Under the pieces are notes generated by a model, which saw only the letters and a program-made list of their open reading frames with translations, had not been told where the DNA came from and did not search any database. The position numbers were made by a program, and so were the translations under genes. Positions 1-64,000 of a stretch of 64,000 nucleotides of DNA are shown here, piece after piece. The first letter of the stretch is position 1. Each line of letters starts with the position of its first letter. The stretch is taken from positions 10,308,145-10,372,144 of the forward strand of contig CM067365.1 in the NCBI GenBank assembly GCA_034401795.1. Direction: 5' to 3'. Source of the DNA: Chaetoderma sp. LZ-2023a (Eukaryota; Mollusca; Caudofoveata; Chaetodermatida; Chaetodermatidae).

Positions 1-150
1 TTCTGGCTGTAATAACTGATATTTGCATGGTCCAGAACTTGACCAACATTCTGGCTGTAATAACTGATATTTGCATGGTCCAGAACTTGACCAACATTCG
101 GGCTATCATAACTGACACTGATATTGTCCGCAACTTGATCACCATCTTGC
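1..150 (-). repeat. 48 bp in-frame tandem repeat inside exon
   Basis: Two perfect 48 bp units (1-48, 49-96) and a third degenerate unit (97 to about 145). The period is 16 codons, so repeat number can vary without changing frame. The first two units are base-for-base identical, which suggests recent duplication or conversion. Confidence 0.85.
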
Positions 151-905
151 TTATTTTCAAGACGCTCAGTAACAAGCAATGCTTTTAATCTATTCTGAAC
201 TTGCACCAGTTCTTGCTGTTGCTTCTGCACTAACTCTAACTGTTTCTCAACATCTGACCGTTTCACCGTGCCATCATTATAGCTACCTTTAGCTGACTGC
301 TTCCCAGTGCTACAGCTAACTTTATTAACATAATCAACATTATCATTAATATTGTTATTATTATTATTATTATTATTTTGATTTGAATACAACTCTTCTT
401 CAATTTGAGTCAGTTCAGAGATATATGTTTGTGACTCATATAGAGTCTGGTTTAGGTCATCGATACTCCGTCGTTTTTTTCGAGATTTACTGTGTGACGA
501 TAATGACATTGATCCTTCAGATTTGCTGTTGTAATTTTCAGAACACAGTGTATCGCTAGGTGCAACATTGACAAACAACTTTCTAGCATCCTCTGTGATG
601 TTTGCACAATCATTGATATTTGAATCGCACTCTTCAGGCGTAATAACACTGGTCACCATTGAAAAACACTTTGATTGTTCGTTATTTTCACGATCAGCTG
701 TTGAAATTTGTACCTTCTCGACCACTGAAGATAGACTGCACTTTAAATTCTGACTTTTGCCATTATTATTATTATTAGCATCATATTTATTACTATTTAT
801 ACCAGCAAGACTTGTGGGACAACTTAGCGTTTGGTTCTCTTTGATTATGTCAGATTCGATGTCCTTCAAGTCACAAACAAGCTGTTTTTCAAGTAATTCG
901 AGTTG
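1..905 (-). CDS. Long internal coding exon of an unrecognised coiled-coil protein, cut by window edge
   Basis: Reading the minus strand from 905, a splice acceptor (ttttcacag) is followed by an open frame that runs about 301 codons to the window edge with no stop. It begins QLELLEKQLVCDLKD and contains a short Asn run (codon AAT), a basic patch KSRKKRRSIDDLN, a second Asn run, then a predicted coiled coil (VEKQLELVQKQQQELVQVQ, RLKALLVTERLE), and ends in a 16-residue repeat NVGQVLDHANISYYSQ. Mixed codon use, lack of stops and the acceptor argue for real coding sequence. It has no start codon because it is an internal exon, and its 3' end lies outside the window. Composition (Ser/Asn-rich with coiled coils) fits a centrosomal, kinetochore or cytoskeletal protein, but I recognise no family and give no function. 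Confidence 0.82.
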
Positions 906-970
906 CTGTGAAAAGACAGAAAATATTACCTAATTATACACAGCAAATATCATAATTTTAAACTCACTAT

Positions 971-1210
971 TTTACCCCTTGTCGTAACCCTTGACCACCC
1001 AAGCTAGCCAAAAATTCCTTCAAAAAAGGTCCTGGAAAATGTCCATTTGCAGACCAGGCAGAAGAGTATTTTGAAAATTTGCCACTAAAATGACTGGCTT
1101 GATAACTGAACCAGTACTTCTAGTGGTAACTTTTTAAAAGTAGTCTCCTCTCGGTCTGCAAATGGGCATTTTATATGGAAAAAATTTTAATTTCCTTGAA
1201 AAGGGGTTAA
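971..1210. mobile_element. T2 palindromic TTAA element
   Basis: Arms around 1039-1068 (tgtccatttgcagacc) and 1146-1172 (inverse, ggtctgcaaatgggca), a centre ggctt…aacc, and an AAGGGGTTAA right end. It lies 65 bp upstream of the acceptor of the edge exon. T2 elements are inverted-repeat MITEs with TTAACCCTTT-like termini; no coding capacity. Confidence 0.7.
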
Positions 1211-1288
1211 ACTTGCTTTCAGTCTGTACTCAATGTTAGATGCAATAAGTTTGATCCGAAAGAGTATGAGATGCGGAGCTGAATAGAA

Positions 1289-1700
1289 GGATCCATCTCT
1301 AGCTATGCCCCGCCCATTTTAGCTACGCCCCCACCCATTTCTATCGAAGCTCCATCCACGCTTTACACGTGTTGGGATTGATTTACATACTTTGAATCAT
1401 GAATTCCTAGAATTCCAACTAACTAGGTAACTATACAAATAACATGTTGAATGTTTTGAAAGTAATTTGGCTGGGTGCTGTTGCTGCCTATGGCAGCAAC
1501 AGTGCCCAGTCAACTTAGTTTCAAAATATTCAACAGACTGTTTATGGCATTAAATAATAAAAACATACAATTCATACACTTGACGGACTATTCGTGTTCA
1601 TGACTTCGCTAGGTGCGCCATTCATAAAGCATTTTGATTGTGACATCAGCCTACATGTAATGTAATTGTTTATGGTGTCATGCACTTGAGTGACAGATCG
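1289..1700. mobile_element. Element A copy (about 400 bp)
   Basis: Contains, in order, a conserved left module (agctatgccccgcccat … cacgtgttgggattg), the palindromic core 1447-1534 (gttgaatgttttgaaa … gctgttgctgcc/ggcagcaac … ttcaaaatattcaac) and a right module (cacttgacggac … gacatcagcctacatgtaa). The same three modules recur in either orientation elsewhere in the window. Non-coding. Confidence 0.7.
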
Positions 1701-1979
1701 CATCAATCTATTGTGAATCAACGTTTGACCTAGTGACCTCAATACAAATGTGATGATTCCTAAGTGAACTTTGTATCCAAGCAATATAGTTCTAGTATGA
1801 TTAACCAATCCCTCAATATAAGCCATCAAATGTTTTGATAAACGCAAAAACATGAAAAGCCATGTACAGCGACTTGAAATTGACCTTGTGAGTTGTGACC
1901 TTAATGCCATTGTACCGATTACAAACAGTAATCATATATTATCAGATAATATTATCACATAATTATAATTCCAATAACG

Positions 1980-2168
1980 TTAACCATTTTACTGTTAAAT
2001 CCCTGAAAAGTGATTTTTTGTGATATAAAACATATTCCGTTGATTATTGTACAATTAATTTGACTGGAAGAGCTTCCAGTTAAATTAATTTCAAAATATT
2101 CAACAGTTTTCCTGCATGGTATGTGTTGAAAATTAGATACATGGGGAATTCATCGGTGAAAGGGTTAA
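1980..2168. mobile_element. T1 palindromic TTAA element
   Basis: Starts TTAACC and ends GAAAGGGTTAA. Short centre gactggaag/cttccagt with arms ttaatttcaaaatattcaac and its complement, and a conserved right flank (gttttcctgcatgg … ggggaattcatcggtgaaag). Non-coding MITE. Confidence 0.75.
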
Positions 2169-2362
2169 CCAATCCGAATATACACAGGCAACAAAACCGT
2201 AAGTGATTCTGAAGCCACAAACACAAAAGGGTCATAGCACATCAGATGATGCTTTGTATAATTTAGATGAAATAATATACATTATTTGCATATTTTTGAA
2301 TTCTTAAATAGTAAATTTCGCCACGAAACATCCTCTTTTTCCACTTTCCATAAGAGTGACAA

Positions 2363-2729
2363 ATGACGTCAGCGTGTGAATGATTGTTGTCGTATGATGT
2401 CATCGCATGAATGATTGTTGTGATATGATGTCATCACTTGAATGATTGTTGTGGTATGATGTGATCGCGTAAATGATTGTTGTGGTATGACATCATCGCT
2501 TGAATGATTGTTGTGGTATGACATCATCGTGTGAATGATTGTTGTGGTATGATGTCATCATGTGAATGACTTGTGGTATGATGTTATCGCTTGAATGGTT
2601 GTTGTGGTATGACATCATCGCTTGAAATGATTGTTGTGGTATGACGTCATCATGTGAATGACTGTTGTGGTATGACATCATCGCTTGAATGATTGTCATG
2701 ATTGTTGTGGTATGACATCATTACGTGAA
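2363..2729. repeat. 31 bp minisatellite
   Basis: About twelve units of gaatgattgttgtggtatga plus catcatcgctt. Variants carry TGACGTCA or near variants, a CRE/ATF-type half-palindrome. The array ends exactly where an element H copy begins. Confidence 0.9.
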
Positions 2730-4551
2730 CAAGAGGCCCAAGGGGCTTGTGTCGCTCACCTGGAGCACTATGCATTTTTGTCAAAATTGTTCGTGGGTGG
2801 TTTAGGAGTAGTTTTTTAAATGAGTTTGTGGACATTTTTGCAAGTCCAATATGGCCGCCAAAGAGGCTACATTTTGATTCGTCCACTGCGGCCATGTTTC
2901 TGACGTAGATCCTTCCCTTGAAAAAACTCAGTGCCTAATCATATCTCACAAATTTCCGTCCAATCCGCTCAGTGGATCTGGAGGTGTTTTGGCAAAAAAT
3001 AGGCTATCGAAGATGGCCGCCAAAACATTTGGCCAATCACGTTCCCTTGAACAAACTTGGTGCAGTTCTTGCCCTAGGTGACAGTTCATGCGTTTTGAAT
3101 TGATCCCCCCAAGCAGTTTTGGAGAAGATTTATAAAGAAATTTCTAAAACTCAAGCAAAATCCAAGATGGCGTGAGAAGAATACATTTTAAATTACCCAT
3201 TGCTTTAGTATGGGAAATTTTGGCAGGTAAATGATCCAAGATGGCCGCTAAACAGCTTATCCGACAGTCTAGAAATGGCAAATTTGAAATCACAATTCAC
3301 AGCAACACACATAAAACCAATTTCGGCCTCAAAATCCATCAAATAAAAAAATCCAATATGGCCACCAAACACGCGCTATATTGATTGGCCCATGGCGACC
3401 AGGTTTTTTGACGGATCAACTTCTCTTGAACAAACTTTAATAGCACTTAGTCCCTAATCATATATCACAAATTTGACAAATGATAAATCAGCGGTTCAGG
3501 GGAAGAAGTAATTTTTGCGAAAACAAGGTCATCCAAGATGGCCGCTGAACCATTTGGTCAATCAAGTTCGCTTGAACAAACTTGGGTCAGCTCTTGCCCT
3601 AGATCATATTTCATGAGGTCTGAATTGATCCGTCAAATGGTTTTGGAAATTTTTAAAGACATTTCTAAAAATCGCCCGAAATCCAAGATGGCCGCCGGCC
3701 AAATTGGCCGATCGGCTTCATTTGAACAAAATGGAATCTCTATGCCCTAAGGATGCTTCCTTCCAAATATAATTGCAATCGGCCCATTAATTCTAGAGAA
3801 ATTTTTAATTTCCCCTTGCTTTAGTATGGGAGCTTTTGGTGGGAAAATGATCCAAGATGGTCGCCAAACCGTTCATCCGACACTTTTGAAAATTGCAAAT
3901 TTGAGATCATAATACCAAAAACATATATAAAAGCAATTTCAGCCTCAAAATTCACCAAATAAAAAAATCCAATATGGCCACCAAAACGCTATATATTGAT
4001 TGGCCTACGGCGACCATGTTTTTTGACGGATCAACTTCTCTTGAACAAACTTTGGTTCTGGAGAAGTCATTTTCGCTAAACTAGGTCAAACAAGATGGTT
4101 GCCGAACCATTTGACCGATCAACTTCCCTTGAACAAACTTTTTTCGCTAAACTAGGTCAAACAAGATGGTTGCCGAACCATTTGACCGATCAACTTCCCT
4201 TGAACAAACTTGGTTTAGCTCTTGCCCTAGATCATATTCCCTGAGGTTTGCGTCAATCCCTCAAGCGGTTTCGGAGAAGATTTATAGACGTTTCTAAAAA
4301 TCGGCCAAAATCCAAGATGGCCACCAGCCAAATTGGCTGATCTGCTTCATTTGCACAAACTTGGATCCCTATGCCCTAAGGATACTTCCTGCCAAATATA
4401 ATTGAAACCAGCCCAGTGGTTCTTAAAAAGAAGTCGTTTAAAGGAAAAGATAATGGATGACGGACGGACGGACACACAACGGACGGACGGACACATGAGA
4501 GACGGTCGCCACGGCATAAGTTCACTTGGCCTATCATGCCAGGTGAGCTAA
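2730..4551 (+). mobile_element. Element H, near full-length copy (about 1.8 kb)
   Basis: Opens with aagaggcccaaggggc and tcgctcacctgg, and closes with gacggacggacgg repeats, a hairpin (ttcacttggc … gccaggtgagct, 4521-4548) and CTAA at 4548-4551. Between them lie two diverged tandem internal blocks of about 600-700 bp, each with several aagatggccgcc motifs, ttgaacaaacttgg and tccaatatggcc. No reading frame of note. The 5' gctcacctgg is the inverse of the 3' ccaggtgagc. A terminal hairpin before CTRR and asymmetric inverted repeats are hallmarks of Helitron and HINE-type elements; this is my best guess for the class. Confidence 0.65.
4070..4211 (+). repeat. 71 bp recent tandem duplication inside element H
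   Basis: Two essentially identical 71 bp units (ttcgctaaactaggtcaaac … cccttgaacaaactt), joined head to tail. Near identity inside an otherwise diverged element shows a local duplication after insertion. Confidence 0.9.
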
Positions 4552-5012
4552 TAATGCTTTGCTGCTTATCGTTGATAGCCCAAAACAGCTTAGTACGATA
4601 TTAGTACGATGCAGAATATTACTAGTGTTTGATAAACTAATTTGAATCTGAGCTAATGTCCAGCTTTGTAAGTCTTATAAGTGTATATGAGATACCAGTC
4701 TCGTCACCTCTGAAAACAAGTGTGATGTAAATCTTAATACACATGGTTGATGATTCACGCGATGATATAATACTCTGTATTTAATGGGTTGTCAAAATTC
4801 ATGACTCTACCCGAAATCTTAACAATGAAAGAGTTTGAAAATTTCTATTTAATTAATAAAATATGATAGCAACTTTTATTTTCGGCGTTTTTATTGAATT
4901 CTAATTCTCGTTTGTGGTCTCCTTTAAGTTATTTTTTAGCAGCATTCTACACTGAGTCAGAGCAATCAGCTCCAAAGCTAATTAAAGAAGGAGAGACATG
5001 TTTAGTACATAC

Positions 5013-5162
5013 CTGTAGTCTATGTAAGGTGTTCTCTACTCGAGCTCCATCACAATGGTCAGCTTGACCAGTGATTATATCTTTATGAACATCTTCAGAA
5101 ATGGTCTCAACTTTATCTACACATAGGTGTGTCTGCATTGTTTTTCCATCTACCCTTGTATT
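5013..5162 (-). CDS. 150 bp coding exon upstream of the edge exon
   Basis: On the minus strand an acceptor (ctttttacag) precedes exactly 50 codons and a donor CAG|gtatgt follows. The peptide begins NTRVDGKTMQTHLCVDK and ends ARVENTLHRLQ. It starts and ends in phase 0, so it joins in frame to the exon at 905 (…LHRLQ then QLELLEKQ…), extending a Leu/Gln-rich heptad-like stretch across the junction. That continuity is the main reason for assigning both to one gene. A minisatellite begins about 57 bp upstream of its acceptor. Product unknown. Confidence 0.68.
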
Positions 5163-5218
5163 CTGTAAAAAGTAAGACAGGAACAATATATAGCATGTTT
5201 AGTGGCGTAATGCTTCCT

Positions 5219-5638
5219 GTGATTGCCTAATTCATGACTGAACACGCATGCGATTGACCATTTCACGACTGAACACATCATGTGATTGACCAGTTCATGA
5301 TTGAACACTGCATGGGATTTACTATTCATGTTTGAACACTTTATGTGATTAATCATTTCATGTCTGAACACTTCATGTGATTGACCAGTTCACGACTGAA
5401 CACTTCATGTGATTGATCGGTTCATGTCTCAACACATCATGTGATTGTGATTAACCATTTCACGACGGAAAAGTTCATGTGATTGACCATTTCACGACTG
5501 AACACTTCATGTGATTGCCCAGTTCACGACTGAACATTTCATGTGATTGACCAGTTCACGACTGAACACATCATGTGATTGACCAGTTCATGACTGGACA
5601 CTTCATGTGATTGATCATTTCATGTCTGAACACTTCAT
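5219..5638. repeat. About 32 bp minisatellite
   Basis: About thirteen units of catgtgattgaccagttcac plus gactgaacactt. Its right end runs directly into an element H tail (5639-5797), and its left end is 57 bp from the acceptor of the 5013-5162 exon. Confidence 0.9.
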
Positions 5639-5797
5639 TTGAACAAACTTGGATCTCTATGTCCTAAGGATGCTTCCTGATAAATATAGTTGAAATCGGC
5701 CCAGTGATTCTTCAGAAGTCGCTTAAAGAAAAAGCTGATGGCTGGGCGCCGGCGGGTATAAGCTGACACTTTAAGCCATACTGGCCAGGTGTGCTAA
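5639..5797 (+). mobile_element. Element H 3' tail fragment
   Basis: Matches the element H end: gaacaaacttggatctctat, cctaaggatgcttcctg, aatcggcccagtg, then a tail ending ggccaggtgtgCTAA. 5' truncated by the minisatellite. Confidence 0.7.
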
Positions 5798-6164
5798 AAG
5801 TGATATCTTGTGGCGCACAAATCAGGTGTCCATTATATACATACAGCTTAACTGTATACATATCAGATGTTTCTCGTTAAAGATGATTGCAGGTGAGAGA
5901 TTATACAATCATTAATGATCCAGTGCAGCTGTTCTCCACAGGTGATAGCTCTGATGGATGCAGGTCCTGAGCACCGCCGGAGAGCAATAATACTTCTACT
6001 ACAGTTACCATGATCACACCATACGAACCCGCTTTGTGTAGCTCAAAAATTCAGGTTCGTTTTAATTTCTTTCATGACCAAAGTCAGTTCTTGCATTAAA
6101 ATTTGAGCAAAATCGGGCCAGTAGTTTCGGAGTCATAAATTTGAAAATGGACATTTCCATTTGT

Positions 6165-6240
6165 AGCTATATGCCCTGCCCATCTCTAGCTAACCTCCAC
6201 CCACACCTCACTCGTGTTGGGATCAATCGATCCCTGCACT
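6165..6240. mobile_element. Element A partial copy
   Basis: Left module only (agctatatgccctgcccatc … cactcgtgttgggatcaatc) running into a CAGA microsatellite, which may have expanded from its gacagaca end. Confidence 0.55.
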
Positions 6241-6532
<292 letters not shown>

Positions 6533-6946
6533 CAGACAGCAATGCACACACTTCAACTTACAGAGGGAGGGTAATTACTGATGCTGATGTGCTAGCATTG
6601 AAAGCTTTTGTGAATATATTGTACATCTGCCATGTGTCTGCAGTAACAACATCTGGCAATATGCAAGATATATTTTCATATAGATAAAAGTGAGAGTTCA
6701 AGGCATAGAGGTATGATCTATAACACATAAGTACCGAGTAAAGGTTCACGGTAATGTCGAGATAAATATTTATACAGGATTCAGAGCGGTACTTTAGTTT
6801 AGATGAGCGCGAGTAAATAGTGTGAACTCATATTATGATGTCAAAATTAACAATTACAGCTGGCATAATTTATATATAAACACACATGCACTCACACACA
6901 GGAACCAATACATACGAACATGCACACACGCATGCACACACACACA

Positions 6947-7390
6947 CTTGCGCGATTATTGCTTTCAGTAATCACGATCGATTATTTAATAATAACCGCG
7001 ATTACTCGATTAATCAGCTTGAGTACAAATTACCCAGTTATAACAGCAAAAAAGCATACCAATGACGAAAGCTGCAATGATGTTGAAAAAGGTCGATTTG
7101 CAGGACAAAAGATTACTTTTGAAAATGTAGCACTTGAATGACTGGCTCGATTCTCGAGCCAGTCATTCCAGTGCTACATTTTCAAAAATAGCCTCTTGGC
7201 CTACAAATGGGCATGCATTCGCTGAGCAAAATGTAAATTTCCGTGACCGATCGCAATAAAGAATAATTAAAAGGTAATATTTTATGCTGTAGAATTATTC
7301 ACGATTATTCGATTATTTAATTTTTAATCATATAAATTCACGATTTAAAAAATAATCGCGATTTTCGATTTAATCGCGTAATCGCGCAAG
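6947..7390. mobile_element. hAT-like non-autonomous element with nested T2
   Basis: Perfect 12 bp terminal inverted repeats CTTGCGCGATTA (6947-6958) and TAATCGCGCAAG (7379-7390), with many aatcgcgatt subterminal motifs. A T2 palindrome (about 7080-7215) sits inside. The left end is joined to a CA microsatellite, so the target duplication cannot be read. Confidence 0.6.
7080..7215. mobile_element. T2 palindrome core, nested
   Basis: Almost perfect hairpin: acttttgaaaatgtagcact … gactggctcga/tcgagccagtc … agtgctacattttcaaaaat, flanked by gatttgcagg and the inverse cctacaaatggg. Confidence 0.75.
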
Positions 7391-7493
7391 CCTACACAAA
7401 CACAAGTTAAAATCCTACCTACAGGTACATCAAAACCAGCATAAACTAGAGACGTGCTGGCCATACAAGCACACTGTACAAATATTTACATTT

Positions 7494-8546
7494 TGACATA
7501 CAGGATGAAATGTGCCTACATATATGATGAAATGTGCCTAAACATAGGACGAAACGTGCCTAAACATAGGACGAAATGTGTCTATATATAGGATGAAATG
7601 TGCCAACATATAGGATGAAATGTGCCCACATATAGGATGAAATGTGCCTACATATAGGATGAAATGTGCCAACGCACAGGATAAAACATGCCGACATGAT
7701 GAAATGTGCCAACGCACAGGATAAAACATGCCGACATGATGAAATGTGCCAACGCACAGGATAAAACATGCCGACATGATGAATTGTGCCAACGCACAGG
7801 ATAAAACATGCCGACATGATGAAATGTGCCAACGCACAGGATAAAACATGCCGACATGATGAAATGTGCCAACGCACAGGGTAAAATGTCCCGACATAGG
7901 ATGAAATGTGCTGACGCACAGGATAAAATGTGCTGACATATAGGATGAAATGTGCTGACACACAGGATAAAATGTGCCGACATATGATGAAATGTACCGA
8001 CACACAGGATGAAATATGCCGACATACAACATGAAATGTGTCCACAAACATCATGAAATGTGCAGACACACAAAATGAAATGTGCCGACACACAGGATGA
8101 AATGTGCCGACACACAGGATGAAATGTGTTGACACACAGATTGAAATGTGCTGACATACAAGATGAATTGTGCCGACATACAGGATGAAATGTGCCGACA
8201 TACAGGATGAAATGTGCTGACACACAGAATGAAATGTGCCGACATACAGGATGAAATGTGCCAACATACAGAATGAAATGTGCCGACATACAGGATGAAT
8301 TGTGCCGACACACAGAATGAAATGTGCTGACATACAGGATGAAATGTATTGCCATACAGGATGAAATGTGCCGACATACAGAATGAAATGTGCCGACATA
8401 CAGGATGAATTGTGCCGACACACAGAATAAAATGTGCTGACATACAGGAAGAAATGTGCTGACATACAGGATGAAATGTAATGCCATACAGGATGAAATG
8501 TGCTGACACAGGACGAAATGTGCCGACATACAGGATGAAATGTGCC
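7494..8546. repeat. 22 bp minisatellite with a 40 bp higher-order block
   Basis: Unit gatgaaatgtgccgacatac plus ag, about 47 copies. Between 7670 and 7875 five to six units are homogenised as a 40 bp dimer (aaatgtgccaacgcacagga … taaaacatgccgacatgat). Very long minus-strand open frames (to 315 codons) come from the period and show no sign of selection. Confidence 0.93.
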
Positions 8547-8674
8547 TTAACTGTCTGACAGTTGCAAACCAACAGACAATAATTTCAATGAACAATAACT
8601 CTGGACATGCTGAATATTTTGCAAACTATTTCACTGAAAGTTGTTGGTGGCTTAGCGGCTTAGATGAATTTTAA
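8546..8674. mobile_element. T3 element, partial
   Basis: Begins TTAACTGTCTGACAG and contains caataactctggacatgctg, then the aatatttt … actgaaagttgttggtggct arm; the second arm is missing. It directly follows the 22 bp array and shares its right TTAA with the next T2. Confidence 0.6.
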
Positions 8675-8861
8675 CCCGTTAATTGTCCACTTGGTCAAGA
8701 AAATTAAAATATCTGCATATTGAATGTCCATTTACAGGCCAACAGAAAACTTATTGAGCCAGTCATTCCAGTGGTAAATCTTGAACAATTGTATTCTCTT
8801 GCCCTGTAAATGGACATTCCAAAAGACCATAACAGAGGCCAGTATGACCATTAAATGGTTA
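8671..8861. mobile_element. T2 element
   Basis: Left TTAACCCG; arms gaatgtccatttacaggcca and its inverse around 8796-8820; centre gagccagtcattccagtggt. Right end around ccattaaatggtta. The left half of the centre is partly deleted. Confidence 0.65.
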
Positions 8862-8886
8862 CAGCAAAAGTAGAGAGATGGACGTA

Positions 8887-9772
8887 CGGACAGTCACCAT
8901 GGCATCAGCTCACTTGGACAGTCACCATGGCATCAGCTCACTTGGACAGTCACCATGGCATCAGCACACTTGGACAGTCACCATGTCATCAGCTCACTTG
9001 GACAGTCACCATGGCATCAGCTCACTTGGACAGTCACCATGGCATCAGCTCACTTGGACAGTCACCATGGCATCAGCACACTTGGACAGTCACCATGGCA
9101 TCAGCTCACTTGGATAGTCACCATGGCATCAGCTCACTTGGACAGTCACCATGGCATCATCTCACTTGGACAGTCACCGTGGCATCAGCTCACTTGGACA
9201 GTCACCATGGCATCAGCTCACTTGGACAGTCACCATGGCATCAGCTCACTTGGACAGTCACCATGGCATCATCTCACTTGGACAGTCACCATGGCATAAG
9301 CTCACTTGGACAGTCACCATGGCATCAGCTCACTTGGACAGTCACCATGGCATAAGCTCACTTGGACAGTCACCATGGCATCATCTCACTTGGACAGTCA
9401 CCATGGCATCAGCTCACTTGGACAGTCACCATGGCATCAGCTCACTTGGACAGTCACCATGGCATCAGCTGACTTGGACAGTCACCATAGCATCAGCTCA
9501 CTTGGACAGTCACCATGGCATCAGCTCACTTGGACAGTCACCATGGCATAAGCTCACTTGTACAGTCACCATGGCATAAGCTCACTTGGACAGTCACCAT
9601 GGCATAAGCTCACTTGGACAGTCACCATGGCATAAGCTCACTTGGACAGTCACCATGGCATCAGCTCACTTGGACAGTCACCATGGCATCAGCTCACTTG
9701 GACAGTCACCATGGCATAAGCTCACTTGGACAGTCACCATGGCATCAGCTCACTTGGACAGTCACCATGGCA
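8887..9772. repeat. 28 bp minisatellite related to the element H tail
   Basis: About 31-32 units of ggacagtcaccatggcatca plus gctcactt. The unit matches the last part of element H (gacggtcgccatggcataag plus ctcacttgg, as at 42935-42960), so the array seems to have grown from an element end. Confidence 0.93.
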
Positions 9773-10335
9773 AGTTGTGGAATCCTAGTGGATGGCCACA
9801 CAATTACTTCCATTAAAATTTGAGACATATAGGATCAGTTAGTTTCCAAGATATTAACAGATCCCGAATTTGACCAGATCCAGACCAGCTTTCTTCATCC
9901 AGATCACAAAGTTAGAAAATCTTTTTTCACAGCAAGATCTTATATCGCGTTAAACTTTTTTAGACAAATCGGAACAGTAACTCTTTTGATACATGTGTGG
10001 ACATACAAACACTGAGACACAGGCAGACAACCCAACCAAAATGCAATACCCGGTTGAGTCTTCCGGGTGGAGGGTAAAAACGTGACAAAACGTGTGGCCA
10101 ATGTAGGATCAAAAATATTATCTCTCAAAGCGTTACATCGCACATAATGGAGGTGGTACATTGAAAGAGTTTATGTACTTAGCCAAGTGAATTTGATAGC
10201 TGGTAAGTTGATAGAAATCACAGATCTAATCATACTGTATATGAATATATACAACTGGCAGATGTAAATAATTACACTGACTGTGATACACAAGCAAAAA
10301 CAAATAAGCGGATGGTAAAAATCGTAAATATCCTT

Positions 10336-10520
10336 TTAACCCTTAACACTCTGATGTAAAAACTTGAAATTTTCAAATTAATTTTCAACAAATTTGGTGG
10401 GAGATGGTGCCGTCATAGAAAGCAACATCGTCCACCAAAATTGTTGAAAAATGTATACCAGTTTCTTTTCTATTGACACAGTAAAAGATTGAATATTGAC
10501 ATCAGAGTGGTAAGGGTTAA
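10336..10520. mobile_element. T4 palindromic TTAA element
   Basis: TTAACCCTTAACACTCTGATGT at left and the inverse GACATCAGAGTGGTAAGGG plus TTAA at right; inner arms ttcaacaaatttggtgg/ccaccaaaattgttgaa. Shares its right TTAA with the following T1. Confidence 0.8.
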
Positions 10521-10690
10521 CAATTTCACTGATGAATTCCGCATATCTTCTTTTCAAGGCAACCATACAGGTAAATTATTCAATATTTTGAAAGTAATTT
10601 GATTGGAAGCCATTTCTGCCTTAGGCAGCATTAGGGCTTAAGGCACCAAGGGCTTCTAGTCAAATTAATTTCAAAATAATTTCCCTGTTA
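10517..10690. mobile_element. T1 element, right end lost
   Basis: TTAACAATTTCACTGATGAATT, then caaggcaaccatacagg, arm aatattttgaaagtaatttg and the inverse near 10658-10675. The expected right half is replaced by a TGGTCGACCA-type repeat. Confidence 0.6.
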
Positions 10691-10694
10691 AATT

Positions 10695-10945
10695 ATCATA
10701 GTCAAACAATAGTTGATCAGGGTTAAACTATGGTTTTGACCACAATCACCCATGGTTTAACCATGGTCGACCATGGGTTGTAAATGACATCATGGCCAAA
10801 CCATGATGAACCATAGTCAGTATGATAAAAAAATCGCTCAAGATCACAGACTCACCACGGCTCAAACATGGTCGACTATGGTCAATGGTTTTGACCATTT
10901 TTTTACTATAGCCGACAGCTCGAGCATGGTCAGACCATGTTTTGA
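10695..10945. repeat. TGGTCGACCA-rich palindromic repeat, first copy
   Basis: Dense CCATGGTCGACCATGG-type motifs (accatggtcgaccatgggtt at about 10759, atggtcgactatggtc at about 10867) and single caaaccatgatgaaccat half-sites. Non-coding. Related to 49940-50690. Confidence 0.6.
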
Positions 10946-11023
10946 AATAGTATATTTAATATATGTGAATATGTATTTAAGCTTTTATGCTAAGTCAGCA
11001 ATCCAAGTCAACATTTGTACAAA

Positions 11024-11160
11024 AACGCGGACTATTTTTGAAAATTTACCACTAGAATGACTTGTTCAGTAATCGAGCCAGTCATTCTAGTGGTAAATTG
11101 TCAAAAATAGGCTTTTCTTGGCCTGCAAATGGACATTCCCCAAGACCCTTACAGAGGCTG
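11024..11160. mobile_element. T2 palindrome
   Basis: Arms ctatttttgaaaatttacca plus ctagaatgac and the inverse, then ggcctgcaaatggacattcc. It abuts the Penelope-type fragment. Confidence 0.7.
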
Positions 11161-11419
11161 GTTCTGGCTCAAGACAAGGATCCAAGAACATCTCAGATCC
11201 ATCACAAACTTCAACAAGAAAGAAAGCTATGACACACCAGTATCCAGGCACTTTAATAAGCAAGGCCACACCAGAGCACACATGAGCTACCGCATCATAC
11301 AAGTGCTCTCCTCAGACCCCTCCGACCCGGAGTCAACCATCTGGCAAAGGGCAAAAGAGTCATACTGGATCCACCAGCTCCACACAATGGAGCCGACTGG
11401 TATCAACTTGGCAGGGTGA
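11160..11419 (+). mobile_element. Fragment of a Penelope-like element: end of the GIY-YIG endonuclease
   Basis: The frame ending at 11419 contains RIQEHLRSI, then DTPVSRHFNKQGH, then ESYWIHQL and a closing EPTGINLAG. This order (basic helix with H, TPV.RHFN..GH, E.YWI..L, P.GIN) is the familiar C-terminal part of GIY-YIG domains at the end of Penelope-like retroelement proteins. Only the end of the element is present and its upstream side is occupied by a T2 repeat. It is a fossil fragment. Confidence 0.55.
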
Positions 11420-11646
11420 AGGCCCGCCCCTTAACACAGATATCGGAGAAAATAACCTATACCTGTGGACGTTGTTATTACCCTCTTAAACCTTTGACGG
11501 GCCAACACCTATTCTACCCCCTTTCATCAAACACTCTGAGTCTTTAATCCCTCCTTGACCACTTATAACGTCAACTGATGACGTACGACCCTTTCATAAC
11601 TAGGTGATGTCATAAACGTCCCCAGCAACACATACACTAGTCCACA

Positions 11647-11946
11647 ATGGAGCGCCATACGTGTACAAAGTGCAGAAAAAACTACGCGGACACAGGCGGT
11701 TTACGACGCCACAAGAAAACTCATACAGGCGAGACAAACTGGCACTGTATCTCCTGTGGGGATAACTTCAAATTCTCCAGGCTTGAATACATGAAAAAAC
11801 ATCTGAGAAGAGCCCACGGTAAGAGCGACAGCTCTATCACATCCCTGCTGGTCTCCGCAGAGATCGGCCATGGGGGAGTAAGAACTGTCGCCCCTGGGCC
11901 CCCAATCAAGCAGATCAGGATGAAAACCAAATATCACATTGCATAA
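11647..11946 (+). CDS. Small open frame with two C2H2 zinc fingers
   Basis: A 99-codon frame beginning MERHTCTKCRKNYADTGG. Residues about 6-26 form a classic C2H2 finger (C-x2-C-x12-H-x3-H) followed by a TGE-type linker, and a second finger (CISCGDNF to HLRRAH, with a slightly longer spacing before the first His) follows at about 34-57. The last 40 residues are low in pattern. It could be a nucleic-acid-binding protein, the remains of a transposon accessory protein, or an exon of a larger gene. It follows a Penelope-type GIY-YIG fragment by 228 bp on the same strand and precedes a 315 bp MITE, so a mobile-element origin is likely but unproven. The 5' flank shows no evident promoter. Confidence 0.45.
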   Translation: MERHTCTKCRKNYADTGGLRRHKKTHTGETNWHCISCGDNFKFSRLEYMKKHLRRAHGKSDSSITSLLVSAEIGHGGVRTVAPGPPIKQIRMKTKYHIA

Positions 11947-12199
11947 TAGCGCAAGCCTAATTTGAAGCCCTTTTGTTTCCCCTGCATAAGTCTTGGGAAA
12001 GTAGTGCTGAGCTGTGGGTGAATCTTTTTGGACATCCCTGTAGTGCTTCTGACTAGTCACTTTGAAGTCTTTTGTTTTACTTACATATATGTTGGTAGGG
12101 GGGATGCTACTTCTTCTGTGAGAAGAATTACCTTTGACATGGAAGGCAGGATTATCTCTAGTTGGAGATTGGCTCCACCTATATTTTGCTTATTAATTT

Positions 12200-12514
12200 A
12201 AACTGGTAAAACGTGATAAGCCATGACGCTGAAGTATACCCGATGCTTGACTTCGGTTGGAGGAGGAAAGTCAGATGCCTGACACTGGTGCACTCAGTGC
12301 CTCCTATTTATAGTCCACAGGGACCCAGTAGGGTTACTGGGTCCCTACCACTGAGCATGTGCACCATGCTCACTGGTTAGCTGCACCCCGAATTCAGGGT
12401 CCCTGCTGTTGAGCATGTCCGTGCACATGCTCACTGATTGTTCTTAGCTGGCCCCTGAATCAGGGTCCCTGCTACTGAGCTCAGTAGCAGGGACGTATCA
12501 CGTTTTACCAGTTT
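12200..12514. mobile_element. 315 bp MITE with 19 bp perfect inverted ends
   Basis: AAACTGGTAAAACGTGATA at 12200-12218 and its exact inverse at 12496-12514. The interior holds two diverged copies of a hairpin-rich motif (gagcatgtgcaccatgctca and gtgcacatgctcactga) plus cagggtccctgct repeats. No clear target duplication; no coding capacity. Confidence 0.75.
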
Positions 12515-12522
12515 GGATAAGA

Positions 12523-12945
12523 TTAACCCTTTCACCAACAAATCCAGGAAAACGTATATCTTTACAATATAAACTTATTCAGTTGAATGTCAGTCCAGAA
12601 CTAGTTCACGACGGCACTACCACAGCATTATTTCAAATTTCATTAATCATAATCTATGTTTTGCTCTAATATGATATCATAATTGATATATATGATTATT
12701 GACTTAACAAAATCGCATTTGTAACATAGGGTCTGCAATTTTCTTCCATGGTAAATATTTGACGCGGCAAATTAAGTTTTTTTACCATGGCATTGCTAAT
12801 TACTGTGGCATTAATCTTGAGGGCTGATATTTTGAAATTAATTTGAATAGAAGCTGTTGATGAGCTTCCAGTCAAATAAATTTCGAACTTTTTGACAGTT
12901 TTCCTTGAAAATGAGAGATGGGAAATTCACCGTTGATAGTGTTAA
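12523..12945. mobile_element. T1-like element, long internal region
   Basis: TTAACCCTTTCACCAACAAA at left and accgttgatagtGTTAA at right; a T1 palindromic centre lies at about 12833-12890. The interior is about 200 bp longer than in other T1 copies, so another sequence has been inserted. Confidence 0.55.
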
Positions 12946-13529
12946 AGTCACCAGGTGTTTATGAATGATGATATGCGTGTGGAAGACTTGAGCAGTAACC
13001 AAGCATGATGATATAATCACTCAGATGACAATCATATGCGTGCTTGTGCACACCTGGTGGCGTGGTTGGGGGTGGCGATGGGGGGTGAGAGATAGATGCA
13101 CAAACACAGGTGATGTTGAAAATCAACTGCGAAAATGTGTTTTGATCTCGGTAACTGTTGGTTTAGGATTTTTTGGGATTTTCTTGATTTTTTTCGGATC
13201 ACACCCGAAGTTGTGCAATCTTAGTGCACTAGCTGTCTCACCATTTGCTGTGTTAAGCCAAATCAGATTAGTAGTTCCCAAGAATCCCCAAATCCAGATT
13301 TTGATCCGATCCAGATAATTTTATCTCAATTCATGACCAAAGTCTGGAACGCCTCATGCATGGTAGTAGTTGTTTCATTGTGTTAGAATTTGAGCCAAAT
13401 AGTAGTTTTTTTAGATACAGCCCAAATGAAAGTCTGTGGGTGTATCACGTAGGCCTAGGATAAGGTCAGTAATGGGACAGCGATACACATGGATAGGTTG
13501 CGGCAGATGGATGGATATTAACCGATTTT

Positions 13530-14066
13530 CTTATAATCTTCCTCAAAATCCAAGATGGCCGCCTGAAAATTGGGCCAATCATAATTCTATGAAGGCTACT
13601 GCCATAGGATTGTTCCAGCCTAAATAGACCAATCAAAATTTGTATACAAGTTTGGAAGCGTATGACCATGACGGACCATGATCCGTCCACCAAAATTTGG
13701 TAGAAATCTGCCAAACGATTAATGAAGAGTAGCATTTTAAAGGAGTTCCTGTCAATTTTCGAAAGATCTCAAAAATTCAGCAAACAAAATTCTAGATAGA
13801 AGTTTGGAAGTTTATGACCATAGGATACTGCCAGCATAGTTCGGTTGTAGGCTTATAACTGATTTCCCAAAACTGTCGGAAAATCCCAGATGGCCACTGG
13901 AAAAATTGACCAATCAAGATTCTTTATACAAGCTCGGAAGCCTTAAACACCATACGGGCACGACATCCAAATTAGGTTGAAATCTGCCTAACTTAGGGGT
14001 AGATGCATTTTACAGCAAAAGGATGATGGATGTTCACTATACTATAAGCTCACTTGCCCTTTCAGA
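13530..14066 (+). mobile_element. Element H subfamily fragment
   Basis: Repeated aaaatccaagatggccgcct, ccaatcaaaattt, tgaccataggat blocks of about 150 bp, ending gatgatggatgttcactata and ctataagctcacttgcc. The end is intermediate in sequence between the element H tail and the 39 bp minisatellite unit at 29481-32995. Confidence 0.6.
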
Positions 14067-14224
14067 TGCAGATATTAGATGGCTAGCAGTCTGAGAACAT
14101 TTTCAATAGATTTGTTTTAAATCGGTCAACAGATAACAGATAATGATGACTGAATATTTCACTATTGATTCCAATGGCAAAATTGGTGTTTTACCTATAT
14201 TACACCGAAACTAGGTCAGACTGT

Positions 14225-14880
14225 CTTACCAGTAGTTCTTAGATGGGTGGTAGCTTTTGCATATAAGTAACTACCCACCAAATTTGGTATGTGAGTTTGA
14301 AACAATGACAGGGATATTGTAATCACCTGCATCCATCTGTCTGTCCATCCCTCCTTCACGCTATCGCCTCCTAAACCGTTGGGTGGAATTCAACTAAATT
14401 TGGTATGGTGTTTACCCATATGACTGCGCTTTGCAAGACGATATTTATATTCGGCCCCACCAGGGGGCGTGGGTCAAAAGCGCAAATATCCTAAAAACTG
14501 TCCGTCCCGCTATCTCAACCAAATTTAGACCCATGTGATTGCACTTTGCAAGATAACATTTAGATTTGGCTCGGTCCCATGGGGGTCAGGGGACGGGGTC
14601 AAAAGTAAAGAAAATTCAAACAACTTTAATATGTGTGTTACCCATATATTGATTGTGTGACAACATTTATGTTAGGCTCCACCCCAAAGGGGTGGGGAAG
14701 TGCTCAAAATGCCAAGAAATGGACTGTAATGCAACTCTTCTGAGACCGGTGGTCGGAATTCAAACAAATTTGGTAGGCGAGTTATGTATATGTTTATGGA
14801 GTGCAAGAGGACATTTTCATTTGGCTCTGCCCGATGGGTGGGATGAGGTGGGGGTCAAGGCAAATCGGTGAACGTGGGGA
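14225..14880 (+). repeat. Unclassified repeat with 110-160 bp internal units
   Basis: Reiterated caaatttggtatg, acccatatgattgcgctttg, caagataacatttagatttg, and ggctccaccccat blocks, about four times. No convincing frame. Confidence 0.5.
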
Positions 14881-14949
14881 TTTGCGATGACGCATCATCG
14901 ATCAAGCAATCTAGTATTATGCTTGAAGCACCTCCAGAGGAAGGGTTGG

Positions 14950-15278
14950 CGGTCAGTCAATCATTTGACATCATAATCATGCAACTATGTGACATGTAGG
15001 CTAACATCATAATCAGTATGTCATGAATGACACAATTTACTCCATCATAAATGCTTAATAGTCCGTCAGGTCGTGTGAATTGTATGTCTACTATTTAAAA
15101 AAAATTCTGTTGAAGCGCCCAGTCAAATTAGTTTCAAAATATTCAACAGCTTAGCTGTTTAGTTATCTGGATACTGAGATTCAAAAATTACAGAGATCAA
15201 TCGGGCAAAGCGTGGGTGGAGCTTAGCTACTAGCTAGACATGGGCAGAGCACAGCTAAAACTGGATTGTTCCATTGAT
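14950..15278. mobile_element. Element A copy, opposite orientation
   Basis: Modules appear as in 49505-49885: gacatcataatc … cttaatagtccgtcagg, half of the palindromic core (agtcaaattagtttcaaaat plus attcaacag), then agagatcaatcgg … agcacagctaaaactggatt. Confidence 0.65.
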
Positions 15279-15679
15279 AAGAGGAACATAATCGGCCAAA
15301 ATTTATTTGAATCCAATAACAACTCACATGCAAGAAATAAACATCCTCTCTTGGTGTCGCTATCAACTAGACATTCACAAACTGAACATAAAACAGTACT
15401 TTTACAATAAACTTACCAATGTCTTCTGTTTAATCCACGTACGTATAATCTCTTATGAGATTTACCCAGGCTCCAATACAACGCGATCTTGAACATACAT
15501 TACTATACAATCCTCCTAAGCGTATGTGTATATCGAGTACATTACTAGGCAGTTCAATAAATCCATAAATGCCCATCAAATAACCATCCGCTCATAAACT
15601 GCTGATGCTAAAATCCACTGTTGTAATACTACTAATCACAATAACACACATTTATTTGACTTAAATAAAACAATTTCTC

Positions 15680-15770
15680 AATATTTTGAAACAATTTTAC
15701 TGGTTATTGTTACTGGCTAAGGTACCAACCTTTAGTAAAATTTATTTCAAAATTATGTTCAGTATTTCAA
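15680..15770. repeat. Isolated palindromic core
   Basis: Inverted arms caatattttgaaacaatttt and aaaatttatttcaaaattat around ggttattgttactggct. No TTAA-type termini seen nearby. Confidence 0.45.
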
Positions 15771-15942
15771 GTATACTTGTATGGCAAATACTTGTACGTT
15801 CTCAATAATATTGGAAGCGTTAAATGGTTTACTCCAGTTTTCAGTTATGCGGGGTGTCTATGATTGTGCAGTGTCTGCATCACTCATACAGGCTGTAGTT
15901 AGATCAGGACCATGTCTTACTGCTGCAACATGAGTCACACGC

Positions 15943-16145
15943 TTAACCTTCTACACTCATAAATCACCGAAAAAGATATACTCTTTATGATATATAAAAC
16001 TTATTCTATTGAATATTTTGAAATTAATTTGACTGGAAGCCTTCGACGGCTTCCAGTTAAATTAATTTCAAAATATTCAATAGTTTTCCAGTTGTATGGT
16101 TGCCTTGGAAATGAGATATGGGGAATTCATCGGTAAAAGTGTTAA
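15943..16145. mobile_element. T1 element
   Basis: TTAACCTTC at left, GAAAGTGTTAA-like right end; almost perfect hairpin aatattttgaaattaatttg plus actggaagcc/ggcttccagt and inverse. Shares its right TTAA with the next T2. Confidence 0.8.
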
Positions 16146-16373
16146 CCCTTTAACACTCATATCCGACAAAAAATGGCTTCTACAGTGGTCTTGAGAAATG
16201 TCCATTTTCAGACCAAGAAGACTATTTTTGAAAATTTACCACTGGAATGACTGGCTCAGTTATCGAGCCAGTCATTCTAATGGTACATTTTTTTTAAATA
16301 GTCTTCTCTTGGTCTACAAATGGACATTTTCTACGAGAAAATTTAAATTTTCTTGAACGAATTCGAGGGTTAA
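16142..16373. mobile_element. T2 element, well preserved
   Basis: TTAACCCTTTAACACTCAT … GAGGGTTAA. Flanks ggcttctacagtggtcttga and tttaaattttcttgaacgaa frame arms gactatttttgaaaatttac and inverse; centre actggctcagttatcgagcc. Nearly the family consensus as judged from the copies here. Confidence 0.85.
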
Positions 16374-16635
16374 ATGGTTGAAACCTACACATGTGTGCAC
16401 ATCAGTTCACATCCCACAGAACAAAGAACTTTACTGTAGACATATAATATACTGATGTGTAAAAATTCCCGCCTTGGACCTACTAGCGGAATAAGTAATG
16501 TATTGGAATATATAGACTACATACAATTATTAATTCCCTTGATTAATCACTAATTGTCTTTGATTTCGGGATAATTGACGCATCAGCTTATTGTTGATTA
16601 TCACACCATAACTTCTTTCACTTACGGTTATTTGA

Positions 16636-16848
16636 GTAACCCTTTAACCTCTGAATTTGTTTTAAAAATTCAATTTTTTCATAGAAAATGTTCATTTGCA
16701 GACCAAGAAGACTATTTTTGAAAAATTCCCACTGGAATGACTGGCTCGGTTACCATTTAAAAAAATATTCTTCTCTTGGTCTGCAAATGGACATTTCTCA
16801 AGACCACTGCAGAAACTGTTTTTGGCTGATATGAGTGTTAAAGGGTTA
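16636..16848. mobile_element. T2 element, inverted orientation
   Basis: TAACCCTTTAACC at left and GTTAAAGGGTTAA at right; the flank ggctgatatgagtgttaaag now lies on the right. Centre shortened. Confidence 0.8.
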
Positions 16849-16894
16849 AACTATTTCAGGTTATTTAAAATTCTACTCACTATAGTAATCAAGA

Positions 16895-17108
16895 GATCCA
16901 TTATTCTAGCTAAGCTCCACCCATATTTTTGCATACAGGTTGGGGTTGAGTTCAAATATACTTTGAACCCTGAATGCTCAGTTCCCATTTTCAAAATATC
17001 AATATATCTAGGTAAGCTGTTGAATATTTTCAAACTAATTTCATTGGTGCTGTTGATGCCTATGACAGCACCAGCGCCAAGTCAAATTAGTTTCAAAATA
17101 TTCACCAG
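16895..17108. mobile_element. Element A partial copy
   Basis: Left module (agctaagctccacccatatt … ttggggttgag), ctaggtaagctgttgaatat and the palindromic core (ctgttgatgcctatgacagc). Its right module is replaced by a T2 element. Confidence 0.6.
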
Positions 17109-17110
17109 AA

Positions 17111-17346
17111 TACCCTTTAACACTCATCCAAGCCAAAAGCGTCTTCTGCAGTGGTCTTGAGAAATGTCCATTTGCAGACCAAGAGATTATTTTTGAAAAT
17201 CTATCCCTGGAATGATTGATTCGATAACCGAGCTAGTCATTCCAGTGATAGAGTTCCAAAAATAGTCTTCTCTTGGCTTGCAAATGGACAGTCAATAAAT
17301 AAATATTTTGATTTGATTTTCCACATTTTATCATTAAAGATTTAAA
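17111..17346. mobile_element. T2 element
   Basis: Left CCCTTTAACACTCAT; hairpin ttgaaaatctatccctggaa … ttccagtgatagagttccaa; right side ends cattaaagatttaaag, a diverged terminus shared with 24722-24957. Confidence 0.7.
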
Positions 17347-17949
17347 GAGGCATTCATTCCCTCACAGATTTAAATCAATTTGGAAATATTATACATTTTT
17401 TGTTGTAATGATACAAACCAATTACTTTACATATTAATTTTTATACACAAAGTTTCGGCCCAGTCGCACATATTTGTTATCACATGTATTTGTAGCTTTT
17501 CTGAAAACTGGTTTGAGCGTAAGAGCTTCTAAATTTATATAAGCATTATGTTTTTTAAACAATCCAATTGGAAATAACTCTGAAATCTAAAATATGTCTA
17601 GACAGTTCTATGGTAAGACATAATACTAGCGCAGTAGGTTATTGAATACATCAAAGAGCTACATGCTGGGAGGACAGAAAGCACAAAACATTATATCATG
17701 ACAACAAAGGAGTATGTTGCATAATAATATGTTTTGTTCATACAAGACAAGCTACCACTAAGTAGCAAGTATTCTGGTTTCTCTGAGAAACAAATATAGA
17801 TTCAATCTTCAGATTTGTTTAAATTTTTTATATTTGTGGAATTTATAATTTGTATCTTCTTGGATATTGACAAGAAATGTGCTTGCAATGCAATTATGAA
17901 GCCCGACTTTACAATGATCTATGAAGCGTGACTTTAAAAATAAAATAAA
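17347..17949. other. AT-rich stretch without recognised feature
   Basis: No palindromic element, array or splice-flanked frame was seen here. Confidence 0.5.
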
Positions 17950-18208
17950 TATAGAATGCTTCTTCTTCTTTTCGTTCGCTGATCATACCACCAGTCCTGT
18001 AAGTGACTGTCGACATGATCATAAGCGTTAAGTGCGTGGATCCATGGTTTATTAGAGTGCGCCGTGCGGCCTGGAACCTCCGTCTTCAGCACTCGAGGTT
18101 TCTGTCAGGGTTACCTCACCCGTACCTCCTTTAGTTGCTTCTTACGACACGCAGAGGATACGGAAGGTGTATTCTAAGCCCCACCTACAGGGCCGAGTAT
18201 AGAATGCT
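17950..18208 (-). mobile_element. SINE with 12 bp target duplication
   Basis: Flanked by TATAGAATGCTT on both sides (about 17950-17961 and 18199-18210). Read on the minus strand it starts ccctgtaggtggggcttaga, contains gcgtcgtaag-like and ggaggttccaggccgcac segments, and ends in a GAA-rich tail (aagaagaagaag). No A-rich tail and no coding sequence. The GGTTCCAGGCC segment is B-box-like, which would suit a Pol III SINE, but the head is not a recognisable tRNA. Confidence 0.8.
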
Positions 18209-18227
18209 TATCAACACACTTATCAAC

Positions 18228-18440
18228 AAGAGGCCTGTGACTCTCAATTGGACAATTAGCATTTAAACCATTTGCATTTAAATAGACATGTTGGATTATT
18301 TCGGGAAACTCCAAGATGACCGCCAAAGAAATTGACCAATCAAAACTCTCATTTGATCTCCTGAAGCATCATAGGATCATTCCACCCAAGTGTGTTTGAA
18401 ATCTAGTCATTGATTTCTCTAACTGGCTTGCCCACGTTTT
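18228..18440 (+). mobile_element. Element H 5' fragment
   Basis: aacaagaggcctgtgactct, cattagcatttaaaccattt, ctccaagatgaccgccaaag, ccaatcaaaactc. Matches the subfamily at 41627-42985 for the first part, then stops. Confidence 0.55.
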
Positions 18441-18737
18441 GGTCAAACATAAATGCTATTATTGAAAATAATTATAACAAATCTGCATTGTGCGATATTT
18501 TATGATAAGCGAAAGTATTTATTTTGAAAACATTGATATTCTGGCCAAATTATTCTTGTCCCGGTGTCAAATGGCACTGGGTTGAATGCCCCAAAAACTT
18601 CGTTTGAAAAAAAATCAATAGCGAATTTAAACATTTTGTTTTCTTTCATCAAAACAAGTCACCAAATAAGTAATATAGATGTAATGCAGTATTTACAGCA
18701 ATTTTTTACATTCACCTGAGTTAATATCACCGGAAAA

Positions 18738-19802
18738 TGATAATGCATGTTGTCATGATAATGCATGTTTATGTGATATAATGCATGTTGCTGTGATAAT
18801 GCATATTGTCATGATAATGCATGTTTATGTGATAATACATGTTGCTGTGATAATGCATGTTTATGTGATATAATCCATGTTATCATGATAAAGCATGTTT
18901 ATGTGATAATGCATGTTGCTGTGATAATGCATGTTGCTGTGATAATGCATGTTGTCATGATTGTGCATGTTTATGTGATAATGCGCGTTGCTGTGATAAT
19001 GCATGTTGTCATGATTGTGCATGTTTATGTGATAATGCACGTTGCTGTGATAATGCATGTTGCTGTGATAATGCATGGTGTCATGATAATGCATGTTGTC
19101 ATGATAATGCGTGTTTATGTGATATAATGCATGTTGCTATGATATTGCATGTTGCTGTGATAATGCATGTTGCTGTGATAATGCATGTTGTCATGATTGT
19201 GCATGTTTATGTGATAATGCACATTGCTGTGATAATGCATGTTGTCATGATTGTGCATGTTTATGTGATAATGTGATAATGCACATTACTGTGATAATGC
19301 ATGTTGCTGTGATAATGCATGCTGTCATGATAATGCATGTTTATATGATAATGCATGTTGTCATGATAATGCAGGTTTTTTTTGGTGATAATGCATGTTG
19401 CGCTGACAATGCATGTTGGCATGATAATGCATGTTTATGTGATAATGCATGTTGCTGTGATAATGCATGTTGTCATGGTAATGCATGTTTATGTGATAAT
19501 ATTGTCATGATAATGCATGTTGCTGTGCTAATGCATGTTGTCATGATAATGCATGTTTATGTGATAATGCATGTTCCTGTCATAATGCATGTTGTCGTGA
19601 CAATGCATGTTGTCACGATAATGCATGTTTATGTGATAATACATGTTGTTGTGATAATGCATGTTTCTGTGATAATGCATGTTGCTGTGATAATGCATGT
19701 TGCCATGATATGTTGCTGTGATAATGCATGTTGCTGTGATAGTGTGTGTTGCTGTGACAACGCATATTGCCATGATAATGCATGGTTATGTGATAATACA
19801 TC
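18738..19802. repeat. 18 bp minisatellite, array 1
   Basis: About 59 units of gataatgcatgttgctgt with alternating variants (…ttgtcat, …tttatgt). Each unit carries ATGCAT and TGCATG. Long open frames on both strands follow from the 6-codon period. Confidence 0.95.
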
Positions 19803-20179
19803 ACTGCCCGTGTGAAATAAAATGCAAGTTAACTTGGATTAAATGCTTAGCATCGGTAACCTTACATGGAAACAGAGTTACCAGTTTTGGTATAGCTTTT
19901 TCAGTTCTATAGACATAATGCAGTGCTCATGACTTTCTAAACAATATGGTACATTAACAATCTCTGTCTATAAGAATAACAGACAAATCAGTCAGAACCC
20001 CATACATTGTTAATGTCTGGCTGAACTTGTATTTATTATTGAGTATTACATGTAACTCAACTACCATGAAGGTGATTTTGCTTTTCAAGCATACCAGTGT
20101 ATATTTATATATAATCTCTGTGTGGCAGCATTTATGTGTACGTGCATGCATTTTATGTTAATGTCTAACCTATTTCAAA

Positions 20180-20515
20180 AGCTAGGATTAGCTGGGATTT
20201 GCTTGAAGTTCTAGATAGCTGGGACTTTCTGGAATAAAATCCAAGCTAGGTGGGATTTTCTTGAACGTTCAAGCAAGCTGGGATTTTCTTGAATGTTCAA
20301 GTTAGCTGGGATTTTCTTGAATGTTCAAGTTAGCTCAGATTTTCTTGAATGCTCAAGCTTTCTGGAATTTTCTTGGATTTTACATTAACTAGGCCTTTCT
20401 TGGATTTTCTTGAAGCTATTCCAAGTTATTAAAAGCTTGGATTAGCTGGGAATAGCTGGTATATTCAAGCTCCACAGAACTTGGATATTCATGAATATCC
20501 AAGCTTTTTTTGGCC
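20180..20515. repeat. About 28 bp minisatellite between the two 18 bp arrays
   Basis: About ten decayed units of agctgggattttcttgaatg plus ttcaagtt. Ends in an inverted motif cttggatattcatgaatatc. Confidence 0.75.
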
Positions 20516-20520
20516 AGGCG

Positions 20521-22000
20521 TTGCTGTGATAATGCATATTGCTGTGATAATGCATATTGTCATGATAATGCATGTTTATGTGATAATGTAAGTTATTGTG
20601 ATAATGCATGTTGCTGCGACAATGCATGCTGTCATGATAATGCACGTTTATGTGATAATGCATGTTGCTGTGATAATGCATGTTGTCATGATAATGCATG
20701 TTTCTGTGATAATGCATGCTTATGTGATAATGCATGTTGCTGTGTTAATGCATGTTGTCATGATAATGCATGTTGCTGTGATAATGCATGTTGTTGTGAC
20801 AATGCATGCTGTCATGATAATGCATGTTTATGTAATAATGCATGTTGTTGTGGTAATGCGTGTTGCTGTGACAATGCATGTTGTCATGATAATGCATGTT
20901 TCTGTGATAATGCATGTTGCTGTGATAGTGCATGTTGCTGTGATAGTGCATGTTGCCATGATATGTTGCTGTGATAGTGTATGTTGTCATGGTAGTGCAT
21001 GTTGCTGTAATAATGCATGTTGCCATGATATGTTGCTGAGATAATGCATGTTGCTGTGATAGTGTGTGTTGCTGTTATAACGCATATTGCCATGATAGTG
21101 CACGTTGCTGTGATAATGTATGTTGCCATGATATGTTGCTGTCATAGTGTATGTTGCTATGCATGTTGCTGTGACAATGAATGTTGTCATGGTAGTGCAT
21201 GTTGATATGATATTGCATGTTGCTGCGATAATGCATGTTGCAGTGAGAACATGTTGCTGTCAATGTGATAATACATGTGGCTGTGATAATGCATGTTGTC
21301 ATGATAGTGCATGTTGCTGTGATAATGCATGTTCTTATGATATGTTGCTGTGATAATGCATGTTGCTGTGATAATGCATGTTGCAGTGATAATGCATGTT
21401 GCAGTGATAACCTGTTGCTGTGAATGTGATAGTGCATGTTGCGGTGATAATGCATGTTGTCATGATAGTGCATGCTACTGTGATAGTGCATGTTGCCGTG
21501 ATAATGCATGTTGTCATGATAGTGCATGTTGCTGTGATAGTGCATGTTTCTGTGACAGCGCATGTTGTCATGATAGTACATGTTGCTGTGATAGTGCATG
21601 TTGCTGTGATAATGCATGCTGTCATGATAGTGCATGTTGCTGTGATAGTGCATGTTTCTGTGACAGTGCATGTTGTCATGATAGTACATGTTGCTGTAAT
21701 AATGCATGTTGTCATGCCAGTGCATGTTGCTGTGATAGTGCATGTTGCTGTGACAGTGCATGTTGTCATGATAGTGCATGTTGCTGTGACAGTGCATGTT
21801 GTCATGATAGTGCATGTTGCTGTGACAGTGCATGTTGTCAGGAAAGTGCATCTTGCTGTGACAGTGCATGTTGCTGTGACAGTGCATGTTGTCATGATAG
21901 TGCATGTTGCTGTGACAGTGCATGTTGTCATGATAGTCCATGTTGCTGTGATAGTGCATGTTGCTGTGATAATGCATGTTATCATGATAGTGCATGTTGC
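20521..22000. repeat. 18 bp minisatellite, array 2
   Basis: About 82 units of the same 18-mer as array 1. The left part is mostly gataatgcatg…, the right part (from about 21420) mostly gatagtgcatg…, showing block-wise homogenisation. Bounded on the right by a T3 fragment. Confidence 0.95.
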
Positions 22001-22113
22001 CAACAACACCTTTCCGTCAAATATATTTTCATACTATGCAACAGGTCCAGAGTTATTGTCCATTGAAATTAGTGTCTGGTGGCTTGCAACATTCAGACAG
22101 TTAAGAGTGATAA
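22000..22113. mobile_element. T3 element, right half
   Basis: ccaacaacacctttccgtca … caggtccagagttattgtcc, attgaaattagtgtctggtg, ending cagacaGTTAA. The left half is missing at the array junction. Confidence 0.6.
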
Positions 22114-22717
22114 ATCAACAATAATTTGCAACAAACCATGCTTTACTTTTATGTTAAATATGCTTTCATCTGGAACACACGCACACACGGACGCACGAAC
22201 GCACACACACACACACACGCACACACACACAGCGTATGGTCATTAGCATAGATGCTAAGGCAGACAAGGTAATGGCCTAACAGTGCTGTTGATCACTAGA
22301 TGTGGAGGTGGGGGTGACCGCGCCATGAGCGCATGATGAGTCACCATGCAGCCCACCTCCAGACTAAATTATGGCATTATCTCTTTATACCAACAGCCAC
22401 TTTGTTGAAGAGTGCTAGGACGCAATCAGTGAAAGCCGCTGTTATAGTTTGGTCAATACTTGTTGGTGCTGAGCTAAATGCATAATCCGCAATGCCAATT
22501 CCACCAAAATGTAGCATTATCAATCAATCACGTTTATGACCCTTAAGTTAGTGTTTTATACAGAGATCCCAACTGAGAGGTCTTGCCGTACCTTGCAGAT
22601 GGATGAAACATGTGTTTATTTTGAAAATCGTTTTGCTTAAGGTTGTTGTTGTTGTCTTGGATCATCATGGGTGTGCAAAGAGTTGAGGAGCAATAATTCA
22701 GAAATAAAGTTCAATAG

Positions 22718-23022
22718 GATATCAGTGGTGCACTGACTGAGTATTGACATCGGTGGTGCACTGACGGAGTATTGATGGAGCATTGATGTCAGTGGTATAC
22801 TGACGGAGTCACCACTGACATAGTATTGGTGTCAGGTGGTACACGGATGGAATATTGATATTAGTGATGCACTGACAGGGTATTGATACCAGATGTACAA
22901 TGATGGCTCATTGACGTCAGTGGTGCACCGACAGGGTATTGATGCCAGTTTTACATGAAGTTTTGACATCAGTGGGACTGTGACTGACAGAGTATTGACG
23001 TTAGTGGTAGAATGATGGGGTA
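22718..23022. repeat. About 28 bp degenerate minisatellite
   Basis: About eleven units of tcagtggtgcactgacggag plus tattgaca, with frequent indels. Confidence 0.85.
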
Positions 23023-23222
23023 TTGGCAAACATTTTGAGACTGCATATTTGTGGGCATTTTTGACATTACGAATGCTATTAGTCGTAGTTCAAATTATGC
23101 TACTGTGACGTAGACTTTATTATAAGCCAGGGATGAGCACACTACGTTCCAGTTTTCTAGGTAACTACAAAGAACAACTTGCTGTCATTATAATTAGGAT
23201 CATCTACTGACTTCCAATATAA

Positions 23223-23395
23223 TGAAGGTTATTCCAGTTTCTCAGTCAATCATATGATATGATAATCAACTATGTGACCTGTACGATGACATGATAATCA
23301 ATTACATCATGAATGACACAGCTAAGTTCATCACAAACGCTTGATTGATCACGGACAAAGCGTTGTATGAATTGTATATCTTTACTAACGATTCC
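23223..23395. mobile_element. Element A partial copy
   Basis: Right module only: cagtcaatcatatga, gtgacctgtacgatgacatg, catcatgaatgacacag, aagcgttgtatgaattgta. Confidence 0.5.
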
Positions 23396-23409
23396 CCAAT
23401 TATTTCTAT

Positions 23410-23592
23410 ATATATAACCAGACTTGGGATCAAATGCAAATGCATTTAAATACTTTTTTGAAGTGGTTGCATTTGCATTTGCATTTTAAAATTTCAAACC
23501 ACAACTATTTGCATTTGCATTAAAATACTTTTGCTAAGGTATTTGAAAGCTCAAATAGTTTTCAAATGCTTTTTCAAATACTTTTCATATAA
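23410..23592. mobile_element. hAT-like remnant rich in ATTTGCAT
   Basis: Starts ccagacttgggatcaaatgc and carries a run of gcatttgcat motifs, then aaatactttt repeats. The CAGACTTGGGATCAAATGC-type end is common among hAT MITEs; the second end was not found. Confidence 0.4.
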
Positions 23593-23900
23593 TATATATA
23601 TAGACTATTCCAAGTAAATTAAAGATATTCTAAAATCTTTTTAAATCATAAAGAATTTGTATCTGCTTTCCTGAATCCCCTTTGACCGCTGAAATATCAG
23701 CTTCCCAAAGTAAATTTCATTCCATATATTAACTGGTGTACATTCTGGAAACAAAATTGCTTCACACTGTTGGTGTATAATGTGACAGCAACTGATTTAC
23801 AAAACATTCATGACATTGACTTTCTTCTAGTGACCTTGTAGCAATCATATTCATCATTAATGTGATAAGGGCTAAGATTATAGCTATAATGTGTCAGTTT

Positions 23901-24164
23901 GTGAAATTATAATCTTTCTTCTTCTTTTCGTTCCCTGATCATACCACCAGTCCTATAAGTGACTATAGACATGATCATAAGCATTAAGTGCGTGGATCCA
24001 TGGTTTATTAGAGTGCGCCGTGCGGCCTGGAACCTCCGTCTTCAGCACTCAAGATTTCTGTCAGGGTTACCTCACCCTTACCTCCTTTAGTCGCCTCTTA
24101 CGACACGCAGAGGAAACGGAAGGTGTATTCAAGCCCCACCTACAGGGCAAGTGAAATTATAATC
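23901..24164 (-). mobile_element. SINE with 14 bp target duplication
   Basis: GTGAAATTATAATC occurs at 23901-23914 and 24151-24164, directly bracketing the same SINE as at 17950. Same minus orientation and (TTC)n side on the left. Confidence 0.88.
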
Positions 24165-24537
24165 AAACCCACCAATATGAAATGTAATCTTTAAAAAAAT
24201 AGTTACATTTTCTATATTGCATTTTCATACTAAATTTGGGATGTAATAGGTAACATTGTGCTTGCACACAAGATGTTAATTCCAACTAAACAATAAATCT
24301 AAAATCAAACCAAGAGATTACAAATTTGCAAATTAATTTGAAAATAATATAATTGGAAGCCAGTGCTGCATTTTTCAACAGAATTTGTTCTACATCATCA
24401 AGGCTTATCTCAGTTTTATGTACTCTTTGTCAATTAGATCAAATGATTGTTTGAAATAGTTAAGCATATAGCAAGATGTGATTATAAGTGACCAGGTCTT
24501 TTGTGGGCGGATGAATAGAAAATGGCAGGAATTAATG

Positions 24538-24725
24538 TTAACTTTTAACACTCATATCAGCCAAAAACAAATTCTGCAGTGATCCTTGAGAAATGTCCAT
24601 TTGTAGACAAAGAGAAGAATATTTTTGAAAAAGCCAGTCAGAATTTTCTAAAATAGTCTTCTCTTGGTCTCCAAATGAACATTTTTTATGAGAAATTTAT
24701 TTTCTTGAACAAATTCAAGGGTTAA
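24538..24725. mobile_element. T2 element
   Basis: TTAACTTTTAACACTCATAT … caAGGGTTAA; one arm is shortened (aaagccagtcagaatttt). Shares its right TTAA with the next copy. Confidence 0.8.
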
Positions 24726-24957
24726 CCCTTTCATGACGAAACCGGTCAAAACGGGCCTCTGTAGTCATCTTGAGGAATGTCTATTTACACGCCAAGAGAA
24801 GACTTTTTTTTTAAATTGACCACTGGAATGACTGGCTCGATAACTGAGCCAGACATTCCAGCACTAAATCTTCAAAAATAGTCTTCTCTTGGCCTGCAAA
24901 TGGACATTCAATAAGTAAATAGTGATTTTTTTACCAATTTTAGTCATTAAAGGTTTA
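24722..24957. mobile_element. T2 element, diverged subfamily
   Basis: TTAACCCTTTCATGACGAAA, tctgtagtcatcttgaggaa, hairpin centre actggctcgataactgagcc; right end catTAAAGGTTTAAAG. Confidence 0.75.
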
Positions 24958-25057
24958 AAGGGCCAGAACAATAACATAATACTCTAGGTGTGGAGGGTTA
25001 AATTCAACCAGCTTAACTTTTTAATGATATATTCTGAAAGCATCACGCAGGAAAGCA

Positions 25058-25120
25058 GTTGAATATTTTGAAAATAATTTGACTGGTCATCTAGATAAAT
25101 AAATTTCAAAATATTGGCAA
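25058..25120. repeat. Isolated palindromic core
   Basis: gttgaatattttgaaaataa plus tttgactggt, then aaatttcaaaatatt; the centre is reduced to tcatctagata. Confidence 0.5.
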
Positions 25121-25139
25121 TATTAATCTCATTAATAGG

Positions 25140-25545
25140 TTATTAACGCAGGAAAGGGGACAGAGCTTTCTGGCCCAGCCTGTTCTTACACCTGTTAGGA
25201 CGTAATCCCTGAATACACGCACACAGGAAATTGCCTTCCGGTCCTCTGTCTAGGGATTAGCTACCTCCGGTCCAGGGGTATCTTGTAGGTCTTCCCTTGG
25301 ACCCAAGGCCAGTCTGGCCGTAGTCACGTGGAACTGGTTCCCGCATTAACCAGAGCCAATCACAACCCGCAATACGGCAGACCACGCCCTACGCGCACGC
25401 ACCGTTGCCTCAGGTTGGATGAGTGGCCCAATGAGATTGGAGGATGTCCTTGGTTTTAAACCCATGTTCCGGTGAAATTCTCAGGTTTATGTCTTACGTC
25501 CCTTGTAGCATTTCGCACTTCGATGTTCAAAATTTTTCTCCCATC
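25140..25545. other. GC-richer, non-repetitive stretch of unknown origin
   Basis: Base composition differs sharply from both sides and includes CCAAT-type boxes in both orientations (gcccaatgagattggagg) and ggttttaaaccc. It could be a promoter-like or solo-LTR-like fragment; no matched ends were identified. Confidence 0.3.
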
Positions 25546-25634
25546 CCTCCCTCCACTGTTTGTCTGTAATATAGTTCTATGTATGTATATGGTTTAGAAT
25601 ATGTAGTTGTAGATTTAGTATAGTATATATACAG

Positions 25635-25955
25635 TTGGGATGACCATAGATTACATATAATAAGCAGTTGATGACCCGCATTTTTGGACTGTGTCCCAGG
25701 ATTCTTGATTGTTAATAAATCTATGGTTTTTCTCTGTGTGACCATAGATTATATATAATAAGCAGTTGATGATCCGCATTTTTGAACTTGTACCTGGGAC
25801 CCTGTGTCCCAGGATTCTTGATTGTTAATAAATCTATGGTTTTTCTCTGCGTGACCATAGATTATATATAATAAGCAGTTGATGATCCGCATTTTTAACT
25901 GTGTCCCAGGATTCTTGATTGTTAATAAATCTATGGTTTTGCTCTGTGTCACCCA
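25635..25955. repeat. About 105 bp unit repeated three times, each with inverted ends
   Basis: Each unit runs from gaccatagattatatataat to gttaataaatctatggtttt, so accatagatt and aatctatggt are inverted at the unit edges; the interior has agcagttgatgatccgcatt and gtgtcccaggattcttg. Each unit contains one AATAAA. Confidence 0.85.
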
Positions 25956-26186
25956 AACGTATTCATTGTCTCAATTCCTCTTGCTGGTCTATATATTGCT
26001 TTCAAAATGGGATTAAAAGTATTCCGTCAGTGAAAGAGTTAATAGCATAGTTTTCTCAACAAAAGGAATTTCTCATGAAAAAAGTACATTTGAAAACAAT
26101 TTGACTGTATGAGAAATTACTTTCTGTCAAATAAATTTCAAAGTAAGAAACAAAATTTCTAACTGCAAGAAAATATATAGTTTATT

Positions 26187-26340
26187 TTAACTCTTTCACT
26201 AATGAAACTGGATTTTTAAACCTCAATTTGAATGTAACCATATAGGAAAGTTATTGAATATTTTAAAATTAATTTGAACAGTTTCCAGACCAATTAATTT
26301 CAGACTAGTTGAAAAAGTCCTCGGTGAAAGTGTTTCACAA
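26187..26340. mobile_element. T1 element, diverged
   Basis: TTAACTCTTTCACTAATGAA; arms attgaatattttaaaattaa and ccaattaatttcagac; right ctcggtgaaagtgttt. Confidence 0.65.
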
Positions 26341-26679
26341 TAAAAAGTAAATATAAAAGAAGTTTAAGCTTATAAGGTGATATAATGCAGTGAGAACAGG
26401 TGTGATTAGAAGTGGCAGGGGTGGCCTTGTGGAAAAATGAATAGAATATGTGAATGAATAGGTGGTATCATAGCAATAAAGAGAGATTTGTGGATTTAAA
26501 CTATGTATACCAATCACCCTTTAACAATTTAATGGAATAAATCAGTCAACAAAGTAGAAAACCTATCATAAAGAATGTCTGCTTGCAAACAATTTGATTG
26601 AAAAGTATTTATTCCTAATCCTGAAATTATTTTCAGTGCAATCAATTTCAAACTAAAACCCCACAAATATGTGTAATTT

Positions 26680-26892
26680 ATTTAGCCCTTACCACTCTGA
26701 TGTCAATATTCTATCTTTTAATGTGTCTATACCGGAGAAACTGGGGTACACAATTTTCAAAAATGTTGGTGGACAATGTTGCTGTCTACGACAGCATCAT
26801 AGTCCACCAAATTTGTTGAAAAATTAACACCAGTTCATCTTTTAATTAAATTTGAAATTTTAAAATTTTGACATCAGAGTGGTAAGGGTTAA
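26680..26892. mobile_element. T4 element, well preserved
   Basis: CCCTTACCACTCTGATGTCA at left, inverse TGACATCAGAGTGGTAAGGG plus TTAA at right. Inner hairpin aaatgttggtggacaatgtt … tccaccaaatttgttgaaa with a gctgtctacgacagc loop. Confidence 0.85.
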
Positions 26893-27461
26893 ACTTTCAC
26901 TGCTAAGATATTTATTGTTGTAATGAATAACTTGCTGTATTAACCACCCATATATAATATCCAATGAAACATTTGACACCCTAACACAGAAACACCTCCC
27001 AGTCAAATTATTTTCAACAGCTTTCCTATTGTAAGAGATCACCTGCCGTAAAGCTTGACTTTTTATTCTCCCTTCTGTTAAATATTTTGAAAACAATTTG
27101 CCTGGAGAGTGCCTCAGGTAGCCTAGTTTTTCAAAATTTGAGAAAAGAATATGATGGACACAGTTTAAAATGTCACCAGCCAACTCGAAGAAACTTAGGA
27201 TTTTGTAAAAAAGACATCTATCGGAACACTTAGAAACTGAAAAGGAGGGTTTACTTTCACTAAAACAGACAATGTTCCACATGTACCTCATACAAAATAC
27301 TAAGTTTCTTCTGAGTTAGTGCTTAATTGATTGCTAGAACATTCGCAGTAATCCCTCAGATGTTCCAATAAGATATCTATCTGGTATATAGACCACTTTC
27401 TTCAATTTACAAATCCAATTAATCAAGACATTTTACACTCTATTTAATAAGAGACCATGCC

Positions 27462-28170
27462 TTAATCCCTGAGCCCGCAAATCTGTTCACGAAAGCTTAA
27501 ATTTTCTCATAGAAAATGTATATTTGCAGACCAAGAGAAGATCATTCTTAAAAACTGACCACTATACTGACTGGGTCGGTTTCCGAGCTAGTCATTCTGG
27601 GTCAAGTTCGACTCGCTAACTATAGTCAGTTTGCTGGTTTACTGATCATGCGCAGTTGTTATGCCTAGTCGAACTTGATTTTAGTCGACTATAGTTCGCT
27701 GGTACCTGGTTCCCTATTCAATTACTATTGCAGAAAATTTGGAGCCGGGTACCAGCCTCCATTAATCCTTTCTGTCATCTGTTTTGATGACCTATGAAAA
27801 TGGGTTATTTTTGTCCGCTAAGACATCAAAAAGCATCCAATATGGCATAAAGTGGGAAGGAATATGGGCTTGGGAACATTGACATACAATGGGAAAGCAT
27901 AATTTCATCAAACCTAAGTTATTTAGTGAAATATTTACACTTTTATATGCATTTATTCGTGGCAAGCGATCGGTGTCCGCTATTTTGAAATTTACGCAAA
28001 TATCGGACTAACCATCTGAACCGAGGTCGGGTGCTCGGTTGACTATAGTTGACTAGCTAGTTATCCATTTGAAGTTCGGCTGGTATTCTAGTTAGCTATA
28101 GCTAACTATGGTTAGGAGTCGAACTTGACCCCAGTTGTAAATTTTCAGGATTTGAGTGTTAAATGGCTAA
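27462..28170. mobile_element. T2 element split by a nested insertion
   Basis: Left part TTAATCCCTGAG … gctagtcattct (to 27598) and right part agttgtaaattttcagga … gtgttaaatgg (from 28132) are the two halves of one T2 element; the middle is a different transposon. Confidence 0.7.
27599..28131. mobile_element. 533 bp non-autonomous DNA transposon, nested
   Basis: Perfect 16 bp inverted ends GGGTCAAGTTCGACTC and GAGTCGAACTTGACCC. Subterminal gctaactatag/ctatagctaac repeats at both sides. No transposase frame. A related motif (gtcgactcgctaactata) occurs at about 45995 within the hAT element. Confidence 0.8.
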
Positions 28171-28171
28171 A

Positions 28172-28740
28172 TAAGAGCTTCTATTCACCTTTGGATGGTC
28201 TCTTAACACGACTTTGACTGCAGATGGGTACATGCAACTTTCGAACAGTTGGAAATTTATATCTGATATGGCATGTATGGGTATTAAACCGTATTAAAGA
28301 AATGAAAAGCATTTGAAAGTACAAGCAGTAATTGAAACTTTTAAACAAGAACGCGAATGCGTGATATGTCTCGCCCCTGGACGGCTTTTAGTATTATTGA
28401 TCCAGTTAATACCGGTACTTAAGTTCCTATTGACTAATGATTGAAAAAATATTATCTGATGACATTGCACAAAATCAACTTTTTAATGATAACTATTGCA
28501 TCCCTACATGAGATAGAAACAGTTATTAAGGTTAAAAATCTGAAACGCTCTTGTTAACTAATACAGTGATTATGTGATATATCTCACCCTAGTATTTTCT
28601 TTCACGTTATAACCATCACCATTGACGTACCGACGATACCGCATATATGAATGCATCCAATTCCACTTTTTACTGCCAGTGAAACCAGATAAATGGAATA
28701 CAAACCTTATTCAGGATATAAAATAATGTTAAAATGTAAA
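28172..28740. other. No recognised feature
   Basis: AT-rich single-copy-looking sequence. One open stretch with an acceptor and donor-like ends near 28196-28265 was not supported (see rejected items). Confidence 0.4.
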
Positions 28741-28757
28741 TGTGCCTTGGAAATACA

Positions 28758-29324
28758 TTAATTGTTTGTTTTTCTTTTTACCCCTCTTTTGTGATTTTCT
28801 TCCTCGTGTTGATCTTGGCCAAACATATCTTGTGAAAGGCCATCTTTAAGGCTTTTTGAAGCATCCACAGGAGTTGATACAAGTAGTTCAGATTCAGTGA
28901 TGTCAAGTGGTACTTCACTGGCATCCAAAAATTCATCAGTAAAGCTGCTTAACATGTTTTGTGAAGCATTCAGTTTTTCAGTGCTTTTATCTAACTCTGT
29001 ATTGAGTAATGAATTCTGGAACAAAAGATGTGAATTCTCCTTCGTTTGTCTTTCAACTTTTGATTCCAGTTCCTTAATTTTAAGTTTTAACTCACTTGTT
29101 TGTGATTCATTTGCACAAATGGATTTTTTTATCCCAGTGCACTTATAATTCGCTGATAAAGCATTTGCCTTAATTTTCATTGCCGTGCTTTCCAACTCCT
29201 ATCGCATTTCCTCAGTACAAGTGTTTCTAATTTTATACAAAGTCCCTAATATCCCACATTCTGTAGCCTTAATCTCAGAAATGTTCTTTCCTATCTGCTC
29301 ACACAGTTTAATATTGTCTGACAT
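28758..29324 (-). pseudogene. Coiled-coil reading frame with one internal stop (pseudogene or retrocopy)
   Basis: From ATG at 29324 the frame reads MSDNIKLCEQIGKNISEIKA and continues to a TAG at codon 42 (29201-29199), then stays open for 146 codons to TAA at 28758. The second part has a clear heptad-type coiled coil (SELKLKIKELESKVERQTKE, then NSHLLFQNSLLNTELDKSTE), an acidic Ser-rich tail and a basic end KRGVKRKTNN. Codon-like composition on both sides of the stop in the same frame suggests one ancestral protein of about 188 residues. A pyrimidine tract and ccag lie just upstream of the ATG, so it may be a terminal exon with its own acceptor rather than a retrocopy; no poly(A) tract is visible after the stop codon. 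It lies inside the putative large intron, same strand as the host exons. I do not recognise the family. Confidence 0.5.
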
Positions 29325-29480
29325 TGTTGACTCTATCTGGAACAGTAGAAGGGAATTTCGTGATTATATTTTAAGGCTCCAGAAATTGCGTAACCCATTT
29401 TTTTTATTCGCGCAAAGGTTATGCAAATATTTTTAGCGGAACGCTTTTGCTAGAATACATAAAGATTAGACCAATGGAAA

Positions 29481-32400
29481 ATCGATAGATGTGCACCATA
29501 GCATAACCTCAGATGGAGAAATGACGGATGTGCACTATAGCATAAGCTCAGATTGAGAAATGATGGATGTGCACCATAGCATAAGCTCAGATTGAGAAAT
29601 GACGGATGTACACAATAGCATAAGCTCAGATTGAGAAATGACGGATGTGCACCATAGCATAAGCTAAGATTGAGAAATGAATGCTGTGCACCATAGCATA
29701 AGCTCAGATTGAGAAATGACGGATGTGCACCATAGCATAAGCTCAGATTGAGAAATGATGGATGTGCACCATAGCATAAGCTCAGATTGAGAAATGAATG
29801 CTGTGCACCATAGCATAAGCTCAGATTGAGAAATGATGGATGTGCACCATAGCATAAGCTAAGATTGAGAAATGAATGCTGTGCACCATAGCATAAGCTC
29901 AGATGGAGAAATGACGGATGTGCACCATAGCATAAGCTCAGATTGAGAAATGACTGCTGTGCACCATAGCATAACCTCAGATTGAGAAATGACGGATGTG
30001 CACCATAGCATAAGCTCAGATTGAGAAATGACTGCTGTGCACCATAGCATAACCTCAGATTGAGAAATGATGGATGTGCACCATAGCATAAGCTCAGATT
30101 GAGAAATGACGGATGCGCACCAAAGCATAAGCTCAGATTGAGAAATGATGGATGTGCACCATAGCATAAGCTCAGATTGAGAAATGACGGATGTGCACCA
30201 AAGCATAAGCTCAGATTGAGAAATGACGGATGTGCACCATAGCATAAGCTCAGATTGAGAAATGACGGATGTGCACCATAGCATAACCTCAGATTGAGAA
30301 ATGACGGATGTGCACCATAGCATAACCTCAGATTGAGAAATGATGGATGTGCACCATAGCATAAGCTCAGATTGAGAAATGATGGATGTGCACCATAGCA
30401 TAAGCTCAGATTGAGAAATGATGGATGTGCACCATAGCATAAGCTCAGATTGAGAATGACGGATGTGCACCATAGCATAAGCTAAGATTGAGAAATGAAT
30501 GCTGTGCACCATAGCATAAGCTCAGATGGAGAAATGACGGATGTGCACCATAGCATAAGCTCAGATTGAGAAATGACTGCTGTGCACCATAGCATAACAT
30601 CAGATTGAGAAATGATGGATGTGCACCATAGCATAAGCTCAGATTGAGAAATGACAGATGTGCACAAAAGCATAAGCTGAGATTGAGAAATGATGGATGT
30701 GCACCATAGCATAACCTCAGGTGGAGAAATGGCGGATGTGCACCAAAGCATAAGCTCAGGTGGAGAAATGGCGGATGTGCACCATAGCATAAGCTCAGGT
30801 GGAGAAATGATGGATGTGCACCATAGCATAACCTCAGGTGGAGAAATGACGGATGTGCACCATAGCATAAGCTCAGGTGGAGAAATGGCGGATGTGCACC
30901 AAAGCATAAGCTCAGGTGGAGAAATGATGGATGTGCACCATAGTATAAGCTCAGGTGGAGAAATGGCGGATGTGCACCAAAGCATAAGCTCAGGTGGAGA
31001 AATGACGGATGCGCACCATAGCATAACCTCAGGTGGAGAAATGATGGATGTGCACCATAGCATAAGCTCAGGTGGAGAAATGACGGATGTGCACCATAGC
31101 ATAAGCTACGGTGGAGAAATGAAGGATGTGCACCAAAGCATAAGCTCAGGTGGAGAAATGACGGATGTGCACCATAGCATAAGCTCAGGTGGAGAAATGA
31201 CAGATGTGCGCCATAGCATAAGCTCAGATTGAGAAATGATGGATGTGCACCAAAGCATAAGCTCAGGTGGAGAAATGACGGATGTGCACAATAGCATAAG
31301 CTCAGATTGAGAAATGATGGATGTGCACCATAGCATAAGCTCAGGTGGAGAAATGACGGATGTGCACCATAGCATAAGCTCAGATGGAGAAATGATGGAT
31401 GTGCACCATAGCATAAGCTCAGGTGGAGAAATGACGGATGTGCACCATAGCATAAGCTCAGGTGGAGAAATGATGGATGTGCACCATAGCATAAGCTCAG
31501 GTGGAGAAATGACGGATGTGCACCATAGCATAAGCTCAGATTGAGAAATGATGGATGTGCACCAAAGCATAAGCTCAGGTGGAGAAATGATGGATGTGCA
31601 CCATAGTATAAGCTCAGGTGGAGAAATGATGGATGTGCACCATAGTATAAGCTCAGGTGGAGAAATGACGGATGTGCACCATAGCATAAGCTCAGGTGGA
31701 GAAATGATGGATGTGCACCATAGCATAAGCTCAGGTGGAGAAATGACGGATGTGCACCATAGCATAAGCTCAGATTGAGAAATGATGGATGTGCACCAAA
31801 GCATAAGCTCAGGTGGAGAAATGACGGATGTGCACCATAGCATAAGCTCAGATTGAGAAATGACGGATGTGCACAATAGCATAAGCTCAGGTGGAGAAAT
31901 GACGGATGTGCACCACAGCATAAGCTCAGGTGGAGAAATGATGGATGTGCACCAAAGCATAAGCTCAGGTGGAGAAATGATGGATGTGCACCATAGCATA
32001 AGCTCAGGTGGAGAAATGACGGATGTGCACCACAGCATAAGCTCCGATTGAGAAATGACGGATGTGCGCCATAGCATAAGCTCAGGTGGAGAAATGATGG
32101 ATGTGCACCATAGCATAAGCTCCGATTGAGAAATGATGGATGTGCACCATAGCATAAGCTCAGGTGGAGAAATGACGGATGTGCACCACAGCATAAGCTC
32201 AGGTGGAGAAATGATGGATGTGCACCAAAGCATAAGCTCAGGTGGAGAAATGATGGATGTGCACCAAAGCATAAGCTCAGGTGGAGAAATGATGGATGTG
32301 CACAATAGCATAACCTCAGGTGGAGAAATGACGGATGTGCACCACAGCATAAGCTCAGGTGGAGAAATGATGGATGTGCACCAAAGCATAAGCTCAGGTG

Positions 32401-32995
32401 GAGAAATGATGGATGTGCACCATAGCATAAGCTCAGGTGGAGAAATGACGGATGTGCACAATAGCATAAGCTCAGATTGAGAAATGATGGATGTGCACCA
32501 TAGCATAACCTCAGGTGGAGAAATGATGGATGTGCACCATAGCATAAGCTCAGATTGAGAAATGACGGATGTGCACCATAGCATAAGCTCAGGTGGATAA
32601 ATGACGGAAGTGCACCATAGCATAAGCTCAGATTGAGAAATGACGGATGTGCACCATAGCATAAGCTCAGGTGGAGAAATGGCAGATGTGCACCAAAGCA
32701 TAAGCTCAGGTGGAGAAATGATGGATGTGCACCATAGCATAAGCTCAGGTGGAGAAATGACGGATGTGCACCATAGCATAAGCTAAGATTGAGAAATGAC
32801 GGATGTGCACCATAGCATAAGCTCAGGTGGAGAAATGACGGATGTGCACCATAGCATAAGCTCAGGTGGAGAAATGACGGATGTGCACCATAGCATAAGC
32901 TCAGGTGGAGAAATGACGGATGTGCACCAAAGCATAAGCTCAGGTGGAGAAATGACGGATGTGCACCGTTGCATAAGCTCTGATGGAGAAATGAA
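29481..32995. repeat. 39 bp minisatellite, 3.5 kb, about 90 units
   Basis: Unit gaaatgacggatgtgcacca plus tagcataagctcaggtg-ga. Because 39 bp is 13 codons, the minus strand stays open for up to 557 codons (MLWCTSVISPPEL repeated) and the plus strand for up to 180. Left units (to about 30690) end cagattga, right units cagatggtgga-type (caggtgga). The unit matches the element H tail (gacgga…gcaccatagcataagctca versus gacggtcgccatggcataag). Confidence 0.97.
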
Positions 32996-33590
32996 AAACA
33001 TGTGAAATTTCCTTAGCAATGATGAGCAATTGCATCTCTACCTTGCACAGAATACGTCTGTGAAGTTTCATTGAACTCTGATGACCCATTGTTGAATAAT
33101 CAGGCTGATGAAAAACTTTAACACAAATGATACGCCACTGTGAACGATGACACCAAAGGTAACCCCATAGTCTTCTGAGAGTATTTGACTCCAGGTCTGT
33201 ATATAATAAATATCGTGTGAGTGACTCATTCATGAAACAATGAAACACTGGATACAAATCTTGCAAGATATCCCAAAGGGATACAAAGCAAATTACGTCT
33301 TCCAATTCTTATTCAACACACTTGTTAAAACGAGTCTTTCATCGCATTTGATCATTTTGCGGTGAATTGATTTTTTTTTAAAACCCCGATACTGTTGTGA
33401 ATAGTTGATGTTTACAATTGATACAGCTAGCCAATGTTAGCATGATGACAGCATTGATCATTATGTCATGACTATTTCTGGACCATTACATCATGACACG
33501 CGGCAGAATTTGGAAGAATTACGCGATTTTCATACTTAGTGTAGAATTCACACTGCCATAATACTTCATGATTAGTTGACGTCACTGACT

Positions 33591-33796
33591 TGACCCTTTA
33601 ACACTGATATTAGCTAAAACGGCTTCTGCAGTGGTCTTGAGAAATGTCCATTGGCAGACTAAGAGAAGACTATTTTTGAAAATTTACCCCTGGAATGCCT
33701 GGCTCGATAAATTTTCAAAAATAGTCTTCTCTTAGTCTGCTAATGGGCATTCTCTATGAGAAAATTTAAATTTTCTTGAACAAATTTAATGGTTAG
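33591..33796. mobile_element. T2 element
   Basis: GACCCTTTAACACTGATATT, ggcttctgcagtggtcttga, arms gactatttttgaaaatttac and inverse; centre partly deleted; right end tttcttgaacaaatttaatg. Confidence 0.75.
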
Positions 33797-33941
33797 CGCG
33801 CCAAGTCATCATAAAATAAAGCATGACTAATATGGACATTGGTGTCGGTTAATGTTCTTGTGTACACGATACTAAATTAAAATCTTCATTCATATGCAAT
33901 CTGTTTTCCTGCTGAATTTCTGCAGACTACATTTTCCATGG

Positions 33942-34085
33942 GTTTTAACTCTGGACCTGTTGAATATTTTTAAAACTAGGCCACCAAAACCCTTCAGTCA
34001 AATTGTTTTCAAAATATTCAGCAGATCCAGAGTTATTGCCCATTGAAATTACTGTTTGGTTGCTGGCAGCAGTCAGAGAGTTAAG
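33942..34085. mobile_element. T3 element
   Basis: ttttaactctggacctgttg … agcagatccagagttattgc, then attgaaattactgtttggtt, gcagtcagagaGTTAA. Inner arms gaatatttttaaaactagg and gttttcaaaatattcag. Confidence 0.65.
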
Positions 34086-34214
34086 GTGAAAATGAAGCCT
34101 GTGACCTTAACACAGTCATCTTTGAGCTTTCATTTAACGTACACAAAAGCCAGGGAAACTGTTTTGAAAATAATTTCACTTTTAAGACATTTTTACTGCA
34201 ACAAAGTTAAGAGG

Positions 34215-34530
34215 AATAATTCTACCCCACTTCAACCACTCACCCACCCACCAAATATTAACCAACCTACCCAGTACCCACCACCCAGCCAGTAAAAGAA
34301 CTATCAACCATTCATCTCCACAACAACCACCCATCCACACACCAACTTTTAATCATACTACACACCACCCATACAATCAGCTTCACAGTACAGGAAATAG
34401 CAATCATTCTACCCTACTCCAACCACCCACCAAATATTAATCATCTTAAGTAATATCATCCTACCCACCACCCAGTCAGCAAAAGAAATATCAGTCATCC
34501 TACCCACTTCAACCGCCCACCCATCTGTCT
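34215..34530. repeat. Pyrimidine/CACCCA-rich repeat, about 110 bp units
   Basis: Two to three decayed units of caaccacccaccaaatatta and cctacccaccacccagtcag. Strong strand asymmetry (C+A). Non-coding. Confidence 0.65.
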
Positions 34531-34914
34531 GTGTAGTAAGTTAAAGGAAGGGAAAAGGGAAATAACAAATGATTATTGGTAATCTCATACAATATTAAAT
34601 AAACCACCACCAGTAACAAATGGAAATGAATCGGGATTATTTGAGAAAAAGCATTTACTGAATCTAGGAGCACTTAACTTGGAGCCAATTACTGACCAAG
34701 CTGGTTCTTCGCACTCCGCCATGTGTCACCTGCGTGTTCAGGTATATCACATAGGCCTAAGTGAATATAACGAAAGCACACCTGAATATAGTTTTGTAAG
34801 CAGTATGAATATTCTGTATAGGCGCCGATGTAGTGATTAACGCGCTACTGCTAATTCACTCTTGATCCTTTTGAAAACGCTATATTTGAAAGTCACTTTA
34901 TCTGGTGGAAGCAA

Positions 34915-35078
34915 CAAGTTTCAGTCAAAATAATTTCAAAATACATTGCTGGTATCCGCGGTCGCAATATGATGGATACTGAATATTTTGAAATTTGTTT
35001 GACTGAATGTAGACTCCTGTCTTTGGAAACGACGGCTTTCAGTCAAATTGATTTAAAACTAGACAGTATTTTACCTGC
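34915..35078. repeat. Palindromic cores, two back to back
   Basis: tcagtcaaaataatttcaaa, then tgaatattttgaaatttgtt plus tgactgaa, then tttcagtcaaattgatttaa: three arms of the same core family. Confidence 0.45.
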
Positions 35079-35231
35079 AGGAAGTAGTGGCTATTTAGCG
35101 GGTATTATTTATTCACTCGGTATACACCAGAGTGCATAGGTCCAGCTGCGTCACTAATTGGTTCCCGCCGGAGTGTTATGTCATTTAGCTGCTTTTTTCT
35201 AATTAGTCTGATTATTTCTGTTTTTACTGGA

Positions 35232-35850
35232 GGCCCTAGCTTGAGTATTATTAATCTGCGATCTATCGCAGATTATTGTTTTTACCCAGGACCGTTTTAT
35301 TATTATTCTTCTCCCAAAAGCTTAGGAGTTATCTTCTCCTACAGTTTTCATCCAATCAACTCCAAACTTGGTCAATTTCAAGGGCCCATGCCACAATCGA
35401 TGGCTATTACTTTTATTTTGGATCCTCCAAAGAGTTTCCGAGCTACCCACCTTTGAGTGGGCAAAAAGTCCCATATGGAAATGTATGGGGAATTTCAAAA
35501 TTGATCTTTGAAGTGCTACTACAGCTAAAGCTTTCAACGGATCACTACCATACCCACCACTGGCCATTTGTTTTTGAAAAAATGTTTTTCTTCAAAATGG
35601 CCCTCAGACCTTTGACCCCCACAATGCATGGAAAGAAGTCCCATAGGAAATGTATGGGATTTCATATGGATGTTTGAAATACTATTACACCTAGAGTATT
35701 GATCGGATCACTCCCATACTTAGGTAGGATGTTGCCACTGATGATTTTTTTTTTTTAAATTTCAAAATGGCTGTCATGAAAAAGATTTTGGCAAAAATAC
35801 CAGTTTTCGTTTTTTTGATAAATTTGTTTTGGGAAAAATGATGACCAGGC
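35232..35850. repeat. Probable dispersed repeat of unknown class
   Basis: Two similar halves: gtcccatatggaaatgtatg plus gggaatttcaaaa … aagtgctactacagctaaag and gtcccataggaaatgtatgg plus gatttcatat … aaatactattacacctagag. Direct internal duplication of about 180 bp; otherwise unclassified. Confidence 0.45.
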
Positions 35851-35889
35851 GAACCTTTTTTTGGGGGGGGGAGGGAGGGGGGCAAAATT

Positions 35890-36440
35890 TTAGTAAGTGT
35901 GTAGTAAGTTAACAGGGGCAGGATATGTGTAGTAAGATAACAAGGGCAGTCTATGTAGGAAGTTAACAAGGGGAGAGTCTGTGTAGGAAGTTAACAAGGA
36001 TCAAGTCTGTGTAGCAAGTTAACAGGGGCAGAGTATGTGTAGTAAGTTAACAGGGGCAGAGTATGTGTAGCAAGTTAACAGGGGCAGAGTATGTGTAGTA
36101 AGTTAACAGGGGCAGAGTCTGTGTACGAGGTTAACAAGGGCAGAATCTGTGTAGGAAGTTAACAATGGCAGTGTCTGTGTAGTAAGATAACAGGGACATA
36201 GTCTACAGCAAGTTAACAAGGGCATAGCCTCTGTACATAGTAAGTTAACAAGGGCAGATTAGTAAGCTAACAATGGAAGAGGCTACAGCATGTTAACAAA
36301 GGTAGAGTAGAGTATACAGTAATTTAACAAAAGACAGAGTCTGAGTCGCGTTGACATGGATAGACTATGCAAGCATCTATATAGTAAGTTAACAAGGATA
36401 GAATGCACGGCAAGTTGACAAACAGAGCGCACATTGTATA
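35890..36440. repeat. 28 bp minisatellite
   Basis: About nineteen units of agtaagttaacaggggcaga plus gtatgtgt, decaying towards the right. Confidence 0.92.
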
Positions 36441-36604
36441 GAGCAAGTTAATCCTTTATTCAAGCCGATTTGAGGCCAGATTTAACTGAAGAGTTCTTAT
36501 TTACTGCTTCATAGCTACATTAGTCCTAGATTTTCTGGGATTTTATTCTGAAATTCATATTTTGAGTTTCACGGTCTCTAGAAAACACATTCTAGCATCT
36601 TGCT

Positions 36605-37435
36605 TCAGTCATAAAATCAGGATCTTGAAAACGATGCAGACCTACAGATGTACAGAATCAGGATACAGGACCTTGAACACGATGCACAGACCTACTGTAC
36701 AGATTCAGGATGCAGGACCTTGAACACGATCTACAGAATCAGGATACAGGACCTTGAACACGATGCACAGACCTAAAGATGTATAGAATCAGGATGCAGG
36801 ACTTTGAACACGATGCAGACTTACAGATGTATAGAATCAGGATGCCAGACCTTGAACATGATGCACAGACCTACAGATGTATAGAATCAGGATACAGAAC
36901 CTTGAACACGATGCACAGACCTACAGATGTACAGAATCAGTATGCATGACCTCGAACACGATGTACAGACCTACAGATGTATAGAATCAGGATACAGGAC
37001 CTTGAACATGATGCACAGACCTAAAGATGTATAGAATCAGGATGCAGGACTTTGAACACGATGCACAGACCTACAGATGTATAGAATCAGGATTCAGGAC
37101 CTTGAACATGATGCACAGACCTACAGATGTATAGAATCAGGATGCAGGACCTTTAACACGATGCACAGACCTACAGATGTACAGAATCAGTATGCATGAC
37201 CTTGAACACGATGCACAGACCTACAGATGTACAGAATCAGTATGCATGACCTTGAACACGATGCACAGACCTACAGATGTACAGAATCAGTATGCATGAC
37301 CTCGAACACGATGTACAGACCTACAGATGTACAGAATCAGGATGCAGAACCGTGAACACAATGCAGACCTACAGATGTACAGAATCAGGATACAGGACCT
37401 TGAACACGATGCACAGACCTACAGATGTACACAAT
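36605..37435. repeat. 50 bp minisatellite
   Basis: About sixteen units of cagaatcaggatacaggacc plus ttgaacacgatgcacagacc plus tacagatgta. Some units are shortened by 8-20 bp. Confidence 0.95.
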
Positions 37436-37479
37436 CGGTTCGGTCCTAATTGAGGGATTCATTTTTAGATATCATTTTT

Positions 37480-37870
37480 AGATATTCCCAGCCCATTTCT
37501 AGCCAATCTCCGCCCACGGTTTCCGGATGATGGGATCGACATATACTTTTAACCCTGAATTGCCACAATCACAATATAAAGATGACTATACAGGTAAACT
37601 GCTGAATATTTTGACAATAATTTGACTGGATGTTGTTGCTTCCTATGGTATCTATCAACAGCGCCTAGTGAAATTAGTTTCAAAATATTCAACAGAATGT
37701 TTATTAAATAGTAAATCCATTATCAGACATACAATTTGTACACTTGACAGACTTTTAAACGTTCATGATGCAGCTAGAAACATCATTCATTACACATTTT
37801 TATTATGACATCAGTCTACCTGTAATGTACCAATAATTGATTATGATGTCATATACTTGCGTACCAGACC
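37480..37870. mobile_element. Element A copy, near complete
   Basis: cccagcccatttctagccaa … gatgggatcgac, actatacaggtaaactgctg, core aatattttgacaataatttg, tgttgcttcctatgg, aaattagtttcaaaatattc, then cacttgacagac, gacatcagtctacctgtaat, gatgtcatatacttgcg. Confidence 0.7.
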
Positions 37871-37963
37871 ACACCTCTCCATTCTCATGCCCTGGTCGAT
37901 GGTGCTAAAGACGTAATATCTATATCACAATGACACCAATTATACAGGTAGTTAATCACTTAC

Positions 37964-38038
37964 TTGTCCAAGCTGATATTTAGACACAGTTGGGAGGTCT
38001 TCATTTTCTTTATCCAGCGCTGTAGCCAGAAGACAATC
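37964..38038 (-). CDS. 75 bp coding exon candidate, probably same gene
   Basis: The minus strand shows acceptor tatttccag, 25 codons (DCLLATALDKENEDLPTVSK, then YQLGQ) and a consensus donor CAA|gtaagt. Both ends are phase 0, matching the other minus-strand exons. The intron side of the acceptor is almost entirely a 15 bp minisatellite starting about 10 bp away. If joined to the exon at 5162 the intron would be about 32.8 kb, filled with repeats. The peptide is acidic and non-repetitive. I cannot name the protein. An isolated short exon call is less certain than the long one. Confidence 0.6.
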
Positions 38039-38046
38039 CTGGAAAT

Positions 38047-38727
38047 AATTAACAGCATAATAATCAACAGCATAGAAATCAACAGCATAATAATCAACAG
38101 CATAACAATCAACAGCATAGAAATCAACAGCATAATAATCAACAGCATAACAATCAACAGCATAGAAATCAACAGCATAATAATCAACAGCATAACAATC
38201 AACAGCATAGAAATCAACAGCATAACAATCAACAGCATAACAATCAACAGCATAGAAATCAACAGCATAACAATCAACAGCATAGAAATCAACAGCATAA
38301 CAATCAACAGCATAGAAATCAACAGCATAACAATCAACAGCATAGAAATCAACAGCATAACAATCAACAGCATAACAATCAACAGCATAGAAATCAACAG
38401 CATAACAATCAACAGCATAGAAATCAACAGCATAACAATCAACAGCATAGAAATCAACAGCATAACAATCAACAGCATAGAAATCAACAGCATAACAATC
38501 AACAGCATAGAAATCAACAGCATAACAATCAACAGCATAGAAATCAACAGCATAACAATCAACAGCATAGAAATCAACAGCATAACAATCAACAGCATAA
38601 CAGTCAACAGCATAGAAATCAACAGCATAACAATCAACAGCATAGAAATCAACAGCATAGAAATCAACAGCATAGAAATCAACAGCATAGAAATCAACAG
38701 CATAACAATCAACAGCATAAATACTTA
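38047..38727. repeat. 15 bp minisatellite at the 3' splice site
   Basis: About 45 units of aacagcataacaatc or aacagcatagaaatc, often paired as a 30 bp dimer. Translated frames (NSITINSIE on plus, ISMLLIVMLL on minus) are artefacts of the 5-codon period. The array is in the intron on the acceptor side of the 37964-38038 exon. Confidence 0.96.
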
Positions 38728-38759
38728 AAATAGTAAATTTACTAGTTTAATGACCAATG

Positions 38760-38930
38760 ATGCGCTATGCACATGCACGCATACACGCACGCATGCACAT
38801 AATGTATGTGTGCGCCAACATGCAAACATGCACGCATACACGCACGCATGCACATAATGTATGTGTGCGCCAACATGCACGGACACCAATGCAGACACCA
38901 CCTGCATGCACGCACACACACACACGTCTC
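38760..38930. repeat. About 65 bp tandem duplication, ACGC-rich
   Basis: Two near-identical units (catgcacgcatacacgcacg … aatgtatgtgtgcgccaaca) followed by a CACA run. Confidence 0.85.
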
Positions 38931-39012
38931 TAGCCAAGGGAAAACATAAACATGTATGTAATAATAAAAAAAATCTATACTTCTGCTTATAACGCAATTG
39001 CTGTTTTGCACG

Positions 39013-39115
39013 GTAAAAGAACACTATCTTTGAAAATTTACTATCACTAAAATGATTGTCTCTCAGCGGACAATTTAAATGGTGGATTTTAGAAGATAAT
39101 CTCTTGACTTCCAAT
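39013..39115. mobile_element. T2 remnant
   Basis: acggtaaaagaacactatct, ttgaaaatttactatcacta plus aaatgattg, inverse half heavily decayed. Confidence 0.4.
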
Positions 39116-39659
39116 GATTGATTGAGGTTTTTCAATGCGGCTGTAGATATTTCTAACCAACTTGATCATTGTTGATGATGGTGATGATGAGTAGCGGCTG
39201 TGTTCTGCAGCTGAAGGAGTGAAAACTTCTTTCAGTTACAATCAATTTTTCTGCAACCTTCTCCACTGTAAGCATCCTGTGCTCCTTCACGTTCTTTTGT
39301 CTTTAGTGGGCCTTAAGATTGCGTTCTTTGAGGTCTGACCACAAAACACATAAGTTGATGTAGTGGTGTCCTTTGCGTGTCTTATACCTGTTGGCACCCA
39401 TGACTGCAAATTCTCATGCTTTATGAGCAAGCACTTTTTCTGGCATTCAAAGAATATGTCCAAACATAAACAATCACTGTTATACTACTCTCACAGACAT
39501 GGCTCTGTTAAAGCTACTTCAGTGGCTAGTTTTCAACGGCTTCAGCATGAAAGCGTTAACCCATTGACCATTGAATTCCCAGAATCTGAATTGCCGATAT
39601 ACAGGTACTGTACAACTCAGAAATAACTTAACATATTTCCAAAACAAAATAAAAACTTA

Positions 39660-39770
39660 CTGTTGAATATTTTGATCATAATTGGATTGGATTGGAAGAG
39701 CAATTGTTGATGCAATTAGCACACACACTTCCAATTCAATTATGTTCAAAATATTCAACGGAAGATTTCT
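39660..39770. repeat. Isolated palindromic core
   Basis: ctgttgaatattttgatcat plus aattggattgg and inverse ccaattcaattatgttcaaa plus atattcaacgg; centre attgttgatgcaat. Confidence 0.65.
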
Positions 39771-40059
39771 TACTAAGTAACAAGACGTGTCGGTTTCTAT
39801 TTTGGAAACATGTGAACTTAATATTTGCTGTACTGTAAGATGGCAAGTAATTTGAAACCAAGTTGACAGCAACTTGTTGCTGCGATAGGCAACAACAGCT
39901 TCACCGCCATATGAAGCAAATTCCACCTCCCAGTCAAATTAGTTTCAAACCTTTAACAGAATATTTATTAAAATGTAAATTAGTTTCCAAATTTGACATT
40001 TTAGCTTCAACAGGTTAAAATATTAAGAAGAAATGTCCACGATATCGTAACCCAATGGA

Positions 40060-40250
40060 GAGATCATAAGCATCAAGAACTCAACCGTAAAGCCTAACAG
40101 CTTGGACATAAGCATCAAGAACTCAACCGTAAAGTCTAACAGCTTGGACATAAGCATCAAGAACTCAACCGTAAAGCCTAACAGCTTGGACATAAGCATC
40201 AAGAACTCAACCATAAAGTCTAACAGCTTGGACATAAGCAGCAATGCAAT
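40060..40250. repeat. 42 bp minisatellite
   Basis: About 4.5 units of agcatcaagaactcaaccgt plus aaagcctaacagcttggaca plus ta; nearly identical units. Frames of 60-77 codons on both strands result from the 14-codon period. Confidence 0.93.
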
Positions 40251-40532
40251 ATACAATGACTACTGGTCCAACACGGCTAACTGATAGGCAAATGGTAAAA
40301 AGGATAAGCAAGGTAAAAGCCTGACAAAAGTAGAAAATCTTAAATTAACAACATTATGAAGCAGAGTATAGAACATATACTGAAAAAATCTGTAATTTAA
40401 AGACTTTGTTTAACAATTTACCATTTGAAAGAACTGTAACCGCCGAAAAGACTTGGATGCACTTAAAATCAGACATAAAATAATGAAAGTTCAAACCCTG
40501 TAAAAATGTAGAATAATAACTAGGTCATCGCC

Positions 40533-40740
40533 CTGTAGGTGGGGCTTAGAATACACATTCTGTATCCTCTGCATGTCGTAAGAGGCGACTAAAGGAGGTA
40601 AGGGTGAGGTAACCCTGACAGAAACCTCGAGTGCTGAAGACGGAGGTTCCAGGCCGCATGGATGTGGTACCTGCGGGCTTGATAAGTGTGCGCCTATGTG
40701 CCTCTGGTATAGCGTACATTAAAGTTCTCATATATTCATA
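40533..40740 (+). mobile_element. SINE, same head with a different tail
   Basis: ccctgtaggtggggcttaga to gttccaggccgca (40533-40660) matches the SINE head in plus orientation; after that the sequence (tggatgtggtacctgcgggc …) is unrelated to the tail of the other three copies. No target duplication found. Confidence 0.7.
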
Positions 40741-41029
40741 AAAGATACATATCCTAGTGAAATTCAGGACTATTTGTTACTTTATGGACACTTTAACTAA
40801 CTAGAAATGTAGCTGCCATTTTAGATAGATATTTGCAAGCGCCATTATGTCAGAATCTATTGTCTACGCCAGTGCGCAATTGTTGGTATAAAAGCATTTT
40901 CGTAATGCTAGTCATTCTTCTTCTGGCTTCCACGGTGAGCGCTATTAGAAGCGCATAGCATGGTTCGATACTAGTTGTATATTTCCTATAGTGCAAGTGA
41001 CAACAAACATATTTATAACAAGTTTACTG

Positions 41030-41230
41030 AAAACTGTTGCCTACTAGCAGCAACAACTTTCCGTCAAATTGTTGTCAATATAATCAGCTGATAATACAAT
41101 TGTCACTAGATAAAAGTGTGACAACGATTTAGCTGAAAATCATTGATGCAACAACTTTCAATCAAATTGTTCACAAAATAATCAGCAGTGCACTGAATGT
41201 TGCAAGACTTGCTGAAAATATTTCGAGCAA
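41030..41230. repeat. Two palindromic cores related to T3
   Basis: tactgaaaactgttgcctac … caacaactttccgtcaaatt plus gttgtcaatataatcagc, then ttagctgaaaatcattgatg … tttcaatcaaattgttcaca plus aaataatcagc. Confidence 0.5.
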
Positions 41231-41626
41231 CTATATTGACAATCATTTGTGACTAAGGCAGCATCAGCTTTGTCAAATTTGCACTCTGTTTTGTTAGCTA
41301 ACAAGTGCATACGTAGCCAGTGTGGTGTGATCATGGATGAAACGCATTTTAATCATGTTCATGCAGATATTGCATGGGATCTGGTCGCATATGTGCCCAA
41401 ACTAATGGCACCGCACATCCTCTATCGGTACCACAGCACCTAAACAAATGGACACTGCATGACTGGTACCCGGGCCAGAGTGTAAACAAAGGAGGAGGCA
41501 TCTAGCCATTCAAACTTTGAGTCCAAAAACACTCAGCATAAGGTTATTAGAAGCACAGCTTTTACAGAGATATTACGGTACGTTGTTATTACACCACCAC
41601 AGCCCCACCCAACCCCACAGTAACAA

Positions 41627-42984
41627 GAGGCCCAAGGGCCTATGGCACTCACCTGGACCATTAGCATTTGAACCATTTGCATTTAAATAGATATGATAGA
41701 TAATTTTTGGAAAATCCAAGACGGTCACCCAAAAGATTTACCAATCAAAAATCTGAATAGAAATTCTAGTCTACCTTGATAGGGTCACTCTAGCCACATT
41801 TTTTTGAAATATGTTAAACAACTAAGGAGACAGCGTTTTGAAAATTTCTGGTGAATTTTCCATACGAGCTAAGATTTTCACCCAAAAAAATTGATCAATC
41901 AAAATTCTGAATAGAATTTCTAGAGCCTACCACCATAGAACCCATTAGTGAGATTTGGTTGAAATATGTCAAGCAGCTAAGTAGGAGTATCAATTTGACA
42001 ATTTCCGGCACATTCTTCATAAAATCTCAGATTTTCACGCAAAAAATTGATGAATCAAAATTCTGAATGGAAGTTCTAGAGCCTATCACAATAGAATCCT
42101 TTTCAGTCCAATTTGGTTGAAATCTGTCAAAATGGTAAGGAGAAGGTAGATATTTGACAATTTCCGGTAAATTTTTTATAAAGTCTAGAGCCTATGACCA
42201 TAAGATCCTTTCAGCCCAATTTGGTTCAAATTGGTCAAAATGGTACGGCGAAGCAATTTGATAATTTCAGGTAAATTATCAATAAAATCTAAGTTTTTCA
42301 CTCAAAATATTAACGAACCAAAATTCTGAATGCAAGTTCTATAACCTGTGACCATAGGACCCTTTCAGCCAAATTTCATTGAAATCGGTCAAACAGGTTT
42401 GCTTTCAGAAGAAGCAATTTGACAATTTCCGGTAAATTTAAAATAAAATCTAGGATTTTCACTCAAAATATTTACACAACAAAATTCTGAATGGATGTTC
42501 TAGAGCCTATGACCATAGGATTCTTTCAGCCCAATTTGGTTGAAAGTGGTCAAAACGGTAAGGAGAAGAAGCAATTTGACAATTTCTGGTAAATTTTTAA
42601 TAACATCTAAGTTTTTCAGCCAAAATATTTACGAATCAAAATTCTGAATGGAGGTTCTATAACCTATAACCATAGGATCCTTTCAACCAAATTTGCTTGA
42701 AATCGGTCAAAAAGCTAAGGAGAAGCAATTTAACAATTTTCAGTAAATTTTAAATAAAATCTAAGATTTTGAGGCAAAAAGTTTATGAATCAAAATTCCA
42801 AATGGAAGTTCCGGATCTGAGAACAATAGCATCCCTTGAACAAAATCTAGTTAAGATTCAGCTATTGGTTATGGAGGAGTAGTGTTTTAAAGCAAAAGTT
42901 GACGGACGACGGCTGGACGATGAACGGATGGACGGTCGCCATGGCATAAGCTCACTTGACATTTCAGGCCACGTGAGTTAATAA
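41627..42984 (+). mobile_element. Element H, second subfamily, complete-looking
   Basis: Starts aagaggcccaagggcctatg plus gcactcacctgg, ends gacggacgacggctggacga, ggtcgccatggcataagctc, then a cacttg…cacgtgagtTAA end. The middle is six or seven diverged units of about 130-190 bp (caaaattctgaatggaagtt, ctagagcctatgaccatagg, cagcccaatttggttgaaat, caatttgacaatttccggta). No coding capacity. Confidence 0.7.
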
Positions 42985-43239
42985 TGTATATTATGATGAA
43001 CACTAGATGTAGTCATGGCATACAAGTAGAACAAAAGAGAAATGTTTTTGAAATTGCATAAACCCTTTTTGATGAAAATGTTGTTTGAAAAAAGAGTGAC
43101 CATAGCAAAAAGGTTCACTTGTAGCCGTAAAATTGTCTACGTTCAAAATGCAGAAAAAATATGGAAAATCTATTTTTAGCATAGAACAAATGTTAAAGTT
43201 TTATTTAAATTGGATAACCAATTGTTGATTTACTTAGCA

Positions 43240-43261
43240 CACTCACACGCACGTGCACACA

Positions 43262-43305
<44 letters not shown>

Positions 43306-43312
43306 CACACAT

Positions 43313-43360
<48 letters not shown>

Positions 43361-43625
43361 CTGCACACGCCCACGCACGCACGCACGCACGCACACGCAC
43401 ACGCACACACTCACACACACACACACACACACACACGCCTGCGCACGCCCACACCCACCCACCCACTCAAGCACACATGCAGGCACGCACATACATGCAT
43501 GCGCAGACACACACACACGCATGCACGCACACGCGCAGACACACAGATGCATACATCCATGCACATACACACAGATGCATACATCCATGCACACTCACCC
43601 AAGTGTGCATGCACACACAACATGC
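43240..43625. repeat. CA/CACG microsatellite
   Basis: Blocks of (ACGC)n, (CA)n and (ACGC)n, then decayed CATGCA-rich sequence with a 24 bp direct repeat (acacacagatgcatacatcc at about 43540 and 43568). Long frames here are artefacts. Confidence 0.95.
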
Positions 43626-43937
43626 ACACATTCTACAGCAACAGTGAACAAACTGTCAGCCTGATGTTTATTTAGAAAGGCTATGTACATTCCTAAACAC
43701 TTAGTCTGTTAGGACTGTCTAATGACTTTTCAATGACAGTTGATGAACTGCTTAATATCACTGATGCAGGTGTGAGCCTCCCGCACTCCACCCACCAGAT
43801 GATGGGTGCTGGTGCATCTGTGAACTCCCGCTATAGAAGATCCAGTGGGAAAGGGGGGAACTTCAAGGTGAGGAAAGACAAGGTAGCAAGCATACCTATC
43901 AGAAACATGTGTTCAAGTCTGCCTGGTTGCTGACAAT

Positions 43938-44177
43938 TTAACCCTTTATGGATAAATTTGGTAAATAAATTAAAAATATTTGCTCATTGAATGTCTATAT
44001 TTACAGGCAGAGAGAATACTATTTTTTAAATTTTACCTTGGAATGACTGGCTTGGTTATCGAGCCAGTCAGTTCAATGATAATTTTTCAAAAATACTATT
44101 CTCTTGGCCTGTAAATGGACATGCCTGAAGACCATGGCTGAGGCCAGTTTTGGGCGTCTTCACTAAAAAAGTGTTAA
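43938..44177. mobile_element. T2 element, diverged subfamily
   Basis: TTAACCCTTTATGGATAAAT; centre gactggcttggttatcgagc; right flank gaccatggctgaggccagtt and gtgTTAA. Confidence 0.7.
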
Positions 44178-44350
44178 AACTCTCATCTTTGAAAGAATGG
44201 TATCTGGATTTCAAAACAAATGCATTGACTTATCCTACCTGCAGATATGTTATATTTTATAGACAGCAACATTGTCAAACTAGTTTTCAAAATAATGTCC
44301 TTGTGTTTATAACCATAAAATTTGCATTATGTGTCGATTTTGACATTCAA

Positions 44351-44475
44351 GGGGGCCAAAAACGGCTTCTGAAGTGGTGTCTTGGGATAACCGAGCCAGT
44401 CATTACAGCGCTAAATATTCAAAAATAATGTTCTGGTCTGTAACTTGACATTTTCTTTAAAAATTCAAGGGTTAA
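44351..44475. mobile_element. T2 element with left arm deleted
   Basis: ggccaaaaacggcttctgaa, then directly the second arm gataaccgagccagtcatta … AAGGGTTAA. Shares TTAA with the next T4. Confidence 0.7.
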
Positions 44476-44677
44476 CCCTTAGTACTCTGATGTCAATATT
44501 CTATCTTTTACCATGTCAATAGCATAGAATTGGTGTACATTTTTTAACAATTTTGGTGGACGGTGTTGCTGTCTTCGACAGCACCATCTTCCACCAAATT
44601 TTTTGAAAAATGTACACCAGTTCGTCTTAATTTAATTTGAAAATTTAAAAATCTGACATCAGTGTAGTAAGGGTTAA
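44472..44677. mobile_element. T4 element
   Basis: TTAACCCTTAGTACTCTGAT … catcagtgtagtaagggTTAA; hairpin aacaattttggtggacggtg and inverse, loop gctgtcttcgacagc. Confidence 0.83.
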
Positions 44678-45324
44678 GACAATCATGAAATATCATTAGA
44701 CAGGTGCATGTCATGTCGTGTTTCTCACGCTTATCTCATGCACACCTGCGCCAGTAACACACCTCCTCACTCCACCCCGTTCACCCACTTCAACCCAATT
44801 CCATCATTAATATAGATTCACCCTTGAGCACAATACATGACTCATGCAACAAGCGGTTCACATGTGTAGAATACAAGAATTCTGCTGAATTAAATCATCA
44901 TCTCGCCTGTCTCTATTTGTCAGTGACCTTGACCTTGTGACCTCAATGTCATCATGCTGCTTCCTAAAATTACAGGTACCACGTATTCAAGTTTACTTCC
45001 AATAGGATTAATTAACCATCATGAAATATAAAATTAACGCAAATGATTTGCTAAACGCAAAACCTTAACGTTGGAAAAGCAAAAATCAAGTAGCCTGACC
45101 TTGGTAGCAAGATCAGAATGACCTTAACCTCACTATCATCACACTTACTTTTTATAATATAGGTAATGTGTCCAAGTTTGGTTTGAATATAATTGAGCAA
45201 TGCCACAGAAATTAGGCAAAGACGATTTGCTAAATGCAAAATCCTAACGTTGACGCTGTTGTTGCAAGAAAAGTGATGTGATATAATGTCTCGCTTTCTG
45301 CTCTGCGAGCAGCTTTGCGATTTT

Positions 45325-45545
45325 AGAAAAGAATGTTATACCTTCTTGATATCTGTACTGTTTGCAGTCAGAGGCATCGCTGTGGTAAGGCCTTATCAAG
45401 AAAAGAATATGTTTTTGATACCTGGACTGTTTGCAGTCATACTTTTGTACATGTAGGCATCTATGTTTATCAGGAAAAGAATATGTCCTTGACACCTGGA
45501 CTGTTTGCAGTCATACCTATAGGCATCTCTGTGGTAAGGCCCGCT
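45325..45545. repeat. About 65 bp direct repeat, three units
   Basis: ctggactgtttgcagtcata, ggcatctctgtggtaaggc, tatcaagaaaagaatatg recur three times with loss of one segment in the middle unit. Confidence 0.8.
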
Positions 45546-45680
45546 TTTAGGCCGCTTTACCGAGTTCAAATGGCTTCCCCATTCAGGTGAAAGCGGGGCT
45601 CTGGTCTAAAAGACATATTTGCCTCAGTTAATCCTTTCACCGGTCTTGAGGATGAAATGGTTAGAAATAGTAATTGCCAG

Positions 45681-47141
45681 TAGAGCTGGGCGGTATTGAT
45701 ATTTACATGACGGTACCGGTACCATGAAAAAATACCGTGGTACCACGGTATACCGTCATCTGAGCTTGAGGCATGCCACGAAATTAGAACAATTTTTTCC
45801 ATTTCCTTTTCACTTCCATCTCCAATCAACGGTAAATATAGGTAAAATAAATAAATCGGCTTCCTGATTTAGAGAAGAAAAACATGGCTTTAAAACCATT
45901 GTTGTGTAAAAACTACTGTTTAGTTTCACGATTTTATTAGGTCACTATTTTTATTGACGTAATATTCATGGGAATATCGGTCAAAGGCTGTGGTCGACTC
46001 GCTAACTATAACCCGCTGTTTGAGACATTGGGGTGCACTATTTTCAATCTGGATTGTTCTTGCTATTAATGCTTGCGACCAGCAAACGGTAAATTTTATT
46101 TTGGCAGTCGAGCGCTTTGATAAACAGAGTCCAGACAAAATCCGCGAGTATTTAAACGGGGCGAGTGTTGTACGCTTTTATTTCTGTTGGAGTCGTATAT
46201 TCTGTTACTCACGAAAACAGGCCTATACACATACATATAACACAACGTTGAATATAGCCGATTCCAAAGCTTCTGATAATTACCGAGTACCCGATGTGCA
46301 GACTCGTTACTCGCCATGCTTCACGTGAACAATGCGTGTAAAAAGCTATTTCCGCGAACTTCCTGTGTAGCCAGTTGAAAAATGAACTACAAAAACTAAA
46401 ACACTATAATTTTTAGGTGTCGTTACTTAAACTGGATTTAATCCGTAAAGAAATTTCTTAAAACAAGCCAGAAAAATAAAAAAATAACGACTTCAACGCT
46501 GCTCGTTGTTAATAAATTAGCACGTGATCAAAACGGCGCGAGCAAATACTACGTTTTAGTAAATTTTCATTGATAAATTCAGCATAGTAATGTATTTTCC
46601 CACGGTCTAGTTCATGAACAACCAATCAGATACGTCTTTGCGAGATCGCCGTTGTGTTTGAATAGCACGCAGTTTGTATGTTATTTTGTTATTCTAGCGT
46701 GTTTGTTCGGTGACAAAATGCTTGGAGTAATAAATTACAAATAGAAACGGGAATAGGAAATATATTATAGTGTAATTACTACCGGCAGACGGCCAGAGAA
46801 TGAGTTTAGATGTTTTAAATAAAGCAATTTTACCGTGAGACTTTCAAGACGTACGTTTGACATACAATTCTGCCTGTCATTATTTTGTAATTGACGTCTT
46901 GACGTGTGTTTTTACAACAACCCTTTCACCTGAACTCGGCTAATAGTTAGGGATGCCTGTATTTTTGGCACTATTAGCACTTATTTACCCTTGGTCAAGT
47001 CAGATTTTATGAATATATTTCTCAAATATTGCTCAAACATTATGGACGGTATTCACGGTATTTGGAAATGTCAATGGTCATGGTATCGGTTCACGGTATA
47101 CCGCGGTCCTCACGGTACTACCGTCAGACTGCCCAGCTCTA
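45681..47141. mobile_element. hAT-type non-autonomous transposon with 8 bp target duplication
   Basis: Ends TAGAGCTGGGCGGTA and TACCGTCAGACTGCCCAGCTCTA are inverted over the first 10 or so bases, with ggtaccggtacc/cacggtatacc subterminal motifs at both sides. Direct 8 bp copies ATTGCCAG flank it at 45673-45680 and 47142-47149, and fit the usual hAT pattern nTnnnnAn. The 1.46 kb interior has no frame I can call a transposase. Among repeats in the window it has the clearest boundaries. Confidence 0.88.
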
Positions 47142-47195
47142 ATTGCCAGGAGCATGAAAACCAATTGTTTGCACACCTAGGCATGGATCTGCCTA

Positions 47196-47308
47196 TTAGG
47201 GCTTCATCATATACCGATATTATACCGAATACCGGTATCAGTCATACTGGTAGTCATACCGGTATGATGTTGCTGATACCGAAATATCACATAAAACCGG
47301 TATAACCT
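47196..47308. mobile_element. Short remnant with ataccg/cggtat motifs
   Basis: ttagggcttcatcatatacc followed by cgatattataccgaataccg, ataccggtatgatgttgctg, ataaaaccggtataacc. Resembles the end of another hAT-like family. Confidence 0.35.
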
Positions 47309-48535
47309 TCTGTTAGGCAGATAATCCACTTTCCATTAGTTACATTCCAATAATATATCTGGCTAACGCGATACATGTAAGTTACTGCTCTTCGTACGAA
47401 AATTGATATTTAACGATCACACTTGAAGATTTTCTTAGTTATCTGTATCTGTCAAATTGTTGTTAGAGGTTAGGGTTAAAGTAATTGATAAATTACTACT
47501 TATAAGAATGTACTTCACCTGAAAAATAGAATAAAACTTATGTTAATTAACCTCACAGGACAGGGGATGGTTAAAAGTATCTAAAACCTATCTTTTCTTA
47601 CGCTAATATTTTATTATTTCGGGCTGTTTGTTTTCTAGAAAATCACAATATCAAATGAATATTTTGCATGATATTTTATATCAATTACTACATCCTGGTC
47701 AGTTAGTAATTTCACGGAATTTTACAACTTTGTAGTGACCGGCCAATGGCCCAAGTAAAGAGGAACCGACAATATGAGAAAAACTTCTCAGTCCCCGCAA
47801 TCTATATTGGCCGGTAGCGTTGGATACCGATCAATACAAGCTACTGTAACGAGAACGAGGCTCAGCGAGCGTAGGCATATGTAGGTGGCAGTGCCTATAG
47901 GTCACTGGCTACTTATTGCTCTTATTTATATATTTCAATCTGTTACTCAGATGACCAGCGTATACAATTTGTGCTGCTTTTGTAAGCCAGATTAGAACCA
48001 GTCTCCTTACATTAAACTCCTGAATTTCAGTGTTTACTAAGCAAAACTCTCAACAAATGCGTTAATCATAGCTGATATTTTTGACATATTATTTATTGAT
48101 AAAATCTCTTTTAGATTGTGGTGTTCTCCTTAATGAGGTTACCACCACACTTATAGCATTTTAATGCCTTTAAATAGGGTTACTGAGAAGAGATTTACAT
48201 TCTGGACTAACTCTGGTTATGACCAGCGACTGACATATCTGACGAGTTTCTCCTCTTATTTGTCATCTGGCATTGCTACATTTACTATATTTAATAGAAT
48301 GTTGGAAAGCCAGCCATCTAACTTCTAAGTTTCACTTTCACAACTTGTTATCACCATCTTGTTATATATCACAAATTAATAACAGAAAATGCAAATTTTT
48401 CAGATTAATAGGCATTTTGTTAACAAATAACTGATCTGGTTAAAAGCCATATGCACAATGGTCTCAGCAAGTCATGACACATCTCTCGTGGAACTCCGGC
48501 TGACTGAGTGGTGATTGGCTAGAATTACCTTGAAA
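47309..48535. other. No recognised feature
   Basis: Mostly AT-rich and apparently single copy. One small inverted pair accggccaat/attggccggt spans 47738-47816. Confidence 0.5.
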
Positions 48536-48559
48536 TTAGGATTCTGGGAATTCAGGATT

Positions 48560-48655
48560 CATTAAGGTATATAAATCGGTCTCAACACGCACAAAGCGTG
48601 GGCAGAACTTAGCTAGAAATGAGCGGAGCATAGCTAGAAATGGATTCATTTATTG
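48560..48655. mobile_element. Element A end fragment
   Basis: ggtctcaacacgcacaaagc plus gtgggcagaacttagctag, agcatagctagaaatggatt, cattgtcc-like right end. Confidence 0.5.
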
Positions 48656-49284
48656 TCCACTATTCCTACATGTATGTTACATGTAGATTAATTATGTGGC
48701 ATGTTTTCTTCATGAGTTTGCATATCTCTACGGCAAATATTAAAGTCAAAAGCCAAGAAAATGTGGTGAACAAAAGTTATGCATTCAATATGATCAGCAT
48801 TTCTCAGCTTGTAACATCAATATTTTCCCACTCAGTAATATGCATGTACATGATTACAGACACACGCAGGATGTGTAGAAAATCTGATTTTGAGGGACCA
48901 ATTGTTTCCCAGGGGGTGACATGTCCGGGAATTCGTGAAAGAATATCGATGACAAAAACAGGTTTATTTTCCAAAAAGCTATCAAAACGACAGACACAAT
49001 TTTTGTGCCCAATCTTTGCAAATTTAACCAGCAAGTGCATGTAGCAGGCTAATAATAACAACAGGGGCAAACAATCAATCTATTTAGAAGTGAATTCAGA
49101 CTTATATTGTTTGCGTAACAAATGAAATCTATCGGCTAACACTTAGTATGTTTGAAAATATGATAAAAAGAGTTAAGCGATCTCAGCTTCCTTACATGAA
49201 ATGATTCCAATCAACGTGCAGTATGGGTAACAATTATGCGCATCAGTATCTAGTCATGACTGTACAGTACAAACACAGACACAC

Positions 49285-49490
49285 CATTATCATACTTCTC
49301 TTGTGTCCATCCATAACCCATCCACCCGCAACATTAGGGCCCATTATCTTACTTTTCTTGTGTCCATTCATAACCCATCCACCCGCAACATCAGGGACCA
49401 TTATCATACTTCTCTTGTGCCCATCCACAACCCATCCACCCGCAACATCAGAAATTCACCAACACACATCCACCCATAACATCAGGGTCA
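49285..49490. repeat. About 57 bp tandem repeat, three to four units
   Basis: Unit cataacccatccacccgcaa plus catcagggaccattatcata plus cttctcttgtgtccatc. Confidence 0.88.
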
Positions 49491-49504
49491 ATGGAGGAAT
49501 CCAG

Positions 49505-49885
49505 TTTTTTTTATCAATCATGACATCATAATCAACAATGTCCCATGTAGGCAGACATCATAATCAAATACATCATGAATGACTTGATTTAGTCCATCTT
49601 AAATGCTTAATAGTCTGTCAGGTTGTACCATTTGCATGTCTTTACAAATTAATAAACATGCTGTTGAATATTTTGAAACCAATTTGACTATGCGCTGTTG
49701 CTGCCATAGTTTCAAAATATTCAACAGCTTACCTGTATAGTTTTATGGAAATTGAGATTCAGAGAGTGCAGGGATCGATTGATACCAACACATGCAAAGC
49801 ATGGGTGGAGTCTAGCTCTAGTCTAAATAGAGATGGGCAGGGCAGAGCTAAAACTGGATTCCTCCATTGTCATGCTTCTCTTGTG
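49505..49885. mobile_element. Element A copy, near complete
   Basis: gacatcataatc, atgaatgacttgatttagtc, cttaatagtctgtcaggttg, core gctgttgaatattttgaaac … tttcaaaatattcaacagct, tacctgtatag, gcagggatcgattgatacca, ggtggagtctagc, agagctaaaactggattcct. Confidence 0.72.
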
Positions 49886-49939
49886 CTCATCTGCAATTCA
49901 CGCACCCACCCACCCACCCATGCACCACCCTGATTTCCT

Positions 49940-50690
49940 GCTAACCATGATGTCATAGTCGACCATGGTAGTTCATGGTATGACCATTGTCGACCATGAT
50001 TTTTTTGCTCACTAACCATGGTCCCCATGATCATGTTAACATGGTCAGTATATCATGGTCAGATGACCATGAAAAACCATGTGTGACCACGTTTGCCATA
50101 AATTTCAGAGATTTTGTTATCAACCATGATATCATTGTCACTTGATGGTCAGTTCATGTGTAACTGAATTTCTACCTCGCTGACCATGATGTATCATGGT
50201 CGACCATGGTCACTGGAGAATTTCAATGTTATTCCTATTGACAGTGATATTATGATCAGTTCATGGTCAGATGTCACCAATATTTTTACCAATTATCAAC
50301 ATCCCTCATTGACCATGATATATCATAGTCGACCATGGTTACTGGAGAATTTCAATGTTATTCCTATTGACAGTGATATCATAGTCAGTCATGGTCACAT
50401 ATGTCAGCAATATTTTTAACAATTATCTACGTCCTTTATTGACCATGATATATTATGGTCGACCATGGTTACTGGAGAATTTGAATGTTATTCCTATTGA
50501 CTGTGATATGATGGTCAGAGATGTCACGCAATATCTGAAAAAAAAGATATTACTGAAGAAAAATTCTTGAACTTAAGGTATGTCAACCACACAAATTAAA
50601 CAGCACCACAGTAAGATCATGGTCTGACTGTGGTGCCATTAAACCTTCATGGTCAATGATGGTCTTTGACCATGGTTTGATAATGGTTAG
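49940..50690. repeat. TGGTCGACCA-rich palindromic repeat, second copy
   Basis: More than fifteen half or full sites of catggtcgaccatg-type, plus a direct repeat of about 125 bp three times (near 50190, 50315 and 50440: tggtcgaccatggttactgg, agaatttcaatgttattcct, attgacagtgatat). Non-coding. Confidence 0.75.
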
Positions 50691-51021
50691 GAAAAGAGAG
50701 TAGTGTCAATTGTCATGCTTCTATTGCTACAATGTGCAGTTCACCCAGCTTGCCCACGCCCACATCATTAGGGACCATTCTCATGATATCAGAGCGGAAT
50801 AATTTAGTGACAGACACAGCAGAAGCAAATGAGTTAATCTTAAAATCTTAAATAGATAAATCCTCATTTCAGCGATGGCCACCAGATAACTATCAGACAA
50901 CACAGGTACATATACATAATATATGGACAACACGGATATATATATATAAATATATTACAAATTACAATGGATCGACAGGAATCATGCGTTTGAACACCTG
51001 TATAAATTATATCTGTACAAA

Positions 51022-51219
51022 CAAATCCCGGAAAACGTACTATATTCTTTACGATATAACTTAAATTCTGTTAAATAATTTGAAATTAATTTGACTGGAA
51101 GCTATTGCCACCTAAATGGCAGCAACAGTTTCCAGTCAAATTCATTTCAAAATATTCAGTTTTCCTATATGATTGCCTTGGAAAAAGAGATATGAGTAAT
51201 TCGTCAGTGAAAGAGTTAA
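51022..51219. mobile_element. T1 element
   Basis: aaatcccggaaaacgtacta, hairpin tttgaaattaatttgactgg plus aagc and inverse, loop attgccacctaaatggcagc, right gtcagtgaaagaGTTAA. Confidence 0.75.
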
Positions 51220-51232
51220 TACAGACAAATAC

Positions 51233-51327
51233 CTGGAACTGACAAACTTTGCGCCGGAAACATGAACAAGATGGGAGGTAATTTTGAGCTGTTACATTAG
51301 GAGTACACATGTACGGTTGAGCACTTA
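51233..51327 (-). CDS. Weak exon candidate, Cys-rich peptide
   Basis: Minus strand: acceptor-like acatttcag, then 31 full codons in a frame reading SAQPYMCTPNVTAQNY followed by LPSCSCFRRKVCQFQ, then CAG|gtattt. The entry phase (two bases left over) does not match the phase-0 exit of the next upstream candidate exon, so it would need another unseen exon or is alternative. The donor is weak. It directly abuts a T1 repeat (ends 51219). It could equally be chance open sequence. Confidence 0.25.
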
Positions 51328-51734
51328 CTGAAATGTGTACATATTTGTTTGTTCTACAGCTTATCATCCAGGAGGATGACTCATCGTCATGGTCACAAAA
51401 GACAAATATTACTGGTTTTTTACACTGTTAGTGTTTCTCCCATATTGTACAATTAAGCCTGTCCATAACAGACACCATACAGACTATTAACAGGTGGTCA
51501 CTAAAGACAGGTGGTAACTTAATACAACACATTTGCTCTGCTAAATAGCTATGGGTGTCATATGATGGTGGTTCCTTAAGATGGATGCTTCTATCAGCAC
51601 CTATTTAAAAGAACTGGCATTGTTTGGCCCCAAAATCAAGTATCTGTTATGAGCAGGTTTTTCTACTTTGTACACAGTGTAATTAATGATTGTAACAATT
51701 CCTATCACATCTGGTCTGCAAAGATATTCCAGCT

Positions 51735-52345
51735 CCAGACACGATGGCGAACACAACGCCGGACACCACGCCGGACACGATGGCAGACACGCCGCCAGAC
51801 ACGATGCCAGACTATGATGCCAGACTCAACACCGGACACAGCGCTGGACACAATTCTGGACACGACTCTGGACACGATGCTGGACACGACGTCGGACACG
51901 ATGCCAGACTATGATGCTGGACTCAACACCGGACACGACATCGAACACGGCACCAGACACAACTCCGGACACAATGCCTGACACGTCGGACACAATTCCG
52001 GATACGACGCCGGGCACAATTCCGGACACGATGCCGGACACGACACCGGACACCAGGCTTGAAACGACGTCAAACACGATGCCGCACACAACACCGGACA
52101 CAAGGCTGGAAAAAAGGTCAAACATGATGCCGGACGGGATGCCAGACACTATGCTGGATGCAATTCTGGATGCAATGCCGGACACGATTCTGAACACACT
52201 GACAGACACAATGCCGGACACAATTCCAGACACAATGCCAGATATATGGACAGACAATTCCGGACACACATTCTGTACAAAAATTCTGGACACTGACAGA
52301 CACACTGTGACACAATGACAGACACACTGACAGAGACAATGACAG
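51735..52345. repeat. 12 bp-type GACACNATNCCG minisatellite
   Basis: About 45 irregular units gacacgatgccg/gacacaattccg, mostly spaced by 9-24 bp multiples of three, so T-P-D-T frames are open on plus and several on minus. No flanking exon structure. Confidence 0.92.
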
Positions 52346-52599
52346 AAAGACTAGTTTGAGATACCACGTGGCTATTAGGGCTCAAGCATGGCAATTATCT
52401 AGGACAGGTGGCATTTTGATTACCGCTACATGTCTTAAAGAACCAGTATCTTGTTTCTTAACAGACAGAACACACAAAAGCAGTTCTAGATAAGAGTCAG
52501 AGCACCTGTAATTAGTGATCACTTGTCATCATAAAAACTTGTGACCACCTGCCATTAGTGACTGCTTAGTGGTATATACGGTGGTTAAATGAGAATGTA

Positions 52600-52772
52600 T
52601 TGAATTGTCTGGTTGCTGTAAGCTACAATACAATAACTTCAATGGACAATAACTCTGGACCGGCTGATTAATTTGAGAACAATTTGATTGATAGTTGTTG
52701 GTGGCTTAGCCACAAACAACTTTCAGTCAAATTGTTTTCAAAATATTCAGCAGGTCCAGAGTTAAACCCAAT
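52600..52772. mobile_element. T3 element, well preserved
   Basis: gtctggttgctgtaagctac, caatggacaataactctgga plus ccggctg, hairpin acaatttgattgatagttgt plus tggtggct … agccacaaacaactttcagt plus caaattg, ending caggtccagaGTTAAA. Confidence 0.75.
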
Positions 52773-53530
52773 GGAAAATTTAGTCCACAGAAATTCAGCA
52801 GACAGTCAATTAAAGGAAACCTAATTTGAGGCAGTGCTAGCTACTCTGGTGATAGAAAATACAATAACAGAATAAAAGATGTGATTTTCAGATTGATAAC
52901 ATGTTTTAACATGCTGTAGTGAAATTTTGATGCAATAATCTGTATCATGGAGATTGCAGCTAATGATTTTTCAGCCATGTGTGTGCCGCGACCAAGCTTA
53001 TGATGCAACAAGAGTGCCAGGAAATTTAGAGTCAAATAAATTACACTGAAAAAAGGAATTCAATTTATGGTCGTTGAGTTATAAATCGGCATTTCTTAAA
53101 GTTAATTAATTAAATACATGCTGATAAAAGATTGACATTGCTGGTACATACTTTCAATATTTGGGATGTGTTTTAACGATATCTTACCGTTCATCTCATC
53201 AAAGGTAAATATGTGCATACCTGTATTATACCTATATTTTTAATAGAAGCACATCACCTAGCTTTGAAATATACATGTATGTGCTCCAATGATTTCCTAG
53301 CAGTTTCAAAACACTAAAACTCTGTATTAGTAGCCCACCCCCTAACGTAGCAGTTTGTCGAGGGAAAAAATATTTTAAGACCAAATTTATGTATCAACCA
53401 AGTGGTCTGCCGTAGGAGTCTACCGTACTGTGCATCCATCTTGACAGTAATATTAAACGTTCAACATAAAATGATCCAGAAAAGAATCAGACGTACTTAA
53501 ATATTGCTTGAACGCCTGAGAAATTAAAAT

Positions 53531-55500
53531 AAGATGCCCAAAGGGGCCTGTATCGCTGACCTGGAATTATTGGCCACTGGCACATGTGAACAAAATGAGA
53601 TGACCACCAGAAAGACTTACAAATCTAATTTCTGTGAAGAAAGCTTAGCCAAGTTTTATTAAAATTGGCCGTGGGTTAATGATTTTCTCCGAAATTTCCA
53701 GAAAATCCAAGATGGCTGCCAAACACGCTAAATTTAGATTGCGCCACAATGCCCATACTTTTTGATGTATTAATGATCCTTGGTCCCCAATCATATCTCC
53801 CCCATTTTAGCTTGATATGTTTAGTGGTATGGTGGTGTTCCATATTCTCATGGTAGTTACGACAATCAACATTACAATAAAATAAATGAATATTCTCTGA
53901 TTGAAATGTTGAGATTTGAATATCAGTCCTATTTCCCCAATTGTCCACAAAATCTAATCCAATTTTATGCAGAGGAAAGTTTTTGTATCGCCTCGGGAAA
54001 CCGCCAGGGTAGGTGGTCATATTTCAGAGTGGCTGGCCATATTCTCGCGGTAAACAAAGAACATTATCTATGGTGGACCAGCGCAGTAGAAACACGGGAA
54101 AAATATCAAGTATGCTTCCGAGGTCAACACTCTTCCCCAAAAAAATATTTATTTTAAAATCGGTCAAAATCTTGATTCACTCATATCATATGCAGTAGGT
54201 CATGCTGCAGTTTGTTTGTAAGACGCGTGATTGGGAAACCCCTACTATTATTACATAATAACGTGTAATAACGTAGCGACTTTCTGAGCTTATTATAAAT
54301 GGCGGCACTTATTTTTTCCATACACTTTAATCGTTCAACAGCGAGGCGGAGTCATTGATCACAGGACTTGATGATGTCAAGAGCATAAATAACTTTCAGA
54401 AGTTTCAGAAATTTGATTTTTGTCAGTTAGTGATGTGTTTAGGAAGTAGGATTCATGCGCGCATATTATAATATTGACAGGTGTTTGTACATTGTCGCTT
54501 TCTATCTTACTCACTAATAAGCGGGACATTTTTGGAGATTTTGTTTGCGATCATCTTTGACTTCATAGTTACGTGTCGCCACGGGAACCAGACGGTAGGG
54601 AGCGCGGGTTATTGTTTATAGCATAACATCATATTGCCGCGAGAATATAGAACCCGTGAGAATATGAGAGAGGAGTATACTGGAGTAGTTTTCTGGAAAA
54701 CTAGGTCATTCAACATGAAGAAACCTGGTTCAGCTTTTGCCCTAGATGACACTTCGTGAGTTTTGAATCAATCTGACAAGTCGTTTCGTAGAAGATTTTT
54801 AAAGACGCTTCTAACAATCAGCTAAAATCCAAGATGGCCTCCGGCCAAATTGGCTGACCAGCTTCCTTTAGAACAAACTTGGATTTCTCTGCGCTAAGGA
54901 TGCTTCCTCCAAAACATAATTGAAATCGGCCCAGTGGTTCTCAAGAGCACAATTCAAATTCAATATTGCTTATGGTATAGTAGTATTTGGTGGGAAAACA
55001 ATCCAAGATGCCGCTAAACCATTATCCAACAGTTCCAAATTTGAAATCGACATGCAAAAACCCATATCAAACCAATTTAAAATCGATCAAATAAAAAAAT
55101 TCCAATATAGCTGTTAAATATGCTACATCTTGATTGGTCCACAGCGGCCAAATTTTTTTACGTATCAACTACCCATGAACAAACTTAATTAATGGCCCTT
55201 AATGTATAATTATATTTCCCAAATTTAGTTTGATCCACTCATCGGTTATGGGTTGTTTTCGTGAAAATGAGGTCATCCGAGATAGCTGCCAATGCCTTGT
55301 TTTCAATCGATCACCAAACGGTTTAGAAGATTCTTAAAGATGTTTAAAAAAATTAGCCCAAATCCAAGATGGCCACCAGCCAAATTGGCCGATCTGCTTC
55401 TTTTAAACAAACTTAGTTCGCTATGCTCTAAGGATACTCCCTGTCAAATGTAATTGAAATCGGCCCAATGGGTCTCGAGAAGAGAACATTCTAAATTTCA
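53531..55500 (+). mobile_element. Element H copy interrupted by an insertion
   Basis: Starts aagatgcccaaaggggcctg plus tatcgctgacctgg; blocks aaaatccaagatggctgcca, ttgatgtattaatgatcctt, then (after 54690) aactaggtcattcaac, tccaagatggcctccggcca, ctaaggatgcttcctcc, aattgaaatcggcccagtgg. The 3' hairpin end is not seen. Confidence 0.6.
53826..54688. mobile_element. Nested insertion with catattctc inverted motifs
   Basis: Left ggtgttccatattctcatgg and right ccgtgagaatatgagagagg are inverted over about 13 bp; inner ccatattctcgcgg (54030-54045) and ccgcgagaatatag (54636-54650) repeat the pattern. It lies where element H copies are otherwise continuous. No transposase recognised. Confidence 0.45.
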
Positions 55501-55959
55501 TTTTATATCAAAAACATGTAACATCATGTATAGTACTATAATTATGTACTGTATTAAACAACTATAAATTGGGGAAAGGACACACTAAACTATTCTTTCT
55601 TAATTGACAGGTACTCATCGACATGATATGAGAGCACAAACATATCTTTCACACTGTGAGGAGAATTATTCTAAAGAGAAGTTGAAGAGTACCAGCCAAT
55701 CGTCTACCCATAAATGAGTGTTAACTTGCCATGTATTCTTCAACTTGGGTTATGGATTTAATAGTCTGTGTAGAAAAGATATAATATATGTACCGTCCAT
55801 GGCGTGAGAAGAATGTCAATTATGCCGGGTAACAATATTTGGTACTGTCATCTTTCTACCTACTGGATGGGATATTCACAAGGATCTTATAACCTTAATA
55901 TGACAGCGGTGGATGACATTTTGAGGGAATTAGCCCATAGTTCAGATATTTACTGAATT

Positions 55960-56115
55960 TGGCTTCAAAATCCATCAAATACAAAAATCCAACCTGGCCA
56001 CCAAACACGCTAGTTTTTGATTGGTCCATGGTGGCCACGTTTTTTTACGTTTCAACTTCCCTTGAACGAACTTTAATGGACTTAGCCATAATTCCCGAAA
56101 TTTTGGCTGGCTAAA
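55960..56115 (+). mobile_element. Element H internal fragment
   Basis: ggcttcaaaatccatcaaat, aaaaatccaacctggccacc, ttgattggtccatggtggcc, caacttcccttgaac. Confidence 0.6.
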
Positions 56116-56185
56116 TAACCCTCTTCTGTGATTGAATGCTTTCCACTGAATTATATAATAAACTATATAATAAAAACAAAGAGCC

Positions 56186-56374
56186 TTGGAATTCTCCCTA
56201 CTCGGAGCAAGCAAATACAAAGCCAGGAGAGGATGTCATTGCATAAATCTGCTTAGCGTGCTACAAGGTGACCTCAAGAAAGCAGGACTCTGTACACTCA
56301 AGTCAAGAATGGACCCGAAGAAGCTAAGGTTTTCGGCTGAGGACAAGACACAGTGGGCAAAAGCGAAGGTCTGA
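56186..56374 (+). mobile_element. Possible 3'-end remnant of a LINE coding region
   Basis: The frame reads KARRGCHCINLLSVLQGDLK, KAGL, then a stretch ending AEDKTQWAKAKV and a stop. The arrangement basic-Arg/Gly block, DLKKAGL, then A-D-K-x-x-W just before the stop resembles the end of many non-LTR retrotransposon polyproteins (…DL…GL…A.DR..W…). No reverse transcriptase motifs are present. Treat as suggestive only. Confidence 0.3.
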
Positions 56375-56579
56375 TTGCAGCTGTAGGATGTTTCTACTAC
56401 TACAGCCACAGCATACAGTAATCGTACATATAATAAACTGGAAGGCCTTCCAAATACGAACAGATTTTGTAACGCTGTGCACGTGAAAATCGTAAATTAA
56501 TATTTTTACAAATGCTCTTTCCAATACGAGATTTAAAACAATAAATGCCACATTCCTGCGCTATTATTATGTATTATAG

Positions 56580-57460
56580 TGTGATTTTACTTGAGAGAAT
56601 CTGTACATATTTCTGTCTACCAGAGGGCCTGTCCTAAGATGCATGATTGTTTATTTAATAAATGCGCTGTTTGATTTCTCTCATCGCGATATGTGTAACT
56701 GGGGCCAAATGTTGATTGATTATCAGTTGCCCCGAAATGTGCATAATGTCAATCATTCACATACACACATTTCGAGCTTTTGCAAATGAAAACCAAATAT
56801 TAACCATTTTAACGGATAAATGCCATTCTTAGTTCGATTTTAATTATTCTACAGCAAATATTGGATGCCTGGTGTCAAACTACTACATAAATACAGCATG
56901 CAATCTTCACGGCATTGGCATGGTTATGCTAAGAATTTGAAACATTATTTCATGATATTCCGCAATTGTGCCAAACACCCGATATCTTTCTGAAGGGATT
57001 GCTGGAAAAATTTGAATAACTGATCCTAAAAGAAGCTTGTTTTGGGGAGATAATTAATTTTTTTTTTCAGCTACAATCTCCACTTAAATAGTATAAGCAC
57101 ACCCCCTTTCTCAGATATCGTTGTTTGGAAACTGAACACCTCTGGTCCTAATAGAAACCTAGGTTACTAATATGCACAATGTTGTATATATGGTTTAACG
57201 ACCCACAATGCGGTATATAGTCGTTGGTGCACAGGCGCTGAGGAGTGAGGTCAAAACATCAGAGATAGAGCATTAGAGGTACTGCACTGACATCATAGGT
57301 TATTGAGCAAGGAGACAAGATCGCCGCCATCACAAGCAAACTGCTGCATACTGATTAAACACAAATTATTTTGCTATAGCTAAAGGAACGAGCCTGAAAG
57401 AGATCCATATACTAGACTATCTATTCCATAATCTATTATCTGGATAGCTAGAATTCACCT
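56580..57460. other. No recognised feature
   Basis: Unstructured single-copy-looking sequence with poly(T) near 57058; no supported exon. Confidence 0.45.
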
Positions 57461-57463
57461 GGC

Positions 57464-57631
57464 TTTATGCCTTACAACACTGATGTCAATATTCTATCGT
57501 TTACTGTGTCAATATCAAAGAAACTGGTGCACATTTTTTCAACAATTTTGGTGGACGATGATGCTGTCCAGTTCAGCTTTTAATTTAATTTGAAAATTTT
57601 AAACTTTGACATCGGATTAGTTAGGCTTTAA
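57464..57631. mobile_element. T4 element, partial hairpin
   Basis: gccttacaacactgatgtca, tcaatattctatcgtttact, ttcaacaattttggtggacg; second arm mostly lost; right gacatcggattagttaggct plus TTAA. Confidence 0.65.
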
Positions 57632-57887
57632 GGAATAGATGCTCAGATCACTGATTCTATAATCAAAGGACGAATACCAAACGTTTTTCTCGATATAAAT
57701 CTTTCATAGAATTTTTACAGAGACAGTGTTTTAAAGAATTTTGGGGTGTACGGTCACCCCAAAAATAAACAGTTAAATTTAAGGATAACTTCAAATTAAG
57801 GCGATAAAGATTTCTAGCCCAGATATGCCCGAGTCAGAAGGAATGGGCTCAACACATAAAGAAGTTAACACGGTTCCAAAACAACTA

Positions 57888-58465
57888 AAGAAGGCCCAAG
57901 GGGCCTGTATCGCTCACCAGGAACTATGTTCGGGCATTTCAACTACATGTAGAAAGGTCATCGGCTTTAAGTAGACCCCTATGGCTGTGGCAAGAATTGT
58001 AACAAGAATAAAGATGCGTCCTACCAAATTTGGTTAGAATCTGTCCAGTAGTGCAAGAAGACATTTGAAATTTTCCATTGCCGTACTATGGAAGTTTTTG
58101 CCAGGAAAAAAAAAATCCAAAATGGCCACCAACCGGAACCGGTTTATCCGACATATCTGATTGTTACGAAAATGGCAAATTTTAAATCAGCATACCCAAA
58201 AATGTTATCAATACCAATTTTGGCTTCAAAATCCATCATATAAAAAATTGCAATATGGTCACCAAAATGTGATTTGTCGATGGTGGCCATGTTTTATAAT
58301 GTAGCAACCCTTCTTGAACAACCTTGAATGGCTTTTAGTCACTAAACGTCATACATGTATTTCCCGAATTTTGGCCCGATCCCTTCAGCAATTCAGAAGT
58401 TGTTTTCAGGAAATGTAGATCATCCAAGATGGCTTTCGAAGTAATTGAGCCATTAAGTTCCCTCA
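57888..58465 (+). mobile_element. Element H 5' part
   Basis: gaaggcccaaggggcctgta plus tcgctcaccagg, atccaaaatggccaccaacc, tggcttcaaaatccatcata, atcatccaagatggctttcg. Breaks into element A at about 58480. Confidence 0.6.
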
Positions 58466-58479
58466 AACTTTGGCAGCCC

Positions 58480-58647
58480 TAGGCAGCAACAGCACCCAGT
58501 CAAATTAGTTTCAAAATATTCAACCGCTTACATGTATGGTTTTCTTAAAGTTGATAGTCAGGGAGTTCAGAGATCGATCGATCCAAACACGAGCGAGGTG
58601 TTTAAATAGAGATGGAAGGGGCATAGCTAAAACTAGAACGGTCCATT
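58480..58647. mobile_element. Element A right part
   Basis: aggcagcaacagcacccagt, caaattagtttcaaaatatt plus caacc, cagagatcgatcgatccaaa, agctaaaactagaacggtcc. Interrupted by the hAT-like element that follows. Confidence 0.6.
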
Positions 58648-60322
58648 GTAGGGGTGGCCGATATTGATTAAGCCATGATGATATGATATATCATTAAAAT
58701 ATCGCGATATCACGATATATCATCAATCGGGTGGTGTGGGGTTTAGGATGTAGACATAGAATTAGTTATTTACAATTTGTGGCGCCTACATTATTCTCAT
58801 TAAAATCATTGCATTCAAACCATGAAATGGCATCACTAATTTCGCATATTTATTGAATAAAAATACACGAAATTCCAAAGTTTGAAAGCCTTCAATATAC
58901 AGTTTAAAGCAATAAATGTAATGTAACTAACCGTTATTCAGTACAGATAAGAGACATAAGGTTTTTTCACCTATTCAAGGAATTGTTCTTTGTGTTGTCT
59001 TTACCCATGACGAACGGTCAAAACAGTCGTCATTATACATGTTATAGAGATATAGCAATGAAGTGCGCATTAACACCCTTGCGCAGAACAAAAGAATTCT
59101 GCTTAAAGAAACTTAATTGGTCGCTGAATCATACTTGAACCAATCAGAATTCACACTGCAGAAATAGTATGACTGCTTTCACCGAGTGAGCTTAGGCCCT
59201 GAGTAAAGTATCTACTCGACTAACTCACTAACTCGAGTTACCAGAGTAGCGCCTAAGCAGCTAGAGTTTGTATACTCTAATATTTATGCAAGGCTATGAG
59301 GCAGGGTAAATCGATTAAGTGACGTGTTACTATTGAAATCAATGTAATTTAAACACGTGATACATCTACCCTTGTCTACTCAAGGGTAGATGTTTACCAT
59401 AGAGAGGTACAGGTTTTCGATTAAAATCACTCACGCACGGATGACATATGATCTCTGTGGGTAGCCTGGATGTGTGAAATTAACCCAGTTAATGACGCAC
59501 TGGCGCAACAGATAGGATATTTTTTATTCCATAGAAAATACTTAAATAATCTTTAATCAAACATGTTGGTCATTTTGACTAAATCAGTAATGCTTAACGT
59601 GATGTGAATTCTCAATTGAATTACTTTTAAAATACCACAGTGTAATATTTTTACAGTTATTTAAAATGGATTTTTATGCATTTGGGAAGAAAATGGTTAA
59701 CACATTGTCTGTTAGTTAATGGTAAATCATGAGATGCCACCTCACCCACCAATCCAGGATTAAGTGTGGTTTCCTATCACCCTAAACAAGTTTGAAGTCA
59801 AAATTGTTCAGGATTAGAACACTGTTAAAACCGAGCTGGCCACGCGCTGGTCGATCAGTTGTAACTTGACGTGTAGTAATGACGCCATCAGAATAGAATG
59901 CGGGAAGGGAAGTGCAAAAGGTATTTTTCCCACTGACTAATATTCAAAATGTGTCAAGCTTAGATGAATAAAAAAATGCTGTAGTAAATTTATGTAGGTG
60001 CAAAATGTGAACAACAAAAGATTATTTTATAGGTGAAATAATTTTAATTAGCGCAAACAAACCATTGATTAATTTAACAAGGCTTACTTTGGAGCTTAAT
60101 ACATTTTTTATTACCAGTGCAACAAAGAATGGAGTATTAATAAAAAAACTACTACTTAGCGGAAGACATTTAAGAATGTGGTATTTCTAACTTATTTAGT
60201 CAAAACAAAGTGATATACCATCATAACGATATTTAAAAAATTTCGAAATTATGACGATTTCGACATCGATATTTGATATATCGCGATTTTCACGATAATA
60301 TTGAAAAAATGCCCAACCCTAC
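58648..60322. mobile_element. hAT-like non-autonomous element (about 1.67 kb)
   Basis: Ends GTAGGGGTGGCCGATATTG and CATTTTTTCAATATT-side closing atgcccaaccctac, i.e. imperfect inverted GTAGGG(G/T)TGGnC. Subterminal tatcgcgatatcacgatata clusters at both sides. Target duplication not clear. No transposase frame. Confidence 0.65.
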
Positions 60323-60743
60323 ATGTCAATCGCTTTGAGGTTTAGCAGAAATTATTGCTAGAAACTTGTACTATCTACCACTACCTGACACGATGGGTTT
60401 AACCTAATTATTCACTCAAGTAAATTGCCTTATTTGTTAAAGGTACAAATAACTGTTGTGAAGTGCTTTCTTAGCGACGGTTTAGGCTATCCTACATCAC
60501 AGTCTGGAGGCTTCGACATGGCACCCAGTGTGTCCTGACGCTTTTATATTTAAACTAGGATAGGTAAAACAGGATCAATTAGTAACAACTTATGTGGCTA
60601 ACATTTTTCTCGTGGTCGCAATTTTGCGTCCGGAGCTGAAATTTTGACTACGCACATTTATATTATTATTTCTAATCATTTTAGATTTGCTTCTTTTCAG
60701 AAATACCACCCTGCTATAAACCTAATTGCGGAATCACAGTAAA

Positions 60744-61001
60744 CCAGCTCCAACTTCTTCTTTTCGTTCGCTGATCATACCGCCAGTCCTGTAAGTGACT
60801 ATCGACATGATCATAAGCGTTAAGTGCGTGGATCCATGGTTTATTAGAGTGCGCCGTGCGGCCTGGAACCTCCGTCTTCAGCACTCGAGGTTTCTGTCAG
60901 GGTTACCTCACCCTTACCTCCTTTAGTCGCCTCTTACGACACGCAGAGGATACGGAAGGTGTATTCTAAGCCCCACCTACAGGGCAACCCAGCTCCAACG
61001 A
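60744..61001 (-). mobile_element. SINE with 11 bp target duplication
   Basis: CCAGCTCCAAC at 60744-60754 and 60991-61001 bracket a full copy. Least diverged of the minus-oriented copies relative to 17950-18208. Confidence 0.88.
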
Positions 61002-62940
61002 AAACGTTGTTTTTTAAATTTATTTAACCTATTTTATTCCAACATACATACATGTACAATGGGATTGGGCTCAAGTTCTATCAATTTAGAGATGCTCTCT
61101 CTCTCCATAATGTCGAGATGCCATCTCCATGACGAGCTCTGCTTAACTGTGTTTCATTCTTATGAATGCCGCTTAATCAGGGTTTTGTTTCCAAAAGGGT
61201 GTGATAGCTTTACATAATTCACGCTCCTATAACTCGGGCTCCAGTGTTTCTCATGGCATCTAAATTTGTGATGCCCCATGAACCTCACACATAGAAATCT
61301 GGGAGTCCCTATGTGAAGTCTTGGGGTCGGATCTTTAATATTACAAAATTATCCATCGGGAAAACACGTTAGCTTAGACAGATTACCTCGATTGTTCCCT
61401 GGTTAAGACTAAGAGAATTATTTAACTGTAGTTCAGTAGTGCATCTTGGTTGTGGATAGCTCGGAGATTGTTCTGTTTGGTTGAAAACAGGCTAACAATA
61501 CACTCAATTACCACCAATAGCAGCTCGTCAGCTAATAGTTGCCTCTAGTCTTTTTGTCGCAGCACACGCGTCTCCAAAGAACTTTTGTTCTTCACTTTGT
61601 GAATTTTTGCAGACTAAGACAGTCTTATATTACCCATTAGGATTTCAGTAACAACCCTCACTATTGCATAACTAACAACCTCTACATACCGCACGGCCTG
61701 CCAGTAACTTCATTCTTGCACACTAGACTCTAATGTGTCCTTTAATGTCATCTGACCCTATTAAGTAACATGGACAGCTCATCTTCAAATGTTCAGTGGA
61801 TCGGTCAAGTAATTCATGTGCTTGAGTGGTGCACGGATCATGAGATGGGATCTCCTGTAGCAGCAGAGGGTGGTAACGTCGTGGAGGAAACACAACAGCT
61901 TTCAAATGTAATGAGTGATCTATTGGATCAGATTACCTTGTAGGCAGGGATGGTGGGTGGAATGGCCTGTGGGAGAAACCATTACGCATGCTCTCTTGCC
62001 TAAAGACATCCCTGCAATTCCAAACGAGTCTTACAAGAATTGGTTTATTCTTCAACAGTATTGCCTCCACCCGGATTTGGATTCAGAGAACAAGCATGAG
62101 CAAACTTCAAATAAGATGCACACATGAACACATAGAGACCAACCATGTCCGCTGATGAGTTAGTTTTATAGTAGCATGTAGATCAACCCATGTTTCGCTA
62201 CAATATATTCATCTTCATTGATACAATATTGTCACCCTGCATCTAGATTGATCAAGCAATGTCTGTCATTCCAAGAAGCCTCCCCTATCCCCGCTAATAC
62301 CCAGATAGGATGCATACATTGAGTCATGACACCAGTACCATGCATTCTGTAATATTGGTCTGCAATACTTGTCCCCTGCCTGATGATTTAAATTTTCAAA
62401 GACTGATAACAAGGGGTTCAAGGGTCTTATACCTCATCTCCCAGTTTTACCTATAGGGGACTAATAATGCCAGATAAACAAAAAAGTCTGGTAACTCCAT
62501 CAAAAAATTTACGAAAAGTTCTGAAACTTGAATTTGCTCTGTAACTCCTTATAGTAAAGCAACATACTAATTGTCAGTAAAATATCTTGAAGGAGTGCAA
62601 ACAACCAACTGTGACAGACAGATGAACAGCCGGAGAGGAAACCCCCTGGTTTTACTGGAAGGGGACTAATAAACACATAGGCTCCATACATTATCTTACT
62701 AAAATGATGTAGAGAAACCAAGAGCAGATTTTGGCCAATTTACCACAGTAATTGCTGGTTTAATAATTGATTAGTAAGCAAGCATTTTGACTTTCCAGAA
62801 CAATATTTAAACAGTTCATAGACCTGTCATATCTTTTCATTCAATGCCTGCTAAGGCTTCTCAAGTGTGTGCATGCATGTATGTGTGCATGTATGCATAT
62901 GTGCTCGCATGCGTTGAGTGAGGGAGCGGGCATCTATGTT
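61002..62940. other. No recognised feature
   Basis: Nearly 2 kb with no array, palindrome or supported exon, except a short ATGTGTG run at about 62865-62905 that precedes the exon at 62949. Confidence 0.45.
62705..62770. mobile_element. T2 remnant
   Basis: gaaaccaagagcagattttg, ccaatttaccacagtaattg plus ctggtt; only one arm visible. Confidence 0.3.
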
Positions 62941-62948
62941 TTACTTAC

Positions 62949-63014
62949 CTCTGTAAAATCAAGTTCTTGAGTTGGTGACAAACCATCGGCCCAATGCAAT
63001 CTTTTCTTAACACT
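62949..63014 (-). CDS. 66 bp coding exon candidate, probably same gene
   Basis: Minus strand: acceptor tattcacag, 22 codons (SVKKRLHWADGLSPTQELDF, then TE), consensus donor GAG|gtaagt. Phase 0 at both ends. The KKRLHWAD segment resembles the general shape of a protein-phosphatase-1 docking motif (basic residues, hydrophobic, any residue, aromatic, acidic), but this is only a resemblance. The intron to the next candidate exon at 38038 would be about 24.9 kb. This is the most upstream piece seen; the window ends 1 kb further with only TTAA-type repeats. Confidence 0.6.
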
Positions 63015-63477
63015 CTGTGAATAGCAACATCAAAGTTCAGTTTAAAACAGTACAATTTATAACTGCGACCAGCCTTACCATATTAGACATATCCTATCGA
63101 ATAGTTAAAACTCTGAAAATAATTTAAACGGCAGAATTGCTTTCGCTAGGGCTGTGCGATTTTATAAGAAACAAAAACCTGTGAGGACATTAATCATAAA
63201 ACTTGTTTTAATTTATTGAATTCTAATAATCATCAGCATTTGTGCGAACAAGCAGATTCGTAATATATGTACCGTGAAAATAGAATGTTGTGGGTTTTTT
63301 GTTGCTGTAGCTTTGAATGAGTAGCTAAAGTTATGACAATGTTTAGTAGCCACCGCAAATCTGAACTCACATCAATCTACAGGGATGTGATCGATTTCGA
63401 GGAGAAAAATAGGAAATGGCTCAATGCGATTTGTCAGTCCTTCTTTCACTAAAAATGTACATGATCTCTTAAGCCAG

Positions 63478-63702
63478 TTAACCATTAAATTGTCAAGCGA
63501 GTCAAAAAGCCTATGCAATGGTCCTGAGAATTATCCATTTGCCTGACAAGATAAATCATTTTTTGAAGATTTACCACTCGAATAACTGGCTCGGTGAACG
63601 AGCCAAAACATTTTTTCAAAATTTGTCTTTTCTATTCCTGCAAATGAACATACACTATAAGCACAAATTTATATTTTCATGACCAATCTGACCATTAAAG
63701 GG
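63478..63702. mobile_element. T2 element, diverged subfamily
   Basis: gTTAACCATTAAATTGTCAA; tgcaatggtcctgagaatta, centre actggctcggtgaacgagcc, right ccattaaaggg. Confidence 0.65.
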
Positions 63703-63867
63703 AAAAGATTACACTATTTGTGTAAGTATGATGCTTCTTGAAAATCTGGCCAACAAAATTATAGGATTTCCTACAAACCTGGGTAGAAAAAAATAGGATT
63801 TCCTATAAAGATAGGCAAAATCTCATCACTCAAGCTATTCATTCAATTTTGTGCTTAAGTTTTCATT

Positions 63868-64000
63868 AGCCTGTTCACACATAAATATCTCATTTTCAAG
63901 GCAACCACGCAGGTAAACTAGAATATTTTGAAATTAATTTGACTGGAAGCTGATAATAATTTTCTTTCATTTACCACTGAAATGAGAGGCTCAATAAATG
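63868..64000. mobile_element. T1 element cut by window edge
   Basis: tcacacataaatatctcatt plus ttcaaggcaaccacgcaggt, then aatattttgaaattaatttg plus actggaagc, followed by unrelated sequence. Confidence 0.55.

Follow-up and report, generated by a model that had tools for sequence, protein, structure and literature searches.

Foldback or long palindromic MITEs are non-coding elements that can fold back over their whole length. The elements described here share both traits with such systems, of which Galileo (PMC4168063) is an example, but the part common to families is an inner palindrome and not the termini. Acropora corals carry CMITEs (Wang et al. 2010, PMC2872659), piggyBac/TTAA MITEs ~100 bp long whose internal region spans 75 bp. 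In the sections of that study used here, CMITE families with different ends share this internal region, where they differ less from one another than they do at the ends; among the eight CMITEs first discovered, internal variants sort by family in all but a single case; and one composite family, CMITE-IN, arose by nesting. For the piggyBac superfamily, TTAA target duplications and CCCTT termini are described, the latter as its most conserved terminal motif (PMC10813416, in the excerpt used). A conserved internal MITE domain also has a precedent in MER6 with its SINE V domain, which stems from a separate element (PMC6887750, likewise an excerpt).

The 64-kb window—the whole stretch of mollusc DNA analyzed here—holds several repeat families with a common hairpin center. 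Their labels T1, T3, A, and T4, left undefined in the initial annotation, were matched to repeat families by content. Like CMITEs, the elements are short and non-coding, several copies are bounded by TTAA on either side, and some termini are of the CCC type (the clearest T3 end reads CCCTTTCACC, CMITE family VI CCCTTTCACTGCCA), their internal region is more conserved between families than their ends (core 0.66–0.86, flank 0.05–0.27), and T1 may be composite by nesting in the manner of CMITE-IN. They differ in that complete T3 and T4 copies measure ~185–206 bp and that a long palindrome makes up their common center; neither "hairpin" nor "palindrom" appears in the text of the coral paper, and the likeness is drawn from its description and its Table 1 termini. 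The initial annotation saw in such an arrangement something unfamiliar from the literature, its main candidate for an undescribed system. The coral CMITEs, in the sections used, show the same inside-out conservation, and as things stand our findings amount to ordinary transposon biology in which a single trait is unusual; they do not make a new system.

The palindromic core and its copies

The palindromic core reads CTGTTGAATATTTTGAAAytAATTTGACTGG, followed by a loop and the inverse of this arm. Seeded with a single hairpin each from T1, T3, and A—and none from T4—an un-iterated profile finds 28 loci in the window at E<1e-3, 32 at E<0.01 (3 of which are the seeds), and 40 at E<1, compared with 0, 0, and 0–2 in each of 10 dinucleotide shuffles. 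Iteration yields 34 core loci but lets the profile drift, and the chance estimate rests on the un-iterated version. Eight of the 34 loci were folded as single-stranded DNA, and all eight fold back (z −4.5 to −15.9). The palindromic core seen in the initial annotation is thus well founded, and the gttgctg...cagcaac loop described along with it is present in several copies.

T4 had been thought to carry a different arm. Instead, its arm is homologous to the core: it aligns over the full length, and it attains a score that 0 of 300 palindromic shuffles reach. The profile without T4 finds three T4 copies at E values of 3.6e-7, 1.9e-4, and 0.0038 and reaches no better than 0.35 for the fourth. When whole consensuses are compared, T4 scores above the null maximum with T3 in just one of the two orientations (50 vs 43; 42 vs 43 in the other) and with A in neither (39 vs 39, 40 vs 42).

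Cores standing alone had been listed at 15680, 25058, 39660, and 41030. All four match the profile at E<1e-3, but for 39660 it is doubtful whether the core really stands by itself: at 39556, a TTAA end of T3 type ranks 10 of 966 TTAA contexts—lying 104 nt from the core, not ~60—and the left flank matches the T3 copy at 16007 with a score of 58 vs a threshold of 55, which was derived from shuffles, while random places in this repeat-rich window reach 75 at the 99.9th percentile. At the same threshold, the relics at 15678 and 25056 show no flank match, and the flank of 41008 matches its neighbor 41115 only.

Rfam gave no match at gathering score, and a tRNA search gave 0 matches, as did a search of viral_contigs with one pattern; a literature search by sequence strings returned only papers apparently unrelated by title. 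Unlike the SINE-derived domain that the excerpt on MER6 describes, the core has no outside source among the hits of these very limited searches.

Element families and their ends

Among the copies checked, TTAA is found at both ends of 3 T3, 2 T4, and 1 X (filled sites only), and at two places—16142–16145 and 10517–10520—a single TTAA is common to two abutting elements (Table 1). Most of the readable anchored ends, which were chosen for looking like ends, bear TTAA: 8/9 for T3, 4/5 for A, 4/6 for T4 (a fifth being one base over), and 2/4 for X. A T3-end matrix, built from 8 of ten T3 ends, was used to rank the 966 TTAA contexts in the window. The ends of the T3 copy 1980..2168, both part of the build, rank 1 and 6, and the two further T3 ends 9 and 10. 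X ends hold ranks 12 and 14, and A ends 16, 18, 21, and 38; T4 ends score modestly (17, 25, 26, 53, and 83), and unlabelled contexts occupy ranks 11, 13, 15, 19, and 20. Compared with the motif CC[C/T]T, the terminal letters after TTAA are TTAACCCTT in T4 and X and vary in T3 (TTAACCCTT, TTAACACTT, TTAACTCTT, TTAACCATT, and further variants), whereas those of A (TTAACTGTCTG) depart from the motif. The X element 16142..16373 shows no detectable core homology.

Complete T3 and T4 copies bear their TTAA ends in inverted orientation. Being short, non-coding, present in many copies, and bounded by inverted ends, the elements are MITEs. TTAA and, in some of the families, termini resembling CCCTT recall the piggyBac superfamily, and it is these ends that suggest membership; unlike in that superfamily, no transposase was found here. 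Pfam searches on 10 of 63 open segments gave no transposase, the C2H2 zinc-finger, weak coiled-coil, and other matches all lying below curated cut-offs, and no transposase, autonomous partner, or empty site was seen in the 64-kb window.

T1's own ends are not TTAA. T1 is probably a composite: a longer element, whose ends differ (CAATGGAGGAATCCAGTTTT), would enclose a T3-like one. Centre-less T1 pieces occur at 6146–6224, 23200–23345, and 48576–48656, all of them one-sided; the last still runs into T3-like sequence, and the other two show one outer part only. None of these pieces represents an empty host, so the nesting stays a probable one.

Table 1 Elements and core relics located in the window
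Feature	Position	Strand	Remarks
T1 copy	1314..1697	+	core 1445-1536; probable composite, T3-like center in longer element
T1 copy	14952..15292	-	one core arm, 15114-15149
T1 part	16880..17111	+	core 17017-17108; X element cuts T1
T1 copy	37473..37883	+	core 37599-37695; inner TTAACCCTGAATTGCC in g-side flank
T1 copy	49489..49874	-	core 49661-49727, shortened; inverted outer ends CAATGGAGGAATCCAGTTTT
T1 part	58452..58687	-	one full core arm
T3 copy, 189 bp	1980..2168	+	TTAA both ends; core 2037-2106
T3 copy	10517..10711	-	core 10579-10680; adjoins T4 at one TTAA, 10517-10520; BLAST gives other end
T3 copy	12523..12945	+	TTAA both ends; core remnant 12827-12898
T3 copy, 203 bp	15943..16145	+	TTAA both ends; core 16006-16083, folds as perfect hairpin
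T3-like copy, 150 bp	26187..26336	-	core 26254-26308; TTAA at left end only
T3-like relic	39556..39800	-	hairpin 39660-39761; T3-type TTAA end at 39556; other end approximate
T3 copy	51015..51219	+	core 51068-51159; sole TTAA at 51219; left boundary approximate
T3 fragment	63885..63954	-	one core arm
T4 element, 185 bp	10336..10520	+	TTAA both ends; diverged core 10380-10461
T4 element	26682..26892	+	diverged core 26747-26833; ends TTAG and TTAA
T4 element, 206 bp	44472..44677	+	TTAA both ends; diverged core 44532-44620
T4 relic	57464..57631	+	core 57524-57603
X element, palindromic	16142..16373	+	TTAA both ends; shares TTAA 16142-16145 with T3
A part	8547..8656	-	one core arm; TTAA end at 8547
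A part	21985..22104	+	one core arm; TTAA end at 22104
A copy	33909..34084	+	core 33957-34024; TTAA end at 34084
A copy	52601..52813	-	core 52661-52753; TAACTCTGGACC lengthens palindrome; TTAA at 52813, TGAA at 52601
Core relic, no assigned flanks	15678..15753	+	profile match, fold
Core relic	25056..25115	+	BLAST match to T3 runs ~12 nt past core
Two neighboring core relics, 41008-41090 and 41115-41188	41008..41188	+	profile matches

Core and flanks compared

With labels that were not blind—T3 and T4 were split after the cores had been seen—the nearest core belongs to the same flank family in 18/22 copies, where the best of 5000 label shuffles reaches 14; for T1, T3, and A alone the count is 14/18, reached by 3 of 5000 shuffles. 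The test uses 22 of the 34 core loci, the 12 others having no clear flank family (15678, 24332, 25056, 26089, 26583, 26980, 27075, 34862, 34979, 39846, 41008, and 41115). In flank clustering, the T3, T4, and X sides form one group of 21, partly because the elements abut.

The families had been called otherwise unrelated, which does not hold. With the core removed, the g-side flanks of T1 and T3 are clearly alike (z 9.8, 0 of 300 shuffles), and those of A weakly so (T1g–Ag z 4.7, T3g–Ag z 3.9, each 0 of 300 shuffles); the consensus alignments extend past the core. On the other side, T1t and T3t show no similarity (z −0.3), and the pairs T3t–Ag (1.1), T3t–At (−0.2), T1t–Ag (1.2), T1t–At (−0.1), and T1g–At (1.4) show none either, with T3g–At being marginal (z 2.4, 4 of 300 shuffles).

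Between families, the core keeps 66–86% of the within-family similarity and the 60-nt g flanks 5–27% (17 copies), a slow center that is partly a matter of ascertainment, since copies and families were collected through the core, which inflates its similarity. The bootstrap difference of core minus flank ratio is 0.53–0.74, with background scores fixed and chosen by us. The relic at 25056 was treated as T3 in the flank, arm-identity, and core/flank-ratio comparisons, its flank not being clearly T3. The 60-nt flanks of A are nearly unrelated to those of T1 and T3 (excess 2.0 and 2.3).

Explanations for the common center

Taken together, the concordance of core and flank, the one-sided flank homology of T1 and T3, and the TTAA ends argue for one diverging clan of TTAA MITEs rather than for a moving cassette. 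We consider it likely that this clan comprises T3, T4, A, and T1's inner part, diverging around a slow palindromic center, with T1 as a probable composite. Its members would be short palindromic MITEs without coding capacity, inserting at TTAA and following the layout TTAA, ~60-nt arm, half palindrome, loop, other half, arm, TTAA. Judging from the ends, a piggyBac-type transposase encoded elsewhere probably mobilized them, and an autonomous piggyBac partner would be expected to carry TTAACCCTTTCAC ends. The families would descend from one another, with core and flanks diverging together and the center much slower than the arms. For A, we infer that the flanks descend from the common clan as well.

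The initial annotation favored a modular hairpin cassette carried by several mobile families. On this reading, the core would be an independent unit that several MITE families, or A at least, have captured. That the center is far more common to families than the flanks stands, and the core relics without assigned flanks would also fit; the flanks of A are almost unrelated to those of the other families, so that a capture by A's lineage is conceivable. However, core type co-segregates with flank family in the labelled copies—an agreement that the annotation itself had named as evidence against its cassette—the g-flanks of T1 and T3 are homologous right next to the core, and neither a target duplication around the core nor an empty element is visible among the window copies (by eye). 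The modular cassette, be it for A or more widely, is unlikely.

For the clan, the most likely reason for the slow center would be a cis-acting site in active copies. A fuller version, which we regard as doubtful, has the palindromic center as the selected cis-acting part of active copies—e.g., a dimeric-protein or cruciform site required for mobilization—whose symmetry each new family would have rebuilt once its arms had changed. Differences between families are alike on both arms at 4–11 aligned positions per family pair, and 7–12 further positions are changed on one arm or unequally; one alignment column, 62, sits in the loop, yet is counted for T1/T3 and T1/A. If the center were such a site, the families would be held together by their center rather than by their ends. 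The clan adds a further case of CMITE-style inside-out conservation, this time in a mollusc and centered on a long palindrome, and the role of a MITE's middle would become testable if the pattern were genome-wide.

Very unlikely is a core that moves on its own, as a small palindromic MITE of ~90 bp with many insertions into other repeats. Relics lacking family flanks, for instance 15678 and 41008/41115, would suit it, as would the palindrome of A, which extends to TTAACTCTGGACC on one side. Yet the same flanks recur from copy to copy within a family, in T1 and A on either side of the core, so the families were amplified as wholes, and no constant target duplication is seen at the core edge (by eye in alignments).

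Repetitive, microRNA-like hairpin RNA genes would explain the strong foldback of all 8 copies folded. This reading was rejected as highly improbable: there is no Rfam match at gathering score, and arm identity within a copy lies above both inter-copy means in only 3/9 copies, in percent identities whose shuffled floor is high (about 0.56–0.69) and which are left out of our main claims. The two arms within one copy do not consistently resemble each other more than arms from separate copies do, so there is no clear sign that single copies keep their fold, and per-copy hairpin maintenance was rejected, too.

In Helentron/Helitron-type elements, the hairpin lies near one end and the ends are not known to be inverted. 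Here, the hairpin is central and several elements bear inverted TTAA-type ends on both sides, and an origin from such elements with a 3' terminal hairpin was rejected and carries next to no weight, even though Helentron-type elements with tandem repeats are reported in the Pacific oyster (PMC7492417, in the part used) and minisatellites are abundant in the window. Among the T3 copies of the clan, the one at 12523..12945 apparently bears an insertion of ~230 bp that splits its left arm (by eye).

Hairpin core and its carriers

The window (38.5% G+C), presumably eukaryotic and, to judge by its repeat motifs, probably molluscan, bears scarce long open reading frames, numerous minisatellites, and dense interspersed repeats. 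A profile built from three hairpins, one each of T1, T3, and A, detects 28 separate core loci when the threshold is E<1e-3 and 32 when it is E<0.01—about one core per 2.3 kb—versus no match at either threshold in each of 10 dinucleotide-shuffled controls, and all eight cores that were folded as DNA, chosen among 34 core loci, show foldback (z −4.5 to −15.9). The palindromic core proposed in the initial annotation is real and dense. Many of the copies, not all, could be sorted into families by their flanking sequence (Table). The T4 core is, on sequence comparison, homologous to those of T1, T3, and A rather than built on a different arm, as the initial annotation had it: the arms align over their length, and none of 300 palindromic shuffles reaches the observed similarity. 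The family X, abundant in the window, bears readable ends that resemble those of T3 and T4; by whole-consensus comparison, it shows slight similarity to T4 (z 5.4 and 4.7) and none to T1, T3, or A (z ≤1.9).

Table. Features of the window, with positions and typical ends.
Feature	Positions	Description	Typical end
T1		six copies with core, 232–411 bp as found in window	
T3		about 190–205 bp when complete	TTAACNCTTTCACYRATGAATTCC
T4		four copies	TTAACCCTTACCACTCTGATG
A		four copies	TTAACTGTCTG
X	985–1200, 7072–7250, 11030–11169, 16142–16373, 16640–16849, 17112–17300, 24538–24960, 33593–33795, 43937–44153, 63501–63701	fifth palindromic family, without core	TTAACCCTTTAACACTC
Shared TTAA	16142–16145	single, abutting T3 and X	
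Shared TTAA	10517–10520	single, abutting T4 and T3	
Minisatellite	29488–32994	39 bp × ~90 copies, 92% alike, open across long stretches	
ORF	31106–32779, minus strand	557 aa, inside the 39-bp minisatellite	
Minisatellite	8888–9772	28 bp × ~32 copies, 96% alike	
Additional minisatellite arrays	18738–19797, 20520–21980, 36618–37436, 38051–38721		
Young repeat (apparent)	17947–18193, 23904–24150, 40530–40661, 60754–60987	94–98% alike over 132–247 bp	
Dispersed repeat	2842–4430, 54716–56092, 58009–58356	several diverged copies, same orientation	
Open frame	11641–11943	zinc-finger similarity	
Palindromic motifs	10730–10940	run of short motifs	

Core types and flank families

The initial annotation suggested checking whether core and flank disagree; the two groupings mostly agree. 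With families labelled by flanks (22 copies; 12 of the 34 cores, without clear flank family, left out), the nearest core belongs to the same family in 18 of 22 copies, compared with at most 14 in 5000 label shuffles. For T1, T3, and A alone, this holds for 14 of 18, a count attained in 3 of 5000 shuffles. The four misfits, named by core start, are 49661 and 33957—both shortened, each nearest to the other—51068, and the diverged core 39660.

With the core removed, T1 and T3 have similar flanks on the g side (z 9.8), and the g flank of A weakly resembles those of T1 (z 4.7) and T3 (z 3.9), values reached by none of 300 shuffles each. T3g–At similarity is marginal (z 2.4), and T1t–T3t, T3t–Ag, T3t–At, T1t–Ag, T1t–At, and T1g–At show no clear similarity (z −0.3 to 1.4). 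Between-family similarity as a fraction of within-family similarity amounts to 0.86 (T1/T3), 0.72 (T1/A), and 0.66 (T3/A) in the core versus 0.27, 0.05, and 0.05 in the 60-nt g flank (6 T1, 7 T3, and 4 A copies; bootstrap difference of the mean ratios 0.53–0.74), a contrast that is partly ascertainment, because copies were found via the core. Family A, with flanks nearly unrelated to those of the other families, may have acquired the core by modular capture.

Family differences in the core are alike on both arms at 4 (T1/T3), 6 (T1/A), 7 (T3/A), and 8–11 positions (pairs with T4), and 7–12 positions per pair are altered on one arm or unequally. Given the matching changes, each family's founder seems to have been largely symmetrical anew. 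Arms of the same copy are more alike than arms of different copies in only 3 of 9 copies, thus not consistently, and present copies therefore look like decaying relics.

TTAA ends and kind of element

Among the ends checked, TTAA flanks both sides of three T3, two T4, and one X copies, and a single end of four others. The TTAA common to two neighbours (T3/X and T4/T3) is as expected for insertion at TTAA. When a matrix from eight T3 ends is scored over all 966 TTAA contexts of the window, these eight occupy ranks 1–8 and two further T3 ends ranks 9 and 10; from rank 11 down, unlabelled contexts are interspersed among the ends of X (12, 14), A (16, 18, 21, 38), and T4 (17, 25, 26, 53, 83). T1 is probably a composite element, since its outer ends (CAATGGAGGAATCCAGTTTT, read in one copy with both ends) differ from those of other families and its inner part—starting TTAACCCTGAATTGCC in the copy at 37473—matches T3.

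The best-supported reading is that of TTAA-targeting non-autonomous DNA elements diverging around a slow centre. Such elements would insert at TTAA and, judging from their ends, be moved by a piggyBac-type transposase; no transposase is seen among 10 of 63 open segments compared with Pfam. The centre would change slowly in the active lineage while families diverge around it, for which a putative cis role is the likeliest reason.

PMC2872659, the sole match of a CMITE and piggyBac literature search, describes coral CMITEs as TTAA MITEs with CCC-type ends, whose families differ less from one another in a 75-bp internal region than at the ends. Among the eight elements first found there, internal variants track families with one exception, and one composite family originated by nesting. 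The hairpin elements of the window likely belong to the same kind. The hairpin itself is undescribed in the titles and abstract openings of the matches listed in the literature searches, which is not proof of absence.

Other repeats and open frames

The repeat with 94–98% alike copies carries CCCTGTAGGTGGGGCTTAGAATACAC on one strand and apparently spread far more recently than the hairpin elements. The dispersed repeat abounds in CCAAGATGGCCGCCAAA-like words. The open frame at 11641 resembles C2H2 zinc fingers (zf-H2C2_2, E 8.6e-9, a hit that falls short of the curated cut-off), and from 10730 on CATGGT/ACCATG words recur, by eye, as a run of short palindromic motifs.
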